Below are positions 1-64,000 of a stretch of 64,000 nucleotides of DNA, piece by piece. Each line of letters opens with the position of its first letter. Position 1 is the first letter of the stretch. Position numbers and translations under genes: made by a program. The DNA comes from Hymenobacter oligotrophus (GTDB lineage Bacteria > Bacteroidota > Bacteroidia > Cytophagales > Hymenobacteraceae): NCBI RefSeq assembly GCF_003574965.1, contig NZ_CP032317.1, positions 1,364,001-1,428,000 of the forward strand, written 5' to 3'. The notes below the pieces were generated by a model that saw only the letters and a program-made list of their open reading frames with translations, did not search any database and was not told the DNA's origin.

Positions 1-78
1 GGCGGCCTCGGCCGGGGCAAGCTGATGCAGCACATACAGCTCCAGCTGTCCTGATTCGATGTACTCCTCGATGTTCAC
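1..78 (-). CDS. Anti-sigma factor, N-terminal part (runs off window)
   Basis: This is the first 26 codons of a gene that continues beyond the left edge. It starts with GTG nine bases after the stop of the upstream sigma factor gene, so the two are almost surely co-transcribed. The translation begins MNIEEYIESGQLELYVLHQL, an opening typical of membrane-anchored RskA-type anti-sigma factors of Bacteroidota, which hold the partner sigma factor inactive. The membrane segment and C-terminal domain lie outside the window, so the assignment rests on this opening and on the gene order. Confidence 0.65.
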   Translation of the reverse strand, partial: MNIEEYIESGQLELYVLHQLAPAEAA

Positions 79-87
79 TGCTTTGGC

Positions 88-642
88 TTACCGAATCAGT
101 TTGGAAAGGACTTTAAGGGCGGCGCGGGCGCGGGTTTTCACGGTTCCTAGCGGCAAATTCAACTCTTCGGCTACCTCGCTTTGGGTGTAGCCTTCGAAAT
201 ACAGCTTATCGACGACTTGGCGCTGATCGGGCGTGAGCTGGTGCGTAAGCTCTTGCAGCCCGATATGCTCGGGGCGGAAAGTGGCTACGGCCGGCTGACG
301 TTCGGCGGGGCTATCGTCGAGAGGCTGTGTGCGAGTACCTACGCGGTACTGTCGCGAGCGGATTTTGTCGATGGCTAAATTTCGGCACACGTTCATCACC
401 CACGTAAAAAGCCGCCCCTTGGAGGCGTCGTAGCTCTGAAACGAATGCCAAATCTTAACCATTCCCTCCTGCAACACATCTTCGGCTTCTTCCTCGCGCC
501 GTACAATGCGCAGGATTACGCCGTAGAGCGCCGCCGAGTACTTGTCGTAAAACTCCGCCATGGCCGACTCATCGTGGGCTTTTAGCCGGGCGATAAGCTG
601 TTCTTCGGCGACGGAAGGCGGCTCGGGTAGCAAATTGGTCAC
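88..642 (-). CDS. ECF-type RNA polymerase sigma-70 factor (SigK-like)
   Basis: A 184-residue sigma factor that directs RNA polymerase to a dedicated regulon. Region 2 spans about residues 28-100, with the helix AEDVLQEGMVKIW followed by the GRLFTWVMNVCRNLAIDKIR stretch that contacts the -10 element. Region 4 lies at about 135-184 and ends in the helix-turn-helix SEVAEELNLPLGTVKTRARA. There is no region 1 or 3, as expected for an ECF sigma. The start codon is GTG. The gene is followed nine bases later by a probable anti-sigma gene, so activity is likely controlled by sequestration. The signal sensed cannot be told from the sequence. Confidence 0.9.
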   Translation of the reverse strand: MTNLLPEPPSVAEEQLIARLKAHDESAMAEFYDKYSAALYGVILRIVRREEEAEDVLQEGMVKIWHSFQSYDASKGRLFTWVMNVCRNLAIDKIRSRQYRVGTRTQPLDDSPAERQPAVATFRPEHIGLQELTHQLTPDQRQVVDKLYFEGYTQSEVAEELNLPLGTVKTRARAALKVLSKLIR

Positions 643-827
643 GGTGTGGTGCGAAATGCCCTGGGCCGCGCAGGTTCAGGCGCGCGGCATGGCGGTCAAA
701 AGTAATGACAAAACGGACACAGCAACATGCCCGCCGCCAACCCTAGCTAGCCGGCAGCAGTTATACGGAACTTGGCTTGCCAGGCGCCGTGCTTACTTTG
801 CTCCGCCTCGGCTTAACCCTCCGTGTC

Positions 828-2228
828 ATGCCCATCGAATCGTACAACCCCTATACCGATAAAGTGTTGCGGCGCTTTACGCCGCACAGCGCCGCGCAGG
901 TGGAGCGCATGCTGGCGCAAGCCGACAAAACCTTTCAGCAATGGCGCCGCACCACTTTTGCGGAGCGGGCCCAAGTGCTGCACCGCGCCGCCGCATTGCT
1001 GCGCGAACGGCAAGACGAGCTGGCCCGCCTCATGGCGCTGGAAATGGGCAAGCCCGTAACCGATGGCCGCGCCGAAGCACAGAAGTGCGCCCTTACCTGC
1101 GACTTTTACGCCGAGCACGCCGAGCACATGCTGCGCGACGAGCCGGTGCAAACCGAAGCCCGCCGCAGCTACATTGCGCACCAGCCCCTAGGTGCCGTGC
1201 TGGCCGTAATGCCCTGGAACTTCCCGCTGTGGCAGGTGGTACGCTTTGCCGCCCCGGCCCTGATGGCCGGCAACGTAGGCCTGCTGAAGCACGCCTCCAA
1301 CGTGCCGCAGTGCGCCTTGGCGCTGGAAAAAATCTTTCGCGACGCCGGCCTGCCGCAGGGCGGTTTCCGCACGCTGCTGCTCGAGTCGAAGGCGGTGGAG
1401 CCGCTGATTGCCGACGACCGCGTGCGGGCCGTTACGCTTACGGGCAGCGAAGGCGCCGGCAGCCAGGTGGCCGCCGCGGCTGGGCGCTACATCAAGAAAA
1501 CAGTGCTGGAGCTGGGCGGTTCCGATGCCTTTGTGGTGCTGGCCGACGCCGACCTAGGGCTGGCCGCCAAAACCGCCGCGCAGGCACGCATGATTAACGC
1601 GGGCCAAAGTTGCATTGCCGCCAAGCGCTTTGTGGTCGAGAAATCCGTGTCGGCCGAGTTCATGGACCGCATGCGTGAGCACCTGCAGGCCTACCGGGCC
1701 GGCGACCCGCTCGAGGAGCTGACTCAGTACGGCCCCCTCGCCCGCCCCGACCTCGCCGACGATCTAGCCCAGCAAGTGCAGAAATCGGTAGCCGCGGGAG
1801 CCAAAGTAGTGCTGCAAGGCGGGCAACCCAAAGCCGGTTCGGCTAGGTTTGCGCCCGTTATGCTCGCCAACGTAAAGCCCGGCATGCCCGCCTACGACGA
1901 AGAAACCTTCGGGCCCGTGGCCAGCATCCTGGTAGCCCGCGACGAGCAGCAGGCCATTCGGCTGGCCAACGACTCGCGCTTTGGCCTCGGTGCCGCCGTG
2001 TGGACGCGCGACGAGGAGCGCGGCCAACGTGTAGCCCGCGAGCTGGAGGCCGGCGCCGTGTTCGTGAATGCCTTGGTGAAATCGTCGCCGGAAATGCCCT
2101 TCGGTGGCGTGAAGAAGTCGGGCTACGGCCGCGAGCTTTCGCACCTAGGCATTAAAGAATTTGTGAATCAGAAAAGCATTTGGGTGGCCGGCGAAAAACC
2201 TGAAGCGGCTAAAAACTTGGCGGAGTAG
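828..2228 (+). CDS. NAD(P)-dependent aldehyde dehydrogenase, succinate-semialdehyde type
   Basis: A 466-residue aldehyde dehydrogenase that should oxidise an aldehyde to its acid, most likely succinate semialdehyde to succinate. The Asn of PWNFP is residue 131, the general-base Glu is E228 in LELGG, and the nucleophilic Cys is C262 in [12 protein letters not shown]. The phrase around C262 and the short N-terminus match the YneI/Sad subgroup better than long GabD. I chose the ATG at 828 over a TTG at 777, because the family begins near this Met and the extra 17 residues look like non-coding translation. The gene stands alone, so substrate preference is inferred from the subgroup only. Confidence 0.85.
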
Positions 2229-2335
2229 GCTTGCTGCCGCCCGCGAAATCGGCCTCGCTGCTCTGGCTGCTTTGTTCAAAGGCAACCTACGTGGCCGGGC
2301 TTATCCAATACGTGTGGCCTAGACCGAACTTCGTG

Positions 2336-3118
2336 CTAAGCGTAGCCCAGCAGGCGGTACACCACATATCCGGTTACTTCGTGCAGCAACACGCTCCATT
2401 GTTGTAGGGCCTCGGCGCTGGGCAGCAACCAATACGCAGGCGTGGCTTGCCGCTGCACCGTGAGGTAGCCCGCCGGAAACGGCGTTACCTGCAGCCCGGC
2501 TTTGTTGAAACCGCCCACCGCGCGGCGTTGGTGAAAAGCCGAAGTAACCAGCAGCAGGCGCGGCGTAGTGTTGGGCAAGCGCTGCCGCAGCAATGCTTTG
2601 GTGTTTTGGGCGTTTTCGCGGGTGTTGCGGCTCTGGGTTTCCAGCCAAATGTGTTGGGTGGGCACCCCCGAAAGGCGCAGCAGCACGGCCAAATCCTGGG
2701 CCTCGGTGCGTACGCCGGGCTTGGGCTGCAAGCTGCCCGAGCCGCCACTAATGATGATGCGCCGCGCGCGCCCGGCGCGGTACAGCCACAAGGCGTTGGT
2801 AAAGCGGTCGGCGCCACGGTCGAGGTACACGCGGTCGGCGGGGCCGCGCCGCGGGGCGGTAATGCCGGTGAGCAGCACGGCGGCATCGTAGGGCTGCGGC
2901 GCTAGCTGCGCGAGGCGCACGGGCGGCATTTCCCACAGCCGCAGCAGCTCGTTGCTCAGGCCTGGATTGGTGAAGACGACACCTAGGGCAACGGTTGCCA
3001 GCAGCAGCCGGTAGCGCCACTTGGCCGAGCGCGCCACCAAGGCAGCCACGGGCAGCAGCACGAGCCACAGCGCGGGCTCCAACACAAAATCAAGAAGCTT
3101 GGACAGGACGAAGAACAC
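2336..3118 (-). CDS. YdcF/ElyC family (DUF218) membrane protein
   Basis: A 260-residue protein with two hydrophobic segments in the first 50 residues, followed by a DUF218 domain. The domain shows the family signature IIISGGSGSL, then the ETQSRNTRENA block and LLVTSAFHQRRA. Relatives (ElyC, SanA, YdcF) act at the cell envelope; ElyC has been linked to peptidoglycan and undecaprenyl-lipid metabolism, but the reaction is not settled. The start appears to be GTG, since no ATG precedes the first membrane helix. The reading to the stop is intact. A specific substrate cannot be assigned. Confidence 0.8.
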   Translation of the reverse strand: MFFVLSKLLDFVLEPALWLVLLPVAALVARSAKWRYRLLLATVALGVVFTNPGLSNELLRLWEMPPVRLAQLAPQPYDAAVLLTGITAPRRGPADRVYLDRGADRFTNALWLYRAGRARRIIISGGSGSLQPKPGVRTEAQDLAVLLRLSGVPTQHIWLETQSRNTRENAQNTKALLRQRLPNTTPRLLLVTSAFHQRRAVGGFNKAGLQVTPFPAGYLTVQRQATPAYWLLPSAEALQQWSVLLHEVTGYVVYRLLGYA

Positions 3119-3166
3119 AGCCGCGAAAGTAGCCGAAACTTGCGCAGCCTAGGTGGCCGGCGCCCC

Positions 3167-3511
3167 TTACACGCCCGGCATGGGCAGGTAGTCGCGCAGC
3201 CGATCGAGTTGGGCGCGCACCTCGGCGTCGGTGGTGCGGGTATCGCACTCGAGCATGCGGCCCTGGCAGTACGAAACGAAAAACGGCGCCACGCGCTCGT
3301 TCATCAGCTTGCGGGCCACGGGGTTTTGGTCGCAGTCGAGCCGAATAAAGCGGATGCCTTCGTACGCGGCGTCGTCCGAGAAATGCTCGAAATGGGGCGA
3401 AAGCAGTTCGCAAACCTCGCAGTCGCGGGCAGAGGTAAATTTTGCAAACACCTTCATGTGGTCGTGAATAAGCGTGCGGAGGCCGGCGTCGTTGGTTTCG
3501 GTTACTCTCAT
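3167..3511 (-). CDS. Thioredoxin-fold protein with CEVC motif
   Basis: A 114-residue single-domain protein with a thioredoxin-like pattern. It has an N-terminal strand (VFAKFTSARD), then a CEVC redox motif at about residues 31-34, a helix, a second strand (RFIRLDCDQNP), and the expected Pro before the last strand (VAPFFVSY). The classical WCGPC motif is replaced by DCEVC, which suggests a different redox potential or partner. There is no signal peptide, so it should act in the cytoplasm as a small disulfide reductase or redox adaptor. It lies downstream of no obvious partner gene. Confidence 0.75.
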   Translation of the reverse strand: MRVTETNDAGLRTLIHDHMKVFAKFTSARDCEVCELLSPHFEHFSDDAAYEGIRFIRLDCDQNPVARKLMNERVAPFFVSYCQGRMLECDTRTTDAEVRAQLDRLRDYLPMPGV

Positions 3512-3654
3512 AAAAGCATCCCTAGGTAGCAGGTAACATAGCCCTGAAGGCGGCTATACGCGCATTGTTTGCCGAGCGGCTAGGCAAAATGCACGCAACC
3601 GGCCCCAAGGCAGGCTTGGTTGCTAAGCCTCAGCAGGCCCGCGCCGCACCGGCA

Positions 3655-3700
3655 ACCCCAAAAAAGCCCGGCCCCAAGGCAGGCTGCCTCGGGGCCGGGC
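3655..3700 (-). terminator. Rho-independent terminator of the DUF885 gene
   Basis: A GC-rich hairpin with two 17-base arms (3666-3682 and 3684-3700, one mismatch) is followed, in the leftward direction, by a run of six T. It lies 21 bases after the stop of the DUF885 lipoprotein gene. Confidence 0.85.
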
Positions 3701-3721
3701 GGGCACGGCACCTAGGGCCGC

Positions 3722-5494
3722 TTACTTTTTCAGCATCATCCGGCGGATGTACATCACCGGCGCGCTGCCGTAGCTCAGGAACTGCTCGTTAAAGGCCTTC
3801 AGGTCGAAGTCTTTGCCTTGCTGTTTCTTGAGCTCTTCGCGTAGGTCGTAAATCTCGGTGTAGCCCGTGAAGTACGAGCTCAGCTGCGCTTGGCTGAGCG
3901 TGGCCCGGCGCCACTTGTTGGTAGCTTCGGCCTGCTCCTGAAACCCGTCGCGCACGAGCATTTGCACGGCGTCTTTTTCGCTGATGTTGCCCACGTGTAC
4001 CAAGTGGTCGAGAATGGTGTTCAGCGTTACGCGCATGTTCCATTTGTCCCACATCAGCCAAATTTCGTCGGAGTTGTTGCCGTAGCCGCTTTCCAGCATC
4101 ATGCGCTCCGAGTACACGGCCCAACCCTCGATCATGGCGCCGTTGCCGAGCACGGCCTTGATGATGCTCGGCGACTGATTGGCGTACACCAGCTGCGTGT
4201 AGTGGCCCGGAATGGCCTCGTGAATGTTCAGGATTTGCAGCGTGTACTGGTTGTACTCGCGCAGGTAGCTTTCGGCCTGATCGGGTTTCCAATCCACAAT
4301 CGGCTCCACGTTGTAGTACGTGTCGGCGCCTTTGTCGTAGGGCCCGGGGGCCGAAACCGAAGCGCCTGCCCCGCTGCCGCGCATGTACAAGGGCGTTTCG
4401 CGCACTACCAAGGGCTTGCTGGGGTCTTGCGTCAGCAGCTTGTGCTCGTCCACAAACTTTACGAGCTGCGGAATTTGCTGCTTCACGGCAGCCACAAAAC
4501 CCTGCTGCGTGGTGTGCACCGACGACAACTTGCCAATTACCTCCCGAATGCGCGTGAGCGTGTCGGCAGGCATGGGTTTGCCCGCGAAGTATTTTGGCCA
4601 CAAGCGGGTAGCCCGCACGCCCATGTCGCGCAGCAGTTCCTTTTTATGCGTCAGCGCCTTTTGGTAAACCTGATCGGCGGTGGAGCTCGACTGAATGTCG
4701 TAGTAAAACTTGCGGTCGAACAAGGGCTTGCCGATGCGGAAGCTGCGCGTGGCCTGCGGGCGCACTTCTTTATCAAGGAAGTCGATGTAGCTCTGAATGG
4801 CCATGCGCGTGGTGTTCACGCGGGTGCGCAGCTCCGTTTTTTCCTCGGCTTTCAGGCCCGAGCGGGCTATAGAATCCTGCAGTGCCTTGCCAAAAACCTC
4901 CAACCCGCCACGGTTTTGCAGAATGGCCAGCTCGAGGTGTTCTTTGGTAGGGGTTTTCAGGTTACTCTTGGCGGCTTCGTAGAACTCGGCCGCGCGGCTG
5001 ATTTTCAGCGAAATGCTGCGCAGCCGCCGATCGAGCGGTTGGTAGCGGCCATTCAGGATTTCGGCTACCGGTTCGCTCAGGTTGTACTGCGCCGGGTTCC
5101 ACTCCCAATTGCGCAGCGTATCGGCGTACCAGCGCGACGACTGCAACTGATTTAGCATCAGCTGGTAATCGGTTTGGTTGTTTACCGACAGCTTATCGAA
5201 CTCAAACTCCCGCAGCTCCTTTTGCCACCGATCGTAGGCCTTGGCTTCTTGCTGCCGGCGGCCGGCAGTAGGAATTACCAACAGCGAATCGTACTTGTGG
5301 TAGCCCACCGCCGAGGCCCAACCGGGATTGTAGTACCAAAGCGAATCGACGAAGCGCTGCTTGTAACGGTCGAAGCCGACATCGGCGGTTGATGCTTCGC
5401 CCGCGGGTTTGTCGGAGCTCTGCTGGCAGCTGGCCAAAGCCAGCGAACCGGCCGCGGCCAACCCCAGCAGCGCCAGGGAGTAACGTGTGGTCAT
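3722..5494 (-). CDS. DUF885 family lipoprotein, putative metallopeptidase
   Basis: A 590-residue protein beginning with a lipoprotein signal peptide; the lipobox LALASC puts the lipidated Cys at about residue 23. The rest is a DUF885 domain. The probable zinc site is HEAIPGHYTQ, an HExxxxH-like block, with a further acidic stretch EGWAVYSERMM about 35 residues on. These are the conserved blocks of the family, whose members are regarded as exported metallopeptidases. It should sit in the outer or inner membrane facing the periplasm. It is monocistronic, with a clear terminator downstream. Full-length and intact; the substrate is unknown. Confidence 0.85.
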   Translation of the reverse strand: MTTRYSLALLGLAAAGSLALASCQQSSDKPAGEASTADVGFDRYKQRFVDSLWYYNPGWASAVGYHKYDSLLVIPTAGRRQQEAKAYDRWQKELREFEFDKLSVNNQTDYQLMLNQLQSSRWYADTLRNWEWNPAQYNLSEPVAEILNGRYQPLDRRLRSISLKISRAAEFYEAAKSNLKTPTKEHLELAILQNRGGLEVFGKALQDSIARSGLKAEEKTELRTRVNTTRMAIQSYIDFLDKEVRPQATRSFRIGKPLFDRKFYYDIQSSSTADQVYQKALTHKKELLRDMGVRATRLWPKYFAGKPMPADTLTRIREVIGKLSSVHTTQQGFVAAVKQQIPQLVKFVDEHKLLTQDPSKPLVVRETPLYMRGSGAGASVSAPGPYDKGADTYYNVEPIVDWKPDQAESYLREYNQYTLQILNIHEAIPGHYTQLVYANQSPSIIKAVLGNGAMIEGWAVYSERMMLESGYGNNSDEIWLMWDKWNMRVTLNTILDHLVHVGNISEKDAVQMLVRDGFQEQAEATNKWRRATLSQAQLSSYFTGYTEIYDLREELKKQQGKDFDLKAFNEQFLSYGSAPVMYIRRMMLKK

Positions 5495-5616
5495 GGGGAG
5501 GTGATGGAAAGTAGAAATGCAGGCAGCAAGGTAGCGGCCCTAGGTTGATTTTGAGCGGCAAGCCCAGCAAGGGCAGCAACGACGCGGGTTTGACCCGAGC
5601 CGTTGCGTGCGCGCGC

Positions 5617-8600
5617 CTATGCCAACTCGGGGTACCAACCGCGGCTAAGCTCGAGCAAGCGCTCCACGCTCAGCTCGCGCCGCTTAAAATCTTCGCCCAA
5701 CTGGAGCAGGTGCAGCAAGGGGCCGGTAGTTTGCTCGAGCAGCCGCTCGGGCGAGGTGAAGTGTTGAAAGTCTTTCAGTTCGAACTCCGACAGCACATCG
5801 GCATAAAACGCAGCGGCCACGCGGCGGTCGAGAATAATGAACGCGCCCCGATCGCGCTGGCGGCGCACTAGGCGGCCAAAACCTTGGCGCAGCTTCAGGC
5901 GAGCCGCGGGGCGGTAAAACTGCCCCCAGAAAGTCTCGTCGGCCTCGTAGCGCTTGCGGTGGCTGATAAGCGGCTCGCCCAGCGACGGAAACGGCAAGCG
6001 CCATACCACCACCTGCGACAACGTAGGCCCGGCAAAGTCCACGCCCGTCCACATGCGGTCGACACCCAGGAGCACGGTTTGCTCGACGCGCCGGAACCGC
6101 CGAATTTCCCACTGGCTGGCCCCGTTTTGCATCAGCAGCTCGATGTCGTGCTCGGCCAGGCGGGGCTCAAGCCAATCGGCGGCGTAGCGCATTTCCTCGT
6201 TGGAGGTAAACAGCACCAGCGTGCGGCCTTCAAGGGTAATCAGCAGCGGCAACAAGGTGCGCAATTGCGCCTCGCACCAGGCGCGGCGCTCCTGCGGCGG
6301 CGCGCTGGCCCTGAACATGGGCAGGTACGTAGGCACGCCGCCCAGCACCGGTTCGGCTTTGGGGTTGTCGTAGTCGAAAATGGGTAGTATGCGCTGCTCG
6401 GCCGCAAACGGCACACGCATATCTAGCAACTGCTTAAAGTAGCCTAGGTGGTTTTCGACGTAGAGCGTGGCCGAGGTAAACACCACCGTCCGAAACTGAT
6501 CGAACAGCGGCGTGGCCGGTTCGCCGCTCATGCGGCGTAAGGCGGCGCGGGCGGCCAACAGGCGTTTGGTGTACTGCTCGGAGGTTTCGTCGGAGGCTTG
6601 CTGCAGCGGCTCGCCGGTTTCGGGGTCGGGCGTGGCGCCTAGGTAAGGCCACAGCGCATAGGGCTGCCGCACCAGCTGCCAGCCCAGGCCGTTGGTTTCG
6701 GGCTCGCGCACCACCACCGGCACGTACTCGCGGCACGGAAACTCTTCGAGCAAACGCTCCAGCACTTCGGCCTGTCCTTCGGCTATTTCGGCAAAACGCT
6801 CGGTGCGGCGGCACAGGCGTTCGTCGTAGTTGCTGGCGCCTACATCGTCGTCGGGGTCGGTTGGGGCACCATCTTCGTCTTCGGCCAGGTTGATGTTCAG
6901 GGCTACCGCCAAGTGCCTGCGCACCTGCCCTAGGTGCTTGGCCGAGGTTTTCAGCGGGGCACTCAGCGGAGGCAGCGCCGCCACCAGTTCCCGGTGGAAG
7001 GGGCGCACCAACGGCGCGCGGCCGGGCTGCTCCACGCGCACGTTGTCGTGCCAGTGCGTCTCGCCGATCGGAAATGGCAGGGCGGCCGGCCGGCCGCCCT
7101 TGTTCTGGAACTGACTACTGACGCCACCTAGGGCTGCCAACGACTCCTGCAGCGGCACGGCGGCTTCGGTGAGGGCGTGCAAGGCGGTGCGCACGGCTTG
7201 GCGGCGGCGGTAGGGCGCGGCCTCAATGGCGTAGCGCATCCAAGCCGCATCGGCGGTTTGGCGGGCATCGAGGGCGGCGGGGGTTTCGCGCATCAGCTCG
7301 GCCACTTGTTCGAGCAGCGCTACTTTGGCGCCTAGCTCTTCCAGGCGGGCTTCTTCGAAGGCCTCGTAAGCGGCGCGGCTGGCGTCGTCGGGGCCGGGCT
7401 GATCGGCCGCGGGTACTTGCCGCCATAGGGCTTCTTCCTCGTCGCGCAGTCGCTCGCGCAGCTGGTTCAGGAAGGGCTCGGCGCGGCGCTGGGTTTTGGC
7501 GGGCGTATCGGCTTGCTCGGCCGTTTGCCGGGCGTTGCGGTTGGGCATGGGTTGGCCGTGCAGCAACGGCTCCAGCAGCTCGTCGTGCAGCTCGCGGGCA
7601 TCGAGGCTGCGGGCCAGCGCCGAACGAAAGTTGTCCGGAAAGCGGTCGGCTTCATCAACAACGCACACCGTGGCCCGCTCCACCACTTTCGGCGGCAGCA
7701 AGGCCAATTTGTGATGATTGACGATCAGCAGGTTGGCTTGTTCAGCGCGTAGGCGGTGGGCCGGGTATACGCAGGCTTTGCGGCCGGGCAAAGCGCCGTG
7801 GCGGCAAGCGCGGTCGGCGGTTACGCGCCGTAGTAGTTGCCGTAAGGCCGGGCCTAGCTGCGGATGGGCGCTCAATGGGCGGGCAATGCCTTCGGTTTCG
7901 CCTTCGGTATCGCGCAGGCGCAGGGCCAGGTAAAACCAGGCCAAGGCAGCCGGCCACTCGGCCCCGCGGCCCAGGCAATCGTCGAAGGCACGGCCCAAAG
8001 CTTCCACGCACAAGTAGCAGTTTTTGCCCTTGAGCGTAGCGGTGCGGATGGCCTTGTAGCGGGCCGTGCGGCGGCCATCGACCTCGCGCAGCAGGGCTGG
8101 CAGTTCGCCTTGGCGCATCTGCTCCTGCAGGTTTTTGGTGGAGGTAGCCACTACCACCAGGGCTTCGGGCGCGTGGCGTAAGTACTCCAACGCGGGCACC
8201 AGGTAGCCAAACGTTTTACCCGTACCCGTGCCGGCCTCAATGGCAAAAGCACCGCGGCGGCCCACTGCACGCGCTATAAAACGGGCATACTCCAGCTGCT
8301 GCGGGCGCGGCTGAAAGGGGTGTTTGCCGCTGCTCATGCGCTTGGCCAGCTGCTCGAACGCCTCCTCTACCTGCTGCTCCGATACGTCGCCTAGGCCCAA
8401 CTCGGGCGCGGCGCTGTCGTCGGCTTTGTCGCGCCAACGAGACAAGTAGTTGTTGAGCAACAGTGTCATTTGCTCGGGCTGCGGCCAGGCAGGTTGCGGA
8501 GGCGGCAGCGGCAGGCGGTTGGGCGCGTTGGGCTTGTCGCGGCGGGCGGTGTCGTCGCAGCAATCGGGTTGCTGGGCCAGGGCCTTCAGCAACCGAAAGG

Positions 8601-9282
8601 CGCGCAACTCGGGTCGGCGCGGTGCCAGGCTGATTACCGCATCGAGCAAGGTGTACCCTGGTAGCCACTGCTGGCCAGGTTGGCCTTGGGGCTGCAGCAA
8701 GCTCTCGAGCACGCGGCGCACGGCCCGGCGCATGGCATGCAGCATAAAGGGCAGCTGGGGCACGGCGCCGTCGTCGTTGCGCTTGGCATAGCCGAGCTTT
8801 TCGCTGACGGCTTTGTCCTGCGCTACCAGCTTTTCGAGCAGCTCATCGGCGTCGTCGAGTACTTCGTTGGGCAGGAAGAACGCCAGCAGCTCATCGAGCC
8901 CGACGCACATAGGCGGCTTAGCCATGCCGGCCAGCACGTGCTGCTCCAGCCACAGCCGCTCGGGCGAGGGTTGCCCGGCGCGGTCCATAATCAGCAACGC
9001 GTCAAAAGCACCTAGGGCCGCTTGGGCTTCTTCGGCCACTTCGGCCCAGGTGGGGGCCTCTTTTGCGCGGGCGTTGGCTACACCGCTGGCAGTACTTACG
9101 GCTGCGGAGTAGTCGCGCTCGGGGTTCAGCAGCCACTGCTGCACCTTGGCGCCGGGCTCAAGCGGCAGTACCCCTAGGTGCAACAGGCCGTGTTTGGTAT
9201 CGGGGCGGTAGGCGCCGGTGGCGAACAAATGCGCCACAGCTACCCGCGCCGAACGAACCGGACTCGTGAATAAAACTGCCAT
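5617..9282 (-). CDS. DinG/XPD-like Fe-S superfamily 2 helicase with N-terminal exonuclease-like domain
   Basis: A 1221-residue helicase. Walker A GTGTGKT is at about residue 349, and the DEAD box DEADRF at about 543. Four Cys for an iron-sulfur cluster are visible between them: KNCYLC near 422 and CRHG...CVYP near 493-505. Motifs of the second RecA domain follow (VVFTSATL, then LGVDRMWTGVDF and QGFGRLVRR). The first 200 residues keep the layout of a DnaQ-type DEDDh exonuclease seen in DinG proteins of Firmicutes, but the Asp-Glu pair of motif I is missing, so that domain is probably catalytically dead. Expected role: ATP-driven 5'-3' unwinding in repair or R-loop removal. The length is above the usual 700-950 residues. 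Confidence 0.85.
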   Translation of the reverse strand: MAVLFTSPVRSARVAVAHLFATGAYRPDTKHGLLHLGVLPLEPGAKVQQWLLNPERDYSAAVSTASGVANARAKEAPTWAEVAEEAQAALGAFDALLIMDRAGQPSPERLWLEQHVLAGMAKPPMCVGLDELLAFFLPNEVLDDADELLEKLVAQDKAVSEKLGYAKRNDDGAVPQLPFMLHAMRRAVRRVLESLLQPQGQPGQQWLPGYTLLDAVISLAPRRPELRAFRLLKALAQQPDCCDDTARRDKPNAPNRLPLPPPQPAWPQPEQMTLLLNNYLSRWRDKADDSAAPELGLGDVSEQQVEEAFEQLAKRMSSGKHPFQPRPQQLEYARFIARAVGRRGAFAIEAGTGTGKTFGYLVPALEYLRHAPEALVVVATSTKNLQEQMRQGELPALLREVDGRRTARYKAIRTATLKGKNCYLCVEALGRAFDDCLGRGAEWPAALAWFYLALRLRDTEGETEGIARPLSAHPQLGPALRQLLRRVTADRACRHGALPGRKACVYPAHRLRAEQANLLIVNHHKLALLPPKVVERATVCVVDEADRFPDNFRSALARSLDARELHDELLEPLLHGQPMPNRNARQTAEQADTPAKTQRRAEPFLNQLRERLRDEEEALWRQVPAADQPGPDDASRAAYEAFEEARLEELGAKVALLEQVAELMRETPAALDARQTADAAWMRYAIEAAPYRRRQAVRTALHALTEAAVPLQESLAALGGVSSQFQNKGGRPAALPFPIGETHWHDNVRVEQPGRAPLVRPFHRELVAALPPLSAPLKTSAKHLGQVRRHLAVALNINLAEDEDGAPTDPDDDVGASNYDERLCRRTERFAEIAEGQAEVLERLLEEFPCREYVPVVVREPETNGLGWQLVRQPYALWPYLGATPDPETGEPLQQASDETSEQYTKRLLAARAALRRMSGEPATPLFDQFRTVVFTSATLYVENHLGYFKQLLDMRVPFAAEQRILPIFDYDNPKAEPVLGGVPTYLPMFRASAPPQERRAWCEAQLRTLLPLLITLEGRTLVLFTSNEEMRYAADWLEPRLAEHDIELLMQNGASQWEIRRFRRVEQTVLLGVDRMWTGVDFAGPTLSQVVVWRLPFPSLGEPLISHRKRYEADETFWGQFYRPAARLKLRQGFGRLVRRQRDRGAFIILDRRVAAAFYADVLSEFELKDFQHFTSPERLLEQTTGPLLHLLQLGEDFKRRELSVERLLELSRGWYPELA

Positions 9283-9407
9283 AACCCCGTTGCTCCAAGC
9301 CGCAAATTAGGCAATCGGCAGCCGCAGCCCTAGCGTATTATGGTTGGGCTGCCACAAACCCTACCTTGGGCTGGTTGCCGGGTTGTTTTCCCTTGATACC
9401 TTCGCTC

Positions 9408-10871
9408 ATGTGTCTTTCCGCTTCCCCTCTCCTTTCCGGCTTGTTGCTCACCGGAGCTTTGGCCGCGTGCTTGCAAAAGTCCGACAACTCTGCCGCCGAA
9501 ACGGCTGTTGTTCGGTCTGATTCTGAATCAGCAGTTGCTGCTTTGCCCGCGCAGGCCAGCCCCCTCACCGAAACCTTCGAGGCAGGCAGCAAAGGCTCGT
9601 ATGCCTCGGGGCAAGAGCAGCTGCCCTCGGGTACTTGGCTGCTCGATGATGCCCTGATTGGCACCTCCGAGCAAGACCACAAACGCGGCGACAAAGCCCT
9701 TCGCCTCCGCGGAAAAGGCCGCGCTCAAATGCGTTTCGACCTAGGCAGCGGCGCAGGCCGGGTGCGCGTGTTCAATGCCAGCTACGGGCGCGATGGCTCG
9801 GTGCGCTGGCAGCTGTGGCTCAGCACCGACCGCGGCCGCACCTGGCAACCCGCCGGCACCGAGGTGAAAGTTGAAGGCACCGGCATCACGACCGACGTGG
9901 CGGTAAACCGCCCCGGCCCTTTGCGGCTCGAAATTCGGAAAGTAGACGGTGGCGACGACCGCCTGAACATCGACGACTTTACCGTGGAGCCTTACCGCGG
10001 CGGCAGCGCACCCAGCGTGGCCACCACGCCCAGCAGTTCGGCCCAACCGAGCCGGACGCCGGCTGCTGCGCCGGCCCCAAACCGCTCAGGCAGCACCGGC
10101 ACCACCCGCCGCGACGACCCGCTTACCCTTGGCAACCCCAGCGGCGCCACCAGCAACCCTACGGCTTCGCCCAACAACTACCTGATGCAGAAGTCGCAGT
10201 TTGTGCTGAGCTACTCGCGCGACCGGGGCATTCCGAACTGGGTAATGTGGCACCTGAGCAAGGGCTGGATGGGCTCGGCCCCGCGCCAGGACGATTTCCG
10301 CCCCGATCCGGCCCTGCCCCGCGGCTGGTACCAGGTTACGCCCCGCTCCTACTCCGGCTCGGGCTTCGACCGAGGCCACAACTGCCCCTCCGCCGACCGC
10401 AGCTACGACCTGGACGATAACTCGGCCACCTTCCTGATGACGAACATGATTCCGCAGGCGCCCATGAACAACCAGCGCACCTGGAATAGCCTGGAAGAGT
10501 ACTCGCGCGACTTGGTAAAGGCCGGCCGCGAGGTGTACGTCATCATGGGCAGCTACGGCAAGGGCGGCACCGGCACCAACGGCCCCGCCACCACCCTCGA
10601 CCAAGGCCGCGTAACCGTGCCCAAGCGCGTGTGGAAGGTGCTGGTAGTATTGCCCGAAGGCGACAACGACCTGCAGCGCGTGGCCAGCGGCCAAGCTCGC
10701 CTGGTGGCTATCGACACGCCCAACGACAACTCCGTCGACCCGGATTGGAGCCGGTACCGCGTGAGCGTGGATGCCATTGAAAACGCCACCGGCCTCGACT
10801 TGCTCAGCAAGCTTCCTACCGAGGTACAGGAACGGCTCGAGGCGCAAGTCGATAACGGCCCTATTCGGTAG
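9408..10871 (+). CDS. DNA/RNA non-specific endonuclease lipoprotein (NucA/NUC1 family)
   Basis: A 487-residue exported nuclease. The signal peptide ends in the lipobox ALAAC, and the ATG at 9408 is chosen because it places this signal correctly; an upstream TTG at 9366 does not. Residues about 50-190 form an unassigned beta-rich domain, then a Ser/Thr/Pro linker, then the catalytic domain. The DRGH motif is D321-H324, and N355 and E363 follow at +31 and +39. Those are the spacings I recall for Anabaena NucA (H124, N155, E163). It should degrade single- and double-stranded DNA and RNA at the cell surface. A HIT-NuiA fusion 2.3 kb downstream is a candidate inhibitor. Confidence 0.9.
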   Translation: MCLSASPLLSGLLLTGALAACLQKSDNSAAETAVVRSDSESAVAALPAQASPLTETFEAGSKGSYASGQEQLPSGTWLLDDALIGTSEQDHKRGDKALRLRGKGRAQMRFDLGSGAGRVRVFNASYGRDGSVRWQLWLSTDRGRTWQPAGTEVKVEGTGITTDVAVNRPGPLRLEIRKVDGGDDRLNIDDFTVEPYRGGSAPSVATTPSSSAQPSRTPAAAPAPNRSGSTGTTRRDDPLTLGNPSGATSNPTASPNNYLMQKSQFVLSYSRDRGIPNWVMWHLSKGWMGSAPRQDDFRPDPALPRGWYQVTPRSYSGSGFDRGHNCPSADRSYDLDDNSATFLMTNMIPQAPMNNQRTWNSLEEYSRDLVKAGREVYVIMGSYGKGGTGTNGPATTLDQGRVTVPKRVWKVLVVLPEGDNDLQRVASGQARLVAIDTPNDNSVDPDWSRYRVSVDAIENATGLDLLSKLPTEVQERLEAQVDNGPIR

Positions 10872-10886
10872 CCGCCTAGGTACTCG

Positions 10887-10936
10887 GCAAGCAAAAAGCC
10901 CGAAACAGCTAGTGCTGTTTCGGGCTTTTTGCTTGC
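10887..10936. terminator. Bidirectional terminator between nuclease gene and convergent small gene
   Basis: A perfect inverted repeat with 23-base arms (10887-10909 and 10914-10936) and a four-base loop. It has A-rich and T-rich edges on both sides, so it can stop transcription from either direction. Confidence 0.9.
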
Positions 10937-10950
10937 TAAGGCCTCATGGG

Positions 10951-11349
10951 TTATTCGCGAATGGCGCTGTCGAATCCGCTGGTCAGGGCTTGTTTTTCGG
11001 CGCTGCTAATGGGGCGGTTGTTGGCGGCCGCGTACAGCGCGCAGGCTTTATCGGCGGTAGCCACGCCCAGGGCTTTCACGCGCATGCCCCAGAGCACCAG
11101 CGCGTACTCCTGCTTGTTGTACATAGCACCCTGGTGTAAAAACATGCTTTGCTTGCGGTTGGCCAGCATTTGCGCAAAGTCGAGCTCACCGCCCTTCGCC
11201 GTTTGGGCTTTAATGAAGGCTTCCACATCGGCGGGGCTGGGGTTGGCGGCGGCCGTGGCCGTTGTGGGCACCGGGCCGCTGGTGCTCTGCGCCAGGCCCG
11301 TGGTGCCAATGGCGCACAAGCTCAACACCCCAAGTAGTACTTTGAACAT
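10951..11349 (-). CDS. Small exported protein of unknown function
   Basis: A 132-residue protein I do not recognise. It opens with a signal peptide (MFKVLLGVLSLCAIGTTGLA) with a likely cleavage after LAQ near residue 21. The mature part is mainly helical, with a low-complexity Pro/Ala/Thr stretch at about 25-38 and one Cys at about 103. The AT-rich stretch 11350-11434 in front of it is a plausible promoter region. It converges with the nuclease gene on a shared terminator. Location should be periplasm or outside the cell; no catalytic motif is visible. Confidence 0.7.
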   Translation of the reverse strand: MFKVLLGVLSLCAIGTTGLAQSTSGPVPTTATAAANPSPADVEAFIKAQTAKGGELDFAQMLANRKQSMFLHQGAMYNKQEYALVLWGMRVKALGVATADKACALYAAANNRPISSAEKQALTSGFDSAIRE

Positions 11350-11434
11350 AGAACGGAGAAAAACAGAGTACGTAATGATTACAATCGAACGCTAATGGAA
11401 GTGCTATATTATGTAAATTATTTACAAGATTTTT

Positions 11435-12055
11435 CTAAGCCGCTTGATTTTTTAGCATCCGCTGAATTACCGATAACAGCACGCTCGCATTCCAGTGGCG
11501 CTGGTAGCTGATGGTGGTGAAGCGCCGGCTGTTGCGGCGCGAGTTCAGCGTAAACGAATGCGGCGTTTGCAGCATGTCGCAGTCGGCCCAGGCGAGCTGC
11601 TGATCCACGGCCCAGCTAAGCCCTAGGTGGTTTACGGCCACACCGGCCAGCAGCACCGTTTCGCCGGCCTCAATGCGGCTCATGGCTTGCTGCTCGAGCC
11701 GCTCGAACACGGGCTGCTCCAGCGCGCCAAGTATTTGCTCGTACCGCTCCCAATCCTCGTCGTCCTCGTGGGTGTCAAACGAATACATCTGAATGCGCAG
11801 CACATCGCCCGAATGGTGCTGCAGCTCAACGGTGTAGCTGTTGCCAAACCGAAACCGGTAGAATACCAGCAATTGGTGGCTGAACCGAACCGCCGCCACC
11901 TCGCTCAGCAACCACTCACTCGACTTGCCCCCCGCCCACGAGGCGCTGCTGTAACCGATGGCGTTGCGCCCAATGCGCAACTGCCGCGGCAAGCCCAGCA
12001 GGCCATGCGGCACCTGCAAGGTTAGCTCATCGGTGGGGTTGGGCAGGTTGCTCAT
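11435..12055 (-). CDS. Hypothetical cytoplasmic protein, 206 aa
   Basis: A protein without a family I can name. I chose the ATG at 12055 over an in-frame GTG 51 bases upstream, because the added residues are proline-rich and look non-coding. It has no signal peptide or membrane segment. The middle (about residues 20-100) is rich in beta-strand patterns with alternating hydrophobic residues, followed by an acidic helix (DTHEDDEDWERY). The C-terminus is basic and helical. The beta-rich half could be a PH-like fold, but that is speculative. It is separated from the next gene to the right by 88 bases and may share its transcript. Confidence 0.6.
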   Translation of the reverse strand: MSNLPNPTDELTLQVPHGLLGLPRQLRIGRNAIGYSSASWAGGKSSEWLLSEVAAVRFSHQLLVFYRFRFGNSYTVELQHHSGDVLRIQMYSFDTHEDDEDWERYEQILGALEQPVFERLEQQAMSRIEAGETVLLAGVAVNHLGLSWAVDQQLAWADCDMLQTPHSFTLNSRRNSRRFTTISYQRHWNASVLLSVIQRMLKNQAA

Positions 12056-12142
12056 GGGTAAACGCGGCGGTTTCGGCCTGCCTGGTGTTTGCGGCGGTAC
12101 GCCCACCTAGGCAGGCCAACCGTAGCATACGCAAAAGCGGAC

Positions 12143-12994
12143 TCAGGCTTTGCGTCGCTTCGCGCCAGCGCCGGTGTCGGCCAGAAATTGGCTTAGCAGC
12201 TGCACGTAGGCATCGGCGTAGTGTTGCTGGCTGAGCTTGGCCGAGCCTTCGAGGTGGCCGCCTTCAAATTTTACCAGCCGGCGCACCTGCTTGCCGGTGG
12301 CCGTGCCCACTACCTGCTCCGAATGGGCCAGCGGCGTAAACGCATCGGCAGTACCGGCCACCAGCAGCATTAGGCACCGGATGCGCGGCGGCAACAGCTT
12401 GTACTGCTCGGCCGCGGCTGGCAACGTAACCACTTTGTTTTTCAGCTGCTTGATGTTGGCCACGTGCCAAACTGGGTCGGCTACGTAACCCTCCCCGATC
12501 AGGAAATCGAGCTTGGTACGCGCCGCCACTTTGGTGGCCATAATGGTGCCCATGGAAAAGGCCAACACGCCGGTGCGGTTGCGCGGGTACTGCCGGCGGG
12601 CATAGGCCAGCGCTGCCCCTAGGTCGTCGGCAAACTCGTTGTAGTACAGCTGTTGCTGATCGAGCGCAAAATCGTCGCTCTGGCCGAAGCCGCGGTAATC
12701 GAACAGCAGCACCCGGTACCCCTGCGTGGTCAGCTCCTTGGCCATGTGCACCCAGCCACCCATGTTGCCGGCATCGCCGTAGGCCAGCACAATGGTGGTA
12801 CGCTTATCTAGTTTTTCATCAGGGCTACAATCCCAGCCTTGCAGATGCAGCTTATCGGGCGTGCCGATGCGTGTTGGCCGGTAAGCCATGCCCACCGAAT
12901 CGGGGGTTTGGTAATACTTGCGTAGTGGCTTTATGGCCATGGCAACGTGGCTGAGCAACAGCACGGCCAGCAGGATCGGCAAGCGGCGAATCAT
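12143..12994 (-). CDS. Exported alpha/beta hydrolase
   Basis: A 283-residue serine hydrolase. The ATG at 12994 gives a clean signal peptide (cleavage after AMA, near residue 20), so I prefer it to an upstream TTG at 13021. The catalytic triad is readable: nucleophile S147 in AFSMG, acid D217 in GTADAF, and base H247 in GGHLEG. The phrase DYRGFGQSDD near residue 99 is the strand before the oxyanion region. The fold is like that of Bem46/YqkD-type hydrolases. It should act in the periplasm on an ester or peptide; the substrate is unknown. Confidence 0.8.
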   Translation of the reverse strand: MIRRLPILLAVLLLSHVAMAIKPLRKYYQTPDSVGMAYRPTRIGTPDKLHLQGWDCSPDEKLDKRTTIVLAYGDAGNMGGWVHMAKELTTQGYRVLLFDYRGFGQSDDFALDQQQLYYNEFADDLGAALAYARRQYPRNRTGVLAFSMGTIMATKVAARTKLDFLIGEGYVADPVWHVANIKQLKNKVVTLPAAAEQYKLLPPRIRCLMLLVAGTADAFTPLAHSEQVVGTATGKQVRRLVKFEGGHLEGSAKLSQQHYADAYVQLLSQFLADTGAGAKRRKA

Positions 12995-13026
12995 CGGCAA
13001 CGGAAATTGGGTCTGACGCAATAATT

Positions 13027-13138
13027 AACTGCCACGGCCAATGCAGCCGCGCCCGAACGCTGCCGGTTGGTTGCCTAATAACACCGCAAGGCAACCAACC
13101 GGCATAACGCAACAAGCGGTTGCTTAGCCGTGGCAGTT
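13027..13138. repeat. Nested palindromic element between two genes
   Basis: Two perfect inverted repeats lie one inside the other. The outer arms are 12 bases (13027-13038 and 13127-13138), and the inner arms are 16 bases (13061-13076 and 13089-13104). It follows the stop of the HIT-NuiA gene but has no T-run in the leftward direction, so it is not a standard terminator. It may be a REP-like or small mobile palindrome. Confidence 0.7.
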
Positions 13139-13187
13139 GGTAAAACAGGGCGTTGCTGCGCCCCGAAAAGGTTGTTTCAGGTGGGCC

Positions 13188-14066
13188 CTAGGTCTCGATG
13201 AGCGTTGCCTTGAAGCCGGCTAGCTTGCCTGCCGACGTTTTGCCCAGCACGTACGCTTCAATTTGCGCACCACTGCCCACGCGGTACACCTGCGTGTCCT
13301 CCATTTCCTGCTTCATAAACATTTGCAGGGCCTTGAAGCGGTTGGCCAGCTCCACGTTGCCGAGCACGCCCTGGTCGGCGGTGTGGTTGCGCAGAAAGTA
13401 CGTCAGTTCCTGCGTTTCCACGTTGGTGCTGGCCGGCGAATGGCCCAGCAGCGGCAGCACGTTATCGGGGCTTAGCTGAAAACCAGCGGGCAGGTTGTAG
13501 CTCACCGGCGTCAGCGCCGATTCCGACTCGCTCACGAAGTACAAGCCATCGGTTAGGGCGCGCAGTTGCTCCACAGCTGCATCGGTATCCCCGGCGGCTT
13601 GGGCGCTTTGCGGGGCTTGGCTGCCGGCCGCGGCGGCTGGCTTAGCACCTAGGATTTCGCCCCCGCTTGCTTCGGCAATTTTCGCCGAAATAGCCGCGGC
13701 CAGCTCCTTCATGCGCTCTTCGCGAACCTTAATTTTCTCGTTGGCGAAATTCATGTCCGAAACGCGGTTCATCGGAATCAGGTGGATGTGGGCGTGCGGC
13801 ACCTCCAGGCCAATCACAGCCACCCCCACGCGGCGGCACGGCACGGCTTCCTTCACGCCTCGGGCCACACGCTGCGCAAACTGGTGCAGGGCTGCCAGCT
13901 CGTTGGCCGGCAAATCGAAGATGTAATCGACCTCGCGCTTGGGCATTACCAAGGTGTGGCCTTCAACCAAGGGCGTGATGTCGAGAAAAGCCAGGTGGTG
14001 TTCGTCCTCGGCTACTTTGTAGGCGGGCAGCTCGCCGGCAACAATGCGGGAGAAAATGGAAGGCAT
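13188..14066 (-). CDS. HIT-family hydrolase fused to nuclease A inhibitor (NuiA-like) domain
   Basis: A 292-residue fusion. Residues 1-130 form a HIT domain with the triad motif H91-A-H93-I-H95, which hydrolyses the phosphoramidate or phosphoanhydride bond of nucleoside adducts. An Ala/Gly/Gln linker (about 131-164) leads to a NuiA-like domain, 165-292. That domain carries DGLYFVSESE and a C-terminal half (QVYRVG, then YVLGKTSAGKLAG) closely resembling Anabaena NuiA from memory, and ends in Glu-Thr like NuiA. The ATG at 14066 is chosen as the normal HIT start; a TTG lies 27 bases upstream. The stop codon TAG sits inside a CCTAGG site. NuiA blocks NucA, and a NucA-type gene is nearby. Confidence 0.85.
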   Translation of the reverse strand: MPSIFSRIVAGELPAYKVAEDEHHLAFLDITPLVEGHTLVMPKREVDYIFDLPANELAALHQFAQRVARGVKEAVPCRRVGVAVIGLEVPHAHIHLIPMNRVSDMNFANEKIKVREERMKELAAAISAKIAEASGGEILGAKPAAAAGSQAPQSAQAAGDTDAAVEQLRALTDGLYFVSESESALTPVSYNLPAGFQLSPDNVLPLLGHSPASTNVETQELTYFLRNHTADQGVLGNVELANRFKALQMFMKQEMEDTQVYRVGSGAQIEAYVLGKTSAGKLAGFKATLIET

Positions 14067-14173
14067 TTTCGGGCGTTTGGTATCAGTTGACAAGTAATAC
14101 GTACCGATAGGCTCGGCGCGGTGAAGCTAGGAAGTTTCCGGCGTTGGCAACTGCCCAGGCTGGGCCGCGGGCA

Positions 14174-14209
14174 CAAAAAAACGCGGCCGGTCTTCCCAGA
14201 CCGGCCGCG
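14174..14209 (-). terminator. Rho-independent terminator of greA
   Basis: A hairpin with 12-base arms (14182-14193 and 14198-14209), followed leftward by a run of seven T. It lies about 60 bases after the greA stop. Confidence 0.88.
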
Positions 14210-14266
14210 CCTCGTACTTGCCATTATGTGGGGGCTGCACCACCTAGGGCCGTGCAGCTGGGGTGC

Positions 14267-14737
14267 CTAGCGCGAAACCTCCAGAATCTCGAAGTGCAGC
14301 TTGCCGGCGGGCACGGTAATTTCGGCCACGTCGCCGGCTGATTTGCCCAGCAGGCCTTTGCCGATCGGCGACTTCACCGAGATTTTACCAGCGGCCAGGT
14401 TGGCTTCTTCCTCTGCCACCAGCACATAGTCTAGCACGGCGTTGTTCTTGAGATTTTTCAGCTTCACTTTGCTCATGATGAGCACCTTGCTGGTGTCGAG
14501 GTTGGTTTCGTCGAGGATGCGGGCGTTGCCGATAACCTCTTCCAGCTTCGAAATCTTAAGCTCGAGGTGGCCTTGGGCTTCTTTGGCCGCGTCGTATTCC
14601 GCGTTTTCGCTCAAATCACCTTTGTCGCGTGCTTCCGCCAGCTGTCGGGCTGCCTCGGCCCGGCCGCGGATTTTCAGATCCTGCAGTTCATCCTTCAGCC
14701 TTTGCAAGCCTTCGGGGGTATAATAGTTGACAGCCAT
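14267..14737 (-). CDS. greA: Transcription elongation factor GreA
   Basis: A 156-residue factor of the normal length for GreA. The N-terminal coiled coil (about 1-75) carries the acidic tip block DKGDLSENAEYDAAKE, whose acidic residues reach the RNA polymerase active site and stimulate cleavage of backtracked RNA. The C-terminal FKBP-like domain (about 80-156) contains SPIGKGLLGKSAGDVAEITVP. I chose the ATG at 14737; the upstream extension reads as non-coding sequence and crosses the terminator of the preceding gene. A terminator hairpin lies on each side, so greA is transcribed alone. Confidence 0.97.
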   Translation of the reverse strand: MAVNYYTPEGLQRLKDELQDLKIRGRAEAARQLAEARDKGDLSENAEYDAAKEAQGHLELKISKLEEVIGNARILDETNLDTSKVLIMSKVKLKNLKNNAVLDYVLVAEEEANLAAGKISVKSPIGKGLLGKSAGDVAEITVPAGKLHFEILEVSR

Positions 14738-14762
14738 GACAATGAGTGGTGGGCAAACAGGT

Positions 14763-14803
14763 AAAAAAACAAGGAGAACGGCCGGCGGTGCCGGCCGTTC
14801 TCC
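14763..14803 (-). terminator. Rho-independent terminator of the 2-hydroxyacid dehydrogenase gene
   Basis: A hairpin with 14-base arms (14773-14786 and 14790-14803), followed leftward by a run of seven T. It isolates the dehydrogenase gene from greA. Confidence 0.88.
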
Positions 14804-14918
14804 CGAACAGGCATCAGCAAATATACGAAACGGCAACCACTGTGCGCAAGAGCCCGCCGCAAACGCAGCCCGGCCGCAGCGGGCCCTAGGTGGTGCGCCC
14901 GTGCCGGGGCGGAGGCAG

Positions 14919-15863
14919 CTAGGCGCCGCGCAAAAAGGCTTCTATTTTGCGGGCCAGCACCTCGTTGATGCGGTGGTACGACTCGTGCGTCCAGCCGCCT
15001 ACGTGCGGCGTAAGCAACACATTGCTGGCTTTGCGCAGGTAATCGAAACGGGCTTGTTGCTCGGGCTTCAGAACACCGAGGCGTTCGTTTTCGAGCACAT
15101 CGAGGGCGGCGCCGCGCAGCTTGCCTTCGCGCAGCAACTGCACCAGGGCGGCATGGTCGAGCACCTCGCCGCGGGCCGTGTTCAGCAGCCACACCGGCTT
15201 TTGAAATCCGCGCAGCAGCTGCTCGTTGATGAAGTTGTGGTTGCTGGCCGAATACGGGATGTGCACGCTTAGCACGTCGCAGCGTTGCTGCAGCTCCGCC
15301 AGCGACACCAGCGGCAGGTAATCGGTGGGCTGCACGGCGGGGTCGTGGTCGTAGCCGAGCACTTCGCAGCCAAAGCCGCGCAGGCAGCGCGCAAAGCTGC
15401 GCCCCATGTGCCCGCAGCCAACAATGCCTACCGTGCGGGCTTGCAGCTCGTAGCCGCGGTTGGCCTCGCGGTGCCATTCGCTGCGGCGCACCTCCACGTC
15501 GGCCGAGGCTACTTTGCGCAGCAGGCTCAGCAGCAACCCCACCGTAAACTCGCCCACGGCTTGCGCGTTGCCTTCGGGCGCGTTCAGCAGGGTAAGTCCG
15601 GCAGCTTCCAGAGCAGCCACATCAACGTTATCGACGCCGGCTCCGGCCCGGGCCACGAAGCGCAGGCGGGGGCCGTGGCGCAGCAAATCGGCCGTTACGC
15701 GCACTTTTGAGCGCACAATCAGCCCTTCGTACGGCTTCTCGGCCAGGGCGGCGGGCACTTCGGCCGGCAGCAAATCGGGTTCGTAATCGATTTGCACGCC
15801 TACTTCGCGCAACAAGCTTTTAAGCGAAGCGTGCATTTCATCAATTACCAGGCAACGTATCAC
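14919..15863 (-). CDS. NAD-dependent D-2-hydroxyacid dehydrogenase
   Basis: A 314-residue enzyme of the D-isomer dehydrogenase family. The NAD-binding motif is GIVGCGHMGRS at about residue 145. The catalytic Arg lies in NTARGEV, the Glu in VLENERL, and the His in TPHVGGWT near the end. It resembles the catalytic and NAD domains of 3-phosphoglycerate dehydrogenase without the C-terminal regulatory ACT domain, as in many Bacteroidota. The reaction is oxidation of a 2-hydroxy acid to a 2-keto acid; serine biosynthesis is possible but not proven. It has its own terminator. Confidence 0.88.
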   Translation of the reverse strand: MIRCLVIDEMHASLKSLLREVGVQIDYEPDLLPAEVPAALAEKPYEGLIVRSKVRVTADLLRHGPRLRFVARAGAGVDNVDVAALEAAGLTLLNAPEGNAQAVGEFTVGLLLSLLRKVASADVEVRRSEWHREANRGYELQARTVGIVGCGHMGRSFARCLRGFGCEVLGYDHDPAVQPTDYLPLVSLAELQQRCDVLSVHIPYSASNHNFINEQLLRGFQKPVWLLNTARGEVLDHAALVQLLREGKLRGAALDVLENERLGVLKPEQQARFDYLRKASNVLLTPHVGGWTHESYHRINEVLARKIEAFLRGA

Positions 15864-15931
15864 GGCAAACTCGGCTGGGTGGAACTACGAACGGCGAAGG
15901 TAGGCTGGTGCGGGCGGCGGCCCCTGCGGCC

Positions 15932-16729
15932 CTAGGTATTGCGCACGGCCGCCACGCGCTGCGTCAGGCCAATAAAATCCTGCACGCTGAGCTGCTCGGC
16001 ACGTTTGTCGAAGATGGCATCCGTCATGGCCTCCGGCGGCATACCCATCGGTTTGATGCAGTTACGCAATGTTTTGCGGCGCGTGCTGAAAGCCTGCTTC
16101 ACCACTTGAAAAAACAGTTTCTCGTCGCACTCGAGCTGCAGCACTTGGTTGCGCGTGAGGCGCAGCACGGCGCTTTGCACCTTGGGCGGCGGCACAAATA
16201 CGTGCGGCCCCACCGTAAACAGGTACTCGGTGTCGTAGAAGGCCTGCACCAGCACGCTCAGGATGCCGTAGGTTTTGGAGCCGGGTTTGGCGGCAATGCG
16301 CTCGGCTACTTCCTTCTGAATCATGCCCACGCATTCGCGCACTTGCTGGCGGTGCTCGAGCACTTTAAAGTAAATCTGGGAGCTGATGTTGTAAGGGAAG
16401 TTGCCGATAACGGCCAGCGGCTTTTCTTCGAACAACTTGCCTAAGTCCTGGCGCAGAAAGTCGGCCGACAGGATGCGCCCCTCCAGCGCCGGAAAGTGCT
16501 GCTGCAGGTACGCCACCGATTCGCGGTCGATTTCGATGACCGTGGTTTCGTACTCGGCCGTGCGCTCCAGCAAAAACTGCGTCAGCACGCCCATGCCGGG
16601 GCCCACTTCCAGCACGTGGCGCACGCCGTCGGGCAGCTGCAACGATTCGGCAATGCGGCGGGAGATGTTCAGATCGGCCAGAAAGTGCTGGCCAAGGTGC
16701 TTTTTCGGGGTAACGCGTTCCACAGGCAT
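15932..16729 (-). CDS. rsmA: 16S rRNA (A1518/A1519-N6) dimethyltransferase RsmA/KsgA
   Basis: A 265-residue methyltransferase that dimethylates two adjacent adenines near the 3' end of 16S rRNA late in 30S assembly. It opens with the family signature KKHLGQHFL. The SAM motif EVGPGMGVLT is at about 40, and the catalytic NFPYNISSQ, equivalent to the N6-adenine NPPY motif, at about 118. The C-terminal helical domain is complete. I chose the ATG at 16729 over a GTG six bases upstream. The TAG stop is contained in a CCTAGG palindrome. It is divergent from the aminopeptidase gene with 132 bases between them. Loss of this enzyme causes kasugamycin resistance. Confidence 0.96.
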   Translation of the reverse strand: MPVERVTPKKHLGQHFLADLNISRRIAESLQLPDGVRHVLEVGPGMGVLTQFLLERTAEYETTVIEIDRESVAYLQQHFPALEGRILSADFLRQDLGKLFEEKPLAVIGNFPYNISSQIYFKVLEHRQQVRECVGMIQKEVAERIAAKPGSKTYGILSVLVQAFYDTEYLFTVGPHVFVPPPKVQSAVLRLTRNQVLQLECDEKLFFQVVKQAFSTRRKTLRNCIKPMGMPPEAMTDAIFDKRAEQLSVQDFIGLTQRVAAVRNT

Positions 16730-16861
16730 GGGCACGAAGGCAAGCTTCGCGTATAGGATTGGCCGGCAAAAGTACGAAAGCCCCGCCGGGGCGGCCCAGC
16801 TCCGTACGCGGCCGGTAACGCATAACCCGATAACTTGCGCGCCAAAGCCAGATTTCCTCCT

Positions 16862-18310
16862 ATGCCACTACACCTCGCCACCGCTGCTGCGCTGCCCCAA
16901 GGCCCCGCCGACGTTGTTCTGATTTTGCCCGCTGGCACCAAAGCCCTGCCAAGCGAAGCCCCCGAACTGCCCGAAGCCGCCCTTATTTACGCCAACGCGC
17001 AGCTTGCTGCCGACGAAAAGCTATTTGCGGTGAACTTATACACTCACCGAGTGTACGTGGTAGTGGCAGCCGATAAGAAAACGGCCGACCTCAACGCCGA
17101 GCAGCTGCGCCGCAGCGGCAACCAGCTACACGCCAAGCTGAAAGCGGCCCGCGTAAAGGAGCTGCACATACTCAACCTCACAACTAATAAGCAGGCCGCC
17201 CTTTCGCTGGCCGAGGGGCTGTACCTCACGGCTTATCAGTTTGAGGGCTACAAAACCGACGAAAAATCGAAGCAAGCGCCCGAGCTGTTCCGGGTAGCGT
17301 TGCTGGGCGTGGAGGAAGCGCAGGTGCGCGAGCTGGAGAATCTGCTCCTAGGTGTTGCGCTGGCCCGCGACTTGGTGAACATGCCGCAGAATAAGCTCAC
17401 GGCCACCATGTTTGCCGAGCAAATGGCCAGCGCGGGCGAAGACGCTGGCTACCACACCGAAATTCTCGACCAAGCCCGCATCGAGGCCTTGCGCATGGGC
17501 GGCTTGCTGGCCGTAAACCAAGGCAGCCCTGAGCCGCCCACGTTTACCATTATGGAGTGGAAGCCCGAGGGCGCCCGCAACGAAAAACCCTACGTGCTGG
17601 TAGGCAAAGGCGTGGTGTTCGATACCGGCGGCCTCAGTCTGAAGCCCACGCCCGCTTCGATGGACATGATGAAGTGCGACATGGCCGGCGCCGCTGCCAT
17701 GACGGGCGTGATGTACGCCTTGGCCAAAAACCAAGTTCCGCTGCACGTAATTGCCCTGGTACCGGCCACCGATAACCGCCCCGGCGGCCCCGCTTACTGC
17801 CCCGGCGACGTGCTCACGATGCACAGCGGCCTCACGGTGGAAGTGCTCAACACCGATGCCGAAGGCCGCCTCATCTTGGCCGATGCGCTCCACTTCGCCA
17901 AGAAGTACGAGCCCCAATTGGTCATCGACGCGGCTACGCTCACGGGTTCGGCGGCCCGCGCCATCGGCAAAGAAGGCATCGTGGCCATGGGCACCGCCGA
18001 CGAAGACGTGATGCGCGAATTGGCCGCTGCTGGCCGCCGCACCCACGAGCGTATTGTGGAGTTCCCGCTGTGGGACGAGTACGCCGAGCACATCAAGAGC
18101 GACATTGCCGACATCAACAACCTAGGCAAAGCGGAAGCCGGCGCCATTTCGGCCGGTAAGTTTCTGGAGCGCTTCACCGAAGGCTACCCCTGGATTCACC
18201 TCGACATTGCCGGCCCGGCCTTCCTCACCGCACCCGACTCGTACCGCGGCAAAAACGGCACCGGCACGGCCGTGCGCTTGCTGTATTCCTTCCTAACCAG
18301 TCGCGCCTAG
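16862..18310 (+). CDS. Leucyl aminopeptidase, M17 family
   Basis: A 482-residue two-metal aminopeptidase. The catalytic C-terminal domain starts at about residue 170. Metal and active-site blocks are VGKGVVFDTGGLSLKP (Lys and Asp), MKCDMAGAAA (Asp), and the family signature NTDAEGRLILADAL. The weakly conserved N-terminal domain is present, so the length is normal. It releases N-terminal residues from peptides in the cytoplasm, in hexamers in known relatives. The start is ATG at 16862; an upstream TTG in frame would add nine basic residues and is unlikely. Confidence 0.93.
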   Translation: MPLHLATAAALPQGPADVVLILPAGTKALPSEAPELPEAALIYANAQLAADEKLFAVNLYTHRVYVVVAADKKTADLNAEQLRRSGNQLHAKLKAARVKELHILNLTTNKQAALSLAEGLYLTAYQFEGYKTDEKSKQAPELFRVALLGVEEAQVRELENLLLGVALARDLVNMPQNKLTATMFAEQMASAGEDAGYHTEILDQARIEALRMGGLLAVNQGSPEPPTFTIMEWKPEGARNEKPYVLVGKGVVFDTGGLSLKPTPASMDMMKCDMAGAAAMTGVMYALAKNQVPLHVIALVPATDNRPGGPAYCPGDVLTMHSGLTVEVLNTDAEGRLILADALHFAKKYEPQLVIDAATLTGSAARAIGKEGIVAMGTADEDVMRELAAAGRRTHERIVEFPLWDEYAEHIKSDIADINNLGKAEAGAISAGKFLERFTEGYPWIHLDIAGPAFLTAPDSYRGKNGTGTAVRLLYSFLTSRA

Positions 18311-18375
18311 CAGATTAACAAACTCCCTTCCTCAGCTGATGAGGGGAATTTTCCGTTCAACTCTCCTCATCAAAA

Positions 18376-19380
18376 ATGCTCCCCCGCATTGGCATAAGCA
18401 CCGGCGACCTAGCCGGCATCGGACCCGAAATTATTTACCGCACCCTGCAAGACGCGCGCATTTTGCGCTTTTGCACGCCGGTAGTGTACGGCACCGCCGC
18501 CACTCTCTTTGATGAGTTTCCGCAGGATAAAAATCACGCTCCGTTGGCGTTTCGGCAGGTGCGCGAAGCAGCCGACATTGTAGCGGGCAAAGTAAACGCC
18601 GTAACCTGCTGGGACGAAGACTTCGTGCTCACGCCGGGTCAGCCGTCCGAAGCTTCGGGCCGAGCGGCGCGCCTTTCGCTGATTGCCGCCGCCAATGATC
18701 TGAAAGCCGGGCTGATCGACGGTCTGGTTACCGCCCCCATCAGTAAGGACAACACCCAAGGCGAAGGCTTTACCTTCCCGGGTCACACAGAGTTTCTGGC
18801 GCACCACTTCAGCCCGAACAACGACAGCCTGATGTTTTTGGTGGCCGACAACCTGCGCGTAGCCACCGCCACCGGCCACATTCCGCTGAAGGATGTGCCC
18901 ACGCGTCTGACTTCCGAGGTGCTCACGGGCAAGCTGCGCATGCTGCTGCATTCGCTGCGCCAGGACTTTGGTATTCAGAAACCTAGGGTAGCCGTGCTGG
19001 GCCTCAACCCCCATGCCGGCGAAAACGGCCTGCTGGGCCGCGAGGAGCAGGATTTGGTGCAGCCTGTCATTCAGCAGTTCCTCAACGAGGGCCACTTGGT
19101 GTACGGCCCTTACCCCGCCGACGGCTTTTTCGGTACCCGCCAGTACCAGCAGTTCGACGCTACCCTGGCCCTTTACCACGACCAGGGCCTCATCCCATTC
19201 AAAACCATTGCCTTCGAGCGCGGTGTTAACTACACGGCTGGCCTACCGGTGGTGCGCACCTCGCCCGACCACGGCACGGCTTACGGTTTGGCAGGCAAGT
19301 TCGCGGCCGATCCTACCTCCTTCCGCGAGGCGCTGTACTTGGCCTGCGACCTGGTGCGTAACCGCACAGTTGGCAAATAA
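18376..19380 (+). CDS. pdxA: 4-hydroxythreonine-4-phosphate dehydrogenase PdxA
   Basis: A 334-residue enzyme of vitamin B6 (pyridoxal phosphate) biosynthesis. It oxidises 4-phosphooxy-L-threonine, and the product condenses with deoxyxylulose phosphate through PdxJ. The N-terminal signature is GDLAGIGPEI, and metal-binding His residues lie in GHTEFLAHH and YHDQGLIPFK. The phrase FERGVNYTAGLP...TSPDHGTAYGLAG near the C-terminus is diagnostic. It begins 65 bases after the aminopeptidase stop and may share its transcript. A weak hairpin in that gap could act as an attenuator. Confidence 0.95.
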   Translation: MLPRIGISTGDLAGIGPEIIYRTLQDARILRFCTPVVYGTAATLFDEFPQDKNHAPLAFRQVREAADIVAGKVNAVTCWDEDFVLTPGQPSEASGRAARLSLIAAANDLKAGLIDGLVTAPISKDNTQGEGFTFPGHTEFLAHHFSPNNDSLMFLVADNLRVATATGHIPLKDVPTRLTSEVLTGKLRMLLHSLRQDFGIQKPRVAVLGLNPHAGENGLLGREEQDLVQPVIQQFLNEGHLVYGPYPADGFFGTRQYQQFDATLALYHDQGLIPFKTIAFERGVNYTAGLPVVRTSPDHGTAYGLAGKFAADPTSFREALYLACDLVRNRTVGK

Positions 19381-19608
19381 TACGGTGTGCCACTTAGGCA
19401 CTCGGCAAAGCCCTAGGTGCTTGGTTGCCAGCGCATGCAATTGAACCTCAGCTAAGCCTAAGCAAGGGAGCATGTTTTTCACCGACCGAAAGAAAGTTTA
19501 CAAAATCGAAACTTAATTTTTCGATTTGCAATTTTCTCTCCACCTTTGCACTCGGAAAGACTGAGTGCCTTAGGTGCACGCCGTTACTTTCTTTCGATAT
19601 CTTTCTCC

Positions 19609-19977
19609 ATGACGCTTACCAACCCTTCGGAATACAAAGCTGCCCTGCGTCGGCTCGATGCCCTCGTTGCAGCTGGTTTTGAAGGCAACGAGGCCTTGGA
19701 AGCGGAGTTTCGGGAGTTGGTAGTGGCCATCGATGCGTACGAAGACCAGCTTGGCCTGATGCCCATCCCCACCTTGCCTGCCACCCTAGCCGACATGATC
19801 GAGCTGAAGCGGCAGCAGATGCGGTTAAAGCAAAAGGAGCTGGCCGAGCTTTTGGAAGTGCCCGCCGGGCGCTTGTCGCAGATACTCAGCGGCAAACGCC
19901 GCGTAACGCTCGACCTAGCCAAAAAGCTCTACGAACGCCTCGGAATCAGCCCCGAGTTCATCCTCAAAAAGGCCTGA
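19609..19977 (+). CDS. HigA-like XRE-family DNA-binding protein, no toxin partner seen
   Basis: A 122-residue protein. Residues 1-55 are helical and lead into a helix-turn-helix at about 65-115, with KELAELLEVPAGRLSQILSGKRRVTLDLAKKLYERLG divided by the turn at VPAGR; this is the pattern of HigA antitoxins. The C-terminal ISPEFILKKA also matches that family. HigA proteins normally neutralise an mRNA-cleaving HigB toxin and repress their own operon. Here no HigB reading frame lies upstream in 19381-19608 or downstream, so this is an orphan antitoxin or a plain repressor. The AT-rich upstream stretch 19490-19550 is probably its promoter. Confidence 0.75.
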   Translation: MTLTNPSEYKAALRRLDALVAAGFEGNEALEAEFRELVVAIDAYEDQLGLMPIPTLPATLADMIELKRQQMRLKQKELAELLEVPAGRLSQILSGKRRVTLDLAKKLYERLGISPEFILKKA

Positions 19978-20006
19978 TTCCAGCCCACACGCCACTGTTT
20001 CATTCC

Positions 20007-20034
20007 TTGCGCGGCAAATAATTAGCTATTTTTG
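20007..20034 (+). promoter_or_regulatory. Bacteroidota-type promoter of the DUF177-rpmF operon
   Basis: A TTG at 20007-20009 and a TATTTTTG at 20027-20034, 17 bases apart, fit the phylum consensus of TTG and TAnnTTTG (about 19 bases apart). The element lies 23 bases before the GTG start of the DUF177 gene. Confidence 0.55.
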
Positions 20035-20056
20035 CCGCCTGCCTAACCAGCAACCC

Positions 20057-20593
20057 GTGAAAAAGCACACTCCCTACGATTTGCACATAGCCGCCCTGAG
20101 CGAGAAAACGCACGAATACGTTTTCGACCTCGGCACGGACTTTTTTGCGCAATTCGATCAAACGCTGATTCCGGACGGCAAGCTACGGGCCGACGTGAAG
20201 CTCGACAAAACCGCGCAGCGCATGGTGCTCGACATCCACATCGAGGGCACCGTAAAGCTAATCTGCGACCGGAGCCTCGATGAGTTCGACCAACCTATCG
20301 ACGTGACGCACCAGCTGCTCGTCCGCTTCGGCGACCACGAGGCCGAGCTTGACGAGGACGTGCTGCAAATCACGCCCGACACCCAAACGCTGCCCCTGGC
20401 TCAGCATTTCTTCGATTACATTGGGCTGGCTATTCCGATGAAGAAGCTGCACCCGCGCTTCCAGGACGAGCCCGACGAGAACCCCGACGCCGACGCCAAG
20501 CTCATTTACTCTACCGGCTCTGCTGCCGATGACGACGATGACGACGAGGATGCCGGCGACCCGCGGTGGAACGCGTTGCGCAACCTGAACTAG
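20057..20593 (+). CDS. DUF177 (YceD family) protein
   Basis: A 178-residue protein of the YceD family, almost always encoded directly before the gene for ribosomal protein L32, as here. The core (about 20-130) is beta-rich and includes VKLICDRSLDEFDQPI. A typical YceD has a CxRC-like pair; here only one Cys is present in CDRSL. The C-terminus is very acidic (DDDDDDEDAGD) at about 158-168. Family members have been linked to 23S rRNA or L32 maturation; the mechanism is not settled. The start is GTG at 20057, supported by the promoter 23 bases upstream. Confidence 0.85.
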   Translation: MKKHTPYDLHIAALSEKTHEYVFDLGTDFFAQFDQTLIPDGKLRADVKLDKTAQRMVLDIHIEGTVKLICDRSLDEFDQPIDVTHQLLVRFGDHEAELDEDVLQITPDTQTLPLAQHFFDYIGLAIPMKKLHPRFQDEPDENPDADAKLIYSTGSAADDDDDDEDAGDPRWNALRNLN

Positions 20594-20642
20594 CCTTTTT
20601 CGGCCGACATTTTTTCTTTTGTTTTAATACCCATTTTCACTC

Positions 20643-20864
20643 ATGGCACACCCCAAACGACGCGTCTCCGCCGTTCGCCGCGACAAGCGTCGCACCCACT
20701 ACAAACTCGACGCTAAAGCAGTTTCTGTTTGCCAAACCACTGGCGAACTGCACCTGCGCCACCGCGCTTACGTAGTGGACGGTGACCTGTACCTCAACGG
20801 TAAAATCGCGGTTAAGAACTACGCTCCCGTAGCTTCGGCCGCCGCTTCAACCGACGAGGACTAA
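20643..20864 (+). CDS. rpmF: 50S ribosomal protein L32
   Basis: A 73-residue ribosomal protein that begins MAHPKRRVSAVRRDKRRTHY, the normal L32 N-terminus. The zinc-binding four-Cys pattern of some L32 proteins is reduced to one Cys (SVCQTTGELHL), so this is a zinc-free (C-minus) form. It assembles into the large ribosomal subunit near the exit tunnel. It lies between DUF177 and plsX, the classic arrangement that ties ribosome and phospholipid synthesis together. Confidence 0.96.
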   Translation: MAHPKRRVSAVRRDKRRTHYKLDAKAVSVCQTTGELHLRHRAYVVDGDLYLNGKIAVKNYAPVASAAASTDED

Positions 20865-20882
20865 CCTAGCCTCTCCTTCCTG

Positions 20883-20909
20883 ACCGGCGGCCGAATATCG
20901 GCCGCCGGT
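20883..20909 (+). terminator. Hairpin after rpmF (terminator or attenuator)
   Basis: A perfect inverted repeat with 11-base arms (20883-20893 and 20899-20909) lies between rpmF and plsX. It is followed by only a short mixed T stretch, so it may only partly stop transcription. Confidence 0.6.
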
Positions 20910-20947
20910 TTCAGTTATAACCGCCGACTGTTCTTCATTCTGCTTTC

Positions 20948-21889
20948 ATGAAAATAGCCCTCGACGCAATGGGAGGCGACTTCGCCCCTCAAGCTGCCGT
21001 GGACGGCGCCGTACTGGCCGCTTCAAAGCTGGCTGGCAAGGCCCAAATCGTGCTTATCGGCCAGGAAGAGGCCGTGCGCCCCTTGCTGGAGGCCCACGGC
21101 GAAGCCGCTGCCGCCCTGGAGTTGGTGCACGCCACCCAAATCATCCAAATGGGTGAGCACCCGGCCAAAGCCTACCAACAAAAGCAGGACTCGAGCATTG
21201 CCGTGGGTTACCGCATGCTGCACGCCGGCGAGGTAGAGGCCTTTTGCTCGGCCGGCAACACCGGCGCCATGCTGGTGGGCGCCATGTTCAGCGTAAAGCC
21301 TGTACCCGGCGTGCTGCGCCCCGCCATTGCCAACTTCGTTCCGAAGGAGCACGGCGGCTTTGGCATTATGCTCGATGTGGGCGCCAATGCCGAGTGCAAG
21401 CCCGAAATGCTGGAGCAGTTTGGCGAGCTTGGCTCGCTGTACGCGCAGTACGTGCTGGGCATTGAGAAGCCCACCGTGGGCCTGATGAACCTAGGCGAGG
21501 AAGAAGGCAAAGGCACCACCCTCACGCAACAGGCCCACCAGCTGCTGAAGGTGAACCCGCACATTCACTTCATCGGCAACATCGAAGGGCGCGACCTGTT
21601 CAACGACAAAGTCGACGTGATTGTGTGCGACGGTTTCACGGGCAACGTGGTGCTGAAAATGGCCGAGTCGATTTACGACCTGCTGGCCGCCCGCAACATG
21701 CACGACCCGTTCTTCGACAAATTTAACTACGAGTCGGTGGGTGGCTCGCCCATTCTGGGCATCAACGACAATGCCATTATCGGCCACGGTGTTAGCACTC
21801 CGTTGGCCATCTGTAACATGCTGCTGCAAGGCTACCAAATGGCTCATTCGGGCATTGCCGAGCAAATCAAGAGCACGTTCAAATCGTAA
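20948..21889 (+). CDS. plsX: Phosphate acyltransferase PlsX
   Basis: A 313-residue enzyme that makes acyl-phosphate from acyl-ACP, the first acyl donor for phospholipid synthesis by PlsY. The N-terminus [14 protein letters not shown] is the family signature, and the blocks [27 protein letters not shown] and [27 protein letters not shown] are all present. The length is normal. It is membrane-associated in relatives. It lies in the order DUF177-rpmF-plsX-fabH. A strong terminator separates it from fabH, which therefore probably has a second promoter. Confidence 0.97.
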
Positions 21890-21911
21890 AGCGCGCATAA
21901 ATTCGCTTGCA

Positions 21912-21938
21912 AGTCCGGCCCCGAGGGCCGGACTTTTT
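21912..21938 (+). terminator. Rho-independent terminator after plsX
   Basis: A hairpin with 10-base arms (21912-21921 and 21925-21934), followed by five T. It lies about 20 bases after the plsX stop. Confidence 0.85.
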
Positions 21939-21997
21939 GCTACCTTGGCGGCCGTTTTACTTGCCAGTTTCTCTCCGCCGCTTTTTAATTCTTTGCA

Positions 21998-23011
21998 ATG
22001 AAGCTGACCGCTGCCATCACCGGCGTAGGCGCCTACGTACCCGATTACGTGCTCACCAACCGGGAACTCGAAACCCTGGTCGAAACCAACGACGAGTGGA
22101 TTCAGAGCCGTACGGGAATCTCAGAACGCCGCATCCTGAAAGGTGAAAACCAAGGCACCTCGGTGATGGGCATCAAAGCCGTGGAACAACTGCTGCGCAA
22201 AACCGGCACCCGCCCCGAAGAGGTCGACCTGTTGATTTGCGCTACCACCACCCCCGATTTGGTGTTTCCGGCCACGGCCAATATCATTTCGGCAGCCGTG
22301 GGCCTAACCAAGGCGTTCAGCTTTGATATGCAGGCGGCCTGCTCGGGCTTTCTGTTCGCGTTGGCTACGGGCGCTTCGTTCATCAAAGCGGGCACGTACC
22401 AGAAAGTAATCGTGGTGGGCGCCGACAAAATGTCGAGCATCGTCGACTATACCGACCGTGCCACGTGCATCATATTCGGCGACGGGGCCGGAGCCGTGCT
22501 GCTTGAACCCAACACCGAGGGCCTAGGTCTGCTCGACCAAGAGCTGCACTCCGATGGCTCGGGCGAGCCTTTCTTGCACCAAAAAGCCGGCGGGTCGCGC
22601 CGTCCGCCCTCGGCTGAGACGGTAGCCAACCGCGAGCATTTTGTACACCAAGAAGGTGCAACGGTTTACAAGTTCGCCGTGAAAGGCATGGCCGATGTCG
22701 CCGCGCAGGTAGCCGAACGCAACAGCCTCACGCCCGAAACCATCGATTGGCTGGTGCCGCACCAAGCCAACAAGCGCATCATCGACGCCACGGCCCAGCG
22801 CGTGGGCATTGGCGCCGATAAAGTGATGCTCAACATTCAAAAATACGGCAACACCACCAACGCCACCATTCCGCTCTGCTTGGCCGATTACGAAAGCCAG
22901 CTTCGGAAAGGCAACAACCTGATTTTCGCGGCGTTTGGCGGCGGCTTCACCTGGGGTTCGTTGTACCTGAAGTGGGCCTACGACCCTAAGCCCGATCCAC
23001 AGAACGCCTGA
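21998..23011 (+). CDS. fabH: 3-oxoacyl-ACP synthase III (KAS III)
   Basis: A 337-residue condensing enzyme that starts fatty-acid synthesis by joining an acyl-CoA primer to malonyl-ACP. The nucleophile is C115 in [10 protein letters not shown]. The His and Asn of the triad lie in [11 protein letters not shown] and [11 protein letters not shown]. The N-terminus [15 protein letters not shown] and the block [13 protein letters not shown] are standard. It follows plsX, and efp-accB-accC come next. The lipid cluster suggests that branched or straight primers feed the membrane lipids; the primer choice cannot be read from the sequence. Confidence 0.97.
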
Positions 23012-23055
23012 CCTAGGGCGGCCTGACGCGGAAAACTCCTATACTTGCACCCCCG

Positions 23056-23092
23056 ACGTGCCGCCCCGCCACTCCACGGGTCGGCACGTTTT
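23056..23092 (+). terminator. Probable terminator after fabH
   Basis: An 8-base stem (23056-23063 with 23082-23089) is followed by a T-rich tail. It separates fabH from efp. Confidence 0.7.
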
Positions 23093-23103
23093 GTTTCGGC
23101 CGT

Positions 23104-23195
23104 TAGCTACTGGCTATTAGCCCTTCGCTTCGGCTTCTTGCAGCCAATCCGATTTCCCACAGCTGATAGCCCTGGCTAAAAGCTAATTGCTCAAA
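23104..23195. repeat. Low-complexity AGCTA-type sequence upstream of efp
   Basis: Several partly inverted copies of a GGCTATTAG/CTGATAGCC-like unit lie between fabH and efp. The unit resembles degenerate intergenic repeats. A similar AGCTTAG-type element lies between accB and accC. Its function is unknown. Confidence 0.35.
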
Positions 23196-23205
23196 CCAAC
23201 TCACA

Positions 23206-23769
23206 ATGGCAACCACCGCGGATTTTCGCAACGGTCTCGTTCTGAATTACAACGGCGACCTGCACGTCATCACGGAATTCCAGCACGTGAAGCCGGGCAA
23301 AGGCCCCGCTTTCGTTCGCACCAAGATGCGCAACATCAAAACGGGTAAGGTCATCGACAACACCTTCAACGCAGGTGTAAAGGTTGAAACCGCCCGTGTA
23401 GAACAGCGCCCCCACCAATTCCTCTACAAAGACGACTACGGTTACAACTTCATGGACAACAGCAGCTTCGAGCAGGTAACGCTGCCCGAGGCCATGGTGC
23501 CGTTTGCCGATTTGATGAAGGAAGGCCAGGAAGTAACCATCCTGTTCCACGCCGAAACCGAGCAGCCCCTCACGGCCGAGCTTCCCGCCTTTGTTGAGCT
23601 GGTGGTTACGTACACCGAGCCCGGCTTGCGCGGCGATACGGCCACGAACACCCTGAAGCCCGCCATCGTGGAAACGGGTGCCCGCATCCAAGTGCCGCTG
23701 TTCATCGATCAAGACCAGAAAATCCGCGTCGACACCCGCGACTACACTTATGTCGAAAGAGTCAAATAA
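23206..23769 (+). CDS. efp: Translation elongation factor P
   Basis: A 187-residue factor that helps the ribosome form bonds at polyproline stretches. It has the three beta-barrel domains of EF-P. The residue normally modified lies at the tip of domain I in VKPGKGPAFVRTK, here Lys in PGKGPA, as in the lysylated or hydroxylated type. The C-terminus ends DTRDYTYVERVK, the family end. The next gene, accB, begins 35 bases after its stop. The grouping with accBC is common in Bacteroidota. Confidence 0.97.
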   Translation: MATTADFRNGLVLNYNGDLHVITEFQHVKPGKGPAFVRTKMRNIKTGKVIDNTFNAGVKVETARVEQRPHQFLYKDDYGYNFMDNSSFEQVTLPEAMVPFADLMKEGQEVTILFHAETEQPLTAELPAFVELVVTYTEPGLRGDTATNTLKPAIVETGARIQVPLFIDQDQKIRVDTRDYTYVERVK

Positions 23770-23803
23770 GGACAAGGTGCCGCAAAAGCCCTCCCCCGCT
23801 GCC

Positions 23804-24307
23804 ATGAAAGCCAAAGAACTGCAAGAGCTGATCGACTTCATCGCGAAGTCGGGTCTGAACAAAGTCAACATCGAAACCGAAGAGTTTAAAATCTCGGTTC
23901 AGCGCGAGCCCAACACCAAAGTGGTAAGCGGCGGCGCCCCTGCTCCGGTGCAACACGCTCCGGCCCCGCAGGCTGCTCCGGCCCCACAAGCCGCTCCGGC
24001 AGCGGCCCCGGCTCCGCAAGCTGCCGCTCCGGCTGCTGCACCCGCCGAGGCCCCGGCCGCCAGCAACACGGTAGCGCTGAAAGCCCCGATGATTGGCACG
24101 TTCTACCGCTCGAGCAGCCCCGATACCCCTCCGTTCGTAGGCGTGGGCGACGTAGTGGAGCAGGGCCAAGTGATTTGCATCATCGAAGCCATGAAACTCT
24201 TCAACGAAATCGAAGCTGAACAGCGCGGCCGCATCGTGAAGGTGATGGTCGACAACGCTTCGCCCGTGGAGTACGACCAGCCGTTGTTCCTCATCGAGCC
24301 GATGTAA
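23804..24307 (+). CDS. accB: Acetyl-CoA carboxylase biotin carboxyl carrier protein
   Basis: A 167-residue carrier for the biotin of acetyl-CoA carboxylase. The N-terminal helices begin [17 protein letters not shown]. An Ala/Pro-rich flexible linker spans about residues 45-85, and the biotinyl domain follows. The biotinylated Lys is K131 in the invariant EAMKLF. I chose the ATG at 23804 because relatives begin with MKAKE; an earlier ATG at 23750 would overlap efp by 20 bases and add 18 unconserved residues. It pairs with accC, which carries out the ATP-dependent carboxylation of the biotin. Confidence 0.95.
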
Positions 24308-24311
24308 TTTC

Positions 24312-24386
24312 AGAGCTTAGAATTGAGAGCTTAGAATTTAGAAAAGGTAAGCTTTTACGCCAGCCGCATCTAAGTTCTAAGCTCTC
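24312..24386. repeat. Direct and inverted repeat between accB and accC
   Basis: A 13-base direct repeat (24312-24324 and 24326-24338) overlaps the left arm of an 18-base inverted repeat (24325-24342 with 24369-24386, one mismatch). The hairpin sits between accB and accC and could tune the amount of accC message. Confidence 0.65.
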
Positions 24387-24411
24387 AGCTCTCCTATCTA
24401 CACCCAGAGCT

Positions 24412-25755
24412 GTGTTCAAGAAAATACTCATTGCCAACCGCGGCGAAATTGCGCTTCGCGTGATTCGCACCTGTCGCGAAATGGGGATCAAAACGGTGGC
24501 GGTTTACTCCACCGCTGACAAGGAAAGCCTGCACGTACGCTTCGCCGACGAGGCCGTGTGCATTGGCCCGCCGCCCTCCCGCGACAGCTACCTGAACATA
24601 CCGAACCTGATTGCGGCCGCCGAAATCACGAACGCCGACGCCATTCACCCGGGCTACGGTTTCTTGTCGGAAAACGCGGAGTTCTCGCGCATCTGCCGCG
24701 AAAACGGCATCAAGTTCATCGGTGCCTCGCCCGAGATGATCAACTCGATGGGCGACAAAGCCTCGGCCAAGGACACGATGAAGAAGGCAGGCGTGCCCAC
24801 CATCCCCGGCTCCGATGGCTTGCTCGACTCGTTGGAGCAAGGCAAGCGCGTGGCTACCGAAATCAAGTACCCCGTTATCCTGAAGGCTACGGCCGGTGGC
24901 GGTGGCCGCGGCATGCGCATCATCAAGAGCGAGGACGAGTTCGAGAAAGCCTGGAACGATGCCCGCACCGAAGCCAAAGCCGCTTTCGGTAACGACGGCG
25001 TTTACCTGGAGAAGTTTGTGGAGGAACCCCGCCACATCGAGATTCAGGTTGCCGGCGACCAGTTTGGCACCGTGTGCCACCTTTCGGAGCGTGACTGCTC
25101 GATTCAGCGCCGCCACCAAAAGTTGGTAGAAGAAGCGCCTTCTCCCTTCATGACGCCAGAGTTGCGTGAGAAAATGGGCCAGGCCGCTATTGCTGGCGCG
25201 GCCTCCATCGGCTACGAAGGCGTGGGCACGATCGAATTTTTGGTTGATAAGAACCGCGACTTCTACTTCATGGAGATGAACACCCGCATTCAGGTGGAGC
25301 ACCCCGTGACGGAAGAGGTAATCAACTTCGACCTAATCAAGGAGCAAATCAAGGTAGCGGCTGGCATCCCGATTTCGGGCAAAAACTACATGCCCAAGCT
25401 GCACGCCATGGAGTGCCGCATCAACGCCGAAGACCCCACGAAGGACTTCCGTCCGTCGCCCGGCAAAATCACGGTGCTACACATTCCTGGCGGCCACGGC
25501 GTGCGCGTGGATACCCACGTGTATGCAGGCTACCAGATTCCGCCGAACTACGACTCGATGATTGCCAAGCTCATCACCGTGGCGCAAACCCGCGAGGAAT
25601 GCGTTGTAAAGATGAAGCGTGCGCTGTCGGAGTTTGTGGTTGAAGGCATCAAAACGACCATCCCCTTCCACCTGAAGTTGATGGACGACGAGGACTTTAA
25701 GGCCGGTAACTTCACCACGAAGTTCCTGGAGTCGTTCGACTTCTCGACGCTGTAA
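24412..25755 (+). CDS. accC: Acetyl-CoA carboxylase biotin carboxylase subunit
   Basis: A 447-residue ATP-grasp enzyme that carboxylates biotin on AccB with bicarbonate and ATP. It begins with GTG and [24 protein letters not shown], the family N-terminus. The Gly-rich lid GGGGRGMR is at about 160-170. The metal and catalytic blocks [14 protein letters not shown] (Glu, Asn, Arg) and RINAEDP follow. The length is normal. The carboxyltransferase subunits (accA, accD) are not in the window. It ends at a shared bidirectional terminator. Confidence 0.97.
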
Positions 25756-25773
25756 AACACAGCAGCTAATAGC

Positions 25774-25815
25774 AACAAGAAGGCCCGATCTGCACACAGA
25801 TCGGGCCTTCTTGTT
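25774..25815. terminator. Bidirectional terminator between accC and DUF3109 gene
   Basis: A perfect inverted repeat with 19-base arms (25774-25792 and 25797-25815) and A/T-rich ends on both sides. It serves the convergent genes on either side. Confidence 0.9.
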
Positions 25816-25830
25816 TACCTCAAATTCATG

Positions 25831-26403
25831 TTATGATACCTTAGGTGCTTCAATCTCCTGTACAAGTTCGCCATACCATTGTTCGCCGTACTTCCGGATC
25901 AGCGGCTCTTTCAGGAACCGGTAAACGGGTACGCCCAACTGCTCACCGAAGGAGCATGCGGCATTGCAGATGTGCCACCGGTCGTAGTTCAGCGCGTCGA
26001 ACTCGTCGTACTTGCTGATGCGAATGGGGTAAAGGTGGCAGCTGATGGGTTTTTTGAACGTAGTTGCCCCGGCAAGGTAGGCCTGCTCGATGGCGCACTT
26101 TAAAATGCCGCGCTCGTCGTAAAGCGCGTAAGCACACTCGCGGTTGTCGATGGTGGGCGTGCTGTAGTCGCCTTCCCAATCCTTAATGTACAGCCCCTGC
26201 TCCTCGATGGCGTGCCGGCCACCTAGGGTCATGTAGGGTTTTATTTTGTCGTACTCCTGCTCCAAAATTTTCAGTTCCTCTTCTTCGAGCGGGGCCCCTA
26301 GGTCCCCTTCAACGCAGCAAGCACCTTTACAGCGCTCGAGGTTGCAAACGAAGAACTGGTCGCGAACATCGTCGGAAACGATGGTATTCTGGATGATAAT
26401 CAT
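25831..26403 (-). CDS. DUF3109 family cysteine-rich protein
   Basis: A 190-residue protein of a family common in Bacteroidota. Cys residues are grouped as [11 protein letters not shown] near residue 20, with others in RECAY, LKCAI, ISCHLYP, and ICNAAC. This suggests a bound metal or iron-sulfur cluster, as in the related CxxCxxCC zinc/iron proteins (YkgJ-like). There is no signal peptide. I chose the ATG at 26403, where the family begins ([12 protein letters not shown]). It converges with accC. The biochemical role is unknown. Confidence 0.85.
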
Positions 26404-26552
26404 GGAAACAGGCGCAAAAGCGAACCGCAAAGATACAGCCGCTAGCTCGGTGTCAAACCGCAGCCCAGTCGGCGAAGTTCTAGGATGCGCCAAATGCCAC
26501 TAAATATGCATTTGCGCATATATTGTCGGGCTTAAACCTTCCAGCCAATAGT

Positions 26553-27743
26553 ATGCGGCCCGTTACTACTCAGTTGCTTAATCCGCCTACGGGGTGGCAT
26601 TTGCTTAACACCATCGTTACTAGCTTGGCGTTGGGCCTGATGTTGAGCCCGCTGCTTTATGAGTTGGCTGCCGCCACGGGCATCGTAGCATCAGAGCCGG
26701 CGGTTCGTTCGAGTTGTGGCGATACCCCCGCCGAATGGGCAGCAGTGCAGGTAGGGGCAGTTTGGGGCTGCGTTGTGGGCTTGGCGTTGGCGGTGAGCCA
26801 AATAGTGCTCCGGCGAAGCTGGGCAGTGCCTGCTGTCGTGCTCGATGTGGTAGCCCTGTACCTAAGCTTAACACTACTGAAGTACGGATTTGTGAAAGTG
26901 TTGGGTACGCAGTTCCCGCGGTTATGGGCAAACCTGGATACGCCCCCGGCCGAGCTCACGCCCATGCGGGTAGCCTGGCAATTTTTTGGCTACTCAACAG
27001 GCTATCAGCAATTTTTGGGCTGGGGAGAGGTATTGCCGGGCATGTTGCTCCTTTTCAGGCGCACCCGCACTTTGGGCGCCTTTATCGCAGCAGTGGTGAT
27101 GTTGAACGTGTTTGTCGTCAACATTTTCTTCGATGTGTGCGTCAAAATCGGCTCCGCAAGCTACCTGTTTTTCTCCCTATTGCTGTTGGGCCAGGATTTG
27201 GACCGGCTGTGGCATTTCTTTATCGGGCATCGTTCGGCGGCTCTACGAACCTCGCCACCTACCTCAGTGCGTTTTGGCAAGCGGGGCCGAATAGTCTACC
27301 GCAGCTTAGGCGTGCTGCTGACAGTCGTTGTAATCACCTCAACGGCGTTCGATCTGGCCAGCACCCGCGAATACGCGGCTTCGCAAGCCGCTGTGTTTCC
27401 CTACACGGGGGTGTGGGAAACCACCCAAGCGGCCCGTTGGGCAAACGGCCGCTGGCAACCGCTTACCCCGGCCGACTCGGCCTACCCCACCCGGGCGTAT
27501 TTTCAGGCCGCGCAAGCGGTGCTGCGAAACACCATGCGCCGCGACCGGTTTATAACCGAGCCGGATGACTCTTTGCCTGAAAAGGCACTTTTAATGGTGG
27601 CCCGCAACGAAGCCAATGATTTCGCACCGCCGCGCCGTTGGGTGTTTCGGGCGGTGCAGCCCGACTCGCTGTATTTAGCAGGTCGCTGGCGGCAGGATTC
27701 CTTGAAGCTGACCTTGCGCCTGAACCGGCATTTGATGAAGTAA
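26553..27743 (+). CDS. DoxX-like multi-pass membrane protein, unknown function
   Basis: A 396-residue protein with about seven hydrophobic segments between residues 20 and 285. The central part, with LGWGEVLPGMLLLFRRTRTLGAF followed by a membrane helix, recalls the DoxX-like fold. After the last helix (VVVITSTAFDLAS) comes a soluble C-terminal domain of about 110 residues, rich in Trp, Arg and Asp. I chose the ATG at 26553; an upstream TTG adds ten residues. No enzyme motif is visible. The gene stands alone between DUF3109 and uvrD. Confidence 0.65.
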   Translation: MRPVTTQLLNPPTGWHLLNTIVTSLALGLMLSPLLYELAAATGIVASEPAVRSSCGDTPAEWAAVQVGAVWGCVVGLALAVSQIVLRRSWAVPAVVLDVVALYLSLTLLKYGFVKVLGTQFPRLWANLDTPPAELTPMRVAWQFFGYSTGYQQFLGWGEVLPGMLLLFRRTRTLGAFIAAVVMLNVFVVNIFFDVCVKIGSASYLFFSLLLLGQDLDRLWHFFIGHRSAALRTSPPTSVRFGKRGRIVYRSLGVLLTVVVITSTAFDLASTREYAASQAAVFPYTGVWETTQAARWANGRWQPLTPADSAYPTRAYFQAAQAVLRNTMRRDRFITEPDDSLPEKALLMVARNEANDFAPPRRWVFRAVQPDSLYLAGRWRQDSLKLTLRLNRHLMK

Positions 27744-27830
27744 GCTGGCGGGGACGGGGTGCACTTCATTTGCCCGAGCCCTTAGCCAACCAGATTAGCT
27801 AATTGCTTTCCCCCGGCGGAGCTTTAGCCT

Positions 27831-27838
27831 TACCTTTG
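27831..27838 (+). promoter_or_regulatory. TAnnTTTG -7 element upstream of the UvrD/PcrA helicase gene
   Basis: The sequence TACCTTTG matches the Bacteroidota -7 consensus and lies 33 bases before the ATG. A well-spaced TTG -33 element was not found, so the call is tentative. Confidence 0.4.
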
Positions 27839-27871
27839 TTGTTAGCCCGTAATCGGGCTACAAGAAAGAGA

Positions 27872-30118
27872 ATGGCACTGGATTATATTTCCCTACTGAA
27901 CGAGTCGCAGCGCGGCGCGGTGTTACACACCGAAGGCCCGGCGATGATTATTGCGGGTGCGGGTTCGGGCAAAACGCGGGTACTCACCTACCGCATTGCT
28001 CACTTGCTGGAGAAGGGCGTCGACCCGTTCAACATCCTGGCCCTTACGTTTACCAACAAAGCCGCGCGCGAAATGCGGGCGCGTATCGAGAAGGTGGTAG
28101 GCCCCGAGGCGAAGAACCTTTGGATGGGCACCTTCCACAGCATCTTCGCCCGGATTTTGCGTTCGGAAGCCGATAAGCTGGGCTTTCCGCGCCACTTCAC
28201 CATTTACGACACGCAGGACACTAAAACCCTCGTTTCGCAGATTGTCAAAGAGTTGGACCTCGATGACAAGCTGTACAAGCCCAGCACCGTCCTAGGTCGG
28301 ATTTCGGCGGCCAAGAACAAGCTCATTTCGGTGCAGCAGTACCTCAACGACCCCGTTATTCGGCAGGACGACGAGGCCGCCATGCGCCCGAAAATTGGGG
28401 TGATTTACCAGCAGTACCAGCAGCGCTGCTTCAAGGCCGGCGCCATGGACTTCGACGACTTGCTGTACCAAACCAACGTGCTCTTTAAGGACCACGTGGA
28501 TGTGCTCAACAAGTACCAGAACATCTTTCACCACGTGATGGTGGACGAGTACCAGGATACCAACTACTCGCAGTACCTGATTACGCGTAAGCTGGCGGCC
28601 AAAAACCGCAACATTTGCGTGGTGGGCGACGACGCGCAAAGCATCTACGCTTTCCGCGGCGCTGATATTCAGAACATTCTCAACTTCGAGAAAGACTACC
28701 CCGAGCTAGCTGTTTTCAAGCTTGAGCAAAACTACCGCTCCACCAAAAACATCGTAAAGGCGGCAAACTCGGTTATCAAAAACAACCAGGCGCAATTGCG
28801 CAAAAGTGTTTTCTCCGACAACGAGGAAGGCCCGCGCATCGAAGTGATCCGCGCCGCTTCGGACAACGAAGAAGGCCGCTTGGTGGCTAACAGCATCTAC
28901 GAGGACAAGATGAACCACCATCTGTCCTACGAAGACTTTGCTATCCTGTACCGCACCAACGCGCAAAGCCGCGCGATGGAAGAAGCCCTGCGCAAGCTCA
29001 ACATCAAGTACAAGATTGTGGGCGGCCTGAGCTTTTACCAGCGTAAGGAAATCAAGGACTTGGTGGCTTACCTGCGCCTGACGGTAAACCCGAACGACGA
29101 GCAGGCGCTGCGCCGGGTGATTAACTACCCCAAGCGCGGCATCGGCGATACGACCATCAGCAAGCTGATTAACTCGGCCGACGAAGCCAACGAAACGCTG
29201 TGGGACGTGGTGGCCAATGCCGAGAAGTTCTTGCCGGCGCGGGTATCGAACCCGGTGGTAGGCTTTGCCGAGCAGATCAAGAGCTACGCCGTGGTAGCTG
29301 GCAAGGACGATGCGTTTGAGGCCGCTAAGTTCATTGCCAAAAACTCGGGCATGATCGAGGACTTGTACGCCGACAAAAGCATTGAGGGCTTGTCGCGCTA
29401 CGAGAACATTCAGGAATTGCTGAACGGTATCAAGGAGTACGTCGACGACCCCGAGCGCGAGGATAAGTCGCTGGCTTCGTTTCTGCAGGACATTGCCCTG
29501 GTTACCGACACCGACCTGAAGGATGCCAAAGACGACGGCGAGTCGGTAACGTTGATGACCATCCACTCGGCCAAGGGGTTGGAGTTCCGCAACGTGTACA
29601 TCGTGGGCATGGAAGAGAACCTCTTCCCCTCGCAAATGATGATTACCTCGCGGGCCGACCTGGAGGAAGAGCGCCGCCTGTTTTACGTGGCCATTACCCG
29701 CGCCGAGAAGAAGCTGACGCTGAGCTACGCCACCTCGCGCTACCAGTGGGGCAACTTGCGCAGCTGCGAGAAAAGCCGCTTTATCGACGAAATCGACCCC
29801 ACGTACGTCGATTTTAAGTACGGCACCGAAGAAAGCCCTTTCGCGCCGGTGCTGGAGCGCCGTTCGAATTTGGTTGGTGCGCAGAAGATTAAGCCCGCCG
29901 CCGCCCCGATAAAGCCCTACGTGCCCTCGGCCGACTTTAAGCCCTCGGACACTAGTAACCTAGCCGCCGGCAACAAGGTGGAACATCCCAAATTTGGCTT
30001 TGGTACAGTTACCAAAATGGAAAACCAGGCCGGACAGACGAAAGCCACCATTCAGTTTGAAGGCGGCGTAGGAGAGAAAACCTTGCTATTGAGTTTCGCT
30101 AAGCTCCGCATCCTGTAA
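27872..30118 (+). CDS. ATP-dependent 3'-5' DNA helicase, UvrD/PcrA type
   Basis: A 748-residue superfamily 1 helicase used in nucleotide-excision and mismatch repair. Walker A is AGAGSGKTRVL near residue 28, motif II DEYQDTN near 225, and motif III GDDAQSIYAFRGA. Motif IV is QNYRST, and motifs V and VI are TIHSAKGLEF and YVAITRAEKKL. The last 50 residues form the Tudor-like C-terminal domain seen in PcrA (VEHPKFGFGTVTKME). The length and motif order are normal. The ATG at 27872 is preferred to an upstream TTG in frame. Confidence 0.95.
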   Translation: MALDYISLLNESQRGAVLHTEGPAMIIAGAGSGKTRVLTYRIAHLLEKGVDPFNILALTFTNKAAREMRARIEKVVGPEAKNLWMGTFHSIFARILRSEADKLGFPRHFTIYDTQDTKTLVSQIVKELDLDDKLYKPSTVLGRISAAKNKLISVQQYLNDPVIRQDDEAAMRPKIGVIYQQYQQRCFKAGAMDFDDLLYQTNVLFKDHVDVLNKYQNIFHHVMVDEYQDTNYSQYLITRKLAAKNRNICVVGDDAQSIYAFRGADIQNILNFEKDYPELAVFKLEQNYRSTKNIVKAANSVIKNNQAQLRKSVFSDNEEGPRIEVIRAASDNEEGRLVANSIYEDKMNHHLSYEDFAILYRTNAQSRAMEEALRKLNIKYKIVGGLSFYQRKEIKDLVAYLRLTVNPNDEQALRRVINYPKRGIGDTTISKLINSADEANETLWDVVANAEKFLPARVSNPVVGFAEQIKSYAVVAGKDDAFEAAKFIAKNSGMIEDLYADKSIEGLSRYENIQELLNGIKEYVDDPEREDKSLASFLQDIALVTDTDLKDAKDDGESVTLMTIHSAKGLEFRNVYIVGMEENLFPSQMMITSRADLEEERRLFYVAITRAEKKLTLSYATSRYQWGNLRSCEKSRFIDEIDPTYVDFKYGTEESPFAPVLERRSNLVGAQKIKPAAAPIKPYVPSADFKPSDTSNLAAGNKVEHPKFGFGTVTKMENQAGQTKATIQFEGGVGEKTLLLSFAKLRIL

Positions 30119-30132
30119 GCCTCAGCACAAGC

Positions 30133-30221
30133 GTAGCGCCGCTGGTCCGGCTGGTATGTTCTGAACCTTTGATGTAGCAAATACGTCGGTCGGAACATAG
30201 CAGCCGGACCAGCGGCGCTAC
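30133..30221. repeat. Long inverted repeat downstream of the helicase gene
   Basis: Two 29-base arms (30133-30161 and 30193-30221, one mismatch) flank a 31-base loop. It lies 15 bases after the helicase stop and is followed by a short T-rich stretch, so it could end transcription. The long arms and large loop look more like a repetitive palindromic element. Confidence 0.75.
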
Positions 30222-30387
30222 CTTTTATGCCGCATAAGTGCTTCCGATCAGCACAAGCATTACCGAAGCCGCGCAACAGCCGTATATTTAGCACTTCAAA
30301 TGGCCGAGCTCAACTGTCCGGCCTCTCGGTTGGTCCTCCTGCTCAGCTGAGCCCCTTGGTGCCGCCGAAGTCTTTCTTGACCTTCCC

Positions 30388-31107
30388 ATGATTGAAACCC
30401 TCCCTCCGCAGCTCCAGCTGCTGGTGCGCGAATACGGCCATAACACCTACCAGTTGGCCCAAACGCTACTCACGCTGGAAGACCGCGCCGAGCGCACGAA
30501 GCGCGCCCACCAAGTGGTGCAGCTGATGTTTCGCCTGAACCCGGGCGTGCGCGAGCAGCAGGACTACCAGCACAAGCTCTGGAACCACTTATACGCCATG
30601 ACCGGTAACCAGCTGGACGTGGATGCTCCTTACCCGCTCACGGGCCTCGATCAGTTCAACCAAAAGCCCAAGCCCCTTGCCTACCCCAGGAAGGCGCCCA
30701 AGCTGCGCCCTTACGGCAAAAACGTGGAGGAGCTCATTGCCAAAGCCAACGAAATTGAGGATGCCACTGAGCGCGAGCAGGCAGCGCTTTCGGTAGGCCG
30801 CGTGATGAAGTTTTTGTACCGCATGCACAGCAAGGATGTGCCGAAGGACGTAACCATCCTGAAGCACCTGAAAGACCTTTCGGGGGGCAAGCTGGTGCTC
30901 GATATCAACCAGTTGGAGAACCTAGGCGGCCTCGATACCATTGCCAGCGCCGCACCGGCCGGTGGCCGCGGCGGGGCTTTTGTGGTGCAACAACCGCGCG
31001 CCGAGCGTGGCGAGCGTGAACAGCGCCGTGGAGGAGGCAAAAACGACCGTCGCGATAAGCGCCGGGGCAAAAAAGGAGGACGCGACCAGCAACAACCGCC
31101 GCAATAG
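30388..31107 (+). CDS. DUF4290 domain protein with basic Arg/Gly tail
   Basis: A 239-residue protein. Residues 1-180 match DUF4290, a helical domain found almost only in Bacteroidota and typically encoded just before murA, as here (5 bases apart). The block REYGHNTYQLAQ and the repeated SVGRVMKFLYRMH are recognisable. The C-terminus (about 185-239) is a disordered Arg/Gly/Gln/Lys tail that could bind RNA or nucleic acid. It starts with ATG. The gene order suggests a link with cell-wall synthesis, but the role is unknown. Confidence 0.88.
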   Translation: MIETLPPQLQLLVREYGHNTYQLAQTLLTLEDRAERTKRAHQVVQLMFRLNPGVREQQDYQHKLWNHLYAMTGNQLDVDAPYPLTGLDQFNQKPKPLAYPRKAPKLRPYGKNVEELIAKANEIEDATEREQAALSVGRVMKFLYRMHSKDVPKDVTILKHLKDLSGGKLVLDINQLENLGGLDTIASAAPAGGRGGAFVVQQPRAERGEREQRRGGGKNDRRDKRRGKKGGRDQQQPPQ

Positions 31108-31112
31108 AGTAC

Positions 31113-32420
31113 ATGTCTGCAGCTTTTGAAGTAATTGGCGGGCAACCGCTACGCGGCGAAATTGTGCCGCAAGGAGCCAAAAACGAGGCTCTGCAAATTA
31201 TTTGTGCCGTGCTCGTGACTGCCGAGCCGGTTACCATCTCCAACATTCCCGACATCCGCGACGTCAACAAGCTCATTGAGCTGCTGGCCGACATGGGCGT
31301 GAAGGTGGAGCGCCTAGGTGGTGATACTTACCGCTTCCAGGCCGACGACGTGAACCTCCAGTACCTCGACACGCCGGCGTTCGTGAAGCAGGCGCGGGAA
31401 CTGCGCGGGTCGGTAATGATTTTGGGTCCGATGCTGGCCCGCTTTGGCAAGTGCCAGCTGCCCAAACCCGGCGGCGACAAAATCGGCCGTCGCCCGCTCG
31501 ACACGCACTTTGTGGGCCTGCAAAAACTGGGCGGCGAGCTGAAGGTAGAGGGCACCGATTTTTACAAGATTTCGAGCCCGGGCAAGCTGCACGGCGCGCA
31601 CATGCTGCTCGATGAAGCTTCGGTAACCGGCACCGCCAACATCGTGATGGGTGCGGTACTGGCCGAAGGCACAACCACCATTTACAACGCTGCCTGCGAA
31701 CCCTACCTGCAGCAGCTGTGCAAAATGCTGGTGCGCATGGGTGCCAAAATCCAAGGCATCGGCTCGAACCTGCTCACTATTGAAGGTGTGGAACGCCTAG
31801 GAGGCACCGAGCACCGCATGCTGCCCGACATGATCGAGATTGGCTCGTTCATTGGCTTGGCTGCCATGACGGGTTCGGAAATCACCATCAAAGACTGCCA
31901 GATTCCGGAGCTCGGCCTCATCCCTGACACCTTCCGCAAGCTGGGCATCAAGCTGGAGTACCGCGGCGACGACATTTACGTGCCGGCCCAAGACCGTTAC
32001 GAAATTGCCACTTACCTCGACGGCTCCATCCTGACTGTATCAGACCATACCTGGCCGGGCTTTACCCCCGACCTGCTGAGCATTGCACTGGTAGTAGCTA
32101 CGCAGGCCAAAGGCACCGTGCTTATCCACCAGAAGATGTTTGAGTCGCGCTTGTTCTTTGTGGATAAGCTTATCGACATGGGCGCGCAAATCACCCTCTG
32201 CGACCCGCACCGCGCCATTGTGATTGGCTTGGACAAGCGCCACGCCCTGCGCGGCATTACCATGACGTCGCCGGACATCCGGGCCGGTGTGGCCTTGCTG
32301 ATTGCGGCCCTTTCGGCCGAAGGCAAGAGCACGATTCTGAACGTAGAGCAGATTGACCGCGGCTACCAGAACATCGACGGCCGCTTGCAAGCCCTAGGTG
32401 CGCAAATCAAGCGCGTGTAA
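31113..32420 (+). CDS. murA: UDP-N-acetylglucosamine 1-carboxyvinyltransferase
   Basis: A 435-residue enzyme that adds enolpyruvate from PEP to UDP-GlcNAc, the first committed step of peptidoglycan synthesis. The active-site Lys is K23 in PQGAKNEA. In the loop that in E. coli carries Cys115 (GGCTIGARP), this protein has Asp at residue 122 (GGDKIGRRPLD). Cys at this site is the target of fosfomycin, so an Asp form should be naturally resistant, as known for mycobacteria and chlamydiae. It is transcribed with the DUF4290 gene. The length is normal. Confidence 0.97.
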   Translation: MSAAFEVIGGQPLRGEIVPQGAKNEALQIICAVLVTAEPVTISNIPDIRDVNKLIELLADMGVKVERLGGDTYRFQADDVNLQYLDTPAFVKQARELRGSVMILGPMLARFGKCQLPKPGGDKIGRRPLDTHFVGLQKLGGELKVEGTDFYKISSPGKLHGAHMLLDEASVTGTANIVMGAVLAEGTTTIYNAACEPYLQQLCKMLVRMGAKIQGIGSNLLTIEGVERLGGTEHRMLPDMIEIGSFIGLAAMTGSEITIKDCQIPELGLIPDTFRKLGIKLEYRGDDIYVPAQDRYEIATYLDGSILTVSDHTWPGFTPDLLSIALVVATQAKGTVLIHQKMFESRLFFVDKLIDMGAQITLCDPHRAIVIGLDKRHALRGITMTSPDIRAGVALLIAALSAEGKSTILNVEQIDRGYQNIDGRLQALGAQIKRV

Positions 32421-32442
32421 CAACACCCTTTTCATCGCCTCA

Positions 32443-32483
32443 AACCGGCCGCTTCTGCACGTCAGTAGCGGCCGGTTGCTTTT
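32443..32483 (+). terminator. Rho-independent terminator after murA
   Basis: A hairpin with 11-base arms (32443-32453 and 32467-32477), followed by a short T-run. It lies about 20 bases after the murA stop. Confidence 0.8.
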
Positions 32484-32574
32484 GTAAGGGTTACTTACGG
32501 GGGCCGGCGGGCATATAAGGTAGGCGCCGGCGTGGCGTTATGCCGTTGGGCTTTGCCCCTTCTATCCTAAACCC

Positions 32575-33468
32575 ATGAACTACCTAACCAAAGTTATTTT
32601 TGCGGGCCTCGCTTTGTTTGTGGCGAGTTGCAGCAGCCGCGAGCCGCAATCGGCCCAAGCCAGCGCGGACGCAGCCACCCAGACCGAGGAACTATCCGCA
32701 CCACCCGTTCCGCCTCCCCCATCGGCTCCGCCTGCACCCCAACCTACGCTGGCCGATAAAGCAAGCGGAAGCGCCGCACTGGCACCCCAAGCCCCGGCTG
32801 GGGCGCGGCTGTTGGTATACAAAGCCCACGTCGACATCAGGGTAGACGACCTAGGCAAAGCGGCGGCGCAAGTAGATAGCGTTGTGCGGCGTAGCGGCAG
32901 TTGGGCAAGCAGTGCCACCCAAACCCGCGAAGAAGACAACTGGCGCCAGGAAATGACTATTCGGGTGCGCCCTCAACAGTTCACGGCGCTGCTCAACGGA
33001 TTGGCCCGGTTAGGTACTGTCGAAAACAAAGCCATTGAGGCGGAAGACGTAACCGGCCAGCACGCCGATGTGTCGGCACGCCTACGCACGAAACGTGCTT
33101 TAGAACAGCGCTATGTGGGGCTTCTGAGCCAGGCTAAGAAGATCAGCGAAGTACTAGAAATTGAGCAAAAGCTCGGCGAAGTGCGCGAAGACATTGAAGC
33201 CACCGACAGTCGGCTGAAAACCCTCAACGACGAAGTTGCCTATTCAACCATTTTCCTGAAGCTGTACCAGCCATTGGCCCTGCCTACGCCCGAGGCACCG
33301 GTACTATCGTTTGGCAGCCGGATGGCCGAGGCGTTCTACGGCGGCTGGCATCTTGTTACCAATCTGGTGATTGGTGCGGTGTACCTCTGGCCAGCATTCG
33401 TGTTACTTCCGGCCGGGCTGTGGCTGTTCAGGTGGTGGCGCAGGCGGCCGGCCTCGGCCCCTAGGTAG
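32575..33468 (+). CDS. DUF4349 domain lipoprotein
   Basis: A 297-residue lipoprotein. The lipobox FVASC gives a lipidated Cys at about residue 19, followed by a Pro/Ala-rich spacer to about 70. Residues 75-235 are a DUF4349 domain, with the block VDIRVDDLGKAAAQVDSV and a long coiled coil (SEVLEIEQKLGEVREDIEATDSRL, divided by the usual hydrophobic positions). A single membrane segment near 255-280 precedes a basic C-terminus. The protein is thus anchored at both ends and exposed outside the inner membrane. The role is unknown; relatives have been associated with envelope sensing. Confidence 0.85.
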   Translation: MNYLTKVIFAGLALFVASCSSREPQSAQASADAATQTEELSAPPVPPPPSAPPAPQPTLADKASGSAALAPQAPAGARLLVYKAHVDIRVDDLGKAAAQVDSVVRRSGSWASSATQTREEDNWRQEMTIRVRPQQFTALLNGLARLGTVENKAIEAEDVTGQHADVSARLRTKRALEQRYVGLLSQAKKISEVLEIEQKLGEVREDIEATDSRLKTLNDEVAYSTIFLKLYQPLALPTPEAPVLSFGSRMAEAFYGGWHLVTNLVIGAVYLWPAFVLLPAGLWLFRWWRRRPASAPR

Positions 33469-33482
33469 CCCTAGCGCCCAAA

Positions 33483-33522
33483 AGCAACAAGGCCGCCCCG
33501 GGTACGGGGCGGCCTTGTTGCT
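33483..33522. terminator. Bidirectional terminator between DUF4349 and holin-like genes
   Basis: A perfect inverted repeat with 18-base arms (33483-33500 and 33505-33522) and a four-base loop lies between two convergent genes. Confidence 0.88.
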
Positions 33523-33541
33523 GCGGCATGCGCAACAGGTG

Positions 33542-33877
33542 TTAGTCGATTATCATGTCGACAATGGCCGTTGCGACGGTTAGCACCACGCTGAATATCA
33601 AGGCAGCAACAAAGCCATCGACCTTGAAGCCGGGCAGAATCCAGTCGGCCAGGAGCACAATTACGGCGTTGATTACCAGCAGAAACAGGCCAAGGGTAAG
33701 GATGGTGATAGGCAAGCCGATCAGCTTCAGGATGGGCTTCACAACCGCGTTCAGCAAACCCAGCACTACAACCAGCAACAATGCATCGACAAAACTCCCT
33801 AGGTGCGCGCCGGGCAACACTTTGGTAAGCACGTAGGCGATGATGCCGCTGAGAATAAATTTCAGAATAAAGCCCAT
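33542..33877 (-). CDS. Phage-holin-family four-helix membrane protein (YvlD-like)
   Basis: A 111-residue protein made almost wholly of four hydrophobic segments, with the short loop ADWILPGFKVDG before the last one. That layout is the mycobacterial 4TM / YvlD family (Pfam phage_holin_4_2). Despite the name, chromosomal members far from phages are not shown to be lysis proteins; they are small inner-membrane proteins possibly linked to envelope stress. Nothing phage-like lies nearby. It is preceded (to the right) by the terminator of the arginase-family gene. Confidence 0.85.
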   Translation of the reverse strand: MGFILKFILSGIIAYVLTKVLPGAHLGSFVDALLLVVVLGLLNAVVKPILKLIGLPITILTLGLFLLVINAVIVLLADWILPGFKVDGFVAALIFSVVLTVATAIVDMIID

Positions 33878-33901
33878 GAGAGCAGCTGTTTGGTGGAAAT
33901 G

Positions 33902-33941
33902 AAAATTGCCCGCCAGCTCGCACGGTGGAGCTGACGGGCAA
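33902..33941 (-). terminator. Terminator of the arginase-family gene
   Basis: A hairpin with 14-base arms (33906-33919 and 33928-33941, one mismatch), followed leftward by four T. Confidence 0.75.
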
Positions 33942-33968
33942 CTATACGAAAAAGCAAATACTTGGCTG

Positions 33969-35066
33969 CTATACCGCGGCCATGCCGTTGGCCGTGAGGC
34001 GGCCCTGCGATACAGCCATCCAGTTGATCATCTGGTAAAGCAAGCGCGCTCCTACATTGCCGTTCCAATCGGTGTCGCCGGGCGCTACCTCGTTTAGGTC
34101 GCAGCCGATGATTTGGCGGCCCGAGCGCACCACAGCACGTATCAGGTACAGCGCCTCTTCAAACTCCAACCCGCCGGGCACGGGCGTACCGGTACCGGGG
34201 CACAGTTTTGGGTCAAGGCCGTCGATATCGAAGCTGAGGTAAACCTTCTGCGGCAGTTGGGCAATAATCTTGCTGCACTGCTTTTTCCACGACTTTTTGC
34301 CGTACATCTCGTCGCGCAAAAAGCGGTGGTGGAACATCACCACGCGGCCACCCGATTGGGCAATAACGTCGGCCTCCTGTTGGCACAGGTCGCGGATGCC
34401 TACTTGCACCAGTTTCTTCACCTGCGGCAGTTGCAGGGCGTTGTACATGATGGAGGCGTGCGAATAATGGAATCCTTCGTAAGCTACGCGCAGGTCGCAG
34501 TGAGCGTCAATTTGCAGAATGCCAAACTCCTCGTGCCGCTCGGCCAGCGCATGCATGTAACCTAGGGGCGTGCTGTGGTCGCCGCCAAGCACTACTACCG
34601 CCTTCCCAGCGTCGAGGTACTGGCCGGTTCGGGCCTTCAGCCACTCCAGCAGGGCTTTACCGCGCTCGGTTACTTTGGCCGGAATCACCTGCAGATTGGC
34701 CGCGTTTTCCTGCGGCTGGCCGTCCTCCAGCCAGTTAATGTAGTCTTCGGCCGATTCGCGCAGCTTTTTGCTTTCGGCTTCCCATTCGGCGTTGATTTCA
34801 TCCATGGCCAAGCCCAACTTCCAAGCATCGGCAATGTCCGGATCGTAGAGGTCGACCTGCGAGGAAGCCTCGGCAATGGCGGCGGGCCCCTGCGCCGTGC
34901 CGGCGCGGTACGACACGGTTACTTCCCACGGAACGGGCACCACAACTACTTGGGCCTCATCCACTGTGAATGGCAAGCCAAACAATCCACCCGATGTATC
35001 GCCAACGGCATTCGGGTCGAAATTGGCCAGTTTCTGCTGCAACGCAAGGGTGATGGGATCGTGCAT
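33969..35066 (-). CDS. Arginase/agmatinase-family ureohydrolase
   Basis: A 365-residue enzyme of the ureohydrolase superfamily. The two-manganese site is carried by GGDHSTP (His), DAHCDLR (Asp, His, Asp) and SFDIDGLDP (two Asp), all intact. The insert near residues 85-140 (acidic, with WEAESKKLRESAEDYINW) is longer than in arginase and is typical of the Bacteroidota form annotated as agmatinase or formimidoylglutamase. It hydrolyses a guanidino compound and releases urea or formamide. The substrate cannot be set from the sequence, and no histidine- or polyamine-pathway genes lie beside it. Confidence 0.85.
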   Translation of the reverse strand: MHDPITLALQQKLANFDPNAVGDTSGGLFGLPFTVDEAQVVVVPVPWEVTVSYRAGTAQGPAAIAEASSQVDLYDPDIADAWKLGLAMDEINAEWEAESKKLRESAEDYINWLEDGQPQENAANLQVIPAKVTERGKALLEWLKARTGQYLDAGKAVVVLGGDHSTPLGYMHALAERHEEFGILQIDAHCDLRVAYEGFHYSHASIMYNALQLPQVKKLVQVGIRDLCQQEADVIAQSGGRVVMFHHRFLRDEMYGKKSWKKQCSKIIAQLPQKVYLSFDIDGLDPKLCPGTGTPVPGGLEFEEALYLIRAVVRSGRQIIGCDLNEVAPGDTDWNGNVGARLLYQMINWMAVSQGRLTANGMAAV

Positions 35067-35099
35067 GGAAGTACGGTAAGTAGCAAACTTGCCGGTAAG

Positions 35100-35735
35100 C
35101 TAGGCGGGTTGGCCGTTGCCGGGCAGGTCGTAGGTGCGGATGATGGAAAGAATTTTGTCGAACGTCAGGCGGTCGAAGAACAGCATGAGCGGCAATTCCA
35201 CGTTGCTGTTCTGGTCGGAAAACTGCGTAATCACCGAGAAGATCAGCGGCTGCATCTGCGGGTGCGACAGCAGCAGGTTATCGAGGGCATGCGCTAGGTC
35301 GCCTTTGGGCGCGCGCGGTGGGGCACCGTAAATCTTGGCTTTTAGAATGTTAGCCAACTGCGTTACCAAGGCACCGGTAATGATGTTGCTGATTTCGAGC
35401 AACAACGATTCCTGCATCTCGCTCAGGTTGAGGGTTTCCGCAACCGTTTGGCGCAAGCACACGCGCGACAACCGCTGCACGTGCTGCCCCGAGAAGAACA
35501 TCAGGGTAGTACCGTTGAAATCGCCTTTGATGTCGGATTGCACCACGACGTGTTGCGCCTGGTACTTGTTCACCATTTTGAGTATATCGCGCGGCTTGAC
35601 GAGCTCTAGGCTCGGCACCTCCAGCAACACCTTTTCTTGGGCAATGGCAGCAAATGAGTCGGCTGCCCGCGCCAACCCGATGTTGAGGATTTCGCGGATA
35701 ATGTCCCGTTCCAGATCGTTCATGTGCAGGTCCAT
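35100..35735 (-). CDS. cheC: CheC-like CheY-phosphate phosphatase
   Basis: A 211-residue chemotaxis protein. Two phosphatase signatures with Glu and Asn three residues apart are visible: IIREILNIG near residue 15 and LLEISNIITG near residue 110. These are the ends of the two pseudo-symmetric helices of CheC, which removes phosphate from CheY. The C-terminal part (SNVELPLMLFFDRLTFDKIL) also fits the family. It is the last gene of the chemosensory operon, 68 bases after cheA. In systems with CheC it takes the place of CheZ for signal termination. Confidence 0.87.
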   Translation of the reverse strand: MDLHMNDLERDIIREILNIGLARAADSFAAIAQEKVLLEVPSLELVKPRDILKMVNKYQAQHVVVQSDIKGDFNGTTLMFFSGQHVQRLSRVCLRQTVAETLNLSEMQESLLLEISNIITGALVTQLANILKAKIYGAPPRAPKGDLAHALDNLLLSHPQMQPLIFSVITQFSDQNSNVELPLMLFFDRLTFDKILSIIRTYDLPGNGQPA

Positions 35736-35803
35736 ACGGGTGGGTCAGTTAGGTAGCAGGCCGGCGGCAACTCGGCGGCGACCCGAATTTGGCTGTACGT
35801 GTA

Positions 35804-37441
35804 TCATGGGCGGCGGGCTATAAACAGGCGCGTCAGGGCCGGTACGTCCAGTACCAAACACACCTGCCCACTGCCGAGTAGTGTGACGCCGCCAAACAAA
35901 TCAATCATGTCGAGCGGCTGGCTCACGGGTTTAATAACAATGTCCTGCTGGCGCAGAAACTGGTCGACAATCAGACCCAGCTTACGACCATTATAGCTGG
36001 TGATGATAATATCCTGACGACCTGTGAGGGCTTCGCGGTCGGCGGGTTGCAGCGGCTCGTCGGAGTCGTCGAGCAGTTCGGCCAGCTTCACCACCGGTAT
36101 GTGTTCGTCCTGCACTTTGGCCAGCAGCATCCCGCCCACGGCGTGCAACTGCTCGGGCCGCAACGAAACCACCGAATCGGTGTGCATCAGCGGCAAAGCG
36201 TACGAATGGCCATCTAGCTGGAACAACAACGCGCCTTTTACGGCAATTGAGGTGGGCAGCACCAGCGTAAACGTGGTGCCCTGGCCCAACTGCGACTCCA
36301 CGCGCAACTGACCACCTAGGGAGTCGATAGCCAGCTTTACCACGTCGAGGCCTACGCCGCGGCCCGAAATTTCGGTAACCTGCTCGGCGGTCGAAAAGCC
36401 TGCCTCGAACATGAGGCTGTATACCTCAACGTCGCTTAGGCGACTGGCGGCGTCGGTCGGGATTTGGCCGCGCTCCACAGCTTTGCGCCGTACGCGCTCC
36501 ACATCGATGCCGCGGCCATCGTCGGTGATGCGAATCAGCACGTCGTCGCGCTCGGTTTGGGCCGAGAGCGTAAGGTGACCCAGTGGCGATTTGCCCACGC
36601 GTGCGCGCTCTTCAGGCGTTTCGATGCCGTGACCGATGGCGTTGCGCACCAGGTGCAGCAGCGCATCGGTAATGATTTGCAGGATGTTGCGGTCGATCTG
36701 GATGTCCTGCCCGCTGATGGTCAATTCCACCTGCTTTTGCTCGGCCGTGGCTACGTCGCGCACCACCCGCGGAAACTTGTTGAACAGCGTACCCACCCCT
36801 ACCAGGCGCGCATCCATCACGGAGTACTGCAGGTCGTCGGCCAAACGGCTGAGGTGAGCCGCTATGCTTGCCAGCGCAACATCGCCTACCTCCTGGCTTA
36901 TGGTAAGCACCCGGTCGCGGTCAATAATCAGCTCGCCTACGAGGTTTAGCAGATGGTCGAGCTTCTTGATCGGGATATAAACCAAATCGGAAAGCTCCAG
37001 CTTGCGCGTAGCATCTTCGTCGGAGTGCCGTACCTGGTTTGGCTCGAGCTCAGGCTCTTCGCCGCGCATTACCCGGTCGAGGTTGTCCAGCAATGCCGTA
37101 CCATCGGGCAAAGGCCGGTTGGCACCCACAGCCCGAATCATCTCGCCCAGCACATCGATGCCAGCGAATAGCACAGGCACCAACGAGTCCGAAAACGCCC
37201 GCTCTTTGCTGCGTATTTCGCCGAAGATGGTTTCCATGCGGTGCGCCACCTCGCCAATTTCTGTATAGCCCATGGCGCGGGCATTGGCCTTCAGGTTGTG
37301 CATCAGGCGAAACAACTCCTGCAGGGCGGCTTCGTCGTCGGGCCGCTTCTCCAGCACCGAAATGTGCTGGCTCATGGCATCGTACGCCTCAAGGGCTTCG
37401 GCCATGAACAACTCCCGGTATTCCTGTTCGCGCGATTTCAT
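35804..37441 (-). CDS. cheA: Chemotaxis histidine kinase CheA
   Basis: A 545-residue kinase that passes phosphate to CheY. The phospho-acceptor is H48 in RLMHNLKANARAMG of the P1 domain. After a short linker the dimer domain begins (KLDHLLNLVGELI, near 160), so the separate P2 CheY-docking domain is absent or tiny. The ATPase domain has the N box LLHLVRNAIGHGIETPE and G boxes (DDGRGID, GRGVGLDVVK). The CheW-like P5 domain occupies about 400-545. The ATG at 37441 overlaps the cheB stop (ATGA), so the two are translationally coupled. Confidence 0.94.
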   Translation of the reverse strand: MKSREQEYRELFMAEALEAYDAMSQHISVLEKRPDDEAALQELFRLMHNLKANARAMGYTEIGEVAHRMETIFGEIRSKERAFSDSLVPVLFAGIDVLGEMIRAVGANRPLPDGTALLDNLDRVMRGEEPELEPNQVRHSDEDATRKLELSDLVYIPIKKLDHLLNLVGELIIDRDRVLTISQEVGDVALASIAAHLSRLADDLQYSVMDARLVGVGTLFNKFPRVVRDVATAEQKQVELTISGQDIQIDRNILQIITDALLHLVRNAIGHGIETPEERARVGKSPLGHLTLSAQTERDDVLIRITDDGRGIDVERVRRKAVERGQIPTDAASRLSDVEVYSLMFEAGFSTAEQVTEISGRGVGLDVVKLAIDSLGGQLRVESQLGQGTTFTLVLPTSIAVKGALLFQLDGHSYALPLMHTDSVVSLRPEQLHAVGGMLLAKVQDEHIPVVKLAELLDDSDEPLQPADREALTGRQDIIITSYNGRKLGLIVDQFLRQQDIVIKPVSQPLDMIDLFGGVTLLGSGQVCLVLDVPALTRLFIARRP

Positions 37442-38538
37442 CGGGTGTAGGAGCGGGAAACGGAAGTGGTTCGAGAAACCAACGGCCACGGACGCAGTAC
37501 CTGCGTGTGGGCGTTGATAAAGGGTGGCAACTCGCCTAGGCTGAGCACCACCGTTGCATGCCCGGCCCGAATGACCGCTTTCGGCATGCCAAACACAGCT
37601 GACGATTGTTCGTCTTGGGCAACTACAGTACCTCCAAGCTGGCGCACTACCTGGGCCCCCACGCTACCATCGTTGCCGAGGCCGGTGAGCACTACCCCGA
37701 GGGTATTACGGCCAGCGGCCCGGGCTGCCGAGCTCAACAACAAATCGATGCTGGGCTCGTCGAGGGCTGGGGCCTGCTCGGTAGCCGGGGCTAGCCAAAT
37801 TTGTTGCGGCAAGCTTCCGCGAATTGTCCAGTGACGTCCGCCGGGTACCACCACAATCTTGCCGGGCTCAAGCCGCATGCCGGCGGCGCCTTGCACTACG
37901 GGCAACACCGAAACCTTGCGAAGCCGCTCCACCAAAACCGCCGTGAACGAGGCGGGTAAGTGCACGGCCACCACCACCGCATGCCGAATGGTTGGGGCAA
38001 GCTGCCGCACAATGTGTTCTACGGCCGCAGCTCCTCCCGTTGAGCCACCCAGCACGATAAGCCCCCTAGGTGGCGCAAGGTTGGTACGGCGCAAGGCAGC
38101 CACCTCGGTAACCAATTCGGCTTTGGCGGATGAGCGCCCAACGTAGGCCGTCACAACCCGCCGCGAACGGTGCACTTTTCGCAGCAGCTCCCGTCGTGCG
38201 AAGGCGTGGTCGGGGTGCGATGCGGCAGGCATGGGCCCAAAATGGTCGTATACGCCCCATTTGGCCGTGTCGCGAAGCAAACTGGCGCGCAGGTTCTGCG
38301 CCGAGTACAACAACACGGGTCCGCGGTGGCAGCTGGCCAGCTCGTGCAGCACCGGCGCCGATTGGTCACCCACAATAATCAGATCGGGACGGAGGGCCCG
38401 CGTTTGATCAAGCAGGTCGTGCGCGCCCGAGGTGCTTGCAACGATGCGCACATCCTTGTCCGTCCGCAATACCTTGGACACAGCCAAGCGCACCAAACCT
38501 GGCAAATCGCCAAGTAAGATGGTCAGGGGTGCATGCAC
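37438..38538 (-). CDS. cheB: Protein-glutamate methylesterase CheB with non-canonical receiver domain
   Basis: A protein of about 366 residues that removes methyl groups from chemoreceptors. The esterase domain (about 155-350) has its triad S166 (GGSTGG), H193 (AVHLPAS) and D290 (GLGNDG), at the spacing seen in E. coli CheB. The N-terminal receiver keeps the fold pattern but not the chemistry: the phospho-acceptor Asp is replaced by Gly (G57, PDLIIVGD), one of the paired Asp residues is lost, and the Lys at the end of strand 5 is missing. No ATG fits; I use the GTG at 38538, with a TTG 18 bases upstream as an alternative. Confidence 0.9.
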   Translation of the reverse strand: MHAPLTILLGDLPGLVRLAVSKVLRTDKDVRIVASTSGAHDLLDQTRALRPDLIIVGDQSAPVLHELASCHRGPVLLYSAQNLRASLLRDTAKWGVYDHFGPMPAASHPDHAFARRELLRKVHRSRRVVTAYVGRSSAKAELVTEVAALRRTNLAPPRGLIVLGGSTGGAAAVEHIVRQLAPTIRHAVVVAVHLPASFTAVLVERLRKVSVLPVVQGAAGMRLEPGKIVVVPGGRHWTIRGSLPQQIWLAPATEQAPALDEPSIDLLLSSAARAAGRNTLGVVLTGLGNDGSVGAQVVRQLGGTVVAQDEQSSAVFGMPKAVIRAGHATVVLSLGELPPFINAHTQVLRPWPLVSRTTSVSRSYTR

Positions 38539-38588
38539 GGCGGAAGAACTAAGCAAAACGCAACGGGTGGATAAAGAGAGGCTAGCCC

Positions 38589-38613
38589 AAGCACCTGATT
38601 ATGGCAGGTGCTT
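38589..38613. other. Hairpin between cheY and cheB
   Basis: An inverted repeat with 9-base arms (38589-38597 and 38605-38613) lies after the cheY stop, with no T-run in the leftward direction. It may reduce read-through to cheB or protect the end of the message. Confidence 0.5.
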
Positions 38614-38637
38614 ACCAACATCAGCTAAAAACGACGA

Positions 38638-39042
38638 TTACTCGGCTGCTTCGGAGTTAGTTGATGAATCGCTGCCGGCTTCTTGCAAAGCACCGCTTAC
38701 GATTTCAAGGACTTTGTCTTCGGAGAAAGGCTTCACGATGTAAGCCATGGCACCGCTTTCCAATGCCTCGTTCACAATTACCTCCTGTCCCACGGCGCTG
38801 CACATCACGATTTTAACATCGGGCAGCTCTAGGCGGATGTCCTTAAGCACTTCCAACCCGGTGTTATCCGGCAGAATCACGTCGAGCGTAATCAGGTCGG
38901 GCTTGGTTTGCGAAGCCAGCTCCCGGGCCTGTTGGCCGTTGGCAGCCTCGCCTACCACGTCGTACCCGGCGTCGGTAAGCATGTTCTTCAGCATCGTGCG
39001 CATGTAGAAAGAATCGTCTACGATGAGGATGCGGTTTTTCAT
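38638..39042 (-). CDS. cheY: Response regulator CheY
   Basis: A 134-residue single-domain receiver. The acidic pair is D9-D10 (ILIVDDS), the phospho-acceptor is D54 (ITLDVILP), the conserved Ser lies in CSAVG, and the Lys in IVKPF. All residues for phosphorylation are present, so it is the output of CheA in this operon. After the fold ends at about 120 there is a short Ser/Glu tail. It lies 42 bases after cheW. There is no second output domain, so it acts by protein contact, perhaps on a gliding or pilus motor. Confidence 0.95.
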   Translation of the reverse strand: MKNRILIVDDSFYMRTMLKNMLTDAGYDVVGEAANGQQARELASQTKPDLITLDVILPDNTGLEVLKDIRLELPDVKIVMCSAVGQEVIVNEALESGAMAYIVKPFSEDKVLEIVSGALQEAGSDSSTNSEAAE

Positions 39043-39084
39043 AGGATCGGATTAAAAGAACTCGATGGGAGAATGTGAAAGAAA

Positions 39085-39627
39085 TCAGGCCTGTTTACGC
39101 TCGGCGCCGGCAGAAGATGTTGCCCGCGGGCGCAGCTGCATGATTTCTTCGGGGGTGAGCAACTTGAGCATGTCCAACACAATGATGATACGATTGTCGA
39201 CCCGCGCAATTCCCTCGATGTACTTGTCGTGAATGTTGATGTCCTGAATGAAATCAGGTGCTTGCTCGATGCTCGATGCCGGAATCGAAATGGGCTGCGG
39301 TACTTCGCGCACAATGATGCCAATCGTGTAGTCGCGGGCTTCGATGGCCAGCGTAAACGTTTGCGGCGGCAGGGGCTGATCGGAGCGCCGCAACCGAAAC
39401 CGTTCCTCCAAATCGATGATGGCAATAATGTCGCCGCGCAAATTGGCGATGCCCTTAACAAAACGCGGCGTTTTGGGCATGCGGGCAATTTCCGGGGTTA
39501 CCGTTACCTCCTTTACCTGCTCAATACGGATGCCGTACTCCTCGTTACCTAGGCGGAAAACGATGAGCTGAACAGGTACTTCCGACTTCTGGGGCTTCTT
39601 TTCTGCGGCAGCCGAATTTTCAGTCAT
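39085..39627 (-). CDS. cheW: Chemotaxis coupling protein CheW
   Basis: A 180-residue adaptor that links receptors to CheA. After a charged N-terminus of about 18 residues, the two SH3-like barrels of CheW follow (LIVFRLGNEEYGIRIEQVKEV, divided by the Asn-Glu turn, then GIANLRGDIIAIIDLEERF). The strand block DYTIGIIVREV and the C-terminal IIIVLDMLKLL are standard. It starts with ATG and lies 83 bases after the receptor gene. A basic tail of about 20 residues follows the last strand. Confidence 0.95.
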   Translation of the reverse strand: MTENSAAAEKKPQKSEVPVQLIVFRLGNEEYGIRIEQVKEVTVTPEIARMPKTPRFVKGIANLRGDIIAIIDLEERFRLRRSDQPLPPQTFTLAIEARDYTIGIIVREVPQPISIPASSIEQAPDFIQDINIHDKYIEGIARVDNRIIIVLDMLKLLTPEEIMQLRPRATSSAGAERKQA

Positions 39628-39710
39628 GCGCTAGGAGTAGCTGAGCAATGCAGGCTAGCCGGGCAAGTCAATTCTTCAATTGCCCTGCCCGACAACGACC
39701 TAACCGTCAA

Positions 39711-42700
39711 TTATTTGTTCTTGCGTTTTGGAGCAGCCTTCGGAGTTTCACCGCCTTCTTTGCCTGCCTTACCTGCCGAACCTTGCGGGTCTTCATTCGA
39801 AGCCGCAGGTGCCGGCCGGCGTACGGGGACTTTGCGAGTGGTTGCCGCGGCAGCTTCAGCAGCGGGTGCTGGTTTGCGGGTGCCACGAGCCGGTTCGGCA
39901 CTACCATTCGACTGCGGGCGCGGCAACGGCACCGGGCGCGTGGGGCGGTTTGGGGGCGTTACGGGCGTTCCGCCGTTGGCTACCGTGCGTGCCGCTGCTG
40001 CCGTTACCGAACGGTTGGGCGTGCGCGCTGCACGTGCCGCTACTTCTTCGCGCGCCGATACGTGCCCTTGCTGCATACGCCGCAAGCTGCTGCGTACGGG
40101 AGGCGCGGGCTCGTAGTACACGTCTTCGGCCAGGTGGTCCATCAGCTGGAAGGCCGAAAGGCCCACCTGCAGGTCGTCGGCAATGTCGGTCAGCTTCTGG
40201 CTCGAAGCCGTCAGTTCCGACATCGAGCTCGAAAGCTGCTTGGCCGTGCTGGCTACCTGCTGCGTACCCGAGGCCGTTTGCTCGGCGATAGCTACTACTT
40301 CCTCTACGTACTTTACTACGTCGCCAATCGAGGTCTTCTGAATCTCGGTTGCCGTGAGAATGTCGCGCGAGGTGCGGAGGATTTCGCCCGACGAGGTTGC
40401 AATGTTTTTAAAGGCCGAGCTGGCCTCGAACGTTGCGTTTTTCCCTTTCAGTACTCGGCCCTCCATGGTCGAAATAGCGGTTGCGGCCGAGGCGGTGTCC
40501 TTACGAACGTCCTCTACCAGCGTGGCAATTTCGTTTGCCGATTTGCGCGAACCTTCGGCAAGCTTGCGGATTTCTTCGGCTACTACCGCGAAACCACGAC
40601 CGGCTTCGCCGGCACGGGCAGCTTCGATGGCTGCGTTCAGAGCCAGCAAGTTGGTTTGGGCAGCAATGTCGGTGATTACACCCAGCGACTTGCTGATGTC
40701 CTGCGAGCGAACCGAGAGTACATCAATGGTTTTGGCCGTTTGGGCCGAAGCGCTGGAGATTTCCTCCATGTTCTTAACCACTTCTGCCACCGTCTTCAGA
40801 CCCAGCTGCGAGGTTTGCTCACCTAGGATGGCGGCTTTGTTTACCACGTCGGCCTTGTTGGCGGTTTCCTTCGTGGCCTGCATGATTTCCTCGATCAGCT
40901 TAAAGGCCTGGTCGGTCTTCATAGCCTGGTTTTGCGCGCCTTCTGCCATCTGTTGCATGGCAAGCGACACGTCAACCGTTACGCGGCTCATCTCGAGGCC
41001 TTTCTGCGCCATTTCCTCCGACGAGGCCCCTACTACCAACGACGAGTCGTTGATTTCGGCGAGCAGTTCGTTCAAGCTTTCAACGGCCGTGTTCAAAGCC
41101 ATTGCCATGGCGTAGATGTCGCCGGCGGTTGGTACTTCTACCTTCTGCGTCAGATCGCCTTCCGATACGGCTCGTACCACGCGCGACACTTCCAGTACCG
41201 GCGAGGCAATCGACTCGATCAGGTCGTTCAGCGTATCCACGATGTCTTTCCACGAACCGCTTACCTCGGTTACCATGGCGCGCTCGGTCAGCTTGCCTTC
41301 GACACCGGCTACGCGGGCCACGCGGCTAACTTCTTGCGCCAAGCGGTTCAGGTCGTCCACCATTCGGTTGATGGTATCCGCCAGATCTGCTAGTTCGCCC
41401 TTGGCTTCCAGGGTCAGCTTTTGGGTAAGGTCACCTTGCGATACACCGGTTACTACCTTTACGATACCACGTACCTGTGTGGTAAGGTTGGCAGCCATGC
41501 GGTTTACATTGTCCGTCAAGTCCTTCCATACCCCGCTCACATTCGGTACGTTGGCTTGGCCACCTAGGCGGCCTTCGGTGCCTACTTCCTGCGCCACGCG
41601 GGTTACCTCGCCAGCAAATACGTTCAGCGAGTCCACCATTCGGTTGATGTTGTCTTTTAGCTCCAACATCTCGCCCCGAACGTCAACCGACACTTTCTGG
41701 CTTAGGTCGCCGCGGGCTACCGCCGTGGTTACATTAGCAATGTCACGTACCTGCGAGGTCAGCGACGCGGCCATGGTGTTTACATTGTCGGTCAGCTCTT
41801 TCCAGGTACCGCGCACGTTCGGCACCACAGCCTGGCCGCCCAGCTTACCCTCCGTACCTACTTCGCGCGCCACGCGGGTTACTTCGTCACCAAACGTGTT
41901 CAGCGAGTCCACCATCTGGTTGAGGTTTTCCTTCAACTGAAGCAGTTCGCCCTTTACGTTTACCGTAATTTTCTGCGACAAGTCGCCGCGGGCTACCGCG
42001 GTAGCTACGTTAGCAATGTCACGCACCTGCGAAGTCAAGTTCGAAGCCATCGTGTTCACGTTGTCGGTGAGGTCTTTCCATACCCCGCCCACATTCGGCA
42101 CGTTGGCCTGACCACCTAGGATACCTTCGGTACCTACTTCGCGTGCCACGCGGGTTACCTCGCCAGCGAAGATGTTGAGCGAGTCCACCATCTGGTTCAG
42201 AATGTTCTTCAGATCCAGCAGTTCGCCTTTTACATCTACCGTAATCTTTTGCGTCAGGTCACCTTTTGCTACTGCGGTTGCTACGTTCGCGATGTCGCGC
42301 ACCTGGCTCGTCAAGTTCGAAGCCATGGTGTTTACGTTGTCGGTCAACTCTTTCCAAGTACCACCAACTCGCGGTACTACGGCTTGGCCGCCCAGCTTAC
42401 CCTCCGTACCCACTTCGCGCGCCACACGGGTTACTTCGTCACCGAAGATGTTGAGCGAGTCCACCATCTGGTTCAAGATGTTCTTGAGCTCCAGAATTTC
42501 GCCCTTCACGTTCACAGTCATCTTCTGCGACAAGTCGCCGCGGGCTACCGCGGTGGCTACGTTCGCAATGTCGCGCACCTGCGAGGTCAGGTTGGAAGCC
42601 ATGTTGTTTACGTTGTCGGTGAGTTCTTTCCAAACACCACCTACACCGGGCACCACAGCCTGGCCGCCTAGTTTACCTTCGGTACCTACCTCAAGTGCTA

Positions 42701-43598
42701 CACGGGTTACCTCGCCGGCGAAGAGGTTGAGCGAGTCCACCATCTGGTTAAGGTTCTGCTTCAGTTGAAGCAGTTCGCCTTTCACGTCAACCGTAATCTT
42801 TTGCGTCAGGTCGCCTTTGGCTACCGCGGTGGCTACGTTCGCAATGTCGCGCACCTGCGAGGTCAGGTTGGCGGCCATCGTGTTCACGTTGTCCGTCAGG
42901 TCCTTCCACACGCCTGCTACGCTCGGCACGTTGGCCTGGCCACCTAGGCGGCCTTCGGTACCCACTTCCTGCGCCACGCGGGTTACCTCGCTGGCAAATA
43001 CGTTCAGGTTGTCGATGGTTTTGTTGATGGTTTCGGCCATCAACTTGAAGTCGCCCGACACCGGAATCTGGAACGACTCGTCGAGGTTACCGCGCGAGAT
43101 GTTCTTCAATACCTTGCCTACCTCCAACACCGGTACGGCAATGGAGTCTACCAGGCCGTTGATGTTGTTGATCATGTCGCGCCAGAAACCCGTGGCGTTT
43201 TCGCCGGAGGCGCGTGCCTTCAGGTTACCTTCTACCCCCGCTACTTTCGAGATGCGCGATACCTCGCCACCCACGCCGCCGATCATCTCTACCATTGAGT
43301 TGTAGGCTTCGGCAATTTCAGCGAAGATGTCGTCGTTCTGCTTGGTTAGGCGCACCGAGATGTCGCCTTTCTTAAAGGCGTCGAGGGCATACAGAACGCG
43401 GTTCAGCTGCTCGTTAACATAGTCGGGATCCTGCGTGCCCGCGGAGCTACCGCGAGCGGCACCCCGTTTACGCGTCAAGTCGGAACTCACGCGTTCAACG
43501 GGTTCAGACTTGCTCATGTCAGCGTCAACTGGCAAATCGGCGTCGTCGTCGAAAGGCGTAGGGTTCGTAGCAGGTTTGCTGTTCTTACCGGAGGCCAT
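39711..43598 (-). CDS. Soluble poly-HAMP methyl-accepting chemotaxis protein
   Basis: A 1295-residue chemoreceptor. There is no signal peptide, no membrane segment and no separate ligand domain. After a charged N-terminus of about 60 residues, a HAMP-like stack runs to about residue 880. Its core is five 92-residue units, each with two HAMP-type modules (GDLTQKI, then [16 protein letters not shown] and LTDNVN). The signalling domain follows, with its conserved tip ([20 protein letters not shown]) near 1000 and methylatable helices on both sides. The last 140 residues are a Pro/Arg/Ala-rich tail. It heads the che operon and, like FrzCD, should sense a cytoplasmic signal. Confidence 0.93.
41458..42838. 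repeat. 276-bp in-frame tandem repeat array inside the MCP gene
   Basis: Five copies of a 276-base unit (92 codons each) are spaced exactly, judged from the same anchor block (codons RDIAN) at about 41737, 42013, 42289, 42565 and 42841. A more diverged copy continues on each side. The high identity between copies makes length changes by recombination likely. Confidence 0.9.
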
Positions 43599-43952
43599 AA
43601 ATGGTAGGGTCGAAGCGCAAAAAAGCGCGGTGAAAGCAGGTGGCTACCCAATGAGGATAATGGGCAACACTGACAAAAGTAGCAAACGCAGTTGGTTGCG
43701 CGCTACTATATATTCTTTTTGACATCGGTGCCGCTGATTTTATCGTTGACAGGGTATTGATCGGCAATACTTTCGGCAGCTCGAAACTCCTTTAGATCCA
43801 TGGGTGTTGAACTTGCCCTAGGCGCCTTTGCATAGCGAGGATGGATTATTCGACCATCTTTGCGGCCGAGTTCAACAGCCCGTTGCGCTTTTTCGTTTCC
43901 GTTTTACCTCCGCAGCTCCACCCGCGCCTTACCACTACCCCACCCCTATTCT
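43599..43952. other. Intergenic region between divergent MCP and topA genes
   Basis: A 354-base region that must hold the promoters of both genes. On the topA side a CATCTTTG (43854-43861) resembles the -7 element and lies about 90 bases before the ATG. A CCTAGG site lies at 43817. The AT-rich stretch 43706-43725 is a candidate for the MCP promoter. No gene is seen. Confidence 0.5.
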
Positions 43953-46391
43953 ATGGTTAAGAACCTCGTCATCGTGGAGTCGCCTGCCAAAGCCAAAACC
44001 ATCGAGGGCTACCTAGGCAAAGACTTTGTCGTTAAGTCAAGCTTCGGGCACGTACGCGATTTGCCAAAGGACAACAACGCCATTGATATCCAGAACGGCT
44101 TCAAGCCAACCTACGTCGTTTCGCCCGATAAGCGCGAGGTAATTTCTCAGCTGAAGAAGCTGGCCAAGGAAGCGGAAACGGTGTGGCTAGCAAGCGACGC
44201 CGACCGCGAGGGCGAAGCCATTTCGTGGCACTTGGCCGAGACCCTCGACCTAACCAACGACAAAACCCGGCGCATCGTGTTCCGGGAGTTGACGAAGAAC
44301 GCCATTCTGAACGCCATCGATTCGCCCCGCGAAATCGACCTGAACTTGGTAAACGCCCAGCAGGCTCGCCGCGTGCTCGACCGCCTCGTGGGCTTCGAGT
44401 TGTCGCCGGTGCTTTGGAAGAAGGTAAAAACCGGGTTGTCGGCGGGCCGCGTGCAGTCGGTGGCGGTGCGCTTGGTGGTGGAGCGCGAGCGTGAAATTCA
44501 GCAGTTTAAAACGTCGTCGGCGTACCGCGTGGTGGCGCGCTTCGACGCCGGCAACGGTGCCGTGCTCGAAGCCGAGTTGCCCCAGCGCCTAAAGACGCTG
44601 GAGGAAGCAGAAGCCTTTTTGGCGCGTTGCGCCGGTGCGGCATACCGCATCGAAACGCTCGAAAAAAAGCCGGGCAAACGCAGCCCTGCGCCGCCCTTTA
44701 CCACATCGACACTGCAGCAGGAAGCTTCGCGCAAGCTGGGCTTTTCGGTGGCGCAAACCATGAGCGTGGCGCAGCGCTTGTACGAAGGCGGCAAAATCAG
44801 CTACATGCGTACCGACTCGGTGAACCTGTCGCAGGAAGCCCTGACGGGCGCCAAAGCCGAAATTAGCCGCGCTTATGGCCCTGAGTATTCGCACACCCGG
44901 CAGTTCAAAACCAAAGCCGCCTCGGCCCAGGAAGCGCACGAAGCTATTCGCCCCACCGATTTTTCGTTGGTAAAAGCCGGCGAAGACTCGGCCGAGCAAC
45001 GCCTCTACGACCTCATTCGCAAGCGCGCCATGGCCTCGCAAATGGCCGACGCCGAGATTGAGCGCACGGTGGCTACCATCGGCATCAGCACGCAGCCCGG
45101 CGTAACGCTCACGGCCACGGGCGAGGTGATTACGTTTGAGGGTTTTCTGAAAGCCTACAGCGAGTCGAAAGACGAAGATGAAAACGACGGCGAATCGTCG
45201 TTTTCGCGTGGGTTGCCGCCCCTAAGCGTGGGCCAGCAACTGCCGCTGCAGCGCCTATCGGCCACGGAGCGTTACGCGCAGCCACCAGCCCGCTACACCG
45301 AAGCTTCGTTGGTGAAAAAGCTGGAGGAAATGGGTATCGGTCGGCCATCGACGTACGCACCCACCATTAGCACCATTCAGAAGCGCGGCTACGTAGAAAA
45401 AGACACCCGCGAAGGCAAGGAGCGCAAGTTCCATGTGCTCACGCTCGACGGCGAGCAGGTGAACACGGAAGTCAAGACGGAAGTGTACGGCGCCGACCGC
45501 GGCAAGCTGTTCCCGACGGACACGGCTATGGTGGTGAACGACTTTTTGGTTGAGCACTTCCCGCTGATCATCGACTACTCTTTCACGGCTAAAGTGGAAG
45601 AAGAATTCGACCGCATTGCCGAAGGACAAGAGGCTTGGGAGCATATGATTGCGGGCTTCTACGGCACGTTCCACGAAACCGTGGAGCGCGGCAAAGAAGT
45701 GGAGCGCGCCGACGTGGGCACCACCCGCCTGATTGGCGACCACCCCGAAACCGGCGATAAAATTTACGCTAAGCTGGGCCGCTTTGGACCCTACGTTCAG
45801 CTGGGCGAAGCCGAAGGCGAAACCAAGCCGGCGTACGCCAATCTGCGCAAAGGCCAGTTCATTGAAACCCTAACGCTGGAGGAGGCGCTGGAGTTATTTA
45901 AGTTGCCGCGCGTGGTAGGCCAGTTCGAGGAAAAGGACATGACGGCTGCCATCGGCCGCTTCGGCCCATACATCCGCCACGACAGCAAGTTTTACTCGCT
46001 TGCCAAAGGCCAGGACCCGCACACCGTAACGCCCGAAGAAGCCGTACAGCTGATTGCGGAAAAGCGTAAGCAGGAGGCCGAAAAAGTAATTCTGACGTTT
46101 GAGCCCGAGGGCCGGGCCGACGTGCAGGTGCTCAACGGCAAATACGGCCCGTACATCGTGTGCGGTGGCAAAAACGTGAAGATCCCGAAGGGCGAAGAAC
46201 CCCGCAGCCTTTCGCTGGAGCGCTGCCTGGAGCTGGCCGAAGCCACGCCCGACAAGCCCAGCCGCGGCCGTTTTGGGGCCAAAAAGGCTGCGGCACCCGC
46301 GGCCAAAGCCCCGGCCAAAAAAGCCGATGGCGCAGCCAAAAAGCCCGCTGCTAAAAAAGCTACGGGCACGGCCAAAAAAGCCGCTAAGTAA
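43953..46391 (+). CDS. topA: DNA topoisomerase I
   Basis: An 812-residue type IA topoisomerase that relaxes negative supercoils. The Toprim domain starts at the N-terminus (LVIVESPAKAKTIEGYLG) and contains DADREGEAI. The catalytic Tyr is Y284 in ISYMRTDSV. The C-terminal repeats are the zinc-free type (GRFGPYVQLG, GRFGPYIRHD, GKYGPYIVCG), followed by a 50-residue Lys/Ala-rich tail that should bind DNA. I chose the ATG at 43953, where the family sequence starts; the longer reading frame has no similarity upstream. Confidence 0.96.
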   Translation: MVKNLVIVESPAKAKTIEGYLGKDFVVKSSFGHVRDLPKDNNAIDIQNGFKPTYVVSPDKREVISQLKKLAKEAETVWLASDADREGEAISWHLAETLDLTNDKTRRIVFRELTKNAILNAIDSPREIDLNLVNAQQARRVLDRLVGFELSPVLWKKVKTGLSAGRVQSVAVRLVVEREREIQQFKTSSAYRVVARFDAGNGAVLEAELPQRLKTLEEAEAFLARCAGAAYRIETLEKKPGKRSPAPPFTTSTLQQEASRKLGFSVAQTMSVAQRLYEGGKISYMRTDSVNLSQEALTGAKAEISRAYGPEYSHTRQFKTKAASAQEAHEAIRPTDFSLVKAGEDSAEQRLYDLIRKRAMASQMADAEIERTVATIGISTQPGVTLTATGEVITFEGFLKAYSESKDEDENDGESSFSRGLPPLSVGQQLPLQRLSATERYAQPPARYTEASLVKKLEEMGIGRPSTYAPTISTIQKRGYVEKDTREGKERKFHVLTLDGEQVNTEVKTEVYGADRGKLFPTDTAMVVNDFLVEHFPLIIDYSFTAKVEEEFDRIAEGQEAWEHMIAGFYGTFHETVERGKEVERADVGTTRLIGDHPETGDKIYAKLGRFGPYVQLGEAEGETKPAYANLRKGQFIETLTLEEALELFKLPRVVGQFEEKDMTAAIGRFGPYIRHDSKFYSLAKGQDPHTVTPEEAVQLIAEKRKQEAEKVILTFEPEGRADVQVLNGKYGPYIVCGGKNVKIPKGEEPRSLSLERCLELAEATPDKPSRGRFGAKKAAAPAAKAPAKKADGAAKKPAAKKATGTAKKAAK

Positions 46392-46409
46392 CCCCGTACT
46401 CCTAGGTAC

Positions 46410-46443
46410 AAAAGCCCCGCCGTTTATAAACGGCGGGGCTTTT
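46410..46443 (+). terminator. Terminator after topA
   Basis: A perfect inverted repeat with 16-base arms (46410-46425 and 46428-46443) with A/T-rich ends, 18 bases after the topA stop. It is next to a CCTAGG site. Confidence 0.88.
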
Positions 46444-46503
46444 GGCATTTTGCGCAACTAGCAAATCACCTACAATATTTTGGGTTGGTTGCGTTGCTAG
46501 CTT

Positions 46504-47406
46504 ATGCGTTCGTTCATGCTTCATTCGGCCCTGGGTCTGGCCTTGCTTTGGGCGGCCGGCAACCCGTTGGCTTCGCCTGATTATGCGCTGCGCTCAACGG
46601 TGCCCAGCCCTAGGTTGCAGGCCGCCAGCCACCACCCCTACAGCTGGCTTATGCGCCCTTACAACGAGCAGCAAACGTTGGCGGCCCGGTTTGCGGTACC
46701 AGTGGGTTGCCAGCGCATTGCGGCTGCTCCTAACTCCTTTGCGCACTGGTTGCGCTACCTGCCGCTGCGGCCAAAAAACACGCCGGTGTACTTGCACAAC
46801 GGCCGCCTGAAAACCCCGCAAACAGTGCATGCGGCCGTGCTCGACCTTGACACCGGCCCGCACGATTTGCAGCAGTGCGCCGATGCCGTGATGCGCCTGC
46901 GTGCAGAGTACCAGTTCACCCAAAATTTCCGGCAAATTCATTTCCGCCTCACCAGTGGCCACGACATTTGGTTTGGCGACTGGGTTGCGGGCCAAGGGTT
47001 TCGGGTGCAAGGCGACGAGGTGCTGCCGGCACCTAGGAACGCCGAAGCCCCCACGCACGCCGCGCTGCGCCGCTACCTCGATCAAATTTTTACCTACGCT
47101 GGCTCGCTTTCGCTTAGCCGCGAGTTGCGGCCGGTGCCGCTGGGCGAGGTGCAACCCGGCGACGTGCTCATCAAAGGCGGCTCGCCGGGCCATGCGGTAA
47201 TGGTGCTCGATGTGGCTGAGCACCCGGCCACCAAGCGCCGGTACGCGCTGCTGGCCCAAAGCTACATGCCCGCCCAAGACATGCACGTGCTGCGAAACCG
47301 GCCCAGTACAGGCCTAGGCGCTTGGTTTTACATCGACCCCGCAGCGGAGTGGCTCGAAACGCCCGAATGGGATTTTACGGCTGCGCAGCTAATGCGCTGG
47401 CAATAG
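46504..47406 (+). CDS. DUF4846 domain protein
   Basis: A 300-residue protein. A hydrophobic N-terminus (about residues 5-20) is a probable signal peptide. The rest matches DUF4846, a family restricted mainly to Bacteroidota. Recognisable blocks are FAHWLRYLPLRP, LQQCADAVMRLRAEY, GSPGHAVMVLDVA and LLAQSYMPAQDMHVL. The conserved His and Gln-Ser in the last blocks suggest an enzyme, perhaps of papain/NlpC-like fold. The family has no established function. The ATG at 46504 is in frame with the signal. Confidence 0.8.
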   Translation: MRSFMLHSALGLALLWAAGNPLASPDYALRSTVPSPRLQAASHHPYSWLMRPYNEQQTLAARFAVPVGCQRIAAAPNSFAHWLRYLPLRPKNTPVYLHNGRLKTPQTVHAAVLDLDTGPHDLQQCADAVMRLRAEYQFTQNFRQIHFRLTSGHDIWFGDWVAGQGFRVQGDEVLPAPRNAEAPTHAALRRYLDQIFTYAGSLSLSRELRPVPLGEVQPGDVLIKGGSPGHAVMVLDVAEHPATKRRYALLAQSYMPAQDMHVLRNRPSTGLGAWFYIDPAAEWLETPEWDFTAAQLMRWQ

Positions 47407-47490
47407 CGGCTCAACTGCCCTAGGTGGTTATGCGTTGAACTGCATCAGGCACCGCGGCCGCCCTAGGTCGCGCCAACGTATTTTGCGCCT

Positions 47491-48198
47491 ATGACTCGCA
47501 AGAAAATAGTGGTACTCACGGGCGCTGGCATTTCGGCCGAAAGCGGCTTGGCTACTTTTCGGGCCTCGGATGGGCTCTGGGAAAACCACCGCGTGGAGGA
47601 CGTTGCTTCGCCCGAAGGTTGGGCCAAAGACCCCGCCCTGGTGCTCGAGTTTTACAACCAGCGCCGCGCCGCTGCCCGCAAAGCGCAGCCCAACGCCGGC
47701 CACCTGGCCCTAGTGGAGCTGGAGCAAGCCTATGAGGTTGTAATTGTAACGCAGAACGTGGACGACTTGCACGAGCGCGCCGGTTCGCGTAGGGTTATAC
47801 ATCTGCACGGCAAGCTGATGGAAGCCCGTAGCACGCGCCACGAGGACCTGGTGTATCCGCTTGAAGAAGACCGGATTGAGCTGGGCCAAACCTGCGAACG
47901 GGGTCATCAGCTGCGCCCCAACATTGTGTGGTTTGGCGAGGCCGTGCCGCTGATGGAGCGGGCTATGGAAGAAACAGCTACCGCCGATATCATGCTGGTG
48001 GTTGGCACCTCGCTGCAGGTATACCCAGCGGCGGGCCTGATTCATTACCTGCCCAGCAACTGCCCGCTTTACGTCGTCGACCCGGGTTTGTCCGGGGTTA
48101 CGCGGCGCGGCAATGTGGAGCTGATTGCCCAGCCCGCTACCGTGGGCGTGCCTCGCTTGGTGCAGCAGCTGCTCAGCCAAGCCTCGGCGGGCCGGTAG
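47491..48198 (+). CDS. NAD-dependent protein deacylase (sirtuin, CobB type)
   Basis: A 235-residue sirtuin that removes acyl groups from lysines using NAD. NAD-binding blocks are GAGISAESGLATFR and TQNVDDLHERAG, and the catalytic His is in IHLHGKL. The YNQR block near residue 52 matches the Tyr-Arg pair of class III sirtuins that prefer succinyl or malonyl lysine. The four-Cys zinc site is not present: only one Cys (TCERGHQLRP) is left in that loop, as in several Bacteroidota homologues. The start is ATG. It ends 157 bases before the next gene. Confidence 0.9.
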   Translation: MTRKKIVVLTGAGISAESGLATFRASDGLWENHRVEDVASPEGWAKDPALVLEFYNQRRAAARKAQPNAGHLALVELEQAYEVVIVTQNVDDLHERAGSRRVIHLHGKLMEARSTRHEDLVYPLEEDRIELGQTCERGHQLRPNIVWFGEAVPLMERAMEETATADIMLVVGTSLQVYPAAGLIHYLPSNCPLYVVDPGLSGVTRRGNVELIAQPATVGVPRLVQQLLSQASAGR

Positions 48199-48355
48199 CC
48201 CCAACGGCCAGTGCCCTTGCGGGCGGCAACCATCGTTGTGCGGCAGGGCATGTTACTGTTGGGTTATCCGCCTAGGTGCTTTTCGCGTAGGTAGTGCATT
48301 TGGTGCTCCGCGTCGCCGTGCGGGTGGGGCGCCATTGCCCCACTTTTGCTTCTTT

Positions 48356-51300
48356 ATGAGCCATATCTACCGCCGCTTACTCGTGGCTGGTTTACTGCTA
48401 ACGGCTATCTTGCCCGCCCGTTCGCAGTCGGTGCCGGCTGCGCACCATGTGTACTTATTGGGCAACACAGCCGGTCCCATTCCGGAAGCCCGGCTACGAA
48501 CCTTGCGTCGCACCTTGGAGCAAGAAAGCACTCCATTTACGGTGGTGCACCTAGGCGATGTAGTCGGCAATCAGGGCCTGTCGGAAAAGCAGGATACCAC
48601 CCGCGCCGCGCTCGAAGCCCGCGCCGATGCCTTATTGGCCCTGGTGAAGGACCTGCCCAACGGCCAGATTTACTTTGTGCCGGGCGACAAGGACTGGAAC
48701 AACTCGGGCCGCGACGGGCAAAAAAGCGTGCGGCGCCTGGAGAAGTACCTCGAAGAGCAGGCCGGCGGCCGGAACATATTTTTGCCGAGCAACGGCTGCC
48801 CCGGCCCCGAAATCGTGGACGTGGCCCCGCTGGTACGCTTGGTGGCCCTAAACACGCCGTGGTGGTCGCACCCCTTCGACCGGCCCGAAGCGCCCGATAC
48901 CGAATGCAAAACCATGTCGGCCGGCGAGTTTCGGGAGCAACTGCAAGATGTGCTCGACGAAACCCGCGGCCGCAACGTGCTGCTGGTGGGCCACCAACCG
49001 GTGGTCAGCAACGGCACCTACGGCGGTTTTCAGCCCCTGAAGCGCCACCTCTCCCCGCCCGTGCTGGGCACCATCAACGCGGCGTACCGGCAAAACGTGG
49101 GCACCCCGCGCGACATGGCCTCGCCGGGTTACCAGGCGTTCCGCAAAACCATGCTGAGCACGCTGAAGGAGCACCCCAACGCGCTGTACGTAGCCGCCCA
49201 CGATTTCAACCTGCAGCTCACGCCCTTCGAGCAGAATTACCACTTGGTGTCGGGCAGCTTTGCGCACGTCGAGCCGGTGGCCAGCAACGCCGCTTCGCTC
49301 TACAACAAAGCCGAGCCCGGCTACACCCGCCTCGATTACTTTGTCGACGGCACCGTGAAGGCGGTGTTCATCACCTTCGACAAGCGCAACAACGGTGCTA
49401 CCCAAGAGGCTTTTGCAGCCACCTTGTTTCAGTCGGCTTGCCTGCCCGCCAGCAAAACGGTAGCTACCAACCCTTACCTTTCCGACTGCCCTTCGGCCCC
49501 GGCTGCGGCCAGCGCACCTAGGGCCGATGGCCCCGCGGCCGCCACCGCCACCGCCACCGTTACGCCCGGCCCGCAGTACCGCGCCCACGGCCTGCAACAA
49601 CCGCTGATGGGCCCGCTGTACCGCAGCTCCTGGACGCAGCCCGTAACCGTGCCCGTGCTCGACCTCGCCACCGAAAAAGGCGGCTTGCAGCCGTATAAGC
49701 GCGGCGGCGGCCGCCAAACCACTTCGCTGAAATTTGTTGCGGCCGATAGCTCGGAGTACACTTTCCGCTCGGTTGATAAGGACGTTACCAAAATTCTGCC
49801 GCCCGAGCTGCGCAACTCCGTAGCGGCCGACATCCTGCGCGACATCACGCCCACGGCGCACCCGTACTCGGCGCTGGTGGTGGCACCGCTGCTCGACCGC
49901 ACCGACATTTTGCACGCGCGCCCTAGGTTGTTTGCCCTGCCCGACAACCAACAGCTGGGCCCGTTTCGCGAGCAGTACGCCGGTTTGCTCGGCACGCTCG
50001 AAGAAGACCCGTGGGATAAGAAAGACAACCTGCCCGGCTTTGGCGGCGCCTACGAAGTGCGACGTTCCTTCAGCATGTTTCGGCAGCTTTACAAAGACCA
50101 CGACAACCGCGTCGATGCCGTAGCCCTGGGCAAAGCCCGCGCTTTTGATATGCTGGTGGCCGACTTCGGCAAGCACGACGACAACTGGAAGTGGGCCGAG
50201 TACGACGAAGGCAAGCAGAAAACTTTCAAGCCCATTCCGCGCGACCGTGACCAGTCGTTTACACTCTGGAACGGCGCCCTAACCTGGATTGCCAACCGCG
50301 AGTGGGCCGTGCCGAGCATCGAAGATTTCGGCGAGCATTTCCGCGACCTGGAAAGCCTGAACTGGCCCGCCCGCCACCTCGACCGCGCCCTGCTGCAGTC
50401 GCTCACGCGCGACGATTGGCGGCGCATTGGCCAGTACCTGCAGCAGCGCATTACGCCCGCAGCCATCGATTCAGCTACGGCGCAGCTGCCCCCGGAAATC
50501 CAAGGCCTTTCGGGCCGCGATATCAACCGCAAGCTAAAAACCCGAATTCAGGAGCTGCCCCAAGCCCTCGACAAATATTACCTGATGCTGGCCCGCGACG
50601 TGGACGTGGTGGGCTCGAACAAGGCCGAAGTATTTGAGGTAGAGCGCCTAGGTGGCGGCAACGTGCGGGTGCGCGTGAGCAAGAAAGACGACGCAGGCAA
50701 CGCCAAAGGCGAGCCGTTTTTCGAGCGCACGTTTGTGCGGGGCGAAACGCGCGACATCCGCCTTTACGGGCTCGATGGCAAAGACGCGTTCCGGCTTGCG
50801 GGAGCTGCGCCCGGCAGCATTCGGGTGCGTATTATCGGCGGCGAAGGCAAAGATCAGATCAGCAACAACTCCGGCGGCGGCCGCACCGAAGTGTACGACG
50901 CGCTAGGTACCGAACTGCAAGCCACCACGCCCACCGTCGACCGGCGCTCCGACCGCCTCGGCGTGAACCACTACAACCGCAACGCGTTTGAGTACGACGG
51001 CTACGCGCCGCGCGGCGGCTTGCTGTTCAACCGCAACGACGGCTTTGGCGTAGCGGCCGGGTTCGATTGGGTGAAGCAGGGTTTCCGCAAACCCGATTAC
51101 CGCGTGCGCTACGGCATTGATGCGCAATACACCACCGGCGGCAACCGGCAAGTTACCGGCAACGTGCGCTGGCGCTACCTCATCGGCAAAACCGATTTTG
51201 GCGTGCGCGCTACTTATGGCAACTACTTCCCGTTCTACAACTTCTTCGGGCTGGGCAACAACACCCGCAAAGACGACGCCCTGTTCGAGGACAACTTTTA

Positions 51301-52081
51301 CCGGGCGCGCTACCGCGGCTACCAAACCGAGGCGTTTTTCGAGCGCGTGTTCCGGCAAAAAAGCGTGCTGCGCGTGGGCCCCGTGTACGAGCAGTACCAA
51401 AGCAACTTTGCCCGCAACAGCTACCTAGGGCAATTGGTAGCCGGCGAGCAGCCCACCCCCACCGCCGACGAACCCGTGCCCGAGGTGGCTTTCCAGCGTT
51501 TGCTGGGCGGCCGCGCCGTGCTCGATGTGGATTTCCGCGACCGTAAGCAGTTCGCGCGCAAGGGCGTACGCCTCTACGGCGAGCATACCACGTGGCGGCA
51601 GCTCAACCAAGGCAAGCGCACCTTTGGCCTCACGGAGGGCTTTGCCGAGTACTACGGCACGGCCCGCCTAGGTATTCCGGTAACGCTGGTGGTAAAGGGC
51701 GGCGGCGGCAAAAACTACGGCCCCGTCGACGAAATCCCGTTCTACAAATTCACCCAACTGGGTTTGCGCCAAAACCTGCGCGGCTACGTGCGCAACCGCT
51801 TCACCGGCGACGCCTCGCTGTACCTGAACTCGGAGCTGCGCCTCTCGTTGGGCTACGCCAACACACAGTTTTTGCCGTTTTACTACGGCGTGTTCGGTTT
51901 CTACGACCAAGGCCAGGTGTACTACAAAGGCACGGCGGCCGGCGGGTGGCACCGCGGCTACGGCGGTGGTTTTTACATCGCGCCGGTGTATGAAACGCTG
52001 GCTTTGTCGGTTTCGGTGCAGCGCTCCGCCGAGGAAAACTACCTGCTGCAGTTTGGCTTGGGCTTCCGCATCGATCAGTAA
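48356..52081 (+). CDS. Exported metallophosphoesterase-like protein fused to outer-membrane beta-barrel
   Basis: A 1241-residue protein. The ATG at 48356 gives a signal peptide ending at SRSQ-like ARSQS, near residue 23; the long upstream reading frame is not coding. Residues about 30-300 resemble a calcineurin-type phosphoesterase (VHLGDVVGN, FVPGDKDWNN, LVGHQPVVSNG, AHDFNLQ), but the first Asp-x-His block reads LLGNTAG. A central region (about 380-850) is followed by a BamA/TamA-type barrel with strands ending LQFGLGFRI at the C-terminus. It should sit in the outer membrane with the esterase part in the periplasm. The substrate is unknown. Confidence 0.78.
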   Translation: MSHIYRRLLVAGLLLTAILPARSQSVPAAHHVYLLGNTAGPIPEARLRTLRRTLEQESTPFTVVHLGDVVGNQGLSEKQDTTRAALEARADALLALVKDLPNGQIYFVPGDKDWNNSGRDGQKSVRRLEKYLEEQAGGRNIFLPSNGCPGPEIVDVAPLVRLVALNTPWWSHPFDRPEAPDTECKTMSAGEFREQLQDVLDETRGRNVLLVGHQPVVSNGTYGGFQPLKRHLSPPVLGTINAAYRQNVGTPRDMASPGYQAFRKTMLSTLKEHPNALYVAAHDFNLQLTPFEQNYHLVSGSFAHVEPVASNAASLYNKAEPGYTRLDYFVDGTVKAVFITFDKRNNGATQEAFAATLFQSACLPASKTVATNPYLSDCPSAPAAASAPRADGPAAATATATVTPGPQYRAHGLQQPLMGPLYRSSWTQPVTVPVLDLATEKGGLQPYKRGGGRQTTSLKFVAADSSEYTFRSVDKDVTKILPPELRNSVAADILRDITPTAHPYSALVVAPLLDRTDILHARPRLFALPDNQQLGPFREQYAGLLGTLEEDPWDKKDNLPGFGGAYEVRRSFSMFRQLYKDHDNRVDAVALGKARAFDMLVADFGKHDDNWKWAEYDEGKQKTFKPIPRDRDQSFTLWNGALTWIANREWAVPSIEDFGEHFRDLESLNWPARHLDRALLQSLTRDDWRRIGQYLQQRITPAAIDSATAQLPPEIQGLSGRDINRKLKTRIQELPQALDKYYLMLARDVDVVGSNKAEVFEVERLGGGNVRVRVSKKDDAGNAKGEPFFERTFVRGETRDIRLYGLDGKDAFRLAGAAPGSIRVRIIGGEGKDQISNNSGGGRTEVYDALGTELQATTPTVDRRSDRLGVNHYNRNAFEYDGYAPRGGLLFNRNDGFGVAAGFDWVKQGFRKPDYRVRYGIDAQYTTGGNRQVTGNVRWRYLIGKTDFGVRATYGNYFPFYNFFGLGNNTRKDDALFEDNFYRARYRGYQTEAFFERVFRQKSVLRVGPVYEQYQSNFARNSYLGQLVAGEQPTPTADEPVPEVAFQRLLGGRAVLDVDFRDRKQFARKGVRLYGEHTTWRQLNQGKRTFGLTEGFAEYYGTARLGIPVTLVVKGGGGKNYGPVDEIPFYKFTQLGLRQNLRGYVRNRFTGDASLYLNSELRLSLGYANTQFLPFYYGVFGFYDQGQVYYKGTAAGGWHRGYGGGFYIAPVYETLALSVSVQRSAEENYLLQFGLGFRIDQ

Positions 52082-52129
52082 GTAGTAGGCGTGCCGAGTA
52101 AATTACGGCCGGGTTATTCCGGGCCTTTT

Positions 52130-52137
52130 TACCTTTG
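52130..52137 (+). promoter_or_regulatory. TAnnTTTG -7 element upstream of the ppx/gppA gene
   Basis: A TACCTTTG lies 29 bases before the ATG and matches the phylum -7 consensus. No well-spaced -33 TTG was found. Confidence 0.4.
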
Positions 52138-52166
52138 CCTCTCTTCTCTCTTTTACCGCTTCTTCC

Positions 52167-53144
52167 ATGGAATACCCGCTGCTGAAACTAGCCGCCATCG
52201 ACATCGGCTCCAACGCTGTCCGCTGTCAGATATCCGCCGTGCTAGAGTTTGGCGGCAACTACAGGCTTAAGCGCGTGGAGTACGTGCGCTATCCGTTGCG
52301 CCTGGGCGAAGATGTGTTTGCCACCGGGCGCATTTCGCCGGCCAAGGAAGAGAAGTTTGTGAAATTTCTGCACGCGCTCAAGCTGCTGATGGAAGTGCAC
52401 GACGTGGCGCATTACCTAATTTGCTCTACCTCGGCTATGCGTTCGGCCGAAAACGGCCAAGCCATTGCCGAGCGCATGAAGCGTGAGTTGGGCATCGACG
52501 TGCAAATCATTGATGGGCAGTCCGAAGCGGCGTACGTGAACCGCGTTATCATGCAGTTGCTCGAAGACAAGCGCCACTACCTGCACATCGACGTTGGCGG
52601 CGGCAGCACCGAGTTCAACCTATACTCGGAGCGCCGCAAGGTGGCTTCGCAGTCGTTCGAGGTCGGCTCGATTCGGCGCTTGCAAAACGACGGGCAACCC
52701 GGCGCGCAGCTGCAGGACACCTGGCAGCAAATGGAAACCTGGGTAAAGGAAAATGCCCGGCGCTACCACGTTACGCGCGCCATTGGCACCGGCGGCAACA
52801 TCAACAAAATCTACGCCCTGGCCCAGCTGCCGCTCGATCAGCCCATTTCGCGTCGCCAGATCAAGGACATTCTCACCCGCCTGCGCGGCATGAGCATGGA
52901 CGAGCGCGTGAACCTGCTCATGCTCAACCCCGACCGCGCCGACGTCATCGTGCCCGCCGGCCAAATCTACCTTTCGGCCATGGAGTGGTCGGGCGCCAAG
53001 GACATGCTCGTGCCCGACATCGGCCTCAAGGACGGCATGCTACAAGCCTTGTTTGAAGACCACTTCGAGGAAATCCGGCCCATTACCGATCAGTCGCACC
53101 GAATGCCGGTGCCCGTAATCCAAAAAGATTCGGAGGGTTCCTAA
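52167..53144 (+). CDS. Ppx/GppA family exopolyphosphatase
   Basis: A 325-residue phosphatase of the ASKHA fold. The N-terminal phosphate loop is LAAIDIGSNAVR, the second block is TSAMRSAENG, and the third is HIDVGGGSTEFNL. It should release phosphate from polyphosphate, or convert pppGpp to ppGpp; the short form without the extra C-terminal domains is common in Bacteroidota. It faces ppk1, which makes polyphosphate, across a shared terminator. The stop codon lies inside the left arm of that hairpin. Confidence 0.9.
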   Translation: MEYPLLKLAAIDIGSNAVRCQISAVLEFGGNYRLKRVEYVRYPLRLGEDVFATGRISPAKEEKFVKFLHALKLLMEVHDVAHYLICSTSAMRSAENGQAIAERMKRELGIDVQIIDGQSEAAYVNRVIMQLLEDKRHYLHIDVGGGSTEFNLYSERRKVASQSFEVGSIRRLQNDGQPGAQLQDTWQQMETWVKENARRYHVTRAIGTGGNINKIYALAQLPLDQPISRRQIKDILTRLRGMSMDERVNLLMLNPDRADVIVPAGQIYLSAMEWSGAKDMLVPDIGLKDGMLQALFEDHFEEIRPITDQSHRMPVPVIQKDSEGS

Positions 53145-53190
53145 AGCAAAAGACCCGAGTGCTCGGCGCTCGGGTCTTTTGCTTTAGGAA
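53138..53190. terminator. Bidirectional terminator between ppx and ppk1
   Basis: A perfect inverted repeat with 22-base arms (53138-53159 and 53169-53190) and a nine-base loop. The TAA of the ppx gene is part of the left arm. A second palindromic pair of CCTAGG sites (53200-53219) lies next to it. Confidence 0.9.
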
Positions 53191-53226
53191 CTTGCTGGCA
53201 CCTAGGGCCAAGCCCTAGGTCAGCGA

Positions 53227-55554
53227 CTAGCTCTGCTCCTCGGGCACCACGGGCGGCACGGGGCCCGGCGTAAGCGGGTCGGGCTGCGCCAGGGCTAGGG
53301 CGGGCTCGGCCGTGCCCTCCAGCAGCTCGTCGGTTTCGTCGTCCGGCAACACCACTTCTTCGCCCGCAATCAAGCTGTCCTCCGAGGGCGACACGGTTTC
53401 GCCTTCGGGCACACGCGCCATAGGCATGGCGGCCAAAAAGTCCTGGTACAAGTCGGTATCCTGCACCAAGCCGTAGTTCTTTAGGTAAAACTCCTTGTGC
53501 AGGTTGAACACCGGCTCCCCATCCTCGGGCTGGCGGCGGATGTAGGCCCCGTCTTCGCGCATGAGGTAGGTGTTGTAGTTGTCGCGCAGGTTGAAGTAGA
53601 GGATGTTGATGGCCTCGCGCAACAATTGCGGGTTCACGATCAGGAACAAGGCCTCGATGCGGCGGTCGAAGGAGCGCACCATCACGTCGGCCGAGCCCGA
53701 GTACACCTTGGGCTGGCCGCCGTGGTGGAAGTAAAACAAGCGCGTGTGCTCGAGGTATTCGCCCACAATGCTGCGCACTTCTATGTTCTCGCTCAGGCCT
53801 GGGCGGCCCGGGCGCAGGCAGCAAATGCCGCGCACAATCAGCCGGATGGGCACGCCCGCCTTGGAGGCCTTGTACAGCTCGTCGATGATGTCGCGGTCTT
53901 CCAACGAGTTCATCTTCATCACGATGCCCGACGGCAGGCCGCGTTTGGCGTTGCGCCCCTCATCGCGAATCAGCTGGATGAGCTGCTGGCGCATGTCCTT
54001 GGGGGCCGTAATCAGGTACTCGTAGTCGTCGGGCTGCGAGTGGCCGGTAATTACGTTGAAGAACTCCGACACGTCGTGGCCATACACGTCGTTGGTGGTC
54101 AGCAGGCTTACGTCGGTGTAAAAGCGCGAGGTTTGCTCGTTGTAGTTGCCCGAGCCAATGTGCACGTAGCGCGTCACCTTTTCGCCTTCCTTCCGGATGA
54201 TCATGGCCATTTTGGTGTGCGTCTTGTACTTGCTCACGCCGTAGATGACAAAGCAGCCCGCCTTTTCGAGCTTAGCCCCCTCACGGATGTTGCGTTCCTC
54301 ATCGAAGCGCGCCTTTACCTCGAACAGCACTGATACGTGCTTGCCGTTTTCGGCCGCTTTCAGCAACGCGGCCGTCACGCGCGAGTCGTCGGCGAGGCGG
54401 TAAATGGTTTGCTTGATGCCCAGCACGTGCGGATCTTCGGCGGCTTGCTCCAGCAGCTTCACCACCGGCTCGATGGAGTTGTACGGGTGGTGCAGCAGCA
54501 CGTCGTGGTGCTTCAGGTACTCAAATAGGTTCTCGTCGGCACCTAGGGGCAGGCTTAGTGGCTGCACGGGAGCCAGCAAGCGCGGCAACTTGTCGCGGAA
54601 GCTGGGGTGGCGCACAATCTGATTTACGCCGCGCAGGTCAATCAGCGAGCTGATGACGAACACGTTGCCGTTGTCAATCTTCCAGCGTTCCTTCAGCACC
54701 TGCATCAGGATGTGCGAGGCATCGGGCTCCACCTCCAGGCGCACCACGCGGCCGCGCTTGCGGGTTTTCAGCCCCTGCTGTATCTCCTGAATAAAGTCTA
54801 CGTCGATGTCGTCGGATTCCTCCAGCGTAAAGTCGCCGTTGCGGGTGATGCGGAACAGCGTGGCCGACACGATATCGACGTTGCGAAACAGCTTCCCTAG
54901 GTTGGCGCGCACGATTTCTTCGATGGGCACGAAGATGACCTTGTCCTTGCGCGTGAGCTCGAAAAAGCGCGCCAGGTTGGCCGGTATCTGTACGAACGTA
55001 AGGCGCTCCTGCCCTTCCTCGGGGCCTTCGCCGCTCATGCGCGTTACCACGCCAAAAATGAGCAGCTGGTTCATCATCAGCGGAAAGCCGTGGTACGAGT
55101 CGTATACCATCGGCGTGAGCAGCGGAAACACCGTGTTCTTGAAGTAGCCGTCGGCCTTCTTCTGCTCCACCTCCGTCAGTTCATCCACGCGCAAAATATC
55201 GAAGCCGTTGCGCGCAAACAGCGGCCGTAGCTCCTGCAGGTACGTTTGCGACTGATCGTGCACAAAGCGGTGCGCGAAGTCGAGCAGCTTGCGCCGGAAC
55301 GGCAATTCGCGCAGCCCGGAGTAATCGACGCGCACCTTCCCGTAGTCGAGATAATTATACAACGAGCCCACCCGAATCATGAAGAACTCATCGAGGTTGG
55401 AGGCCGTGATGCCCAAAAAGCGCAGCCGGTCGAGCACGGTGCGGCCCGAGTCGCGGGCCTGGTCGAGCACGCGGTAGTTAAACCGTAACCAGCTCAGGTC
55501 GCGGCTGATGTATTTACTCTTGCGGATGAGGTCCGACGACTTAAACAGTTTCAT
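53227..55554 (-). CDS. ppk1: Polyphosphate kinase 1
   Basis: A 775-residue enzyme that makes inorganic polyphosphate from ATP. It opens with SRDLSWLRFNYRVLDQA, the PPK1 N-terminal block. The autophosphorylated His is in YVHIGSGNYNE, and the second active-site block is RGICCLRPG near residue 580. Known PPK1s have about 690 residues; the extra 70 C-terminal residues are an acidic, Pro-rich disordered tail (with EVVLPDDETDELLEG). It is convergent with a Ppx/GppA gene. The ATG at 55554 is in the expected place. Confidence 0.97.
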   Translation of the reverse strand: MKLFKSSDLIRKSKYISRDLSWLRFNYRVLDQARDSGRTVLDRLRFLGITASNLDEFFMIRVGSLYNYLDYGKVRVDYSGLRELPFRRKLLDFAHRFVHDQSQTYLQELRPLFARNGFDILRVDELTEVEQKKADGYFKNTVFPLLTPMVYDSYHGFPLMMNQLLIFGVVTRMSGEGPEEGQERLTFVQIPANLARFFELTRKDKVIFVPIEEIVRANLGKLFRNVDIVSATLFRITRNGDFTLEESDDIDVDFIQEIQQGLKTRKRGRVVRLEVEPDASHILMQVLKERWKIDNGNVFVISSLIDLRGVNQIVRHPSFRDKLPRLLAPVQPLSLPLGADENLFEYLKHHDVLLHHPYNSIEPVVKLLEQAAEDPHVLGIKQTIYRLADDSRVTAALLKAAENGKHVSVLFEVKARFDEERNIREGAKLEKAGCFVIYGVSKYKTHTKMAMIIRKEGEKVTRYVHIGSGNYNEQTSRFYTDVSLLTTNDVYGHDVSEFFNVITGHSQPDDYEYLITAPKDMRQQLIQLIRDEGRNAKRGLPSGIVMKMNSLEDRDIIDELYKASKAGVPIRLIVRGICCLRPGRPGLSENIEVRSIVGEYLEHTRLFYFHHGGQPKVYSGSADVMVRSFDRRIEALFLIVNPQLLREAINILYFNLRDNYNTYLMREDGAYIRRQPEDGEPVFNLHKEFYLKNYGLVQDTDLYQDFLAAMPMARVPEGETVSPSEDSLIAGEEVVLPDDETDELLEGTAEPALALAQPDPLTPGPVPPVVPEEQS

Positions 55555-55608
55555 AAAGTAGCAATCCTACCTGCGTATTCGGGCCAGGCAAAACGGAGTT
55601 ACGCAGAG

Positions 55609-55986
55609 TTACGAAATAATGGCCGTGGCTTCAATTTCTACCTGCAAACGCGGATCGATCAGGGCGCTTACCTCCACCATGGTGGTAGCGGGCCGAATGG
55701 TGCCGAACACCTCGCCGTGGGCGCGGCCCGCCTCTTCCCAACGCCGCATGTCGGTAATGTAAATGCGGGTGCGCACCACGTGCTCCATGGTGGCGCCGGC
55801 CTCGGCCAGGGCGTCCTTTATCTTTTCCAGAATGCGCTTGGTTTGGGAGTACACATCGCCGCCGGTAATGGTGGGGCCGTCTTGGGCGGTGGTGCCGGCC
55901 ACCTCCACCAAGTTGCCCACGCGTATGGCCCGCGAGTACCCTACGGTGTCTTCCCAGGGCGAATTAGAGGTTATAAGTTGTCGCAT
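55609..55986 (-). CDS. RidA family (YjgF/YER057c) protein
   Basis: A 125-residue protein of the RidA superfamily. Family blocks are VEVAGTTAQDG, DALAEAGATMEHVVRTRIYITD (the Arg that holds the carboxylate of the substrate) and ATTMVEVSALIDPRLQVEIEATA. RidA enzymes hydrolyse reactive enamine or imine intermediates from pyridoxal-phosphate enzymes. The sequence is of a Rid subfamily rather than archetypal RidA, so the substrate is uncertain. I use the ATG at 55986; an upstream extension has no similarity. Confidence 0.9.
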   Translation of the reverse strand: MRQLITSNSPWEDTVGYSRAIRVGNLVEVAGTTAQDGPTITGGDVYSQTKRILEKIKDALAEAGATMEHVVRTRIYITDMRRWEEAGRAHGEVFGTIRPATTMVEVSALIDPRLQVEIEATAIIS

Positions 55987-56115
55987 TGTACTGATGTTGA
56001 TTTTTGTGGCGGGCGTTGGCAACAGCCGCGCGGTGCGCGTGGCTCGGCGCGAAGTGCTGCGCCCGCCCGCCGTTCGCACCACCTAGGGTTTTACTCAGCA
56101 TGCCGAATGCCCAAC

Positions 56116-56144
56116 AAAAAAGCCCGCGCTAGGCGGGCTTTTTT
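56116..56144. terminator. Terminator of gyrB
   Basis: A hairpin with 12-base arms (56116-56127 and 56133-56144) and runs of A and T at its ends lies 14 bases after the gyrB stop (leftward). Confidence 0.85.
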
Positions 56145-56157
56145 GGCTGCAAGCTGC

Positions 56158-58149
<1,992 letters not shown>

Positions 58150-58240
58150 TTAAAGTTCAGCTCCTGTGTAACACGCGAAGATACCGAAACATCCCTTTTT
58201 TGCTACGTTTAACCGGGTTTTCCGGGCATAAAAAGCCAAA

Positions 58241-58272
58241 AATAAAAGCCGTTCCGGATTACCCGAAACGGC
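58241..58272 (-). terminator. Terminator of the T9SS cargo gene
   Basis: An imperfect hairpin (58248-58272) followed leftward by a T-rich run lies about 100 bases after the stop of the T9SS protein gene. Confidence 0.65.
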
Positions 58273-58306
58273 CTTGCCCAAGGCGGCCCACTAACGCCGC
58301 CGCGCG

Positions 58307-58358
58307 GCGCCCCCTAGGTGCCTCATGGTCACTGCCCAAGCCGGCACCTAGGGGGCGC
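58307..58358. repeat. Inverted repeat with CCTAGG in both arms
   Basis: A perfect inverted repeat with 16-base arms (58307-58322 and 58343-58358) flanks a 20-base loop, 17 bases beyond the stop of the T9SS cargo gene. Each arm contains a CCTAGG site. It precedes the T-rich terminator. Confidence 0.85.
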
Positions 58359-58374
58359 ATACCCAGCGGCAGGG

Positions 58375-59778
58375 CTACCGAATTACGAGCTTGCGCACCA
58401 GCGTGCCCTTGTTGGTTTCGGCCTGCAGATTGTAGAGCCCGGCTTTGTGCTGGCTCAGGTCGATGAGCACCTCCTGCGTGGTGGCCGCCGTGAGTTGCAA
58501 CGCTGCGCGGTACACCTCCCGACCTAGGGCATCGGTTACCTGCAGGCGGCTTACGCGCAGGTTAGCTTCGCCCAAGCTCAGTTGAAACACGCCGTTGGCG
58601 CTGGGGTTCGGAAAGGCCTTCACGGCGGCATCGGTAGCCAGGCTTACCCGCGTGGAGGAAATTACGGAATTGAGCTTGAACATGCCGCCGGTGCTGGCGC
58701 TGCCCGCTTCGCCGGTAAAGCCGCCGGTGTAGCCAATGGAGGGGCTTAGCATATCGACTTCGAACTGGTACTTGCCGATGTCCATGTTCGTCCAGGTTTG
58801 GCCGCCGTCGCGCGAAATGGAGCTGCCGAAATCGTTGATGCTGCTCGCCTGGCGCACGTTCTGCCCCACGCTGATGTAGGTGTTCGGCAATCCGGGCACG
58901 GCATCGAGCCCGAATACGCGCAGCGGGCCGGTGTAAGTAAGGGCGGTGCTGGTGGCGCCGCCGTCGGCGGTGCTGGCCAGCCCAAAGCCCGTGTTCAGCA
59001 AGCCGCGCTGGGCATCGGTGAAGGCGATGTTGAGGATGGCATTGGGCACGGGCGTGTTGTACGCCGCCCAAGTGGCGCCGCGGTCGGTCGATTTTAGAAG
59101 CCGGGCGTTGGTGTTGTTGGCCCCGCTCAGGGTGCTAAGCCAAATGGTGTTACCCAACGCGAAATAGGTGCCCGTCATGCCGTACTCTGAGGCGCTGACC
59201 GAGGTAGGCGCATTGCTCACGCGCGCCCAAGTGGTGCCGCCGTTGGAGGTGGTGTAAATCTCGAACTGCGCGCCCGATCCGCCGGGGTTTGGGTCGCCGA
59301 ACGCCACGCCCTGGTTGGCGTCGAAAAAGTGCACCACGTTGGGGTAGGCATCGTCGCCGCTGAAGGTGGCAGTGGCCTGGCGCGTCCAAGTTTGGCCGCC
59401 GTTGGTGGTTTTGTAAATGCCCGGGGCCGTGGCGGTTTCTTCGGCCGGGTAGGCGGCTACCCAGGCAGTGTTGGCATCCACGGCCGTAATGTTGGCCACG
59501 CTCAGCCCGGCGGGCAAGCCGTTCAGCAAGCCGCCCGTCCAGGTATTGCCGCCGTCGGTCGAGCGGGCGTAGCGGTTTACCAGCGGGTCTTCCACGTTTT
59601 CGCTCAGCAACACCCAAACCGTGGAGGCGTTTACGGCCAGCACCTGATCGACGAGGTAATTGGCGGGCGCTACGTTCGACCCCAAGTTTTGCGTAATCCA
59701 AAAGGGGGTATTGTTCTGGCCTAGGGCGGCGGTGCTCAGCAGCAGCGCGGCGCCCAGCGAGAGTAAAAAGTGTTTCAT
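58375..59778 (-). CDS. Secreted BNR-repeat protein with T9SS type A sorting domain
   Basis: A 467-residue secreted protein. The signal peptide ends at LGQ near residue 20. The body has repeated BNR/Asp-box motifs (STDGGNTWTG, TTNGGQTWTR, TSNGGTTWAR, STDRGATWAA, SRDGGQTWTN), which form a sortilin-like beta-propeller. The last 75 residues are the type IX secretion sorting domain, starting AFPNPSANGVFQLSL and ending with a basic VRKLVIR. It therefore leaves the cell through T9SS and may be anchored to the surface. The ligand or substrate is unknown. The ATG at 59778 gives the signal peptide. Confidence 0.93.
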   Translation of the reverse strand: MKHFLLSLGAALLLSTAALGQNNTPFWITQNLGSNVAPANYLVDQVLAVNASTVWVLLSENVEDPLVNRYARSTDGGNTWTGGLLNGLPAGLSVANITAVDANTAWVAAYPAEETATAPGIYKTTNGGQTWTRQATATFSGDDAYPNVVHFFDANQGVAFGDPNPGGSGAQFEIYTTSNGGTTWARVSNAPTSVSASEYGMTGTYFALGNTIWLSTLSGANNTNARLLKSTDRGATWAAYNTPVPNAILNIAFTDAQRGLLNTGFGLASTADGGATSTALTYTGPLRVFGLDAVPGLPNTYISVGQNVRQASSINDFGSSISRDGGQTWTNMDIGKYQFEVDMLSPSIGYTGGFTGEAGSASTGGMFKLNSVISSTRVSLATDAAVKAFPNPSANGVFQLSLGEANLRVSRLQVTDALGREVYRAALQLTAATTQEVLIDLSQHKAGLYNLQAETNKGTLVRKLVIR

Positions 59779-60116
59779 AGCGGAGATGCGTGAGTGGATG
59801 TTGCGCCCTGCGCGGTGCAGGTTCGGGCGAAGCTGCAACTGCCGGCAAAGCGATTGAAAGTACGGATTATTATATTCTGCAACTCATATGAAACAGGATA
59901 TTGTCAATTGCCCGGCAACGATGATATTAGGCGTAGGATGTAGCAAGCCCCTAGGTGCGCACGGGCACCCAAAGCCGTGGGAACGGCTCATCTAGGTTTC
60001 GACGAGTTTGGCTTCCTCGCGCGGCTTGAACTTGCGGCGCTGGCACAGCTGGAGCTGGAGGCAACGCACGCCGGCCGCACCGATGCGAGTGGCTCAAGGG
60101 CTGAGCGTTGCGGTTT
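59779..60116. other. Intergenic region between T9SS cargo gene and hydrolase gene
   Basis: A 338-base region. The part 59850-59940 is AT-rich and should contain the promoter of the T9SS cargo gene. A CCTAGG site lies at 59950. No intact gene is seen; short reading frames here have no start in a useful place. Confidence 0.5.
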
Positions 60117-60911
60117 TCAGTATGCCAAGTGCAGCTCAATGGCCGCAGCGGTTTCGGCGGGGGCGCTTAGCTGTGGGCAGTGCCCCGTAACGGGCAGGGT
60201 GACCAGGTGCGCAGCCGGAATGCTGGCGCTCAAAAAATCGCCTACTTCGGGCGGAGCAATCAGGTCGTGCGCGCACTGCAGTAGCAGGCACGGAATGGGG
60301 ATTTGGGTAACGTCGAGGCGGTTGTCGGAGAGAAAGGTAACGCGCGCAAATTGCCGGGCAATGGTGGGGTTAGTTTGGCAGAGGCTGTGCGTGAGTTCGG
60401 CAGCCAACGAAGGCCGGTCGGGCTCGCCCATAATAAAGGGCCCAAATGTATCGGCCCACCCCACGTAGTCGCGCTCCATGTACGCCAGCATGGCTTCTAA
60501 ATCGGCGCGCTCGAAGCCGCCGTAGTAGCCGTTTGCATTGATGTAGCAGGGCGAGGCGCCAATCATGATGGCTTGCCGAAACAGCTCGGGGCGCGCAATG
60601 GCCGCTAAGGCGCCAATCATGGCGCCTACCGAGTGGGCCACCAGTATGGGCTGCTGTAGCTGCAAATGCTCGCAAATTTCCAGCAAGTCATCGGCGTAGC
60701 CTTGCAGGCTGGTGTACTTCTCGGGCAGGTAAGCCTCCGTGGCCGACGACCCCGCGCCCACGTGGTCGAACAGCACAATTTTGTAGGCTTGGGCGAACGA
60801 AGGCAACAGGTAACGCCACATGGTTTGGTCGCAGCCAAACCCGTTGACGAACACCAGGGTTTGCTCGCCTTTACCCAACACATGCACGTTGTTGCGCTGA
60901 ATCACATTCAT
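60117..60911 (-). CDS. RsbQ-like alpha/beta hydrolase
   Basis: A 264-residue hydrolase very similar in layout to Bacillus RsbQ (recalled, not searched). The GFGCDQTMW block, HSVGAMIG, the long PCYINANGYYGGF stretch and GHCPQLSAP all match. The triad is S94, D216 and H244. RsbQ activates the RsbP phosphatase in the general stress response, and plant relatives KAI2 and D14 bind butenolide hormones. No RsbP-like PAS-phosphatase lies in the window, so the partner is unknown. The ATG at 60911 is chosen; a TTG 18 bases upstream is less likely. Confidence 0.88.
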   Translation of the reverse strand: MNVIQRNNVHVLGKGEQTLVFVNGFGCDQTMWRYLLPSFAQAYKIVLFDHVGAGSSATEAYLPEKYTSLQGYADDLLEICEHLQLQQPILVAHSVGAMIGALAAIARPELFRQAIMIGASPCYINANGYYGGFERADLEAMLAYMERDYVGWADTFGPFIMGEPDRPSLAAELTHSLCQTNPTIARQFARVTFLSDNRLDVTQIPIPCLLLQCAHDLIAPPEVGDFLSASIPAAHLVTLPVTGHCPQLSAPAETAAAIELHLAY

Positions 60912-61193
60912 AAGTACGCCTTCTAACAAACGTATTTCGGAACTACGAATCCGTATTGCAAGAGAATTTGACCAAATTTAACTTGGAAAACAACTATTTC
61001 AACAGAGTAGTACTACGCGTACTGTAGTGAGAGCAACAATCGGGCATCGCAGGGTCATTTTTGCCCTGGCGGAAGGCGTACCACGGGCCACCCAGCAGGC
61101 CGCAACGGACCCTGTTTCGGAAACCCGGCCGGCACAGTTTTGCCAAATACATTAGCAGCCGATAAATTAGCCTAAATTTTTAGCTAATCTACC

Positions 61194-61628
61194 ATGGCTA
61201 ACGTTTCCAGAACCCGGGAGCCGGGCGTGTTGGTTGATGAATTCGCTTTAACTGACGCCTCCCCCAACGACGATGCTCTCGACCTTGGCAGTGGCGCACC
61301 GCAGCCCGCAGCCGAAAACCTCGATGCCTCGCTGTGCCCGCTGTGCACGGAGCCGCTGGGCTGGCACGACACCCCTTGCCTGAGCACGCAACCAGCTACT
61401 GCCTCGGCCAGCAACCCCACTTTTCACTATTCTCCAGCTGCCCTTTTCGCCTTCGACCTAGGGCAAGCGGTGCAAGCAGCCTATAACAACCGGGCGCACC
61501 GCATCATCTGGCGCGGACAAGTAAAGGAACGCCACCCGGCCACCGGCTGGGTGCAGCGCATAAACGTGTACCGCCTCAACGACGGTTACTGGGACTGCTA
61601 CCGCGAAGACGACCTGCAAGTTGCCTAA
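61194..61628 (+). CDS. Hypothetical protein with a small Cys cluster, 144 aa
   Basis: I do not recognise this protein. The first 45 residues are charged and disordered. At about 48-62 there is a CPLC pair followed by a His and a third Cys (WHDTPC), possibly a small zinc knuckle. The C-terminal half (about 85-144) is probably a compact beta domain with RIIWRGQVKERHP, INVYRLNDGYWDCYREDDL and several aromatic residues. It contains one CCTAGG read as Leu-Gly. The ATG at 61194 is the only good start. Confidence 0.6.
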   Translation: MANVSRTREPGVLVDEFALTDASPNDDALDLGSGAPQPAAENLDASLCPLCTEPLGWHDTPCLSTQPATASASNPTFHYSPAALFAFDLGQAVQAAYNNRAHRIIWRGQVKERHPATGWVQRINVYRLNDGYWDCYREDDLQVA

Positions 61629-61869
61629 CAACTCGCCAAACAGCATCACCGCCCTAGGTGCAGCCAAGTTGCGCCGGCCAGGCAGCCACACTTGCAGCTA
61701 AACATAGCAGGCCCCTAAACCCAACCGCAGCTCCGCCACCCGTACTAGGCTGGCTGCACCGCGTTTGCTGCGGGCCTCGCAAATACTCGCGCAAAGCTGT
61801 GAGGCAGCTGGCTTTTGGTGGAAAATAGTCGAATTGCTATTTAGCAAGCAGGAATTCTTATTTTCGCCC

Positions 61870-62313
61870 ATGGAAGCGCCTGCACTTGCCGATGTAATTT
61901 TTGCTAATGGCGCCGCGGCGCTCAGCACCGATGGCAGTGCTTACCTGCGGCTAACGTGGCTAAGCGGCCCTCGCCGCTTCGAGGATTTTCGGACGGTCCT
62001 GAACGTGCTGCTCCAGGCGTGCCGGCGGCAAGGCACGGGCAAGGTATTGGTTGATCAGCGCCACATGAGTACCCTAACTCCCGCCGAGGAACACTGGATT
62101 GCCAACGATTGGCTGCCGCGCTCAGTTGTGCAGGGCAATTACCGCTACGCCGCCATTCTGCCGCCCACCGATGCCGAAGCCCTGGCTTGCATGAAGGCGC
62201 TAAATTGGCCGCCGGTGCCCGAAGCACCTTACTTCGCCACCTTCAGCGACGAATCGTCGGCCCTGAGCTGGCTGCGCCGCCAAATACCCGTTGCTTCTCA
62301 CCACTTAGCCTGA
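61870..62313 (+). CDS. STAS/SpoIIAA-like hypothetical protein, 147 aa
   Basis: A small cytoplasmic protein without an assigned function. The pattern of strand (AYLRLTWL), helix (FEDFRTVLNVLLQACRR), strand (KVLVDQRHMSTL), helix and strand (YAAILPP) fits the STAS/SEC14-like fold of SpoIIAA-type proteins, but no diagnostic Ser or Asp motif is clear. The ATG at 61870 is preferred; the longer frame upstream is AT-rich and appears to be promoter. It could be a regulator rather than an enzyme. Confidence 0.55.
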   Translation: MEAPALADVIFANGAAALSTDGSAYLRLTWLSGPRRFEDFRTVLNVLLQACRRQGTGKVLVDQRHMSTLTPAEEHWIANDWLPRSVVQGNYRYAAILPPTDAEALACMKALNWPPVPEAPYFATFSDESSALSWLRRQIPVASHHLA

Positions 62314-62620
62314 TGGCTGCAGCCATTCGCTCCTGCCAGCGTGCCGTAACCCTTGACGCCTAGGTCCGAATGGTGTCGGGTGCCAAGCTGCCCTAGGTGC
62401 CTACCCAGTGCAGAGCTCGTTCGAGGGAAAGACTTGGTTAGCCTTCACTAAGGGAATGGCCAACGTGGAGGCCACACTCATCATGTAAGGTTTTTGGCAA
62501 CCACAGCAAGCCTCCTAACAGCCGCTTGGATACCGCGCTGCTGATGCAACTGCCCAGGCACAGCCAACCCGCTATGACTTAAGGGTTCCTTTTTGTATTG
62601 TTGAGGTCAATTCCGGCGTT
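62314..62620. other. Intergenic region between two hypothetical genes
   Basis: A 307-base stretch. It contains two CCTAGG sites (62359 and 62392), 33 bases apart. No gene, strong hairpin or clear promoter is visible. Confidence 0.4.
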
Positions 62621-63151
62621 ATGCTAAAACTTCTCCTGCTGCTCACCTCGCTGGCCGTTACTGCCTGCACCATTCCGCTGCCCCAACCGGCTCCCACGCC
62701 CACCCCGCCCCCTGCGCCCGTGCCCAAAGTTCGCACGGTGCTGCTCTCGGCACTTGTGATGAGCGAAGGCGACGCCAGCCAGCTACCAACCGACGACCCA
62801 CTGGTTACGCTGAGTTTGCGGCGCGTGGCTCCGCTGCCCGCGGGGGGATTCGAGCTTAAACCCGCCGAGCTTATTTTGCCTGCCACTCCGCTTAAGCCGC
62901 ACATGCGCTACTTCAACCTACCGCCCATCGAAACCTACGCTGGCGCCCCCATGCCGGTGCTAATTGGGGAGGTTACGGTGAAAACGGCCCCGCCCCAAGG
63001 AGCCGGCCAAGGCTACCGCGTAACTGGCTCCTACACCATCGATGGGGTGGTAACCAGCAACATGCCAGCTATTTACTACATGGCGGGCGTGGCAGCTGCG
63101 GCAGGCACCCCGCTATCGTATAAAACTGAGTTTCAAGTACCGCACCAGTAG
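62621..63151 (+). CDS. Hypothetical lipoprotein, 176 aa
   Basis: A probable lipoprotein. The lipobox AVTAC places the lipidated Cys at about residue 16, followed by a Pro-rich spacer (TIPLPQPAPTPTPPPAPVP) to about 36. The rest is a single beta-rich domain with no family I can name. It should be anchored in a membrane facing the periplasm. The start is ATG at 62621. It stands alone. Confidence 0.65.
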   Translation: MLKLLLLLTSLAVTACTIPLPQPAPTPTPPPAPVPKVRTVLLSALVMSEGDASQLPTDDPLVTLSLRRVAPLPAGGFELKPAELILPATPLKPHMRYFNLPPIETYAGAPMPVLIGEVTVKTAPPQGAGQGYRVTGSYTIDGVVTSNMPAIYYMAGVAAAAGTPLSYKTEFQVPHQ

Positions 63152-63274
63152 CACAGCTTTTGAATACGAGCCGGCGGCCTTTAGAAGCAGCCCCGCTTGC
63201 TTCCAAAGACTAGAACACCGTCGCCTAGGGCCGCTTGGTCCGCGTGTGCGGTAAGCAACACGTTAGCAAAAACA

Positions 63275-63322
63275 CACCCCGCGCCGGCGCGCTACATAAA
63301 TGCTGCGTATCGGCGCGGGGTG
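63275..63322 (-). terminator. Terminator of the 41-residue small ORF
   Basis: A hairpin with 12-base arms (63275-63286 and 63311-63322), followed leftward by a T-rich run, lies about 50 bases after the small ORF stop. Confidence 0.75.
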
Positions 63323-63369
63323 CGTAATCCTTGGAGTTGTTTTCAGGAAAACCTTTTAACCGAGCTGCG

Positions 63370-63495
63370 TCAGCTGCGCGCTACGGGTGCAGAGGTGCTT
63401 ACGTTGGCCGGAGCGGCAGCGGCTTCTTGCTTTGAGCCACGGCTGTAGGCCGCAAAGAGCAGGGCAACAAGGGCAGTTAGGTAGAGTGTTTTCAT
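63370..63495 (-). CDS. Small 41-residue exported or membrane protein
   Basis: A short ORF, ATG at 63495 to TGA at 63370. It begins with a hydrophobic segment (MKTLYLTALVALLFAAYS) typical of a signal peptide or single membrane helix, followed by a 23-residue Ala/Ser-rich tail. There is no lipobox Cys. A rho-independent terminator follows. The presence of a coding start, a signal-like N-terminus and a terminator supports a real gene, but there is no similarity I can name. Confidence 0.55.
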   Translation of the reverse strand: MKTLYLTALVALLFAAYSRGSKQEAAAAPANVSTSAPVARS

Positions 63496-63605
63496 AGTGG
63501 AGTAGAGTGGCGTTAGGATAATGGTTACGCATGAATTGCTCCTGCGTTGGGTTTAATGTTGAGTTTCAAACCCAACTGCGGATGTTGCCCCTTGGCCCAC
63601 AAAGA

Positions 63606-63637
63606 AAATCAGCCACTCCGCTGTGCAGCAAAGTGGC
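63606..63637 (-). terminator. Hairpin after the tRNA-Arg gene
   Basis: An imperfect inverted repeat followed leftward by a T-rich run lies just beyond the 3' end of the tRNA-Arg gene and may end the tRNA transcript. Confidence 0.5.
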
Positions 63638-63647
63638 CGATTGTAAG

Positions 63648-63724
63648 TGGCACCCCCGGCACGATTCGAACGTGCGACCGTCTGCTTAGAAGGCAGATGC
63701 TCTATCCAGCTGAGCTACGGGAGC
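63648..63724 (-). tRNA. tRNA-Arg (anticodon TCT)
   Basis: A full cloverleaf is readable on the minus strand. The D arm is GCTCAGCTGGATAGAGC, the anticodon loop is CTTCTAA between TCTGC and GCAGA, and the T arm is standard (GTTCGAATC loop). The 3' CCA is encoded. The acceptor begins with a G-T pair, which is unusual but tolerable. It decodes AGA. Confidence 0.93.
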
Positions 63725-63859
63725 TTATGTTGTGCTATACGCGGATTTCAAACGCAAGTAGTTGCTGCAACGACCGGAACATACTGTTGCTTGCAGCAGC
63801 CACGAAGCATCGAAAGCCGCCCACCCCACAAGGCGGGCAGACGGCTTCCGAAAAAGTAG

Positions 63860-63933
63860 TCGGGGTGGCAGGATTCGAACCTGCGGCCTCCTGCTCCCAA
63901 AGCAGGCGCGATACCGGGCTACGCTACACCCCG
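63860..63933 (-). tRNA. tRNA-Pro (anticodon TGG)
   Basis: A full cloverleaf is readable on the minus strand. The acceptor stem is CGGGGTG with CACCCCG, the anticodon loop is TTTGGGA between CCTGC and GCAGG, and the T loop is GTTCGAATC. CCA is not encoded. It decodes CCN codons for proline. Confidence 0.95.
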
Positions 63934-63961
63934 AAAGCGGCAACAGACGCTGCTGCGCTAT

Positions 63962-63993
63962 AAAAAATCAGGCTTCCCGAAGTACGGGAAGCC
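63962..63993 (-). terminator. Terminator of a gene beyond the right edge
   Basis: A hairpin with 9-base arms (63971-63979 and 63985-63993), followed leftward by a run of T. It ends a leftward transcript whose gene lies outside the window. Confidence 0.8.
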
Positions 63994-64000
63994 CGTGGCG

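Follow-up and report, generated by a model that had tools for sequence, protein, structure and literature searches.

An asymmetric octamer with a CCTAGG core, iterated along the Hymenobacter oligotrophus chromosome, as a probable lineage-specific recognition word

Eight DUS dialects that share a CTG core are described in one report (PMC3630211), and about 2.0 one-mismatch copies per perfect site can be taken from the tabulated counts for an uptake sequence (PMC1939737). The HIP mechanism was proposed for alternate HIPs in cyanobacteria, and in the HIP model the word is expected to saturate at about one per 1000 nt (PMC4390886). A search of the open-licence literature returned no report of an iterated word of the kind described below.

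CCTAGG occurred 82 times in the window (the whole stretch of DNA that was analysed, 64,000 b, GC 59.97%), vs expectations of 11.0 and 10.4 from first-order and second-order Markov models, respectively, and the exact count agreed with the approximately 82 sites counted by hand in a preliminary description. The order-4 Markov expectation of 68.6 carries no information, since the CCTAGG sites themselves raise the counts of their sub-words. The remaining 15 NCTAGN hexamers, with 0-13 occurrences each, were not raised to a similar level, and the special status claimed for CCTAGG among them was upheld. The H. oligotrophus genome (4.19 Mb) contained 5678 CCTAGG (1.36/kb), far above expectation, as the claim of a genome-wide excess had anticipated. 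The reversed control word GGATCC, with 67 copies genome-wide, appears to be avoided by some members of the family, and the 144 word-poor genomes described below are therefore the better yardstick. In two secondary contigs of this genome, 1 and 0 CCTAGG sites were present in the 20 kb read from each. The 82 window sites are listed by coordinates and octamer orientation: plus (36), minus (39) or without octamer flank (7).

1187..1192, minus, octamer CCTAGG
1553..1558, plus, octamer CCTAGG
2144..2149, plus, octamer CCTAGG
2982..2987, plus, octamer CCTAGG
3148..3153, minus, octamer CCTAGG
3521..3526, minus, octamer CCTAGG
3711..3716, plus, octamer CCTAGG
5539..5544, minus, octamer CCTAGG
6443..6448, minus, octamer CCTAGG
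6638..6643, minus, octamer CCTAGG
6929..6934, minus, octamer CCTAGG
7127..7132, plus, octamer CCTAGG
8390..8395, unoriented, CCTAGG without octamer flank
9011..9016, plus, octamer CCTAGG
9173..9178, minus, octamer CCTAGG
9740..9745, plus, octamer CCTAGG
10875..10880, minus, octamer CCTAGG
11622..11627, minus, octamer CCTAGG
12106..12111, plus, octamer CCTAGG
12618..12623, minus, octamer CCTAGG
13187..13192, minus, octamer CCTAGG
13648..13653, plus, octamer CCTAGG
14243..14248, plus, octamer CCTAGG
14885..14890, minus, octamer CCTAGG
15931..15936, minus, octamer CCTAGG
17347..17352, minus, octamer CCTAGG
18121..18126, plus, octamer CCTAGG
18982..18987, plus, octamer CCTAGG
19412..19417, minus, octamer CCTAGG
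21490..21495, plus, octamer CCTAGG
22522..22527, minus, octamer CCTAGG
23012..23017, plus, octamer CCTAGG
26222..26227, plus, octamer CCTAGG
26297..26302, minus, octamer CCTAGG
28291..28296, minus, octamer CCTAGG
30921..30926, plus, octamer CCTAGG
31313..31318, minus, octamer CCTAGG
31796..31801, unoriented, CCTAGG without octamer flank
32393..32398, minus, octamer CCTAGG
32850..32855, plus, octamer CCTAGG
33460..33465, minus, octamer CCTAGG
33798..33803, minus, octamer CCTAGG
34561..34566, plus, octamer CCTAGG
36315..36320, plus, octamer CCTAGG
37535..37540, unoriented, CCTAGG without octamer flank
38065..38070, minus, octamer CCTAGG
39548..39553, plus, octamer CCTAGG
40822..40827, plus, octamer CCTAGG
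41563..41568, plus, octamer CCTAGG
42115..42120, plus, octamer CCTAGG
42943..42948, plus, octamer CCTAGG
43817..43822, unoriented, CCTAGG without octamer flank
44012..44017, plus, octamer CCTAGG
46401..46406, minus, octamer CCTAGG
46609..46614, minus, octamer CCTAGG
47032..47037, plus, octamer CCTAGG
47313..47318, unoriented, CCTAGG without octamer flank
47419..47424, minus, octamer CCTAGG
47462..47467, minus, octamer CCTAGG
48271..48276, minus, octamer CCTAGG
48550..48555, plus, octamer CCTAGG
49517..49522, plus, octamer CCTAGG
49922..49927, minus, octamer CCTAGG
50647..50652, minus, octamer CCTAGG
51424..51429, plus, octamer CCTAGG
51667..51672, minus, octamer CCTAGG
53201..53206, plus, octamer CCTAGG
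53214..53219, minus, octamer CCTAGG
54542..54547, plus, octamer CCTAGG
54896..54901, minus, octamer CCTAGG
56082..56087, plus, octamer CCTAGG
56342..56347, plus, octamer CCTAGG
58313..58318, minus, octamer CCTAGG
58347..58352, plus, octamer CCTAGG
58523..58528, plus, octamer CCTAGG
59720..59725, unoriented, CCTAGG without octamer flank
59950..59955, minus, octamer CCTAGG
61457..61462, plus, octamer CCTAGG
61653..61658, minus, octamer CCTAGG
62359..62364, minus, octamer CCTAGG
62392..62397, minus, octamer CCTAGG
63224..63229, unoriented, CCTAGG without octamer flank

The enriched unit is the asymmetric octamer ACCTAGGG, and the palindrome CCTAGG, previously taken as the over-represented word, is only its core. 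In the window, 75 of the 82 sites read ACCTAGG[A/C/G] on one strand, with ACCTAGGG exact at 45 of the 82 and the ACCTAGGT reading at none. In 668 kb of the H. oligotrophus genome, ACCTAGGG was observed 513 times vs 11.2 expected and ACCTAGGC 277 times vs 23.8; CCCTAGGG (10 vs 10.8) and GCCTAGGG (21 vs 22.9) were not enriched, nor was CCTAGG lacking both a preceding A and a following T. The second-best final base of the octamer was C. At intergenic sites of three related genomes, ACCTAGGG accounted for 49/78, 58/85 and 40/71, respectively.

According to our own simple gene calls, 54 window sites were coding (48 as xxC-CTA-GGx, 6 as CCT-AGG, none in the remaining phase), and the other 28 were intergenic or at gene edges, the intergenic DNA amounting to 8281 bp; the earlier split of 48 Leu-Gly, 7 Pro-Arg and 27 outside genes was close to this recount. 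The Leu codon between xxC and GG was CTA in 82/89 cases in the context xAC..GGG and in 193/228 in the context non-A..GGT, and in only 22/149 in the context non-A..GGC. In the non-A class GGT:GGC was 228:149, vs 69:331 where Leu is preceded by a base other than C. Synonymous Leu and Gly codon shifts thus jointly spell the octamer on either strand, and the Leu-Gly phase is a consequence of synonymous freedom, not the cause of the abundance of the word. In a weak test of whether unconverted favoured-flank Leu codons lie nearer other sites, p was 0.10 for favourable and 0.03 for unfavourable flanks.

Three words were counted in 150 genomes of the family. CCTAGG richness was an on/off trait, with 5325-8806 copies in six genomes and 54-876 in the other 144. 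Other genomes were rich in GCTAGCCC (3/150) or CCTACCCC (8/150), no genome combined richness in two of these words, 17 were word-rich and 133 were rich in none. The words of the relatives also contain CTA, and one clade holds all three. We read the different words as lineage "dialects" of one recognition word; that some relatives carry different but similar words suggests a protein reading a lineage-specific DNA signature.

The best explanation of the sites, with a probability of roughly 0.55, is that each is an instance of an asymmetric recognition word, ACCTAGGG, specific to the lineage and kept chromosome-wide by a selective or transmission advantage. Double-stranded DNA with an intact word would gain this advantage in selection or transmission, some protein would read the word in either orientation, and the specificity of this reader would change between lineages, the former word then being eroded while its successor builds up.

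Against matched controls the word was gained more and lost less, with loss reduced at two of three measured positions. CTG to CTA gains in the C_GG context were 12/39 (G000), 17/51 (G025) and 5/32 (G004), vs 100/2599, 163/2842 and 25/2267 elsewhere, respectively; the CTC to CTA transversion was pooled at 4/14 in context (a small sample) vs 56/2842. CTA to CTG losses in the word were 7/166, 5/178 and 41/203, vs 23/80, 8/65 and 34/91 in other contexts, and the first C was lost in 20/479 pooled cases vs 360/3443 before other Leu codons. The second C was lost to T (CTA to TTA/TTG) in 5/166 (G000), 6/203 (G004) and 13/178 (G025), at a frequency close to that of CTA codons elsewhere (3/80, 3/91 and 3/65, respectively), and protection of the word is therefore not uniform. 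In the initial alignment, of 188 kb, the hexamer was retained whole more often than anagrams were in G000 (94/111 vs 72%) and G025 (94/126 vs 69%), but no more often in G004 (94/125 vs 77%). Reversion of CCTAGG to CCCAGG/CCTGGG in 53/295 cases in G004 indicates weak maintenance there, despite high copy number.

The sites were more evenly spaced than chance. Variance/mean in 2-kb bins was 0.65 (G000), 0.68 (G004) and 0.77 (G025), equally low values being reached by 0, 0 and 6 of 1000 random placements, respectively; five control palindromes gave 1.02-1.28, and a null with coding sites fixed and intergenic sites reshuffled gave 0.96 +/- 0.07 vs 0.65 observed in G000. In G025 the ratio rose to 1.04 (5-kb bins) and 2.24 (20-kb bins), dominated by two site-free stretches. 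Second copies within about 100 bp were few: gaps <100 bp numbered 47 vs 82.1 +/- 7.9 (G000) and 42 vs 64.6 +/- 6.9 (G025), the deficit in G004 not being significant (65 vs 75.4 +/- 7.5). Orientation bias was not significant (275:314, 277:309 and 237:249; p = 0.12, 0.20 and 0.62, respectively). Joint synonymous shifts, transversion gains, even spacing and no significant orientation bias together are poorly fitted by codon usage or simple mutation bias.

The sub-mechanism tentatively favoured is biased DNA exchange or uptake between cells, DUS-like but without a type IV pilus, in which competent cells would bind and import DNA of the local dialect and recombination would spread the word. The dialects sharing the three-base core CTA parallel the DUS dialects sharing CTG, and the asymmetric word without significant orientation bias, the even spacing, the excess between genes, the presence of a gene for the ComEC DNA channel in 150/150 family genomes and the 1 and 0 sites of the secondary contigs are consistent with it. 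Against it, no word-rich genome (0/17) had a type IV pilus ATPase match that passed the cut-off (a full-length type II/IV secretion ATPase is present in only 3/150 family genomes, none of them word-rich), and most genomes of the family are not rich in any of the words. Excess one-mismatch copies per perfect site were 0.11, 0.39 and 0.12 with the last position omitted and 0.78, 1.28 and 0.65 with it included, below the value of about 2.0 for the uptake sequence, a comparison that is weak evidence because word lengths differ. No literature on DNA uptake in Hymenobacteraceae was found.

That an orphan DNA methyltransferase with methyl-directed mismatch repair creates and keeps the word, as proposed for HIP, is somewhat unlikely. 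The density (~1.4/kb) and sporadic word replacement in near relatives match the HIP account, and the one-mismatch halo of 0.11-0.39 resembles that of HIP1 (0.30), but neither CCTACCCC nor ACCTAGGG is a palindrome, as the target of an ordinary type II methylase is. Furthermore, searches of 18 genomes for each of the methyltransferase Pfam families PF01555, PF00145, PF02086, PF02384 and PF07669 showed no family common to all six CCTAGG-rich genomes, and the proposed methylation site is unsupported. Of the five families, H. oligotrophus yielded nothing beyond a PF02384 gene and a single PF07669 match below the threshold, and Solirubrum (G025) nothing beyond a PF01555 gene; no pair among 16 methylase-like ORFs from the six genomes (a subset of the matches) exceeded 34% identity. 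No reading protein was found among the families searched.

A chromosome-organising or repair protein binding the word every few hundred bases is unlikely: sites in coding and intergenic DNA in both orientations, their evenness and the <100 bp deficit in two of three genomes would suit it, but specificity must switch within a clade of close species with differing words (G058, G137, G052 and G031/G036/G049), and orthologous positions are lost when the word changes (1/10, 1/9, 0/5, 0/13 and 0/5 kept; small samples).

Chi is generally replication-oriented and conserved between near relatives. A Chi-like octamer read by a RecBCD/AddAB-type recombination enzyme would fit a GC-rich asymmetric octamer of strict specificity, but is very doubtful, as strand bias was not significant and orientation had no consistent relation to GC skew over 12 chromosome places (a weak test, the skew being small).

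Context-dependent mutation bias alone, e.g. methylcytosine deamination at CCCAGG without repair, is the least credible account, for although the CCCAGG/CCTGGG central transition was the commonest precursor and loss product in G000 (12/21 gains, 10/37 losses) and the second C was lost at an ordinary rate, transversion gains were raised too, the first C was kept more than in controls, CCCAGG was hardly depleted in G000 (70 vs 79 per 100 kb), octamers within genes were 78 sense and 78 antisense (188 kb of G000), so that the altered C would lie on either strand with respect to the flanking A, and the spacing has an evenness not expected from independent mutations. The transversion gains, the loss reduced at two of three measured positions and the mutual avoidance of sites also disfavour the earlier suggestion of a repair-bias mark.

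With none of the methyltransferase families searched common to the six CCTAGG-rich genomes and no type IV pilus ATPase above threshold in any word-rich genome, the recognition word preferred here belongs neither to a standard HIP/methylase pair nor to a Neisseria-type uptake sequence. The likeness to HIP1 drawn in the preliminary description is apt for density and sporadic occurrence.

The word CCTAGG was found 82 times in the window (64,000 b, 59.97% GC), with 11.0 copies expected under a first-order and 10.4 under a second-order Markov model, and the remaining 15 NCTAGN hexamers were present in 0-13 copies each. In the whole genome of Hymenobacter oligotrophus (4,188,814 b in 4 contigs) 5678 copies were counted, a gross over-representation at 1.36 per kb over 4.19 Mb. 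With simple gene calls of our own, 54 sites of the window were assigned to coding sequence (48 read as xxC-CTA-GGx, 6 as CCT-AGG and 0 in the third phase) and 28 to intergenic DNA or gene edges (8281 intergenic bases), which is close to the hand counts of the preliminary description (82 in all, 48, 7 and 27, respectively). The intergenic density in this genome, of which about 0.7 Mb of sequence was read, was above the coding one (2.86 vs 1.10 per kb). Of two genes of the window given below, the helicase was 95% identical to a protein of Solirubrum puertoriconensis MC1A, and its next-best identity was 43-60% (three Hymenobacter records), which places the genome near Hymenobacter.

3722-5494, minus strand, 590-aa ORF with no NCBIfam match at E 0.001
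5617-9282, minus strand, DinG-like helicase

The identity of the word was read from intergenic sites, which are free of protein coding, and from octamer counts. In three related genomes, 49/78, 58/85 and 40/71 of the intergenic CCTAGG sites were present as ACCTAGGG, and 14, 22 and 13 as ACCTAGGC, respectively. In 668 kb of the H. oligotrophus genome, ACCTAGGG was observed 513 times with 11.2 expected (46-fold), ACCTAGGC 277 times (23.8 expected), ACCTAGGA 57 times (5.2 expected) and ACCTAGGT 36 times (11.7 expected, 3-fold); CCCTAGGG (10 observed, 10.8 expected) and GCCTAGGG (21 observed, 22.9 expected) were not enriched (both 1-fold). Variants at the inner positions of the octamer were mostly around or under expectation in the same 668 kb, with the exception of ACCTAGAG (19/5.4), ACTTAGGG (10/6.0) and ACCTCGGG (46/30.8), and weak flank preferences lengthen the octamer to about gcACCTAGGGC. 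The true enriched unit is the asymmetric octamer ACCTAGGG and not the CCTAGG palindrome; the over-representation of CCTAGG in the preliminary description was borne out, but its palindromic unit was replaced by the octamer, as CCTAGG showed no enrichment where the A/T flank was missing.

Genes follow the same octamer rule as intergenic DNA. For Leu between xxC and GG, CTA was used in 82/89 of the xAC..GGG cases, in 70/116 of the xAC..GGC cases and in 193/228 of the non-A..GGT cases, in which the octamer lies on the opposite strand, but in only 22/149 of the non-A..GGC cases. The Gly codon in the non-A class was GGT or GGC in the ratio of 228:149, and 69:331 if the base preceding Leu was not C. 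The octamer was found equally in the sense and the antisense orientation within genes (78 vs 78 in 188 kb of the H. oligotrophus genome). Codon or dipeptide usage was rejected as the cause of the word, since the intergenic density is higher, both orientations are equally used, and a joint shift of the Leu and Gly codons is confined to places where the octamer is spelled.

Among 150 genomes of the family, six were CCTAGG-rich, namely H. oligotrophus (G000, 5678 copies), G004 (5325), G025 (taken to be S. puertoriconensis MC1A, 6212), G058 (7530), G079 (5949) and G137 (8806); the other 144 held 54-876 copies. In a tree resting on one gene, pcrA, from 30 genomes, G000, G025 and G004 grouped together, G079 was placed elsewhere, and G058 and G137 shared a clade with four genomes that are not CCTAGG-rich (G052, G049, G036 and G031). 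This scattered placement implies a minimum of two or three independent gains of CCTAGG richness, or losses. Further iterated words with a CTA core were found in 20-80 kb samples of other family members; one of them, CCTACC, was present at 2.71 per kb in Hymenobacter profundi and 2.67 per kb in H. citatus (0.69 and 0.78 expected, 23.6 kb).

Two more words were counted on both strands of all 150 genomes. GCTAGCCC reached 3433 copies in G031, 3800 in G036 and 3569 in G049, the next genome having 587. CCTACCCC, for which richness was more graded, reached 4602 in G052, 4591 in G089, 2816 in G123, 2219 in G113, 2204 in G091, 1521 in G103, 1047 in G119 and 1019 in G145, the next genome having 525. 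Genomes with at least 1019 copies thus numbered six, three and eight of 150 for CCTAGG, GCTAGCCC and CCTACCCC, respectively; these 17 word-rich genomes all belong to two genera of the set (g1 and g5), all three words contain CTA, and 0/150 genomes were rich in two of them. Middling counts of other words were seen in G137 (587 and 525) and in G149 (375 and 521, with 876 CCTAGG). Both CCTACCCC and GCTAGCCC are asymmetric as counted, and GCTAGCCC surrounds the palindromic GCTAGC. The flanks of CCTAGG also differed by genome: ACCTAGGG in the Solirubrum group, ACCTAGGT and AAAGCTAGGT in G079, GCCCTAGGGC in G058 and mixed flanks in G137, the palindromic forms being favoured in G079 (ACCTAGGT) and G058 (GCCCTAGGGC).

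A single pcrA clade carries all three words, i.e. CCTAGG (G058, G137), CCTACCCC (G052) and GCTAGCCC (G049, G036, G031). Where the word differs between two genomes, the sites were not co-located in small samples (1/10, 1/9, 0/5, 0/13 and 0/5); co-located sites amounted to 3/10 for the CCTAGG-rich G058 and G137, and to 13/31 (G031 to G036) and 9/26 (G031 to G049) within the GCTAGC group. Site-by-site conversion between dialects was not seen in these small samples.

Other word biases were recorded in the family. G081 shows strong iteration of GGGCCCC (47 copies vs 8.9 expected in 18.5 kb), perhaps a further word without the CTA core. In 22/150 genomes, all of genus g5, GGATCC is nearly missing, with 0-21 copies each, and it is present in tens to hundreds elsewhere; CCCGATCG is likewise nearly absent in those 22, so that part of this genus shows strong avoidance of GATC-type sites. 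GTCCACCA, GACATTGCC and AGAACA/CGTAGA, at first suspected as iterated words, were dropped and taken as repeats within the HAMP-repeat gene near pcrA. The window holds such a gene, whose tandem repeats are probably HAMP domains and yield false iterated words in samples near pcrA:

39711-43598, minus strand, 1295-aa Aer2-like chemotaxis transducer with tandem repeats at about 41245-43007

For the estimation of gain and loss, 468 kb of G000 was aligned to G004 (427,839 b, 87.5% identity) and G025 (329,982 b, 86.2% identity), and the state common to two genomes was taken as ancestral for the third, by which some states are wrong at 12-14% divergence. The change of CTG to CTA was recorded inside C_GG in 12/39 (G000), 17/51 (G025) and 5/32 (G004) cases, and outside it in 100/2599, 163/2842 and 25/2267, respectively. 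The transversion of CTC to CTA was found in 4/14 pooled cases inside C_GG vs 56/2842 elsewhere. The reverse change of CTA to CTG was found in 7/166 (G000), 5/178 (G025) and 41/203 (G004) cases inside, and in 23/80, 8/65 and 34/91 outside, respectively. Loss of the first C was seen in 20/479 cases (pooled) in the word vs 360/3443 before other Leu codons. These contrasts gave p values from 0.007 to 3e-9 in Fisher tests. The change is directed largely to the intact word and is not one single mutation type, as follows from the gains from both CTG and CTC and from the retention of CTA and of the first C. The second C (CTA to TTA/TTG) was not protected, being lost in 5/166 (G000), 6/203 (G004) and 13/178 (G025) cases inside the word and in 3/80, 3/91 and 3/65 outside, and this ordinary rate counts against uniform protection of the word.

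In a 188-kb comparison, retention of the whole hexamer was above that of its anagrams in G000 (94/111 vs 72%) and G025 (94/126 vs 69%), but not in G004 (94/125 vs 77%). Upkeep of the word may be relaxed in G004, because central reversion of CCTAGG was frequent there (53/295 vs 10/252 in G000 and 7/286 in G025). Compared with the other two genomes, NCTAGG is frequently changed to NCCAGG in all contexts of G004 (6/31 non-C, 53/295 CCTAGG), which might be the pattern of a Vsr-like repair enzyme. As a general source of the word, deamination or very-short-patch repair was considered early on, given the excess of CCCAGG among the alternatives; this idea was weakened by the transversion gains, the first-position retention and the spacing, and is not favoured. 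One-mismatch neighbours of CCTAGG were not depleted in samples from word-rich genomes.

The spacing of sites was evaluated as the variance/mean ratio in 2-kb bins, which was 0.65 (G000), 0.68 (G004) and 0.77 (G025), with 0/1000, 0/1000 and 6/1000 random placements equally even, respectively, and 1.02-1.28 for five control palindromes. When the coding sites of G000 were fixed and the intergenic ones reshuffled, the ratio was 0.96 +/- 0.07; the coding opportunities for the word were themselves clustered (1.22). Gaps below 100 bp numbered 47 in G000 (82.1 +/- 7.9 at random) and 42 in G025 (64.6 +/- 6.9), with no significant deficit in G004 (65, 75.4 +/- 7.5 at random). With bins of 5 and 20 kb, the variance/mean was 0.73 and 0.86 (G000), 0.62 and 0.45 (G004), and 1.04 and 2.24 in G025, in which two long site-free stretches dominate. 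Such even spacing should not arise from independent mutation. The two stretches, which lack CCTAGG over 12 and 17.5 kb, lie on contig C7 of G025 (at about 295.3-307.3 and 315.8-333.3 kb) and are perhaps recent islands.

Orientation bias was not significant in the three genomes, of which about 0.5 Mb each was covered (275:314, 277:309 and 237:249); as these regions all have little GC skew, the replichore assignment is weak. At 12 places of the G000 chromosome, site orientation did not follow GC skew consistently, with variation among single samples (10:22 at 3.5 Mb). The secondary contigs C2 and C3 of G000 (64-65% GC) had 1 and 0 CCTAGG in their first 20 kb, for which chromosomal density would give about 27 sites each, and may simply have been acquired recently. 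Of the genes in the aligned 468 kb, those with no counterpart in G004 or G025 had 12 sites in 15.7 kb (0.77 per kb), and those common to the three genomes had 1.16 per kb. The word may serve to tell native from recently acquired DNA in these genomes.

A partner protein was sought among methylases by five Pfam families in 18 genomes each, covering nine of the 17 word-rich genomes with all five families and two (G036, G049) with two. The matches in G000 were limited to a PF02384 gene and one PF07669 hit below the threshold, and those in G025 to a PF01555 gene. An all-against-all comparison of 25 ORFs gave no common candidate; among the 16 methylase-like ORFs from the six CCTAGG-rich genomes, no pair exceeded 34% identity. 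The matching orphan methylase suggested in the preliminary description was thus not found as a shared candidate, and none of the five families was common to the six CCTAGG-rich genomes. The type IV pilus/type II secretion ATPase (PF00437) was full-length in 3/150 genomes and matched over the cut-off as short partial hits in three more, none of them word-rich, with 12 of about 25-45 first-look candidates scored per genome; the type IV pilus was accordingly rejected as the machinery. The ComEC channel was present in 150/150 genomes and is therefore not discriminating.

The data fit a recognition word kept by selection or biased transmission and read by a putative protein, the specificity of which would change between lineages. 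At a rough probability of 0.4, we propose that Hymenobacter-like bacteria have a previously undescribed system, neither methylase- nor pilus-based, that would read DNA by sequence and mark the chromosome with an evenly spaced asymmetric octamer. Its specificity would evolve in dialects (ACCTAGGG, GCTAGCCC, CCTACCCC and others), and at every switch thousands of old words would be lost and new ones put in place, all inside the divergence of a single genus. In the open-licence literature, no description was found of the CCTAGG word in Hymenobacter, nor of a methylome motif or uptake sequence of this genus; on its natural transformation and competence, one paper was found, which deals with LexA and SOS, and the word was not described under CCTAGG, HIP1, uptake sequences, CTAG in Bacteroidetes or Solirubrum. 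As far as we know, the role of HIP1 has not been settled, one reason being that it is carried by most cyanobacteria, and selection on HIP1 is reportedly treated by Xu, Lawrence and Durand. A second, independent bacterial group is now available with an iterated word that is either on or off and that differs in identity from one close genome to another. Gene-presence comparison and bench tests thereby become feasible, and the 17 word-rich of 150 genomes can be used at once as a panel in the search for the reading protein. We know of no earlier case of uptake-sequence-like dialects in Bacteroidota, and these would be the first if the uptake reading is true.

Restriction leads to avoidance of its site. 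CCTAGG is the site of AvrII/BlnI/XmaJI (PMC1939737), and unlike such sites the octamer is enriched here; no enrichment is seen for the hexamer if the A/T flank is missing. Like Chi, the word is a chromosome-wide, asymmetric, GC-rich octamer; unlike Chi, it has no significant strand bias in the three genomes, and near relatives carry different words. HIP1 is GCGATCGC, and GGCGCC, rCCGGy, GCsGC and GGGATCCC are alternate cyanobacterial HIPs; their genome-wide density of about 1-2 copies per kb and the sporadic replacement of the word among relatives (Elhai 2015, PMC4390886) resemble our findings. Unlike HIPs, the word is asymmetric, other family genomes use non-palindromic words, and no searched methylase family is common to the six CCTAGG-rich genomes; of the HIP-like character proposed in the preliminary description, the density of about 1 per kb held, and palindromy and, as far as tested, a common methylase did not.

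Per perfect site, the one-mismatch halo amounted to an excess of 0.11, 0.39 and 0.12 copies with the last position left out, and 0.78, 1.28 and 0.65 with it included. The former, small halo resembles that of HIP1 (0.30) and is below that of the uptake sequence (about 2.0), a comparison that is weak evidence because the word lengths differ; both reference values are tabulated in PMC1939737, in which GCCTAGGC is also listed as absent from E. coli (0 vs 151 expected). The DUS dialects of Neisseriaceae have a common three-base core (Frye 2013, PMC3630211), and the words here likewise occur in thousands of copies as lineage dialects, three in number, that share a three-base core (CTA). Uptake sequences show no orientation bias and some even spacing (PMC1939737), as does the octamer. 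Unlike DUS, the word has 8 bp (10-12 bp for DUS), is on or off inside one genus, and is found in genomes with no type IV pilus ATPase above the cut-off. As the match to uptake sequences and HIPs is partial in each case, the word is placed beside both kinds and not within either.
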